From: a virus
Virus record (IMG/VR): IMGVR_UViG_3300008107_000602
Coordinates: 1 to 20,642 of that record
DNA length: 20,642 bases
Direction: 5' to 3' (one strand)
The notes under the pieces were generated by a model, which saw only the letters and a program-made list of their open reading frames with translations, did no database searches and was not told the origin of the DNA. The translations under genes were made by a program, and so were the position numbers. Shown here in pieces: positions 1 through 20,642 of the stretch (positions are counted from its first letter, which is position 1; each line of letters starts with the position of its first letter).

Positions 1-81
1 GCTCAAGGTGCAACAGGTGCTCAAGGTGCAACAGGTGCTCAAGGTGCAACAGGTGCTCAAGGTGCAACAGGTGCTCAAGGT
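1..81 (+). repeat. 18-bp tandem repeat encoding collagen-like GAQGAT units
   Basis: The unit gctcaaggtgcaacaggt occurs four times without a mismatch (1-72) and begins a fifth, diverged copy at 73. It encodes Gly-X-Y triplets. The perfect nucleotide identity suggests recent slippage or recombination, so shaft length may vary between phages. The array probably extends upstream of the window. Confidence 0.9.
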
Positions 82-1281
82 TCAGGAGGTTTAACTACTA
101 CTAATGCTGATACTTTAGATTCTTTAGATTCTTCACAATTCTTGAGATCTGATACTTCAACTACTTTTAGTGGGCAAACTGGGAGTGTTTTAACTGTTAG
201 AATGGTAGATGGGCAGAATGCTGGATCAACTAGTGGAGGACTCGGACCTATACAGGTGTATCAGAATTCAAATGTAACAAATTCTGATGCATTTATGACA
301 TTTCATATTTCTGGAAGATATGCTACATATTTTGGATTGGATAGAGAAACCAACGATTTATTTACTGGTGGTTGGAGTGATGGTGCAGTAAAACATAAAA
401 TTTGGCACGCTGGTAATGATGGTTCTGGAAGTGGACTTAATGCTGATTTACTTGATGGATATGATATAGGAACATCTGGAGGTACAATTCCATTACTTAA
501 TGGAACTAATACTTTTAGTGGTTCAACAACCTTTAATACTGTTACTAATTTTACTGGAAGTGGCACTCAAATTCTCCTAAAAAATTCCACAGCCAACGAT
601 CCAACTGTTATTCTTAGGAATGATGGGATAAATTTTTATGCACTTCTCTCAAATGCTTCTACATCTCCAAATGGAACCTGGAATACTCTTCGTCCACTTA
701 GATTTAACTGCACATCAGGTGTTCTGACCTCCGAAAATGGACAGGAGTTTAGTGGAGGAACTACAGTTAATAATACACTTACACTTGCTGGAGGAGTTCA
801 AACAGAAAACCCCAATACTGGGCAGGTTATAATAGGATGGGAAGAAGATTTTTGGAGATATAGATTTGGTGGAACTGGTACACCTCTTGGAATTAGAATT
901 GATAACTATGATAGTGTTGCAATAGAATTAAGAAGAAATGGAAACATTGTTGCAGCTGGAACAGTAACTGCAAGTTCCGATATTAAACTTAAGGATAATA
1001 TTAAGGTTATTGAAAATCCAATAGAAAAAGTGTCCAAAATTCGTGGTGTTACATTTACAAGAAATGACTTGGATGATAAAGAAAAAAGACACGCTGGGGT
1101 AATTGCTCAAGAAGTGGAAAAAGTTCTTCCTGAAGTTGTTTTAGATAATTCTGGAACAAAATCAGTTGCTTATGGAAACTTGGTAGCACTATTGATTGAA
1201 GCAATCAAAGAACAACAAACAAAGATAGATAGTATAGAAAAGAAACTAGAAGACTTAATAAATAAACAACAGGAAATCTGA
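1..1281 (+). CDS. Tail fibre protein with collagen-like repeat and C-terminal S74 chaperone domain (5' partial)
   Basis: The frame is open from the first base, so the N-terminus lies outside the window; 426 residues are visible. Residues 1-30 are Gly-X-Y collagen-like repeats (units of GAQGAT), expected to form a trimeric shaft. A fibre-like beta-rich region follows, rich in Ser, Thr, Gly and Asn, with WHAGNDGSGSGLNADLLDG near residues 135-155, a motif common in phage fibres. From about residue 324 the sequence ASSDIKLKDNI, then GVIAQEVEKVLPEVV, matches the peptidase S74 intramolecular chaperone of endosialidase and related fibres. That domain assembles the trimer and then cleaves itself off just before the conserved Ser (near S325/S326), with a Lys nearby. 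The last ~25 residues look like a coiled coil (IKEQQTKIDSIEKKLEDL). It is followed at once by three small fibre-like genes, so this is the distal end of a tail-fibre cluster that probably binds the host surface. I did not use the internal ATG at 142 as start because coding sequence continues upstream of it. Confidence 0.9.
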   Translation, partial: AQGATGAQGATGAQGATGAQGATGAQGSGGLTTTNADTLDSLDSSQFLRSDTSTTFSGQTGSVLTVRMVDGQNAGSTSGGLGPIQVYQNSNVTNSDAFMTFHISGRYATYFGLDRETNDLFTGGWSDGAVKHKIWHAGNDGSGSGLNADLLDGYDIGTSGGTIPLLNGTNTFSGSTTFNTVTNFTGSGTQILLKNSTANDPTVILRNDGINFYALLSNASTSPNGTWNTLRPLRFNCTSGVLTSENGQEFSGGTTVNNTLTLAGGVQTENPNTGQVIIGWEEDFWRYRFGGTGTPLGIRIDNYDSVAIELRRNGNIVAAGTVTASSDIKLKDNIKVIENPIEKVSKIRGVTFTRNDLDDKEKRHAGVIAQEVEKVLPEVVLDNSGTKSVAYGNLVALLIEAIKEQQTKIDSIEKKLEDLINKQQEI

Positions 1282-1287
1282 TAAATT

Positions 1288-1911
1288 ATGGCAGTCCTTG
1301 GTGCTACTTCATTAACTGGTTGTACTTCTATACCATCCTTTATGGGAACTGGTGCTAGAACAACTTTTAGAATGGCAACTGTTCCAGTGAGTTGGACTAA
1401 AGATACATCAGTAGATATTGGAACTCTTCGTGTTGTAAATGGTTCTGCTGTTCCTAGTGGAAGTCTTATATGGGACCAAGTATTTACTACAAGACCTTAT
1501 TCTAGTGCGATTGGTCCAGCAACTGATGGATGTTCAGTAGGAGCAGCTTCAGGAACAATAGGACTTGCACAGAATAATGCTCATCCAAGTGCAGTTCCAC
1601 TATCTGCAGTATCTGAAGCTCAAATTACTGCTCATAATCATCCAGGAGTTGGTTTGCCAGGATCTATATCATTAAGACCAGGAACAGTAAACTCTGGTTA
1701 TTTTGGTCGTGTTCTTACTGCAGTTGGGTCTGCAGGTGGTGGTGGTCAGCATCAACATCCAACTCCCACTAATGGAAGTCATACTCATCCAATTTCACCA
1801 GAAAGTCCTCATACCCATACAATTTCTGGAGCACACGATCATAGTGGATATAGTGGAAGTGTAGATTTTAGGTTGACTTATGTTGATGTTATCATAGCAG
1901 TAAAGAATTAA
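1288..1911 (+). CDS. Histidine-rich short tail-fibre-like protein, paralog 1
   Basis: A 207-aa protein that starts MAVLGATSLTGCTSIPSFM. It has a Trp-containing segment (VSWTKDT) near residue 45, then a Gly/Ser-rich middle, and a C-terminal half with many HxH motifs (HNH near 113, HQH, HTH, HTH, HDH). It ends in a short strand, DFRLTYVDVIIAVKN. HxH motifs spaced like this bind a central metal ion in the receptor-binding tips of T4-type short and long tail fibres (gp12, gp37), so I infer a metal-stabilised trimeric tip. It is the first of three tandem paralogs and sits 6 bp after the S74 fibre gene, so co-expression is likely. No clear Shine-Dalgarno precedes the ATG. A host-recognition role is inference. 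Confidence 0.75.
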   Translation: MAVLGATSLTGCTSIPSFMGTGARTTFRMATVPVSWTKDTSVDIGTLRVVNGSAVPSGSLIWDQVFTTRPYSSAIGPATDGCSVGAASGTIGLAQNNAHPSAVPLSAVSEAQITAHNHPGVGLPGSISLRPGTVNSGYFGRVLTAVGSAGGGGQHQHPTPTNGSHTHPISPESPHTHTISGAHDHSGYSGSVDFRLTYVDVIIAVKN

Positions 1912-1915
1912 TAAA

Positions 1916-2599
1916 ATGGCAATATTAACAGTAGATAGTCTGACAGGATGCAGTTCAATACCAAGTTTTATGGGAGGTTCTGCAGATACTCCAGCAAATC
2001 CAACAATATCAACTTTTTGGCAAACAAGTGCTCCTACAAGTTGGACTAAAGTTACAACTTGGGATAATACTGGATTAAGAGTAATTGGAGCACCTAATGG
2101 AACTACAATTACAACAGGTGGAACTTTGCCATTTACTCAAACTTTTACAAGTAGGTCAGTTGGACCAGGAAATAGCGGTTCTCAAAATTTAGTTGGAACT
2201 CAAATTTCTCAAACTACAATTACTGCACCTGCAGCAACAGGGGATATGCAATCATTTACTTCTACAACTGAAAATACAACAATTGATGGGACACAAACAG
2301 GAGCACATGCAGGACATACTTTCCCAGTTGCACAAGGACTTCAAAATAACACAGTAACTACACCTGCTCCAGTTATAAGTTGCACTAATGCTCCTACTCC
2401 ATCAACAACGGGAAATCCAACTGTTGGTGCTGCTGCTCATAACCATCCAATTAGTGCCCCCCATACACATCCAGTTACTATTGTACAACATTCTCATAAC
2501 TCTAGTCCAACTGCACAAGGAAGTCATTTACATGCATATAGTGGAAGTTATGACTTCAGTGTTTTATATGTAGATGTTATTTTAGCAACAAAGAATTAA
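1916..2599 (+). CDS. Histidine-rich short tail-fibre-like protein, paralog 2
   Basis: A 227-aa protein that clearly resembles its neighbours: the N-terminus MAILTVDSLTGCSSIPSFM matches paralog 1 almost residue for residue, TSWTKVT is at the same place, and the C-terminus DFSVLYVDVILATKN is nearly the same. The middle has diverged and grown by about 20 residues, rich in Thr, Asn and Pro. The HxH motifs (HNH, HTH, HSH, HLH) lie in the last 50 residues. The gene begins 4 bp after the upstream stop. The conserved ends with variable centre fit a fibre tip whose central loops evolve for receptor choice. Confidence 0.75.
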   Translation: MAILTVDSLTGCSSIPSFMGGSADTPANPTISTFWQTSAPTSWTKVTTWDNTGLRVIGAPNGTTITTGGTLPFTQTFTSRSVGPGNSGSQNLVGTQISQTTITAPAATGDMQSFTSTTENTTIDGTQTGAHAGHTFPVAQGLQNNTVTTPAPVISCTNAPTPSTTGNPTVGAAAHNHPISAPHTHPVTIVQHSHNSSPTAQGSHLHAYSGSYDFSVLYVDVILATKN

Positions 2600-2604
2600 T
2601 CATT

Positions 2605-3231
2605 ATGGCAGAACTTCAAGGGTCAGCATTAATTAACTGTTCATTCATTCCAGACTTTATTCCATCTGGAACTTATATGCTATTTGATAGCACTAATGCT
2701 CCAGTAGGTTGGGCTAAAACCACAACTCATAATGACAAAGCGTTAAGACTTGTGAGTGGTTCAGTGACTGCACCAGGAACAGGTCAACCTTTTTCTACTG
2801 TTTTATCTTCTGCTCGTTCATTAGCAACTCCAGGAACAGATGCCAGACAAACAGGATATCAACTTGCTCCATCCCCTCAAGGTATAACACTTGGAACTGT
2901 TACTCCTCCAGTAACAATTGGATCAGTTTCTACTACACCTGGAACTCACACACATCCATATTCATTTAATAGTGGAACTCAAAGATCAGCTGCTGCTCCA
3001 GTTACTCCAAGAACTACTTCATCACCATCACCAGGATTTGTATCACAAACTCCAACAGGTGGTGGTGGTCAGCATACTCATGGTCCAGTGGCTGGACTTC
3101 CTCACTCACATACATTAACATCCGACCATAACCATACAATTTCAGAATCTCCACATTCTCATCCAGCTGGATTCACTTCACAATCATTTGCAGTAAATTA
3201 TAGAGATATAATTCTTGCATCCAAAACTTGA
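2605..3231 (+). CDS. Histidine-rich short tail-fibre-like protein, paralog 3
   Basis: A 208-aa protein and the most diverged of the three. It starts MAELQGSALINCSFIPDFI, carries the matching GWAKTT segment near residue 36, has HxH motifs (HTH, HTH, HSH, HNH, HSH) through residues 110-190, and ends FAVNYRDIILASKT. It lies 5 bp after paralog 2. Its stop codon overlaps the -35 element proposed for the next transcription unit, so the fibre operon probably ends here, although I see no terminator hairpin. Confidence 0.75.
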   Translation: MAELQGSALINCSFIPDFIPSGTYMLFDSTNAPVGWAKTTTHNDKALRLVSGSVTAPGTGQPFSTVLSSARSLATPGTDARQTGYQLAPSPQGITLGTVTPPVTIGSVSTTPGTHTHPYSFNSGTQRSAAAPVTPRTTSSPSPGFVSQTPTGGGGQHTHGPVAGLPHSHTLTSDHNHTISESPHSHPAGFTSQSFAVNYRDIILASKT

Positions 3232-3256
3232 CTTTTTATACAAAATACCTTAAAAT
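3228..3256 (+). promoter_or_regulatory. Sigma70-type promoter before the oxygenase genes
   Basis: TTGACT at 3228-3233, a 17-bp spacer and TAAAAT at 3251-3256. The predicted start near 3263 leaves a short leader before the ATG at 3278. The -35 overlaps the stop of the preceding gene. It is a good sequence match, but AT-rich DNA gives chance matches. Confidence 0.45.
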
Positions 3257-3277
3257 TGCCATTATTTTCATCATAAA

Positions 3278-4462
3278 ATGAATTCAAAGTTATTACAGAA
3301 TAATTATATTGTTATACCAAACTTTATTTCTTCATACAGAGCAAAAGAACTTGCATCTGAATTTGAAAACCATTGTAGAGGAAAGAATTTAAGAGGTGAT
3401 CCTCAAGCACCTAATTCATATTCTGATTATAATTACCTTTCATTCCTAGAATTACTAGCAGAAAAGACACAAGAGGTTTCTTCAATTCTAGAAGAAACTG
3501 TTTTGCCAACTTATGTTTATTCTAGAGTTTATTTTAATGGCAGTGTTCTAGAAAGGCACACAGATAGAGATGCTTGTGAAATATCTTTAACTCTTCATTT
3601 AAATGGTGATAAACCTTGGGATATTTGTATTCAAACTCCATCAGGTGAAGAAAGGTCTGTAACTCTAAATCCAGGAGATGCAATGATGTATCTTGGTAGA
3701 GTTGCAGAACACTGGAGAGATGCCTATAATGGAGATAGTTATACTCAAGTATTCTTACATTATGTAAGAAGTAGAGGTGATTGTTCTTATACTTATTTTG
3801 ATAAGAAAAAAGAAAATGAAAAGGTTAATCAACACACAGAAGAAAAGAAGGAGGAAACCCCAAAACCAATGACTACACCAACTTTAATTGTTCCCAAATC
3901 TAGAACTCCATTAGAGAATTACATTCATGTATTTGATAATATTCTCCCTAAGCACTTTTGTCAAGAAATTCTAGAAGAGTATCAAAATTGTAATGAATGG
4001 GCACCTGCTCTTGTATCAAATGGAGAAGAAAATAGATATACTAGAAATTGTGATCAAATTATAATTTCACACCAAGATATCATTTCTCATAATGAAGACA
4101 TTAGAAGATCCATTGATGAAAGAATTCATAAATGTATGAGAGGAGCAATGGAGTCATATCAAGAAAAGCATCCATTGTTCAATGTTGAAATTGATACTGG
4201 ATATCAACTGTTAAAATATGAAGAAGGTCAATTCTATACTCAACATACAGATTCATTTAAACAAGAACAAAGATCAGTTTCTTGCTCTATTCAATTGAAT
4301 GAAGACTATGAAGGTGGAGAATTTGCATTCTTTGATAGGGAAATTATGATGAGAACTGGAACTGGTTCTGTAATTATGTTCCCATCAAACTTTATGTATC
4401 CTCATGAAGTTATGCCAGTTCAGAAAGGAACTAGATATTCAATCATTACTTGGTTTGTATGA
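3278..4462 (+). CDS. Two-domain 2-oxoglutarate/Fe(II) oxygenase
   Basis: A 394-aa protein holding two copies of the 2OG-Fe(II) dioxygenase fold (prolyl-4-hydroxylase-like). Domain 1 (about residues 1-175) has the metal motif HTD (H94, D96) and a distal His in EHWRD (H145), but I do not see the usual 2OG-binding Arg about ten residues later. A charged linker (175-200, Glu/Lys-rich) leads to domain 2 (about 210-394) with HTD (H323, D325), distal H376 in YPHEV and R386 in GTRYS, the complete set of iron and 2OG ligands. The family hydroxylates proteins or small molecules; the substrate cannot be told from sequence. Position between tail-fibre genes and a third oxygenase hints that the targets might be virion proteins such as the collagen-like shaft, but that is speculation. 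The stop overlaps the next start (ATGA), implying translational coupling. Confidence 0.85.
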   Translation: MNSKLLQNNYIVIPNFISSYRAKELASEFENHCRGKNLRGDPQAPNSYSDYNYLSFLELLAEKTQEVSSILEETVLPTYVYSRVYFNGSVLERHTDRDACEISLTLHLNGDKPWDICIQTPSGEERSVTLNPGDAMMYLGRVAEHWRDAYNGDSYTQVFLHYVRSRGDCSYTYFDKKKENEKVNQHTEEKKEETPKPMTTPTLIVPKSRTPLENYIHVFDNILPKHFCQEILEEYQNCNEWAPALVSNGEENRYTRNCDQIIISHQDIISHNEDIRRSIDERIHKCMRGAMESYQEKHPLFNVEIDTGYQLLKYEEGQFYTQHTDSFKQEQRSVSCSIQLNEDYEGGEFAFFDREIMMRTGTGSVIMFPSNFMYPHEVMPVQKGTRYSIITWFV

Positions 4463-5148
4463 AACATTATTATGTGAGAAAAGTATTAGATCATGAGCAA
4501 TTGAAAGTTGTCAATGATGTAATACAACAATCCAATCAGAATAATTTTTGGAATGATGGTTTGTATAGTGGTGGTGGAACTAGAAGTGTAAAAAATAATG
4601 TGGAGTTAAATAATCCACAATTATCTCAAACTATTAATGATATGATTATGTCATCTCTGGATAGAGATGATGGATTTATTAACTTCACAACACCAAGAAA
4701 TACAAATTTAAATATTATTTCCAAAACAACTTCTGGTGGATACTACAATCCCCACTTTGATAATTGGAATAATGGAGATTATAGCACAACTGTATTTCTA
4801 AATGACCCTAGTGAATATGATGGTGGTGAGTTGTGTCTATATATTGGAGGAGAGGATGAAGAAAAGATTAAACTTGATGCTGGATGGGCAGTAACTTATT
4901 CAACTGGCATCATTCATAGAGTCAATAAGGTGATAAGAGGAACTAGATATGTTTCTGTATTCTGGACTAAATCTTTAATTTCTGATCCTTTTATTAGGTT
5001 TATACATGGAGAACTGGGTAATATTCAAAATAAGTTACCTGCAAATGAGCATTCAGTTCATTTACCAAATTGTATAAGTACCTTAAATGATCCTTATTTT
5101 CTTTTAAAAAACTTACAAACACAAATACTTCGCAGATATGCATCTTGA
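4459..5148 (+). CDS. PKHD-type 2OG-Fe(II) oxygenase
   Basis: A 229-aa protein. I chose the ATG at 4459, which overlaps the upstream stop as ATGA, over a TTG 9 bp earlier. The double-stranded beta-helix core has HFD (H99, D101), a distal H153 in GIIHRV and R163 in GTRYVSVFW: the full Fe(II) and 2-oxoglutarate ligand set of prolyl-hydroxylase-like PKHD hydroxylases. GGYYNPHFDNW and YDGGELCLY are typical of the PKHD (PiuC/YbiX) subfamily. About 50 extra residues follow the core; their role is unknown. It is the third such domain within 1.9 kb and is translationally coupled to the two-domain enzyme. Substrate unknown. Confidence 0.87.
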   Translation: MKHYYVRKVLDHEQLKVVNDVIQQSNQNNFWNDGLYSGGGTRSVKNNVELNNPQLSQTINDMIMSSLDRDDGFINFTTPRNTNLNIISKTTSGGYYNPHFDNWNNGDYSTTVFLNDPSEYDGGELCLYIGGEDEEKIKLDAGWAVTYSTGIIHRVNKVIRGTRYVSVFWTKSLISDPFIRFIHGELGNIQNKLPANEHSVHLPNCISTLNDPYFLLKNLQTQILRRYAS

Positions 5149-5164
5149 ATAGGAGAATAGAATT

Positions 5165-5542
5165 ATGCAACAAATGAAACCAGGGGACTTTTGCCCTTTG
5201 ATTAGGAAAAAGTGTGTTGGATTAAAGTGTAGTTGGTACACTCAAGTAAGAGGAATGAATCCTAATACTGGAGAAATGGTTGATAACTGGGGATGTGCAG
5301 TTACTTGGTTGCCAATGCTTCAGATTGAAACTTCTCAACAAGCAAGACAAGCAGGTGCTGCAGTTGAATCATTTAGAAATGAAGTTGTAAGGTCCAATGC
5401 ACAAAATCAACAACTTTATCTTGATTATATTGAAGAACAAAAGAAAAGTTCTGGAGTATTACCTGCAAATGTAACTCCATTAGACACTCCAATAAATATG
5501 ATTACCCCAGGAGAAGAGGATGAACACAACAACAATCTATAG
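5165..5542 (+). CDS. Conserved-looking phage protein with an N-terminal four-Cys cluster
   Basis: A 125-aa protein with a good ribosome site (aggag, 10 bp before the ATG). Cysteines C10, C17, C22 and C44 (FCPLIRKKC, LKCSW, WGCAV) lie in the first third and could hold a metal or Fe-S centre; the spacing does not match a zinc-finger type I can name. The rest is Gln/Ala-rich and probably helical. It lies between oxygenases and a tail-chaperone-like gene, and the next gene starts inside its last codons. I do not recognise a function. Confidence 0.7.
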   Translation: MQQMKPGDFCPLIRKKCVGLKCSWYTQVRGMNPNTGEMVDNWGCAVTWLPMLQIETSQQARQAGAAVESFRNEVVRSNAQNQQLYLDYIEEQKKSSGVLPANVTPLDTPINMITPGEEDEHNNNL

Positions 5543-6056
5543 AATGGCACATTTTCCAGCAGATACTAGTGTAATTGTAAATGAAGAAACTTTGTTTGGA
5601 ATTACTCTAGATTGGGTCCCTAAAAATGTTCATGCTGTTCAATGGTATGGAGATGAGATTGGTGGTGAAATTGAATTCGAACCCGAAGGAGGAATACCTT
5701 GGGGACCAAGACCAGAGAATGAAAGAATTACTGAATTAGGTCAGTGGCAAGGTATCATTGATGCTTTTTATGAAGAAAAGCAAAGAAGAATAGATGCTGA
5801 ACTTGCTGCAGCAGAAGCAGCAGAGGCAGCAAGAGATTATTGGGAAATATTAAGAGGCATTAGAGAAGAACTTTTGTTGAGAAGTGATTGGACACAACTT
5901 CCTGATGTTTCTTTAACTGAAGAACAAAAAGAAGCATGGTCCATTTATAGGCAGCAATTAAGAGATCTTCCTGAAGGAATTACAGATCCAAAACCAATGG
6001 TTCTTGCTTATTATAATGGTGAAATTCACCCAGATTGGCCTGTTCCCCCACAATAA
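5520..6056 (+). CDS. Phage tail assembly chaperone-like protein
   Basis: A 178-aa protein. The ATG at 5520 is preceded by aggagaagagg and overlaps the upstream gene by 23 bp; the in-frame ATG at 5544 has no such site, so 5520 is preferred. The N-terminal ~90 residues are acidic and beta-rich. An Ala/Glu helix follows (about 95-112), then RSDWTQLPDVSLTEEQKEAW and YRQQLRDLPEGI (about 122-155). This last part resembles the C-terminal motif of phage tail assembly chaperone proteins (PF16778 type), which help fold or assemble tail components. A virion-assembly role fits the tail-fibre genes upstream. Confidence 0.7.
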   Translation: MNTTTIYRMAHFPADTSVIVNEETLFGITLDWVPKNVHAVQWYGDEIGGEIEFEPEGGIPWGPRPENERITELGQWQGIIDAFYEEKQRRIDAELAAAEAAEAARDYWEILRGIREELLLRSDWTQLPDVSLTEEQKEAWSIYRQQLRDLPEGITDPKPMVLAYYNGEIHPDWPVPPQ

Positions 6057-6072
6057 ATTTTAGGAGAAAACT

Positions 6073-6489
6073 ATGAGAATTGGTAATTATGAAATCAGAC
6101 CAGGAGTAGATTTAAGTGGTGTTGATTTAAGTCATCAAGATCTACAATATGTAAATCTTCAAGGTGCTAATTTGTTAAATGCAAATCTTGAAGGATGTAA
6201 CTTAAAAGGTTCTAATTTAAGATTTGCTAAATTAGAACATTCTAACCTAGTAAATGCAAATCTTGATGATACAGATTTACAAGGTGCAAATCTACAAAAT
6301 GCTAGACTTGATAATGCGTCAGTTAAAGGAATGAATTCCTCTCCTGATACTAACTTTTTAGGAACTATCTTTGATCCTAATATTTCATCTTCTAACAATC
6401 ATAATACTAGAGATTTAGAACTTGAAGTACAAGAACTAAGAAAGTATAAAGAGTTATATGAAGAAATTAAATCTAAGATGATTCTATAA
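6073..6489 (+). CDS. Pentapeptide-repeat protein
   Basis: A 138-aa protein with about a dozen A(D/N)LXX-type pentapeptides between residues 12 and 84 (VDLSG, VDLSH, ANLLN, ANLEG, SNLRF, ANLDD, ANLQN and so on). These form a right-handed quadrilateral beta-helix. A linker follows, and the C-terminus (about 112-138) is charged and heptad-like, probably a short coiled coil (LELEVQELRKYKELYEEI). Ribosome site aggag precedes the ATG. Some pentapeptide proteins mimic DNA and block gyrase, but this helix is short and most phage and cyanobacterial members have no known role, so I assign none. Last gene before a 237-bp regulatory gap. Confidence 0.85.
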   Translation: MRIGNYEIRPGVDLSGVDLSHQDLQYVNLQGANLLNANLEGCNLKGSNLRFAKLEHSNLVNANLDDTDLQGANLQNARLDNASVKGMNSSPDTNFLGTIFDPNISSSNNHNTRDLELEVQELRKYKELYEEIKSKMIL

Positions 6490-6559
6490 GTATTAAAAGC
6501 TATAACTCATCTTCAAACCTGACAGAGTGATCCTACTCATGATTTCACTTCTTGTCAAC

Positions 6560-6588
6560 TTGACATCCTCAAGACCTCATGTTATTAT
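6560..6588 (+). promoter_or_regulatory. Strong consensus sigma70 promoter
   Basis: TTGACA (6560-6565), an exact 17-bp spacer and TATTAT (6583-6588), the best -35/-10 pair I found in the window. The predicted start is near 6595. No gene starts for over 100 bp and an intrinsic terminator intervenes, so the product is probably a short RNA or an attenuated leader. Confidence 0.65.
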
Positions 6589-6605
6589 GTAAAAGTCTTG
6601 AGGAT
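6565..6605 (+). repeat. 11-bp perfect inverted repeat around the -10 box
   Basis: atcctcaagac (6565-6575) and gtcttgaggat (6595-6605) are perfect reverse complements separated by 19 bp that contain the TATTAT box. The left arm lies in the promoter spacer and the right arm begins at the predicted transcription start, so it may be a two-site operator. Confidence 0.7.
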
Positions 6606-6692
6606 TCTTTGTAGCTTTGAGAACTCAGACCTGTCCTTGGTGGTGGACAGTTTACTTGGTGTCCTAAGGGGGAGTGGTGTCCCCCTTTTTTT
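6595..6692 (+). ncRNA. Candidate small RNA or attenuated leader (~98 nt)
   Basis: Bounded by the consensus promoter at 6560-6588 and the intrinsic terminator at 6666-6692. Internally, ctgtcc (6631-6636) pairs with ggacag (6645-6650) over an 8-nt loop. No convincing reading frame with an ATG lies inside. It could be a stand-alone sRNA, or a leader whose terminator gates read-through into the VWA gene at 6727. I do not recognise it as a known cyanobacterial or phage RNA family. Confidence 0.5.
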
Positions 6693-6702
6693 ATGCTATC
6701 CT
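6645..6702 (+). promoter_or_regulatory. Operator-promoter module, copy 1 (for the VWA gene)
   Basis: The dyad GGACAGTTTACTTGGTGTCC (6645-6664; arms GGACA/TGTCC) lies upstream of extended -10 TGC-TATCCT (hexamer 6697-6702), 36 bp from its GTCC G to the hexamer. The spacer holds the GGGGG/CCCCC terminator hairpin. A short palindrome, CTATCC-tataa-GGATAG (6696-6712), covers the -10/start region, and the ATG follows the -10 by 30 bp. It aligns with four other modules in the window. Confidence 0.6.
6666..6692 (+). terminator. Rho-independent terminator
   Basis: The stem AAGGGGGA/TCCCCCTT (6666-6673 with 6680-6687) has a 6-nt loop and is followed by a run of T through 6692. This is the clearest intrinsic terminator in the window. 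It would end transcription from 6595 and from the structural genes upstream. Confidence 0.8.
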
Positions 6703-6726
6703 ATAAGGATAGTCAAAGAAGTACAG

Positions 6727-8868
6727 ATGCCAGTCAATCTAGAAGTCAAAGGTTCTCTTGCCAAATGTCTGGCAACAGAGAATCTTATTGTTGAACACAA
6801 GAAAGTTTCTACTGCATGTTTTGATGTAGATCGTAGGGTTCTTACTCTGCCTATGTGGGATAAAGCATCTGCAACTGTTTATGACCTTCTTGTAGGTCAT
6901 GAGGTTGGTCATGCATTGTTCACCGACAATATTGATTGGACTATTGATTATCCTGAGGTTCCTAAGGATTTTGTCAATGTGATTGAAGATGTTCGTGTAG
7001 AGCGTTTGATGAAGAAAAAATATCCTGGTCTTTCTAAGACTTTCTATACTGGTTACAATGAGTTGAATACTGACGATTTCTTCTCTACTAAAGATGAAGA
7101 TCTAGATAAACTTTCTTTTATTGATAGGATCAATCTTTACTTCAAGATTGGTGCATTCCATAACATTGCATTCTCAGATGAAGAGAATGAGTTTCTGACT
7201 CGCATTAGTCAGTTGGAAACATTTGCTGAGGTTCTTGAGACTGCAAGAGATCTTGTAAAATACCTTAAGTATTCTCGTAAGAAACTGGATGAGATTCCTC
7301 AGATTTCTCAGGATAGTGGTCAATCTGGTGGCGAAGAAGTAGAACTGCCTGATGATTCAGATGATTCTGCGCAGCAATCTATGGATATTGAGCAAGGTTC
7401 AAAAGAATCTTCTTCTACTGATGGTGAATCCCAAGGTGATGAAAAAGTTACTACCAAACAAGAGGATCCCTCTGGTGGTGGTCGTGAACCTAGTGATAAA
7501 CATGGTGAGTTTGAGTCTAAAACTTCTCAATCATTTGATGAGAAGGCACAAGACCTGACTGATAAGTATGGGGAAGAGAGTACCTATGTGGAACTTCCTG
7601 AGATCATTCTTAAGAATGTAATCATCCCCAATGATTATATCCATGCCAAAACAAAGGAGCATTATGAAGATGGATCTCATTGGGTCAAGGAATGGCATAA
7701 AGAAGTAATTCAAGAATATGTAAAGTATAAGAAGTCTGCAGAGAAGGAAGTATCCTATCTGGTAAAAGAGTTTGAGTGTAAGAAATCTGCAGATCAGTAT
7801 GCTCGTTCTACTACTGCTAGGACTGGTGTTCTTGATACTTCTAAACTTCATACTTACAAGTACAATGAAGATTTGTTCAAGAAGATTTCAGTGATTCCTG
7901 ATGGTAAGAATCATGGTTTGATCTTTATTCTTGACTGGTCTGGATCTATGTCTAACTGGATTCTGGATACTTGTAAGCAGATGTATAATCTGATCTGGTT
8001 CTGCAAGAAAGTTAATATCCCATTTGAGGTGTATGCTTTCACTGTGGATTGTAATTCTTATGTGGATATTCAACCTGATCATCCTCCAATCTATAAAAGA
8101 GAGGAGAATGTTATTGCTCCTGAGAAGTCTTTTAGACTCCTTAATTTCTTCACTAGCAATACTAGTTCACGTGAACTAGATGAACAGATGAAGAACATTT
8201 GGGCTGCTTGTTATGCCTTCCAGAAAGGAAGTGGTTCTGCACCTAGACATCTTGATCTTTCTGGTTCTCCTATTGGCGAAGCAATGCTTACTCTTCATGC
8301 ACTCATTCCAGATTTCCAAAGGAAGAATAAACTGCAAAAAGTAAATGTAGTGTTTCTAACTGATGGCGAAGGGTATGTCAATGCCAGTACAATTAAGAAG
8401 CATAAAGGAAGTGGCAATGAATACATTGGTCTAGTCAGAGCATTTAGTACTACTGTTCGTAATAGGAAGAATGGTAGAATCTATCCTCCTTATGAATATG
8501 GTAACTTCCCCAAATATTCTAAGGTTCTTTTGTCTACCTTGAAGGATAAGTTTCCTACTGTTAATTTCATTAACTTTAGGGTTGTTCCTGGCAGGGATTT
8601 GAGAACTTGTTATGACTGGTATGGAAGGGAGTATGGAGAATATGATAAGGTGAAGAGTGTGTACAAAAAGGAACAGTTTATTACTTTCCCTGGTACTGGT
8701 TATGATCAGTTCAATGTGATTCCTACTACATCACTTGCACAAAGTGAGGATTTTGTTGTGCCAGAGGATGCTTCCAAGGCACAAATTAAATCTGCATTCA
8801 CTAAGATGCTAGAGAAAAAGAAAACAAACAAGAAACTTCTGTCCTCTTTTGTAGAACTAATTGCATGA
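6727..8868 (+). CDS. VWA-domain protein with an N-terminal HExxH zincin-like domain (CobT-like partner of the AAA+ ATPase)
   Basis: A 713-aa protein. I chose ATG 6727 over a TTG at 6598 because the earlier start would include the terminator and promoter. N-terminal part: GHEVGH (H58, E59, H62), then NVIEDVRVERL (E87/E92), an arrangement of zinc ligands seen in zincin metallopeptidases. Residues about 198-275 are an acidic, Ser/Gly-rich linker. The C-terminal part is a von Willebrand A domain with a MIDAS motif, DWSGS (D403, S405, S407), and a later TDGEG (about 545-549). CobT of aerobic cobaltochelatase and the partners of MoxR ATPases share the linker-plus-VWA layout. Known family logic: a MoxR/CobS AAA+ ring works with a VWA protein to insert a metal or remodel a target. 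The AAA+ partner is the next gene. A protease or protein-remodelling role seems as likely as cobalt insertion, since no CobN-like subunit is seen. Confidence 0.8.
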   Translation: MPVNLEVKGSLAKCLATENLIVEHKKVSTACFDVDRRVLTLPMWDKASATVYDLLVGHEVGHALFTDNIDWTIDYPEVPKDFVNVIEDVRVERLMKKKYPGLSKTFYTGYNELNTDDFFSTKDEDLDKLSFIDRINLYFKIGAFHNIAFSDEENEFLTRISQLETFAEVLETARDLVKYLKYSRKKLDEIPQISQDSGQSGGEEVELPDDSDDSAQQSMDIEQGSKESSSTDGESQGDEKVTTKQEDPSGGGREPSDKHGEFESKTSQSFDEKAQDLTDKYGEESTYVELPEIILKNVIIPNDYIHAKTKEHYEDGSHWVKEWHKEVIQEYVKYKKSAEKEVSYLVKEFECKKSADQYARSTTARTGVLDTSKLHTYKYNEDLFKKISVIPDGKNHGLIFILDWSGSMSNWILDTCKQMYNLIWFCKKVNIPFEVYAFTVDCNSYVDIQPDHPPIYKREENVIAPEKSFRLLNFFTSNTSSRELDEQMKNIWAACYAFQKGSGSAPRHLDLSGSPIGEAMLTLHALIPDFQRKNKLQKVNVVFLTDGEGYVNASTIKKHKGSGNEYIGLVRAFSTTVRNRKNGRIYPPYEYGNFPKYSKVLLSTLKDKFPTVNFINFRVVPGRDLRTCYDWYGREYGEYDKVKSVYKKEQFITFPGTGYDQFNVIPTTSLAQSEDFVVPEDASKAQIKSAFTKMLEKKKTNKKLLSSFVELIA

Positions 8869-8870
8869 TG

Positions 8871-8938
8871 TGACAATTTGGGAACTGTCTACTAGAGGGT
8901 TCCCAACCCTAGTATCTGTGCTATCATTACAAAGTAAT
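8871..8938 (+). promoter_or_regulatory. Operator-promoter module, copy 2 (for the AAA+ gene)
   Basis: The dyad TGACAATTTGGGAACTGTCT (8871-8890) begins just after the VWA stop. Extended -10 TGC-TATCAT has its hexamer at 8922-8927, 35 bp from the GTC G. The palindrome ATTAC-AAA-GTAAT is at 8926-8938. Two stem-loops compete in the spacer: ttgggaac/gttcccaa (8878-8885 with 8899-8906) and AGGGTT/AACCCT (8896-8901 with 8905-8910). No canonical -35 is visible, which suggests activation. The ATG follows the -10 by 29 bp. Confidence 0.65.
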
Positions 8939-8950
8939 CAACCCAAGACC

Positions 8951-10060
8951 ATGCAAGAACAACTTATTACATTATTAAAAGATCAGTTTGGTACTGATAT
9001 TGATGTTAATGCAGTTAAGTCTGTGGCAACTCAATTGAATACTAGTTATGCTACAGCATCTAAGTATCTACAAGCATACAAAACTGGTCGTGGTAAATGG
9101 AATCTGGAGACAACAGTGAAAGAATTAGAAGAAACTTATAACTCACCTGCTGCTGAAGGAAAAGATACTATTAACTCCCTCTCTCCAGTAATTCAAAACC
9201 TGATTCCCAAAAAAGATGATACCTTCGTCAGCTTTGGTAACTTTAGTGATATTAAGAAAGTTGTATCCTCTGGTCTCTTTTATCCTTCCTTCATTACTGG
9301 TCTTTCTGGTAATGGTAAAACTTTTGGTGTAGAGCAAGCATGTGCACAATTGGGTCGTGAACTCATTAGGGTCAATATCACTATTGAGACTGATGAAGAT
9401 GATTTGATTGGTGGTTTTCGTCTTGTAAATGGCGAAACTGTTTGGCACAATGGTCCTGTGGTTGAAGCAATGGAACGTGGTGCAATTCTTCTCCTAGATG
9501 AGATTGACCTTGCTTCCAATAAAATCATGTGTTTGCAGTCAATTCTTGAAGGTAAAGGTGTCTTCCTAAAGAAGATTGGTAAGCATATTGTACCTAAGAA
9601 TGGGTTCAATGTATTTGCCACTGCAAACACTAAAGGCAAAGGTTCTGATGATGGTAGGTTCATTGGCACCAATGTTCTCAATGAAGCATTTCTTGAGAGG
9701 TTCCCTATTACTTTTGAACAGGAATATCCTACTGTAACTGTTGAGACAAAAATCTTGACAAAAGTTGCGCAATCCCTTAGTATTCCTATGATTGGAGAGC
9801 ATACTGATTTTATCAAGCATCTTTGCACTTGGTCTGAGATTATTCGTAAGACCTTCAATGATGGTGGTATTGATGAAGTAATCTCTACTCGTCGTCTTGT
9901 CCACATTATCAAAGCATATTCTATCTTTGGTAAAAAGGATAAGGCACTTAAGGTTTGTTTGAATCGCTTTGATGATGAAACCAAATCTACTTTTGTAGAG
10001 TTGTATGACAAAATTGACGCAGAGTTTGAACAAACCGAAACACAAATTGCAAGTGCCTAA
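8951..10060 (+). CDS. cobS: MoxR/CobS-like AAA+ ATPase
   Basis: A 369-aa protein. ATG 8951 is chosen because a promoter module lies directly upstream; the longer reading from 8861 would be coded through it. The first ~55 residues look like a small helix-turn-helix-type region (VATQLNTSYATASKYLQAYK). AAA+ core: Walker A GLSGNGKT (117-124), Walker B ILLLDEID (179-186), sensor-1 Asn in ATANT (N226), a probable arginine finger in EAFLERF (R250) and sensor 2 in STRRLVH (R314/R315). This resembles CobS, the ATPase subunit of aerobic cobaltochelatase, and the MoxR group in general; cyanophage homologs are usually labelled cobS. The gene follows the VWA/HExxH gene, and both carry the same promoter module, so the two probably act as a pair. 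The chelatase role is not proved by sequence, as MoxR ATPases act on many targets. Confidence 0.85.
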   Translation: MQEQLITLLKDQFGTDIDVNAVKSVATQLNTSYATASKYLQAYKTGRGKWNLETTVKELEETYNSPAAEGKDTINSLSPVIQNLIPKKDDTFVSFGNFSDIKKVVSSGLFYPSFITGLSGNGKTFGVEQACAQLGRELIRVNITIETDEDDLIGGFRLVNGETVWHNGPVVEAMERGAILLLDEIDLASNKIMCLQSILEGKGVFLKKIGKHIVPKNGFNVFATANTKGKGSDDGRFIGTNVLNEAFLERFPITFEQEYPTVTVETKILTKVAQSLSIPMIGEHTDFIKHLCTWSEIIRKTFNDGGIDEVISTRRLVHIIKAYSIFGKKDKALKVCLNRFDDETKSTFVELYDKIDAEFEQTETQIASA

Positions 10061-10106
10061 AGGCATCTTGCATATATAAAAACATACTCACTTTACTGTA
10101 ATCTCT

Positions 10107-10241
10107 ATGAGCACTATTTTTCTAGAAAAGGATTCAGATACAATCTACGAAGAACTAGAAGAAGATAATAATAGAGAAGAGTTTGAAACAGAGTATAGGG
10201 AAGATAGAATGGATCAAATGATCTCCAAATATGGATATTGA
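10107..10241 (+). CDS. Small acidic protein, unknown
   Basis: A 44-aa protein, strongly acidic (EELEEDNNREEFETEYREDR) and probably helical. The tgcatatataaaaac stretch about 35 bp upstream may be an AT-rich promoter, but no clear -35 or ribosome site is seen. The next gene follows by 9 bp with a strong ribosome site. No family recognised. Confidence 0.5.
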   Translation: MSTIFLEKDSDTIYEELEEDNNREEFETEYREDRMDQMISKYGY

Positions 10242-10250
10242 GGAGGAACT

Positions 10251-10391
10251 ATGATCCAACAAATACAAGAACTTATTGCCAGGGATCATCAGGAAGACCT
10301 AAAACAGTTTGCAGAATATCTTGGTGTTGATTACGAAGATTATCTTGAGTTTCTGCATCCTGATGTTGACTTTGATGATTATTCCAGGTAA
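10251..10391 (+). CDS. Small acidic protein, unknown
   Basis: A 46-aa protein (MIQQIQELIARDHQEDLKQF at the N-terminus, then Asp/Tyr/Glu-rich). Ribosome site aggagga sits 4-10 bp before the ATG. It ends 26 bp before the tRNA-like element. The good ribosome site supports a real gene; function unknown. Confidence 0.6.
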   Translation: MIQQIQELIARDHQEDLKQFAEYLGVDYEDYLEFLHPDVDFDDYSR

Positions 10392-10417
10392 TATGTAGGG
10401 GTGGAAGGTTGCCCCAC

Positions 10418-10490
10418 AGAGAGTGAACCCAAAGGGAAAGGGAGGCAGACAATGCTACACAGTAGTTGGTTCGAGTCCAACCACTCTCTA
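10418..10490 (+). other. tRNA-like element, possibly a degraded tRNA
   Basis: An 8-bp acceptor-like helix, agagagtg (10418-10425) with cactctct (10482-10489), and a perfect T-arm, gttgg-ttcgagt-ccaac (10465-10481). The total length of 73 nt is right for a tRNA. A 3-bp CCC/GGG D-stem is possible, but no standard 5-bp anticodon stem with a U33 loop can be drawn, so no amino acid is assigned. Either the anticodon arm has decayed or this is a tRNA mimic. Confidence 0.45.
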
Positions 10491-10495
10491 CTTAT

Positions 10496-10543
10496 GGGCA
10501 TCAAAGGTCCAAACTTTGAATAAGTCCCGCCCCCTCCATGCCT
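10496..10543 (+). other. Possible tRNA remnant: acceptor-like ends without a T-arm
   Basis: gggcat (10496-10501) can pair with atgcct (10538-10543), the same end bases as the tRNA-Arg just downstream (gggcata...tatgcct). Inside is only a caaag/ctttg hairpin (10502-10506 with 10513-10517). This could be a shrunken copy of that tRNA. The match is short, so chance is possible. Confidence 0.2.
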
Positions 10544-10572
10544 CTTAACAATGCACAAACAGGAGGGACTAT

Positions 10573-10644
10573 GGGCATATGGTGAAAGGGATATCACACG
10601 GGTCTTCTAAACCCTTATTCCTGGTTCGAATCCAGGTATGCCTG
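10573..10644 (+). tRNA. tRNA-Arg (TCT)
   Basis: Acceptor gggcata/tatgcct, D-stem gtga/tcac, anticodon loop cttctaa with TCT at 10606-10608 and a T-arm cctgg-ttcgaat-ccagg. No CCA is encoded. AGA is a common Arg codon in AT-rich phage genes such as those here and tends to be less used by higher-GC marine Synechococcus hosts. Confidence 0.9.
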
Positions 10645-10662
10645 TTGAACACTGAATTGACT

Positions 10663-10824
10663 ATGGAGCAAGATGAGTTAGGTTGGGTGAGTAAAAATAT
10701 GGAATGGGCAATCATTCCATATGGTAAGAAGTTTATGACCATATACTGTGGACAGCAAATTTCTGTTCATAATACTATGGACACTGCTAAAAAGTTTATT
10801 CAAAAGGAGATGAAAAGAAAGTGA
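10663..10824 (+). CDS. Small protein, unknown
   Basis: A 53-aa protein (MEQDELGWVSKNMEWAIIPY, C-terminus KKFIQKEMKRK). I start it at ATG 10663; extending upstream would read through the tRNA-Arg. It has a basic C-terminus and a Trp/Tyr-rich centre. It overlaps the GTG of the next gene. Function unknown. Confidence 0.55.
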   Translation: MEQDELGWVSKNMEWAIIPYGKKFMTIYCGQQISVHNTMDTAKKFIQKEMKRK

Positions 10825-11069
10825 TTAAAAGCATTGAATCCATTCATCAGTCTGAAGATAGAACTGTTTATGTTTCTGCTGTTATTGAAGATGCAGTAGA
10901 GGTTTATGGTCAAACTTTGTATGATCCACCTGAGTATGGTCCTGCATTGTGTGAGGCATCTTTTGAACTAGATGAAGATGAGATTCTTCCAGATAATGAG
11001 CATGAGTTGCTGCAATTCTTAGAAGACCTTGACTTAACTTGGGATTTAGTTGATATAACTGATTATTAA
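10821..11069 (+). CDS. Acidic small protein, unknown
   Basis: An 82-aa protein with a GTG start that overlaps the upstream stop (GTGA); aaggag lies about 12 bp before it. It is very acidic, especially in the second half (FELDEDEILPDNEHELLQF), with beta-strand-like segments at the start (DRTVYVSAVIEDAVEVYG). No motif recognised. Confidence 0.6.
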   Translation: MIKSIESIHQSEDRTVYVSAVIEDAVEVYGQTLYDPPEYGPALCEASFELDEDEILPDNEHELLQFLEDLDLTWDLVDITDY

Positions 11070-11114
11070 TTAGATTAATTTTTTGCCTAGATAGTTAATA
11101 ATATGGAGAATTAA

Positions 11115-11294
11115 ATGGAATCCATATTCTTAACTACTATTATTTCTTGTTCTCAAGCAATGGGAGCATTGAATAGATTAACATCTGTAGTTGGATTGAC
11201 TGAACAACAAAAAAATGAAATAGTTGTTGAACTTAGAAAAATTATCCCCTCATGTCCAATCACCATCAAAAAAGATGAGCACAGAAAAAAGTAA
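11115..11294 (+). CDS. Small protein, unknown
   Basis: A 59-aa protein (MESIFLTTIISCSQAMGALN..., C-terminus KKDEHRKK). atggag lies about 10 bp before the ATG. The first 35 residues are rather hydrophobic but polar positions break a membrane helix. Its 3' end overlaps the next gene by 20 bp in another frame, which is usual in this window. Confidence 0.5.
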   Translation: MESIFLTTIISCSQAMGALNRLTSVVGLTEQQKNEIVVELRKIIPSCPITIKKDEHRKK

Positions 11295-11439
11295 AGCAAT
11301 AGATCTTATGATTGAAGATCTGCATACTGTACACCCAGAAATAAGATGTAGAGCAAAAGGGCAGGGGTGTGAACAGGAATTAGATGTAATTAAAAGACAA
11401 CTTATAGATTACTTAAATTTCTTAAGAAAAACACCATGA
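11275..11439 (+). CDS. Small protein, unknown
   Basis: A 54-aa protein, start MSTEKSKAIDLMIEDLHTV. I prefer ATG 11275 to an upstream in-frame start at 11224 that would lie deep inside the preceding gene. It has two Cys (RCRAKGQGCEQ), a helical amphipathic C-terminus, and an ATGA overlap with the next gene. Function unknown. Confidence 0.5.
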   Translation: MSTEKSKAIDLMIEDLHTVHPEIRCRAKGQGCEQELDVIKRQLIDYLNFLRKTP

Positions 11440-11693
11440 TCTATTACTATTCATTGTTTACTATATTTGCCATTATTTTGACAATGATGGTAATAGATCC
11501 AAATGTTTCTGATTATATTGTTCTTCTTTCTAAACTTGTAAAAAGTAAAGTTGAAAGACTGTATTGGATGATAAGATTTCATCCAATAGTTTTTTCTAAT
11601 CCAGTGGCACAATGGTGGATGATGAGAAAACACATGAAGACAGTAGAGAAACTGGCACAAGAACTTTCCAAAAGACAGGATGATGCTGTATAA
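11436..11693 (+). CDS. Small single-pass membrane protein
   Basis: An 85-aa protein. Residues about 5-28 (YSLFTIFAIILTMMVIDP...) form a likely transmembrane helix or uncleaved signal anchor, followed by a basic, aromatic segment (KVERLYWMIRFH) and a charged helical tail. It starts by ATGA overlap with the upstream gene. The -10-like TATAAT at its 3' end may serve the next gene. Function unknown. Confidence 0.6.
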   Translation: MIYYYSLFTIFAIILTMMVIDPNVSDYIVLLSKLVKSKVERLYWMIRFHPIVFSNPVAQWWMMRKHMKTVEKLAQELSKRQDDAV

Positions 11694-11716
11694 TACATGT
11701 ATTGAGTGATTTTCCA

Positions 11717-12187
11717 ATGACTTACACAGCAAAACTTAAAGTTCATTTTGATACTGAATGGACTCCTTCATATGGTAGTTCTCGTCTGTATGATGATGAA
11801 ATTCTTCCAGAAGAGCATTATACTTTTGAGATTCCTGCTGAAGATGTCAACATCACGCAACTCTTTCGTTTCTTTGCTACTATTGCTCGCACAATGGGAC
11901 ATTGTGACCAAAACATTATGAAAGGTGCTTGTGCACTTGTATTTAATGATATGCGTAGTGAACAAGACATGAGAAAGGTTGCTGATGAATATGATCTAAT
12001 CCTGGATGAAGATCTATCAGAAAAAATAAAAGAAGCAGTTAAACTAGAAAAAGAGAAGGATGCTGAATGGCAGCGTATTTCCCAAAGTTTAGATTCTTGT
12101 TATAAAGCCAAACTTCAACTACTTCAACAACGTCTTGTTGATGAGTTTGAATTCACAAAAGAGGCAGTAGATAACCTTCTGGAATAA
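11717..12187 (+). CDS. Conserved-type phage protein of unknown function
   Basis: A 156-aa protein starting MTYTAKLKVHFDTEW. ATG 11717 is preferred to a TTG at 11702. TATAAT at 11689-11694, with a weak ttccaa 17 bp upstream, could be its promoter. The N-terminal half looks alpha/beta (strand TAKLKVHFD, then FRFFATIARTMGHCDQNIMK); the C-terminal half is a long charged helix (about 100-156), perhaps a coiled coil. No catalytic motif seen. Confidence 0.65.
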   Translation: MTYTAKLKVHFDTEWTPSYGSSRLYDDEILPEEHYTFEIPAEDVNITQLFRFFATIARTMGHCDQNIMKGACALVFNDMRSEQDMRKVADEYDLILDEDLSEKIKEAVKLEKEKDAEWQRISQSLDSCYKAKLQLLQQRLVDEFEFTKEAVDNLLE

Positions 12188-12191
12188 TCTT

Positions 12192-12668
12192 ATGGAAATA
12201 ACTAAAATTACTCCACATTCCACTGTTCTTGTTTTGAATTCTAGTTATGAACCATTGAACTTTACAAATTGGAAAAGAGCAGTTGTATTACTTCTCAAAA
12301 ACAAAGCACAAGTTCTATCACAAAGGGTCATTAGACTTCTTAATTATGTAAAGTTACCATTGTCTAAGATGATTGAAACAAAACCATCTAAGGCAATGAT
12401 TTATAAACGAGATGATAATAAGTGTCAATATTGTGGGTCTACAAGGTCTTTAACTATAGACCATGTTATTCCCAAATCTAAAGGTGGAGGAGATACTTGG
12501 GATAATTTAGTGGTTGCTTGTTGTTCTTGCAATGCCAAGAAGGGGGATAAACTTCTAGAGCAGAGTGGAATGAAATTGTTGAGGCAACCTAAACAACCTT
12601 ACAATAAAGTACTTTTTACCTTAAATAAATCAAATGTCAAAGAATGGAAAGAATACTCCTACCAGTGA
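12192..12668 (+). CDS. HNH endonuclease
   Basis: A 158-aa protein. The C-terminal half is a zinc-stabilised HNH domain: CQYC (C78, C81), LTIDHVIPKSKGGGDTW with the catalytic H91, N105 in WDNLVVAC, and C110/C113 in CCSCNAKKGD. The N-terminal LVLNSSYEPLNFTNWKRAV is typical of a stand-alone HNH family frequent in cyanobacteria and their phages. The protein would cut DNA with a divalent metal. It could be a homing enzyme or serve in DNA processing; with no intron or interrupted gene nearby, I cannot decide. The next gene begins inside its last 12 codons. Confidence 0.85.
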   Translation: MEITKITPHSTVLVLNSSYEPLNFTNWKRAVVLLLKNKAQVLSQRVIRLLNYVKLPLSKMIETKPSKAMIYKRDDNKCQYCGSTRSLTIDHVIPKSKGGGDTWDNLVVACCSCNAKKGDKLLEQSGMKLLRQPKQPYNKVLFTLNKSNVKEWKEYSYQ

Positions 12669-12906
12669 AGTATTTCCCTATGATCAGTTCCCATTCAAAG
12701 TAATCCACAAGGATGGAAATGATAAGAAAACTTGCTATTTCCAGTCTCAGAATCATGTAGACAAATATCTAGAAAGGTGTAAATTCAATTCAAAGGATTA
12801 TGAAATTTTTGTCAAACCTGGAACATCTGTGGAGACTGTGGGCAAAGTCACTAGGAGAAAAAGCACACCAAGAAAAGGAACTCGCAGATCAAGTAGCAGT
12901 AATTAG
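12634..12906 (+). CDS. Small basic-tailed phage protein, unknown
   Basis: A 90-aa protein beginning MSKNGKNTPTSEVFPYDQFP. It has a compact alpha/beta-looking core (residues 15-65, with KTCYFQSQNHVDKYLERC), then a tail rich in Lys, Arg, Ser and Thr (RRKSTPRKGTRRSSSSN) suited to binding nucleic acid. It overlaps the HNH gene by 35 bp and the following membrane protein by about 107 bp. No ribosome site is evident, so it probably relies on coupling. Confidence 0.6.
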   Translation: MSKNGKNTPTSEVFPYDQFPFKVIHKDGNDKKTCYFQSQNHVDKYLERCKFNSKDYEIFVKPGTSVETVGKVTRRKSTPRKGTRRSSSSN

Positions 12907-13138
12907 AACAATTATCTTTGCTACATATCTCGTGACGAACTGCTTTATTGTGGCAGGTGTGATTCGTCATTGGAACGAAAAAGAAATTAAAGTTGAGGTG
13001 GAAATTTATGAAAATCAAAACTATTCAGAAAAACTATACCCAGAAAGATGGGACAGTATGGGAATGGATGGAATCACCAGAGTTGAAGGAGTTTATCACT
13101 CAGGAACAATCAAAAACAAAACAGGTGAGTTTGAATGA
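12800..13138 (+). CDS. Small membrane protein, start uncertain
   Basis: A 112-aa protein with a likely transmembrane helix (about 35-58: IRTIIFATYLVTNCFIVAGVI), then a charged acidic domain. ATG 12800 is the only ATG upstream of the helix, but it makes the first 36 residues overlap the 90-aa gene in another frame, and its ribosome site (aagga, 2-3 bp away) is too close to be ideal. The true start could be a weak codon nearer 12850-12900. Ends with an ATGA overlap. Confidence 0.5.
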   Translation: MKFLSNLEHLWRLWAKSLGEKAHQEKELADQVAVIRTIIFATYLVTNCFIVAGVIRHWNEKEIKVEVEIYENQNYSEKLYPERWDSMGMDGITRVEGVYHSGTIKNKTGEFE

Positions 13139-13347
13139 CAAGTGAAGTTGAATGGGTTGATGATACATTTTATGTAAAGGAACAACGTTGGGGCACTTGG
13201 GTTTCATATGGAAAAGATGACAAAAGTATTATCACATCTCTCACTCAAGAGCAATGTATATCAGCAACCCGTTTTTATCTTAAGGGACGGCAAGAAGGTT
13301 TCATTGAATCCCAAACTTATGCAGGTCAGGTAGGTGGAAAACTCTAA
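13135..13347 (+). CDS. Small protein, unknown
   Basis: A 70-aa protein beginning MTSEVEWVDDTFYVKEQRWG; Trp/Tyr-rich strands come first, then a helix (LTQEQCISATRFYLKGRQEG). It is coupled by ATGA to the membrane-protein gene. Function unknown. Confidence 0.55.
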   Translation: MTSEVEWVDDTFYVKEQRWGTWVSYGKDDKSIITSLTQEQCISATRFYLKGRQEGFIESQTYAGQVGGKL

Positions 13348-13492
13348 ACCATATCATGTATTTGATTATACAACTCCTTGGTTTGAATGGTTGTCATATT
13401 TGGAATGTTGTGCTAGTCTAGATGTACAACCATCCTACTCTAGATGGTTGAGATACAATTCTTACTTTAATCTTTATGGAGTAAAGAAATGA
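13334..13492 (+). CDS. Small aromatic-rich protein (GTG start)
   Basis: A 52-aa protein that starts at GTG 13334, overlaps the gene before by 14 bp and the gene after by ATGA. It is very rich in Tyr, Trp and Phe (YTTPWFEWLSYLECC, RWLRYNSYFNLYG). Without it there would be a 140-bp gap in an otherwise packed region, and its end fits the next start exactly, so I believe it is real. Function unknown. Confidence 0.5.
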   Translation: MENSKPYHVFDYTTPWFEWLSYLECCASLDVQPSYSRWLRYNSYFNLYGVKK

Positions 13493-13716
13493 GCAGAACT
13501 TACAGGAATACTAATGGTATGCACAAATATGCATACAAATATCCTAGAACAGAAAACGAAAGAAAACTACTTGATGGAGTTCTTCATGATTGTGAATTGT
13601 TTGAATTTCCAGTTTCAAAACTGAATCACATGAAGGCAAGAGAAAATAATCTTCCATCTTGTTGGGATGATCGTGTTGTAAGTGCTTATTATGAGGAGGA
13701 TTGGAAAGCAAGTTAA
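13489..13716 (+). CDS. Small basic protein, unknown
   Basis: A 75-aa protein (MSRTYRNTNGMHKYAYKYPR at the N-terminus). Basic first half, then an acidic tail (AYYEEDWKAS). ATGA overlap with the upstream gene; the next ATG follows its stop directly. Function unknown. Confidence 0.55.
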   Translation: MSRTYRNTNGMHKYAYKYPRTENERKLLDGVLHDCELFEFPVSKLNHMKARENNLPSCWDDRVVSAYYEEDWKAS

Positions 13717-13878
13717 ATGCAGAAAGTATTTGAATCAATTCTTGATTATGCAAATCATTTAGAACAACGAATTGAAAAACTAGAGCAAGAAAATATAGAG
13801 ACCACAAATATTCTTTATGAACTTCAAAACACATTAGAGCAAATTCAATATGACACAAGACTCTCTAAAAGTAACTGA
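13717..13878 (+). CDS. Small coiled-coil protein
   Basis: A 53-aa protein that begins at the base after the previous stop. Residues about 8-45 show heptad-like spacing of Leu/Ile/Tyr (ILDYANHLEQRIEKLEQEN, ILYELQNTLEQI), a probable dimeric coiled coil. The start of the next gene lies 29 bp inside its end. Function unknown. Confidence 0.5.
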   Translation: MQKVFESILDYANHLEQRIEKLEQENIETTNILYELQNTLEQIQYDTRLSKSN

Positions 13879-14167
13879 AAATGAAGATGGTTCATTCCAA
13901 CTTGATTGGGATGAAAATGATCCCAAGTGGTCTTTTTTAAATGATAAAGATCAAGAATGGATTGAAAACTGGTTTAATAATGCACTAAAAGAAAGATTAG
14001 AAATGTATAAAGACAAATACACTATTCCTGTGGAGGAAGATCCTATCACAGGAGAACAATTTATTACTTTACCAAAGGAATGTATTGAAGCACTGAAAGT
14101 ATCAGAAGGTGATACTGTAGTGTGGATTGATAATTGTGATGGAACATTTACTCTCAAAAAAGCATGA
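13850..14167 (+). CDS. AbrB/MazE-like protein
   Basis: A 105-aa protein. The N-terminal ~60 residues are acidic and aromatic. The C-terminal ~45 residues (ITGEQFITLPKECIEALKVS, then EGDTVVWIDNCDGTFTLKKA) follow the SpoVT/AbrB swapped-hairpin pattern: strand, Pro, helix LPxxxxxxLxVxEGD, strand. Such domains form dimers and often bind DNA as transition regulators or antitoxins. No toxin-like gene is seen beside it, so a DNA-binding regulator is a fair guess. It is one candidate, untested, for the factor behind the shared operators in this window. Confidence 0.6.
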   Translation: MTQDSLKVTENEDGSFQLDWDENDPKWSFLNDKDQEWIENWFNNALKERLEMYKDKYTIPVEEDPITGEQFITLPKECIEALKVSEGDTVVWIDNCDGTFTLKKA

Positions 14168-14325
14168 AACTGAAACCTATTCAAACTTGTGGAACTTCTG
14201 ATGGAGAAGTATATAATCTGAATATTGCATTTAGTGACCAACACGCTATAGCATTAGAAGGACTATCTCACGAAGATATGCTACAATTAAAGTCCTGTAT
14301 TGATTGTATGTTAATTGAGGATTGA
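14164..14325 (+). CDS. Small acidic protein, unknown
   Basis: A 53-aa protein (MKLKPIQTCGTSDGEVYNLN..., C-terminus KSCIDCMLIED) with a CxxC near the end (C47, C50). ATGA overlap with the AbrB-like gene. Function unknown. Confidence 0.5.
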   Translation: MKLKPIQTCGTSDGEVYNLNIAFSDQHAIALEGLSHEDMLQLKSCIDCMLIED

Positions 14326-14327
14326 CT

Positions 14328-14675
14328 ATGAATACTTTTGGTAAAGCAATGCAAGAATGGTGGGATTCTGATGCTTGTAAGGAGTTGCAAAAATCTTTTG
14401 AGCACGAAAAAGAACGTGCAATAGGAAAGTATTTTATGCTTTCCGAAGAGGATAAACTTGATATGGTTAAGGCAATCTGCCATATTATGTGTAAAGCAGA
14501 AAGTGAAGGAACTTCTCATAGAGGACTTCAATCTGCACTTGGAATTTATCCTGCAGGATTCTGGGTGGATCATTTAATGGATGTTCATAATGCTTTGTGG
14601 TCTTATTATCATGATCAGAAGAAAGAACAAGAACTAAAAGATGATCTAGATGCCCTTGATAATATCATTAAGTAG
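14328..14675 (+). CDS. Helical phage protein, unknown
   Basis: A 115-aa protein. ATG 14328 lies 2 bp after the preceding stop and is preferred to an overlapping TTG at 14322. It is almost all helical and charged (FGKAMQEWW, KSFEHEKERAIGKYF, then LKDDLDALDNIIK). No motif recognised. An 84-bp gap without a gene follows; it contains a weak TAGAAT (-10-like) near 14733 and no convincing terminator. Confidence 0.6.
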   Translation: MNTFGKAMQEWWDSDACKELQKSFEHEKERAIGKYFMLSEEDKLDMVKAICHIMCKAESEGTSHRGLQSALGIYPAGFWVDHLMDVHNALWSYYHDQKKEQELKDDLDALDNIIK

Positions 14676-14759
14676 TGTAAAGCAAACCAGAAGATAACCT
14701 TAAGAAACCAGTCATACCCTAGATAGTATGTTAGAATATCAACATAATTCAGGAAGATT

Positions 14760-14942
14760 ATGACACTCCCCAGATCTAGTAAAACAGACCTAACAACTGA
14801 TGAATGGAATGAACTGGTTGCCCTTAAGGATGCCATAAACGCAAATCCAGCATCAGTTCATCCGCAAAAGATGGAATTATTTACTGCAATGTTGGTAAAA
14901 TCTCTTGAAGGAAAAGGTGATGACAAAACTCCAAGTCTTTGA
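14760..14942 (+). CDS. Small protein, unknown
   Basis: A 60-aa protein (MTLPRSSKTDLTTDEWNELV...) with ribosome site aggaag before the ATG. It is helical, with the hydrophobic side FTAMLVKSLEG near the end. The next gene overlaps its last 23 bp. Function unknown. Confidence 0.55.
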   Translation: MTLPRSSKTDLTTDEWNELVALKDAINANPASVHPQKMELFTAMLVKSLEGKGDDKTPSL

Positions 14943-15084
14943 AGAAAAAATGTTTGTTTCATACAAAGATATGAATGGGCAAGTGATGCATGTGGGTGAA
15001 AAATACCTAACATTCACGCCATTTAATAGTAAAGCAATTTTAGTGATTTATAAAGGTGACTGGGGTAGTGTGACACTTCTTTAA
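14920..15084 (+). CDS. Small protein, unknown
   Basis: A 54-aa protein (MTKLQVFEEKMFVSYKDMNG, C-terminus IYKGDWGSVTLL), mostly beta-strand pattern. Ribosome site gaaggaaaagg lies close before the ATG. Its last 14 bp lie inside the operator dyad of module 3, so regulatory and coding sequence are shared here. Confidence 0.5.
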   Translation: MTKLQVFEEKMFVSYKDMNGQVMHVGEKYLTFTPFNSKAILVIYKGDWGSVTLL

Positions 15085-15138
15085 CTGTCCACACCCTATT
15101 GACTTTTCCCTCTAGACCTGCTATTATTACAAAGTAAT
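15071..15138 (+). promoter_or_regulatory. Operator-promoter module, copy 3 (KTSC-like gene and tRNA region)
   Basis: The dyad TGACACTTCTTTAACTGTCC (15071-15090) is followed by TTGACT (15099-15104), a 17-bp spacer and extended -10 TGC-TATTAT (hexamer 15122-15127). GTCC to hexamer is 35 bp. The palindrome ATTAC-AAA-GTAAT is at 15126-15138. This is the only copy with a good -35 and it lacks the spacer hairpin. The ATG follows the -10 by 30 bp. Confidence 0.7.
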
Positions 15139-15151
15139 CAATCAAAGGTAA

Positions 15152-15382
15152 ATGACTGTTACTGCTACTCTTTCTGTTGACTCTTCTGCTATTTCTCAAG
15201 TTTCTTTTGACTATGATGAAATGCAAGTTGGTGTGACTTATCACAGCAATCCTGATAAGTCTTATGTCTTTGCCTGCAAAGATCCTATTAGTGTAGAAGA
15301 GCAAATTCGTACTGCTGAAAGTGTTGGCAAATTGATTGCCAAACTCAAGAGGAATGAGATTCTTGTTCCTATTGATGCTTGA
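15152..15382 (+). CDS. KTSC-like small protein
   Basis: A 76-aa protein. After a Thr/Ser-rich start, SSAISQVSFDYDEMQVGVTY and the later EQIRTAESVGKLIAKLKRNE follow, loosely, the layout of the KTSC domain (a strand with a Tyr/Asp, then a helix with Ser-x-Gly-Lys). The usual C-terminal KTSC motif is changed. KTSC proteins have been linked to RNA-related roles, but none is well proved. The gene has its own regulated promoter (module 3) and leads into the tRNA cluster. Confidence 0.6.
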   Translation: MTVTATLSVDSSAISQVSFDYDEMQVGVTYHSNPDKSYVFACKDPISVEEQIRTAESVGKLIAKLKRNEILVPIDA

Positions 15383-15390
15383 TATATAAT
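15363..15390 (+). promoter_or_regulatory. Possible promoter for the tRNA cluster
   Basis: TTGTTC (15363-15368), 16 bp, TATAAT (15385-15390). It overlaps the end of the KTSC-like gene and would start RNA about 55 bp before tRNA-Ser. The -10 is perfect and the -35 fair. Confidence 0.4.
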
Positions 15391-15451
15391 AAGATAGAGG
15401 TTAAGTCCCTGTTATATCCTTATGAGGTATATCACACTTAATCCATCAAAT

Positions 15452-15539
15452 GGAAAGGTGGTCGAGTGGTTGAAGGCTCTAGTCTTGAAAACTAGCGATG
15501 TGAAAGCATCCGTGGGTTCGAATCCCACCCTTTCCGCCA
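15452..15539 (+). tRNA. tRNA-Ser (TGA), CCA encoded
   Basis: A class II tRNA: acceptor ggaaagg/cctttcc, anticodon arm ctagt-cttgaaa-actag with anticodon TGA, a long variable arm (gatg...catc), T-arm gtggg-ttcgaat-cccac, then discriminator G and genomic CCA at 15537-15539. It directly abuts tRNA-Val. Confidence 0.95.
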
Positions 15540-15614
15540 GGGAGATTAACTCAGTGGTAGAGTAACTGCTTTACACGCAGTGAGTCACTGGTTCGAATCC
15601 AGTATTTCCCACCA
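15540..15614 (+). tRNA. tRNA-Val (TAC), CCA encoded
   Basis: Acceptor gggagat/atttccc, anticodon arm actgc-tttacac-gcagt with anticodon TAC, T-arm actgg-ttcgaat-ccagt, discriminator A and CCA at 15612-15614. Zero spacing to both neighbours implies processing from one precursor. Confidence 0.95.
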
Positions 15615-15688
15615 CGGAATGTAGCTCAGTTTGGTAGAGCACTCGCTTTGGGAGCGAGATGTCGCAGGTTCGAATCCTGTCATTCCGA
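15615..15688 (+). tRNA. tRNA-Pro (TGG)
   Basis: Acceptor cggaatg/cattccg, D-stem gctc/gagc, anticodon arm ctcgc-tttggga-gcgag with anticodon TGG and T-arm gcagg-ttcgaat-cctgt. No CCA is encoded, unlike the two tRNAs before it. Confidence 0.95.
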
Positions 15689-15708
15689 TTGGAGAATAAA
15701 TACTCCAA
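15689..15708 (+). terminator. Stem-loop after tRNA-Pro
   Basis: ttggag (15689-15694) pairs with ctccaa (15703-15708) over an 8-nt loop. It has no T-run, so it may be a processing or weak termination signal at the end of the Ser-Val-Pro transcript. Confidence 0.35.
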
Positions 15709-15723
15709 ATTATCATTCTTATT

Positions 15724-15897
15724 ATGTCACTTATTTCACAAAAAGATAGAGAAATTGCTATCTCTGCTTTAGAAAACTATATCATGAAGTTGAGGTCTGA
15801 ATCTCAATTTGATGACTCTAAAGTTTCAGAGGCAAATGCACTTCTTAACTGGATTAAAATAGAATATCAAAAAAATGATAATAAATCTTTGGTATAA
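15724..15897 (+). CDS. Small helical protein, unknown
   Basis: A 57-aa protein (MSLISQKDREIAISALENYI...) that is helical and charged. It sits between tRNA-Pro and tRNA-Asn. The ggtataatgc sequence at its stop codon includes a perfect TATAAT (15893-15898). Function unknown. Confidence 0.5.
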   Translation: MSLISQKDREIAISALENYIMKLRSESQFDDSKVSEANALLNWIKIEYQKNDNKSLV

Positions 15898-15904
15898 TGC
15901 AGAT

Positions 15905-16033
15905 ATGAAGCAGTGGCGTTGGACACTGACTGATCGTAATCTTAATATGGAAGCAGGTCAGCAATCAGAACTGCGTGATGCTTTGAATGATGTAGCAAAC
16001 ACTGTAGAGTATTTGATTAACAAAGAAACTTAA
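15905..16033 (+). CDS. Small protein, unknown
   Basis: A 42-aa protein (MKQWRWTLTDRNLNMEAGQQ..., C-terminus TVEYLINKET). No ribosome site is seen. The ATG lies 7 bp after TATAAT, so a leaderless message is possible; otherwise it depends on coupling to the gene before. It ends 5 bp before tRNA-Asn. Confidence 0.45.
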   Translation: MKQWRWTLTDRNLNMEAGQQSELRDALNDVANTVEYLINKET

Positions 16034-16038
16034 TTTAT

Positions 16039-16110
16039 TCCGAGTAACCCACAAGGTGTGGGAGCAAACTGTTAATTTGTCATAGGTCAGTTCGATTCTG
16101 ACACTCGGAG
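16039..16110 (+). tRNA. tRNA-Asn (GTT)
   Basis: Acceptor tccgagt/actcgga, D-stem ccca/tggg, anticodon arm gcaaa-ctgttaa-tttgt with anticodon GTT and T-arm gtcag-ttcgatt-ctgac. No CCA encoded. Confidence 0.95.
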
Positions 16111-16113
16111 TTA

Positions 16114-16134
16114 GATGTATTAAATACATCTTTT
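16114..16134 (+). terminator. Short hairpin between tRNA-Asn and tRNA-Ala
   Basis: gatgtat (16114-16120) and atacatc (16124-16130) form a 7-bp stem with a 3-nt loop, then TTTT. It is AT-rich and a weak terminator at best; it may guide cutting between the tRNAs. Confidence 0.35.
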
Positions 16135-16136
16135 AT

Positions 16137-16208
16137 GGGGAGTTCGTATAACGGTTATTACTCTGGATTTGCATTCCAGCAATAAGGATTCGATTTCCTT
16201 ACTCTCCA
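16137..16208 (+). tRNA. tRNA-Ala (TGC)
   Basis: Acceptor ggggagt/actctcc (one G-T pair), a small D-stem gta/tac, anticodon arm ctgga-tttgcat-tccag with anticodon TGC at 16170-16172, and T-arm aagga-ttcgatt-tcctt. No CCA encoded. The anticodon loop has exactly seven bases only in this register, so Ala is read rather than Cys (GCA). Confidence 0.85.
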
Positions 16209-16223
16209 CTATAAAGTAAAAAT

Positions 16224-16709
16224 ATGAAACACAAACATCATATCTTGCCACAATATAGAGGTGGTGAAAATATAAAAGAAAATATAATTGAAATTAGTGT
16301 GACTCAACATGCTATGTTTCATTATTGTAATTGGTGTTTGTGGAAAGATGATAGGGATAGATTGGCATGGAAGGGGTTGGTGGGTGAAATTGGTAAAGAA
16401 GAAATAATAAGAGAGTTGAGAAGTATAGGAGGAAAGAAAGCAAATAGACCACATATTCATACAGAAAAACATAAAAAACTTTTATTGGAGGTTGGTAAGA
16501 AAGCACATCATCTTGCAGTAGAATCAGCTAGAAAACCAGAATCTAATGAAAAGAGAAAAAGAACACTTGCACAAATAAAACATCAACAAGGAAGTAAAAA
16601 CTCACAATATGGTAAAATGTGGATTACTGATGGAACAAAAGAAGGTTCTTATAGAATTGATAAATGTGATTTAATTCCTGATGGATATAGAAAGGGAAGA
16701 GTTTGTTAG
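16224..16709 (+). CDS. Homing-type HNH endonuclease
   Basis: A 161-aa protein. N-terminal HNH-like core: HKHHILPQYRGG, then NIIEIS and QHAMFHYC, the H..H/N/H pattern of free-standing phage homing nucleases. A basic middle follows (KKANRPHIHTEKHKKLL), then NSQYGKMWITDG and IPDGYRKGR at the C-terminus, a DNA-binding tail widely found at the end of phage homing enzymes. It begins 15 bp after tRNA-Ala and ends just before promoter module 4, a classic free-standing homing-gene position in an intergenic space. Its base composition looks more A-rich than its neighbours, which would fit separate acquisition. Confidence 0.75.
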   Translation: MKHKHHILPQYRGGENIKENIIEISVTQHAMFHYCNWCLWKDDRDRLAWKGLVGEIGKEEIIRELRSIGGKKANRPHIHTEKHKKLLLEVGKKAHHLAVESARKPESNEKRKRTLAQIKHQQGSKNSQYGKMWITDGTKEGSYRIDKCDLIPDGYRKGRVC

Positions 16710-16712
16710 GTG

Positions 16713-16780
16713 TGCCACTTCTCAAAGTGTCCACAAAAACACCCAAAAGCACCCAATTTGTGCTATAATTACTTTGTAAT
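16713..16780 (+). promoter_or_regulatory. Operator-promoter module, copy 4
   Basis: The dyad TGCCACTTCTCAAAGTGTCC (16713-16732; inner arms CACTT/AAGTG) sits 35 bp (GTCC G to hexamer) from extended -10 TGC-TATAAT (16764-16769). The palindrome ATTAC-TTT-GTAAT is at 16768-16780. No -35 is visible. It begins 4 bp after the HNH stop. The ATG at 16792 follows the -10 by 28 bp. Confidence 0.7.
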
Positions 16781-16791
16781 TGAGTGAGTTC

Positions 16792-16935
16792 ATGAGCACT
16801 GCATTTCTTGATGACATTCAAATTGATGAGTTTGATTGTGTCATTCCTAATGAAGCAATGTTTGATCTTTTTGAAGATAATTGGGAATCTATAGTAGAAA
16901 GTAATGTGGAAGATTGGAGTATGATTGTAGAATGA
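16792..16935 (+). CDS. Small acidic protein, unknown
   Basis: A 47-aa, strongly acidic protein (MSTAFLDDIQIDEFDCVIPN..., C-terminus SNVEDWSMIVE). It begins with MST and is acidic like the 44-aa protein at 10107. First gene of the module-4 operon; ATGA overlap with the next gene. Function unknown. Confidence 0.55.
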   Translation: MSTAFLDDIQIDEFDCVIPNEAMFDLFEDNWESIVESNVEDWSMIVE

Positions 16936-17204
16936 AACTCTTTGATACTATCCATTATAATGACTATGGGCACGAGTGGTATTTCCAACTGTTCTCCCAT
17001 TATCCTCACTTTGGACTATTGGATGTTGTAGTTCAGTGGGACGAATATCCTGCCACAGAAATCTTCCCGATGTTGTTGATTAGCTTTGGTAGCAGGTCTT
17101 TGTGTGGATTTACATTTCGTTGGAAGTGGTTTGAGATAAAATGTGATATGATTACTGCATCACCCAGAAACCTTGAACGATACAGACGAGATTATGACAA
17201 TTAG
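16932..17204 (+). CDS. Phage protein of unknown function
   Basis: A 90-aa protein, start MKLFDTIHYNDYGHEWYFQL. ATG 16932 (ATGA overlap) is preferred to an in-frame TTG at 16914. It is rich in Trp, Phe and Tyr, with strand-like stretches (GLLDVVVQWDEYP, LCGFTFRWKWFEIKCDMI) and a basic end (NLERYRRDYDN), and looks like a small compact fold. Function unknown. Confidence 0.6.
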   Translation: MKLFDTIHYNDYGHEWYFQLFSHYPHFGLLDVVVQWDEYPATEIFPMLLISFGSRSLCGFTFRWKWFEIKCDMITASPRNLERYRRDYDN

Positions 17205-17376
17205 AGCACAAGAAGTTATGAAGGCATACGAAGCAGAAGATACTTACAACTTCCCAAAAGATGGAGTTGTTGCTGCTCTCCGTTATGTTGCTGACCGACT
17301 TTATACTGACTGGGGAGAACTTCAACACCCAGCATCCGTCATCCATGATATTGCTAATGAAGTGGAGGAACTATGA
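17194..17376 (+). CDS. Small protein, unknown
   Basis: A 60-aa protein (MTIRAQEVMKAYEAEDTYNF...). ATG 17194 is used rather than a TTG at 17173. It is helical, with FPKDGVVAALRYVADRLY in the middle. It overlaps the gene before by 11 bp and the gene after by ATGA. Function unknown. Confidence 0.55.
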   Translation: MTIRAQEVMKAYEAEDTYNFPKDGVVAALRYVADRLYTDWGELQHPASVIHDIANEVEEL

Positions 17377-17570
17377 CTGTTGAGAAAGTAAAGTTTGTAA
17401 CTGTCACCCGTGTGATTGACCCAAAATCTGGCATTCACTATTTGGATTCCGTGGATTCTGAAGGTTTCCATTGGATGGCACAAATGGTTCATAATATCAA
17501 TAGTGATGAACCATATTTATTGTACAAAAAAGTGTGGTATAAAGACCCCCAAATGCCGTATGATATTTGA
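17373..17570 (+). CDS. Small protein, unknown
   Basis: A 65-aa protein with beta-strand-like segments (VKFVTVTRVIDPKSGIHYLD, YLLYKKVWYKDPQ). Last gene of the module-4 operon; its stop lies directly before operator 5. Function unknown. Confidence 0.55.
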   Translation: MTVEKVKFVTVTRVIDPKSGIHYLDSVDSEGFHWMAQMVHNINSDEPYLLYKKVWYKDPQMPYDI

Positions 17571-17627
17571 GGACACTTGAAGTACTGGCACAGGGAGACC
17601 CCACAAGGTCTCCTATTGGTCTATAAT
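17571..17627 (+). promoter_or_regulatory. Operator-promoter module, copy 5
   Basis: GGACACTTGAAGTACTGGCA (17571-17590) matches the left dyad arm well and the right arm weakly. TATAAT is at 17622-17627, 35 bp from the position equivalent to the GTCC G. The spacer holds the stem ggagacc/ggtctcc (17594-17600 with 17607-17613, loop ccacaa). It has neither the extended -10 TG nor the ATTAC palindrome. ATG 17650 follows the -10 by 28 bp. Confidence 0.6.
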
Positions 17628-17649
17628 AACCTCATAAGCAACCAAACCG

Positions 17650-17859
17650 ATGACTAACTCAATCACTCCCAAAGTAGCATACATTCCTCTGGAATATCAT
17701 ATGTCTGTTGAAGATTTCTTGGAGTGCTGGAAGGATATGGAAATGGAAGATGAACCCACACAAGAAGATTATGATGCTTTTGTTCTTGATAGGGGTAAAT
17801 CGTATTTTTATGATATGAGAGGAGAACTTGAACTTTACATTCGTTTGGAGGATGCCTGA
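17650..17859 (+). CDS. Small acidic protein, unknown
   Basis: A 69-aa protein (MTNSITPKVAYIPLEYHMSV...), acidic, with SVEDFLECWKDMEMEDEPTQ in the middle. First gene of the module-5 operon. TGATG junction with the next gene. Function unknown. Confidence 0.55.
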   Translation: MTNSITPKVAYIPLEYHMSVEDFLECWKDMEMEDEPTQEDYDAFVLDRGKSYFYDMRGELELYIRLEDA

Positions 17860-18062
17860 TGACTAACAAAAAAGAAGTAGCACAAAAAGTTCTGGATGCT
17901 TGGGGAAATGCTCCATTCCAAATTCACGACCTTACTGATGTTCTCCGTGAGTTAGTATTTGAACTTCAATACTATCAGTTTTGTAGAGAGGAAGGTGTGG
18001 AAGATATGGTGCTTGATGCTCGTGATATTCTTGATGTATGTGATGAGTTGGAGAACTTGTGA
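17859..18062 (+). CDS. Small helical protein, unknown
   Basis: A 67-aa protein (MTNKKEVAQKVLDAWGNAPF...). Mostly helical and acidic; LTDVLRELVFELQYYQFC and ARDILDVCDELENL look like amphipathic helices. TGATG junctions on both sides. Function unknown. Confidence 0.55.
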   Translation: MTNKKEVAQKVLDAWGNAPFQIHDLTDVLRELVFELQYYQFCREEGVEDMVLDARDILDVCDELENL

Positions 18063-18423
18063 TGAAAAACTATCGTATCAAAAAAGTCACAGACGGACAC
18101 TCAACCAGATACTACCCACAACACAAAAGATATGGATTGTTCTGGTATAATCTATTTGTAGATGAATATAGGGATGGTGATTATTCTACATTTGAAGAAG
18201 CACAGTGGCACCTTTGTAACTATTTGAGGAAACCTGTTGTAAGCACTATAAGAGAGATTGGAATGCTCGTATTACTGGATATGGAGACACATTTGACTTA
18301 TGCCTCAATCCTCTTGTGACTGAAAATGTCGTGACTGGAAAAAATAATGGTCGTTATTGTGATAGTATGAGAAAGTATCACGAATGTGGAATGGAAGGAA
18401 AACTCTGGGAGGCACGGAAATGA
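18062..18423 (+). pseudogene. Probably frameshifted small gene (about 119 aa if repaired)
   Basis: From ATG 18062 (TGATG junction) the frame reads MKNYRIKKVTDGHSTRYYPQ ... HLCNYLRKPVV and then drifts into a non-protein-like tail that stops at 18319. From about 18241, a different frame reads KHYKRDWNARITGYGDTFDL and continues to a stop at 18421-18423. That stop overlaps the next gene's ATG as ATGA, just like the other junctions in this operon. The second frame has no good start of its own and is closed upstream by a TAA at 18218-18220. One added base near 18241 (an A in gtaag) would join the two into one protein. I see no slippery heptamer, so a 1-bp deletion or a sequencing error is likelier than programmed frameshifting. 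Function unknown. Confidence 0.6.
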
Positions 18424-18608
18424 CTAAACAAGAACTCAAAGAACTTATCACACCAGAGTTTCTTTCCACACTGCATAGTGCTGTAGAATGTTGTAATTGG
18501 GATACTGATATGGTTGTGACGATGCAATTTTGTGATTGGTGCTATAGGGTAGCAGGACAACCAGTACCAGAGTATAATATGAGTTTTGAGATGGAGGATG
18601 AGGAATGA
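18420..18608 (+). CDS. Small acidic protein, unknown
   Basis: A 62-aa protein (MTKQELKELITPEFLSTLHS...). ATG 18420 is used; the longer frame from 18384 would lie inside the gene before. It has three Cys (ECCNWD, FCDWCYR gives CDWC) and an acidic end, FEMEDEE. It overlaps the zinc-ribbon gene by ATGA. Function unknown. Confidence 0.55.
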   Translation: MTKQELKELITPEFLSTLHSAVECCNWDTDMVVTMQFCDWCYRVAGQPVPEYNMSFEMEDEE

Positions 18609-18715
18609 ATAACCATCCATCACACTGCTGTCCCAAATGTGGAGAACAAATCGGTTGGTTGGGACGATTTTTTAACTTCTTTATTCAAAATTATCATAGG
18701 TGTGAAAATGAATGA
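18605..18715 (+). CDS. Mini zinc-ribbon-like protein
   Basis: A 36-aa protein starting MNNHPSHCCPKCGEQIGWLG. The CPKCG knuckle (C9, C12) with H31 and C33 near the end could bind one zinc. ATGA overlap with the gene before and an 8-bp overlap with the gene after support it being real despite its size. It may bind nucleic acid or a protein; role unknown. Confidence 0.5.
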   Translation: MNNHPSHCCPKCGEQIGWLGRFFNFFIQNYHRCENE

Positions 18716-18884
18716 ACCATCAGACACAGAAATCCTTGAGTTTCTACTCAATCAGTTCAAATCACAATCTCTCAAAATGAATGGTGAGAGTGAATGGGTG
18801 TTTATTAATAGTGGATTTCCTATGAATAGAGCAAAAGGTAAAAGTGCCCGTGATGCTGTGATTACTGCTATGGAGGCAAAATGA
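18708..18884 (+). CDS. Small protein, unknown
   Basis: A 58-aa protein, start MNEPSDTEILEFLLNQFKSQ. An upstream in-frame GTG at 18639 is rejected because it lies inside the mini zinc-ribbon gene. A helix comes first, then WVFINSGFPMNRAKGKSARD. ATGA overlap with the next gene. Function unknown. Confidence 0.55.
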   Translation: MNEPSDTEILEFLLNQFKSQSLKMNGESEWVFINSGFPMNRAKGKSARDAVITAMEAK

Positions 18885-19054
18885 CTGACGAACAACTAAC
18901 TTGGGATGGGATTTATCGTTCTCTTGTAGAAAATGAAAATAGTGGATTGTCTTATAATGTAGGTGTTGTAAATTATCGTAATCTCACCGAACACTTGGAC
19001 GAACTCTACACTAAAATTGCTGAACTTGAAGCACGACTGGAAAAACTGGAATGA
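18881..19054 (+). CDS. Small protein with C-terminal coiled coil
   Basis: A 57-aa protein (MTDEQLTWDGIYRSLVENEN...). The last 22 residues, HLDELYTKIAELEARLEKLE, have a clear Leu/Ile heptad pattern. ATGA overlaps on both sides. Function unknown. Confidence 0.55.
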   Translation: MTDEQLTWDGIYRSLVENENSGLSYNVGVVNYRNLTEHLDELYTKIAELEARLEKLE

Positions 19055-19236
19055 GATACTACGAAACCAGAACTTACGAGCACCAGTGTGATTTTGATGC
19101 TAAAAACAGAGCAGAAAAAGCATCACAAGATTACTACAAAAAGTGGATAAATCTTCGTAAAGAAGTAAGAGAACTGGTAAAAACTCAAAACATTTCTATT
19201 ACACCTGAATTTGCTAAACTGATTGGATTGAAATGA
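19051..19236 (+). CDS. Small basic protein, unknown
   Basis: A 61-aa protein (MRYYETRTYEHQCDFDAKNR...). Charged and helical, probably a helical hairpin. ATGA overlaps on both sides. Function unknown. Confidence 0.55.
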   Translation: MRYYETRTYEHQCDFDAKNRAEKASQDYYKKWINLRKEVRELVKTQNISITPEFAKLIGLK

Positions 19237-19907
19237 CTAACGATTGGAAACCTGAAAAGAATATCTCATCTCCTTGGGATGTTGATGCGATGGAGTATAA
19301 CATAGGACAACCAGTATTGGATACTTACCCAGCAAGCATTCAAAACAACACTTATATTCAACCACAAGGAACTTTATACATCGGAACTAAATGGTATGAT
19401 GTAGATACCACTAAACTAACTTCTATCAAAGATGTAGAGGCAGTATTTTCTGCTATTGGATTGAGAGTATCTGAAACCAATGAAAACTTTGATAAAGTCA
19501 AACATCTTCTCATCATCCCAGAGCAACCTAAAACTCTGGATGAAATCGCACAAGAGTTTGATGAGAAAATTGATAAACTGATTGAGAATACTAAAAACAA
19601 GTTCCATCAATCCAAGTATATTTCAGAAAAGTTATACAACACAAAGTTTGATAGAATTAGTGATAACTTTGAGTATGCAAAAGAGAATGGAAACTTCCCA
19701 CTCAAAGTAAACCTTGCTTATACAACAACTGGATTGAGTGCTGGTTCTTATCAAACCTCTTTTGTACTCAAACAGGGAAGTAATCATAAAGGTTATTATA
19801 CTTTCGGCAATCGTAGATATTTCAGGTATTATATGCCTGATAAACCTAATCGTTTGGTGAAGTTCTTTATGAAAACTTGTCTTGGGTTTGTGTGGGTTGA
19901 TGAATGA
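19233..19907 (+). CDS. 224-aa phage protein, unknown
   Basis: The largest gene of the module-5 operon, beginning MTNDWKPEKNISSPWDVDAM. Residues about 35-90 look alpha/beta (GTLYIGTKWYDVDTTKLTSI). A long charged helix follows (about 100-145, TLDEIAQEFDEKIDKLIENT), then a Tyr/Phe-rich C-terminal part with GYYTFGNRRYFRYYMPDKPN. No catalytic motif or membrane segment recognised. Coupled by ATGA at both ends. Confidence 0.65.
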   Translation: MTNDWKPEKNISSPWDVDAMEYNIGQPVLDTYPASIQNNTYIQPQGTLYIGTKWYDVDTTKLTSIKDVEAVFSAIGLRVSETNENFDKVKHLLIIPEQPKTLDEIAQEFDEKIDKLIENTKNKFHQSKYISEKLYNTKFDRISDNFEYAKENGNFPLKVNLAYTTTGLSAGSYQTSFVLKQGSNHKGYYTFGNRRYFRYYMPDKPNRLVKFFMKTCLGFVWVDE

Positions 19908-20074
19908 AATACAATCGTCCTATGAATGTCTTTGAGAAACTCCATTCTGGTTGGTATTGGTTTGGGGAATGTTTTGATGAATGGTGCTATACTATGATGA
20001 ATGATGATGGAGAGTTCTTCAACTACATTCAAAGTGATTATGTGAAATACGAAGAAGATATGTATTATGACTGA
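19904..20074 (+). CDS. Small aromatic-rich protein, unknown
   Basis: A 56-aa protein (MKYNRPMNVFEKLHSGWYWF...), rich in Tyr, Trp and Met and acidic at the end (YVKYEEDMYYD). ATGA overlap with the gene before; the next gene starts 8 bp inside. Function unknown. Confidence 0.55.
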   Translation: MKYNRPMNVFEKLHSGWYWFGECFDEWCYTMMNDDGEFFNYIQSDYVKYEEDMYYD

Positions 20075-20228
20075 CGAAGAATATACACCAAGAAATCGTG
20101 AGAAATCCAAACAGGCAAAATATGGGTTCTTTTGGTGTAATTCTTGTGATAGACAACTGGTGCGTGATGGTGTAAAATGCCCTGTATGTGGAACAAAAAA
20201 CAATCCAAAGAAGATTCGTTATGACTAA
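20067..20228 (+). CDS. Mini zinc-ribbon protein
   Basis: A 53-aa protein. After a charged start it has FWCNSCDRQLVRDGVKCPVC: two CxxC knuckles (C24/C27 and C38/C41) ten residues apart, a full zinc ribbon. Residues KNNPKKIRYD form a basic tail. Zinc ribbons of this size often bind nucleic acid or RNA polymerase, which would suit a phage factor taking over the host, but nothing here proves it. It overlaps both neighbours. Confidence 0.7.
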   Translation: MTDEEYTPRNREKSKQAKYGFFWCNSCDRQLVRDGVKCPVCGTKNNPKKIRYD

Positions 20229-20454
20229 ACATCCAGCAAACGATTGGGAATGGGCAGATGATGCTGAAAAAGGATTTAATGAGTGGTTCAATCAAGACTG
20301 CGGACCTTATACTTGGCAGTGTGAATGGTTCTATGGTGATTGTGAAGTAGAAGACGAAAAGACACGCAAAGACCTGATGTATAAGTGGGCACACGCAGCA
20401 TATGTGAGTGGTTATGAAAGAGGTCTTTATGGGAAATTGGAGAGAGAAGAATGA
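20221..20454 (+). CDS. Small Trp-rich acidic protein, unknown
   Basis: A 77-aa protein starting MTKHPANDWEWADDAEKGFN, with ATG 20221 chosen over an upstream in-frame start at 20188 that lies inside the zinc-ribbon gene. It has many Trp and Tyr (YTWQCEWFYGDCEVED) and then a helix (KWAHAAYVSGYERGLYGKL). ATGA overlap with the next gene. Function unknown. Confidence 0.6.
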   Translation: MTKHPANDWEWADDAEKGFNEWFNQDCGPYTWQCEWFYGDCEVEDEKTRKDLMYKWAHAAYVSGYERGLYGKLEREE

Positions 20455-20642
20455 CTAATCCTCTCCTACAAAAATACGAAGAACTCTACGGAAAAAAAGA
20501 AGAACCAAAACCACAAAAGACACACACAGAAAAACTGAAAGAACTTCGGGATACTTCTACTATTCCAATCACAAAACTCACTTCTTATGATAATGAGAGT
20601 TTGAATGATAGTTTCTTACAGATTGCTGAAAAGGTAAAAAAC
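20451..20642 (+). CDS. Unknown protein, 3' partial
   Basis: The frame is open from ATG 20451 (ATGA overlap) to the last base of the window, 64 codons. The visible N-terminus (MTNPLLQKYEELYGKKEEPK...) is Lys/Glu-rich and looks disordered before EKLKELRDTSTIPITKLTSY. The C-terminus is outside the window. Confidence 0.6.
   Translation, partial: MTNPLLQKYEELYGKKEEPKPQKTHTEKLKELRDTSTIPITKLTSYDNESLNDSFLQIAEKVKN

Follow-up and report, generated by a model that had tools for sequence, protein, structure and literature searches.

Dyad-containing promoters in the window

The fragment of a cyanobacterial virus analyzed here (IMG/VR virus record IMGVR_UViG_3300008107_000602; 20,642 nt, hereafter the window) carries a 20-bp dyad, followed by a -10 box, ahead of several start codons. 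This arrangement raises the question of whether the dyads define a phage regulon and which protein would read them. A matrix model trained solely on other phages was used for scoring, and six sites were recognized, all on the + strand. Site 1 (6645..6664) has a degenerate right half and a weak score (11.5); it is followed by TATCCT at 6697-6702 and by ATG at 6727. Site 2 (8871..8890; score 34.3) precedes TATCAT at 8922-8927 and ATG at 8951, and site 3 (15071..15090; score 41.1) precedes TATTAT at 15122-15127 and ATG at 15152. The start codons of two small-gene operons, at 16792 and 17650, follow site 4 (16713..16732; score 42.1; TATAAT at 16764-16769) and site 5 (17571..17590; score 25.8; TATAAT at 17622-17627), respectively. 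Site 6 (11638..11657; score 24.6), which is separated by 31 bp from TATAAT at 11689-11694 and is followed by ATG at 11717, was overlooked in the initial annotation. The five copies proposed there were real and the sequences correct at all five positions, but the count was short by one.

The regular geometry claimed for sites 1 to 5 was reproduced. The claimed spacing of 36 or 35 bp corresponds to a gap between dyad and -10 box of 32 bp at site 1 and 31 bp at sites 2-5, and the distance from the first -10 base to ATG, given as 28-30 bp, is 30, 29, 30, 28, and 28 bp. A good -35 was found among these five only at site 3 (TTGACT, 15099-15104), as had been described. The proposed consensus, GGACACTT-N4-AAGTGTCC, had to be replaced by TGMCASTT-N4-AASTGKCM, which fits the sites better. 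Simulated windows (n = 200) contained on average 0.045 matches with a score of at least 15, and their best scores had a median of 7.5; at the score of site 1, about 0.2 matches per window are expected by chance. Bare consensus matching (at least 13 of 16 positions) returned nine sites in the window, comprising sites 1-6 and three others (417, 1302, and 4890) with exactly 13 matching positions, a score at which chance alone predicts 1.85 sites. The model scores relative to simulated windows and the genome counts relative to shuffles led us to reject a chance origin of the dyads.

The genes behind the sites differ in predicted function. Site 1 precedes a gene for a 713-aa peptidase (6727..8868, + strand; PHROG 459, E 4e-253), and site 2 precedes the gene for a CobS-like AAA ATPase (8951..10060, + strand), which matches PHROG 249 in agreement with its earlier naming as a member gene. 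The gene following site 6 (11717..12187, + strand) encodes a 156-aa protein of PHROG 6458 (unknown), and the next open reading frame encodes an HNH endonuclease (12192-12668). Site 3 precedes a 76-aa gene (15152..15382, + strand) with a tRNA cluster downstream (15452-16209); the label "KTSC-like" given to this gene found no support in Pfam, and its product belongs to PHROG 4357, of unknown function. In P-SSM2 and P-HM2, modules lie 80-82 bp ahead of the ortholog of the peptidase gene, and in Syn9 a weaker module lies at the same distance ahead of an in-frame ATG in the orthologous gene. Site 1, although weak alone, gains support from these equivalent positions in the three phages. The P-SSM2 equivalent of site 2 lies 85 bp ahead of cobS.

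A second motif, ATTAC-N3-GTAAT, lies over the start at sites 2-4 of the window. It was rejected as a general second operator and is taken as a local feature because just 6 of 264 modules elsewhere carry it.

Structure and distribution of the module

Across phages, the module consists of the dyad TG(A/C)CA(G/C)TT-N4-AA(G/C)TG(T/G)C(A/C), a spacer of 30-32 bp, a -10 box, and an ATG usually 20-30 bp beyond the -10 box. The spacer had this length in 253 of 264 phage modules; a scan of IMG/VR found at least 119 stretches with the module, and the gap was 30-32 bp in 110 of the 128 matches listed. An open-frame ATG was present 18-27 nt past the -10 box in 41% of modules compared to 5% of random positions. 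The dyad spans about -63 to -44 with its center near -53, as originally proposed, and a -35 is kept in 37 of 287 modules (about 13%), so that initiation assisted by an activator in place of a -35 appears to be the usual form, again as proposed.

At a score of at least 20, with the model trained without the window, the module was detected repeatedly in complete genomes of T4-like cyanophages (P-HM2, 7; P-SSM4, 12; P-SSM2, 17; S-PM2, 16; P-TIM40, 12; Syn9, 6) and 11 times in the 35 kb of S-SRM01 that were searched. S-TIM5 contained one module. At the same threshold, none was found in T4, in 140 kb of the Pelagibacter-infecting relative HTVC008M, or in 40 kb of the T7-like phage P-SSP7, and shuffled sequence yielded a mean of 0-0.2. 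Five of the Syn9 modules (44776, 47206, 48560, 49080, and 52998) lie within the small-gene cluster at 43-54 kb. The dyad module is a real, widespread promoter element before small-gene operons. The matrix check suggested in the initial annotation, once run, gave a module conserved in related phages, placed ahead of start codons and scoring far above shuffled sequence, which supports the proposal that a promoter module present at several sites defines a regulon of the phage.

A strong stem-loop (-10 kcal/mol or below) occupies the spacer in 68 of 287 modules (about 24%; 14.5 expected). In the window, an intrinsic-terminator-like stem-loop with a T-run lies in the spacer of site 1 (6666..6693, + strand; -14.3 kcal/mol) and another stem-loop in that of site 5 (about 17593-17614, + strand; -13.9 kcal/mol). 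The 84-bp segment from dyad to ATG at site 5 (17570..17653, + strand) is 95% identical to S-SRM01 54644-54727, and the gene downstream of it matches S-SRM01 about 3 kb from the matching segment. In this one example, the dyad-to-ATG unit has been exchanged independently of its flanking genes. PMC4503421 reports a stem-loop at 11369-11391 of S-PM2, and this is the hairpin in the spacer of the S-PM2 module at 11349. The composite promoter and stem-loop cassettes of T4-type phages (PeSLs; cited in PMC4503421) likewise combine both elements in one short exchangeable unit; here, however, the stem-loop sits between the upstream operator and the -10 box, and the predicted activator site belongs to the unit.

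Relationship to host Yfr2 promoters

Modules in cellular contigs were found, among other places, at cyanobacterial loci immediately ahead of Rfam Cyano-1 (RF01701) RNA genes, which we take to be the Yfr2 family. The scan of cellular genomes gave 103 matches, most of them chance-like, and the Yfr2-linked cyanobacterial loci were the informative ones. In 22 of 45 Yfr2 loci, the best dyad fell between positions -66 and -54 relative to the RNA start (2.7 expected; maximum of 8 in 300 shuffles), and the phage-trained matrix exceeded the 99th percentile of the null (3.46) at 25 of 45. Of 30 loci from small, marine-type genomes, 15 had the half-site TGTGACAGTT in position, where 0.9 were expected and the maximum was 4. 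At half of the Yfr2 loci tested, a site in position was not found. The host gap between dyad and -10 box was 30-33 bp in 16 of 25, broader than the phage spacing, and marine-type Yfr2 promoters match closely in the left half only, the right half reading about TAGCGCC.

The phage dyad matches the Yfr2 upstream element in sequence and position; in cyanobacteria, this element lies about 60 bp ahead of the Yfr2-type sRNA genes. Phage and host promoters share the 20-bp dyad or its left half at the same distance upstream with similar -10 spacing, but the host copies drive an sRNA and the marine-type right half has diverged, whereas the copies in phages serve protein operons, have greater symmetry, and frequently include a stem-loop. 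The multi-site regulon module of the initial annotation therefore stands; the phage-specific novelty that it implied does not, since the dyad matches one that precedes the Yfr2 sRNA genes of the host. This match points to a host activator.

PlmA as the candidate activator

PMM1637 (PlmA), a GntR-family protein of Prochlorococcus, binds yfr2 promoters that carry the motif CGRE1 and reportedly mediates the induction of Yfr2 (PMC6778093). PlmA is universal in cyanobacteria and restricted to them (PMC7344720), and each of four cyanobacterial genomes checked had one GntR gene. We equate CGRE1 with the phage-type dyad from the location of CGRE1 in yfr2 promoters. Because the close match of marine-type Yfr2 promoters is confined to the left half, the full dyads of phages could serve another protein. 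The match to Yfr2 promoters in sequence and position suggests that the virus borrows host PlmA to turn genes on. With a probability of roughly 65%, the phage uses PlmA-type host promoters, which move around as cassettes and probably serve early genes; that PlmA binds the phage sites, that it activates transcription there, and that this occurs early are what we infer. Host PhoB provides a parallel, as it binds S-PM2d promoters (PMC10976474), and in the PhoB-controlled phage promoters (P-SSM2 pstS; S-PM2d) lytic cyanophage genes are likewise under a host stress regulator via a copied binding site. The regulator and the site differ, however, and the module occurs at several to many promoters per genome, not at a few stress genes.

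In the mechanism we propose, the dyads would be operators for the host activator and the upstream half of a module that copies a Yfr2-type sRNA promoter, with an inverted repeat of 20 bp covering roughly -63 to -44, in most cases without a -35, and then a sigma-70 -10 followed by a short leader. Host PlmA (PMM1637 in Prochlorococcus) would already be present when phage DNA enters; its dimer would bind the dyad and hold host RNA polymerase on the weak promoter, probably via contact with the alpha-CTD, which is made at other activator sites upstream of -40. The scattered small-gene operons, the peptidase gene, cobS, and the tRNA-region gene would be switched on jointly, most likely early in infection. 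The strong stem-loop between dyad and -10, present in about a quarter of modules, may insulate the new operon from read-through, and the unit of about 84 bp from dyad to ATG would move between genes as a cassette.

Alternative explanations

An inverted repeat of 8 bp with a 4-nt loop, with further stem-loops nearby in the spacer, could also form an RNA hairpin that acts as a terminator or processing site. We rejected this function, and regard it as the least probable of all, given that arm pairing is not preserved across modules: dyad positions 6 and 15 are complementary in 35% of modules compared to 48% expected, and positions 1 and 20 in 43%, and it is the distance to the -10 box that is fixed instead. 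Repressor operators that keep the promoters silent until a later stage would suit the many GntR-family proteins that repress, but they are very improbable here. With its center at -53, the dyad sits beyond the upstream edge of the core promoter; a -35 is missing from most modules, which is the pattern of activator-dependent promoters; and Yfr2 is reported to be induced through PMM1637 (PMC6778093).

If the dyad is an activator site, the activator could be encoded by the phage or by the host. A middle promoter of the T4 type, which depends on phage MotA/AsiA, was rejected, with the activator box of such promoters near -30, the dyad center at about -53, and no module in T4 at the threshold used. 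The late promoters of P2 and P4 have the Ogr/Delta dyad near -55, about the same distance upstream, and no good -35; their sequence is different, and their activator is phage-encoded. A phage-encoded activator comparable to P2 Ogr or Mu Mor, controlling a delayed-early or middle regulon, with the likeness to Yfr2 being convergent or due to a captured host regulator, would fit this precedent and the fact that dyads in phages are both closer to perfect and present in larger numbers than those in hosts. We consider it unlikely, although the strongest of the competing readings. The same dyad with similar spacing lies ahead of host Yfr2 genes, HTVC008M (Kyanoviridae, with a non-cyanobacterial host) lacks the module, and a tblastn search of 50,697 phage records detected no PlmA/GntR relative, which also led us to reject a phage-borne PlmA. 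A host factor other than PlmA that reads the dyad at Yfr2 and phage promoters is slightly less likely still. The identity of CGRE1 with the dyad rests on its location in yfr2 promoters; against this, the dyad half-site is the conserved block in position at yfr2 promoters, and PMM1637 is the factor reported on them in Prochlorococcus (PMC6778093).

Implications for cyanophage transcription

T4-like middle promoters are absent from T4-like cyanophages, as are motA and/or asiA (PMC5780444). No per-gene expression classes are given in the main text of PMC5082946 or PMC7238727. Syn9 carries the present module upstream of genes in its 43-54 kb small-gene cluster. Doron et al. 2016 reportedly found that the early genes in this T4-like cyanophage have a "novel regulatory element", and part or all of the module and its host link may already be published.

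With the promoter module as a guide, operons that are likely co-regulated can be annotated in contigs of uncultured cyanophages, and start codons can be corrected (Syn9 gp61). The analysis also puts forward a host protein as the candidate driver of activator-type transcription in the marine T4-like cyanophages. A broader reading, offered tentatively and at somewhat less than even odds, is that the redox-linked, PII-PipX-joining PlmA of the host governs a multi-promoter regulon of T4-like cyanophages, probably the early program, with the phages multiplying a mimic of the Yfr2 promoter; phage gene expression would then follow host carbon, nitrogen, and redox status, and incoming genomes could draw PlmA from yfr2. 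If true, a regulator tied to PII-PipX and thioredoxin would set phage expression, linking infection to nutrient and light status.

The promoter module in the window

The best matches of the window, a 20,642-bp IMG/VR virus fragment, were T4-like cyanophages, led by S-SRM01 and S-PM2. The initial annotation had proposed that five gene starts share a 20-bp dyad upstream of a -10 box, and re-reading of the window sequence confirmed the coordinates and spacings of all five (sites 1 to 5, with dyads at 6645-6664, 8871-8890, 15071-15090, 16713-16732, and 17571-17590). A weight matrix of the dyad, a variable gap and the -10 was built from 178 non-redundant sites of other viral contigs and named cyanophages, with the window left out, and gave sites 4, 3, 2, and 5 scores of 42.1, 41.1, 34.3, and 25.8, respectively; simulated windows held a mean of 0.045 matches scoring 15 or more. 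The same matrix detected a sixth, overlooked site (dyad 11638-11657, score 24.6), with TATAAT at 11689 and ATG at 11717, which precedes a 156-aa open reading frame (PHROG 6458) and, after it, an HNH endonuclease gene. The score of site 1 (11.5) is insufficient by itself; the site is supported because equivalent modules precede the same peptidase gene in P-SSM2 (module 129350, 80 bp upstream of PSSM2_150), P-HM2 (125044, 82 bp upstream of PHM2_135) and, more weakly, Syn9 (127494, about 80 bp upstream of an in-frame ATG in gp150). Site 2 has a counterpart in P-SSM2 (132716), 85 bp upstream of cobS.

Other elements were detected in the window. The stretch 6560-6693 contains a strong host-type promoter (TTGACA-17-TATTAT, 11/12 match) with a terminator-like stem-loop and T-run about 80 bp downstream, an arrangement compatible with a small RNA of about 100 nt spanning the site 1 dyad. 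At sites 2, 3, and 4, a second inverted repeat, ATTAC-N3-GTAAT (8925-8937, 15125-15137, and 16767-16779), overlaps both the -10 and the start; it is uncommon elsewhere (6/264 modules). An Rfam abiF RNA match (RF03085; 50.6 bits, cut-off 37) at 10532-10568 lies directly 5' of tRNA-Arg (10572-10645); abiF RNA was given as new for cyanophages in the S-CREM1 report (PMC9964418).

Anatomy of the module

The module consensus was TG-TG[A/C]CA[G/C]TT-N4-AA[G/C]TG[T/G]C[A/C], a gap, and a TATAAT-like -10. The gap was 30-32 bp in 253 of 264 modules, which places the dyad at about -63 to -44 when the -10 hexamer is taken as -12 to -7. In 41% of modules, compared to 5% of random positions, an open frame began with an ATG 18-27 nt past the -10, and a second ATG peak at 6 nt (26 modules) would fit leaderless mRNAs. 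Modules with this 6-nt spacing include those of viral loci L027, L039, L040, and L046, and several have similar opening frames of the MTE-x-IPNVL type. A -35 (at least 5/6 match to TTGACA, 16-18 bp spacing) was found in 37 of 287 modules vs. one at an offset control, and strong spacer stem-loops (-10 kcal/mol or lower) in 68 of 287 vs. 14.5 expected from dinucleotide shuffles. The dyad itself was rejected as an RNA hairpin and is taken as a DNA site, because pairing of its arms is not conserved (positions 6/15 paired in 35% of modules vs. 48% expected; n = 287). C/C or G/G was commoner at these two positions than complementary bases, so at that step the operator departs from a simple palindrome.

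Distribution among phages

A degenerate-pattern scan of IMG/VR detected at least 119 stretches with a module and, among the matches listed, the permitted gap of 20-34 bp was taken up almost solely at 30-32. Matrix matches scoring 20 or more numbered 7 in P-HM2, 12 in P-SSM4, 17 in P-SSM2, 16 in S-PM2, 12 in P-TIM40, 6 in Syn9, 11 in the 35 kb of S-SRM01 searched, and one in S-TIM5 (shuffled-sequence means, 0-0.2); some named-phage sites belong to the training set, so these phages' own scores are not fully independent, while those of the window and negative controls are. At this threshold there were no matches in T4, in the 40 kb of P-SSP7 searched, or in 140 kb of HTVC008M, a Pelagibacter-infecting member of the Kyanoviridae. 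In several phages most modules cluster in a single small-gene block (44-69 kb in P-SSM2, 45-55 kb in P-TIM40, and 43-53 kb in Syn9). In Syn9 (NC_008296), gp61, gp150, and gp183 (44804, 127552, and 148771) have annotated starts that fall upstream of the predicted -10 or close to it, and a more downstream ATG suits the module spacing better.

In one example, the module also appears as an exchangeable unit. Window positions 17570-17653, exactly dyad to ATG, are 95% identical to S-SRM01 54644-54727. The gene downstream instead has its S-SRM01 match (88%) some 3 kb beyond that stretch, and the region as a whole is mosaic. This cassette resembles the PeSL (promoter plus stem-loop) cassettes of T4-type phages. 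In S-PM2, a module with its dyad at 11349-11368 has a spacer that coincides with the stem-loop listed at 11369-11391 (PMC4503421).

Likeness to host Yfr2 promoters

One genome from each bacterial and archaeal species was scanned, and most of the 103 matches were attributable to chance. The matches in Crocosphaera, the Rhopalodia endosymbiont, strain SU2, and Xenococcus adjoin copies of one RNA, Cyano-1 (Rfam RF01701), which we take to be the Yfr2 sRNA family. When regions upstream of RF01701 genes were taken from other cyanobacteria and scored with the phage-trained matrix, 22 of 45 loci had their best dyad at -66 to -54 vs. 2.7 expected (maximum of 8 in 300 shuffles). In a second, partly overlapping set of 30 loci from a family of small marine-type genomes, the half-site TGTGACAGTT was in position at 15 loci vs. 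0.9 expected (maximum 4). The right half of marine-type Yfr2 promoters has diverged to near TAGCGCC, and an initial T is likewise frequent in the right half of modules of the Prochlorococcus phages P-HM2 (4/7), P-TIM40 (7/12), and P-SSM4 (4/12), but in none of the 33 modules of S-PM2, Syn9, and S-SRM01.

Yfr2 promoters with the motif CGRE1, which in MED4 is confined to yfr2 promoters, are bound by the GntR regulator PMM1637, through which Yfr2 is induced under high light and nitrogen starvation (PMC6778093). PMM1637 is the PlmA of other work, a protein found in, and only in, cyanobacteria that is a member of PII-PipX complexes and is reduced by TrxM (PMC7344720). Four marine-type genomes contained one GntR gene apiece, whereas none of the phage records searched encoded a relative. 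Control of cyanophage genes by a host regulator has a precedent in PhoB (PMC10976474).

Phage modules and host Yfr2 promoters share a common element and geometry. The most economical reading of these sequences is that the modules, present in multiple copies in these phages, are mimics of the host Yfr2 promoter that would recruit host PlmA and host RNA polymerase; PlmA would bind the phage dyad copies and activate transcription there, probably early. The lack of a module in the HTVC008M sequence searched fits a cyanobacterial host factor, since this phage belongs to the same family and its host lies outside the cyanobacteria. Doron et al. (2016) reportedly described a novel regulatory element for Syn9 early genes, and CGRE1 and PMM1637 are said to have been described by Lambrecht et al. 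(2018). The part of the finding most likely to be of interest is the link to the host.
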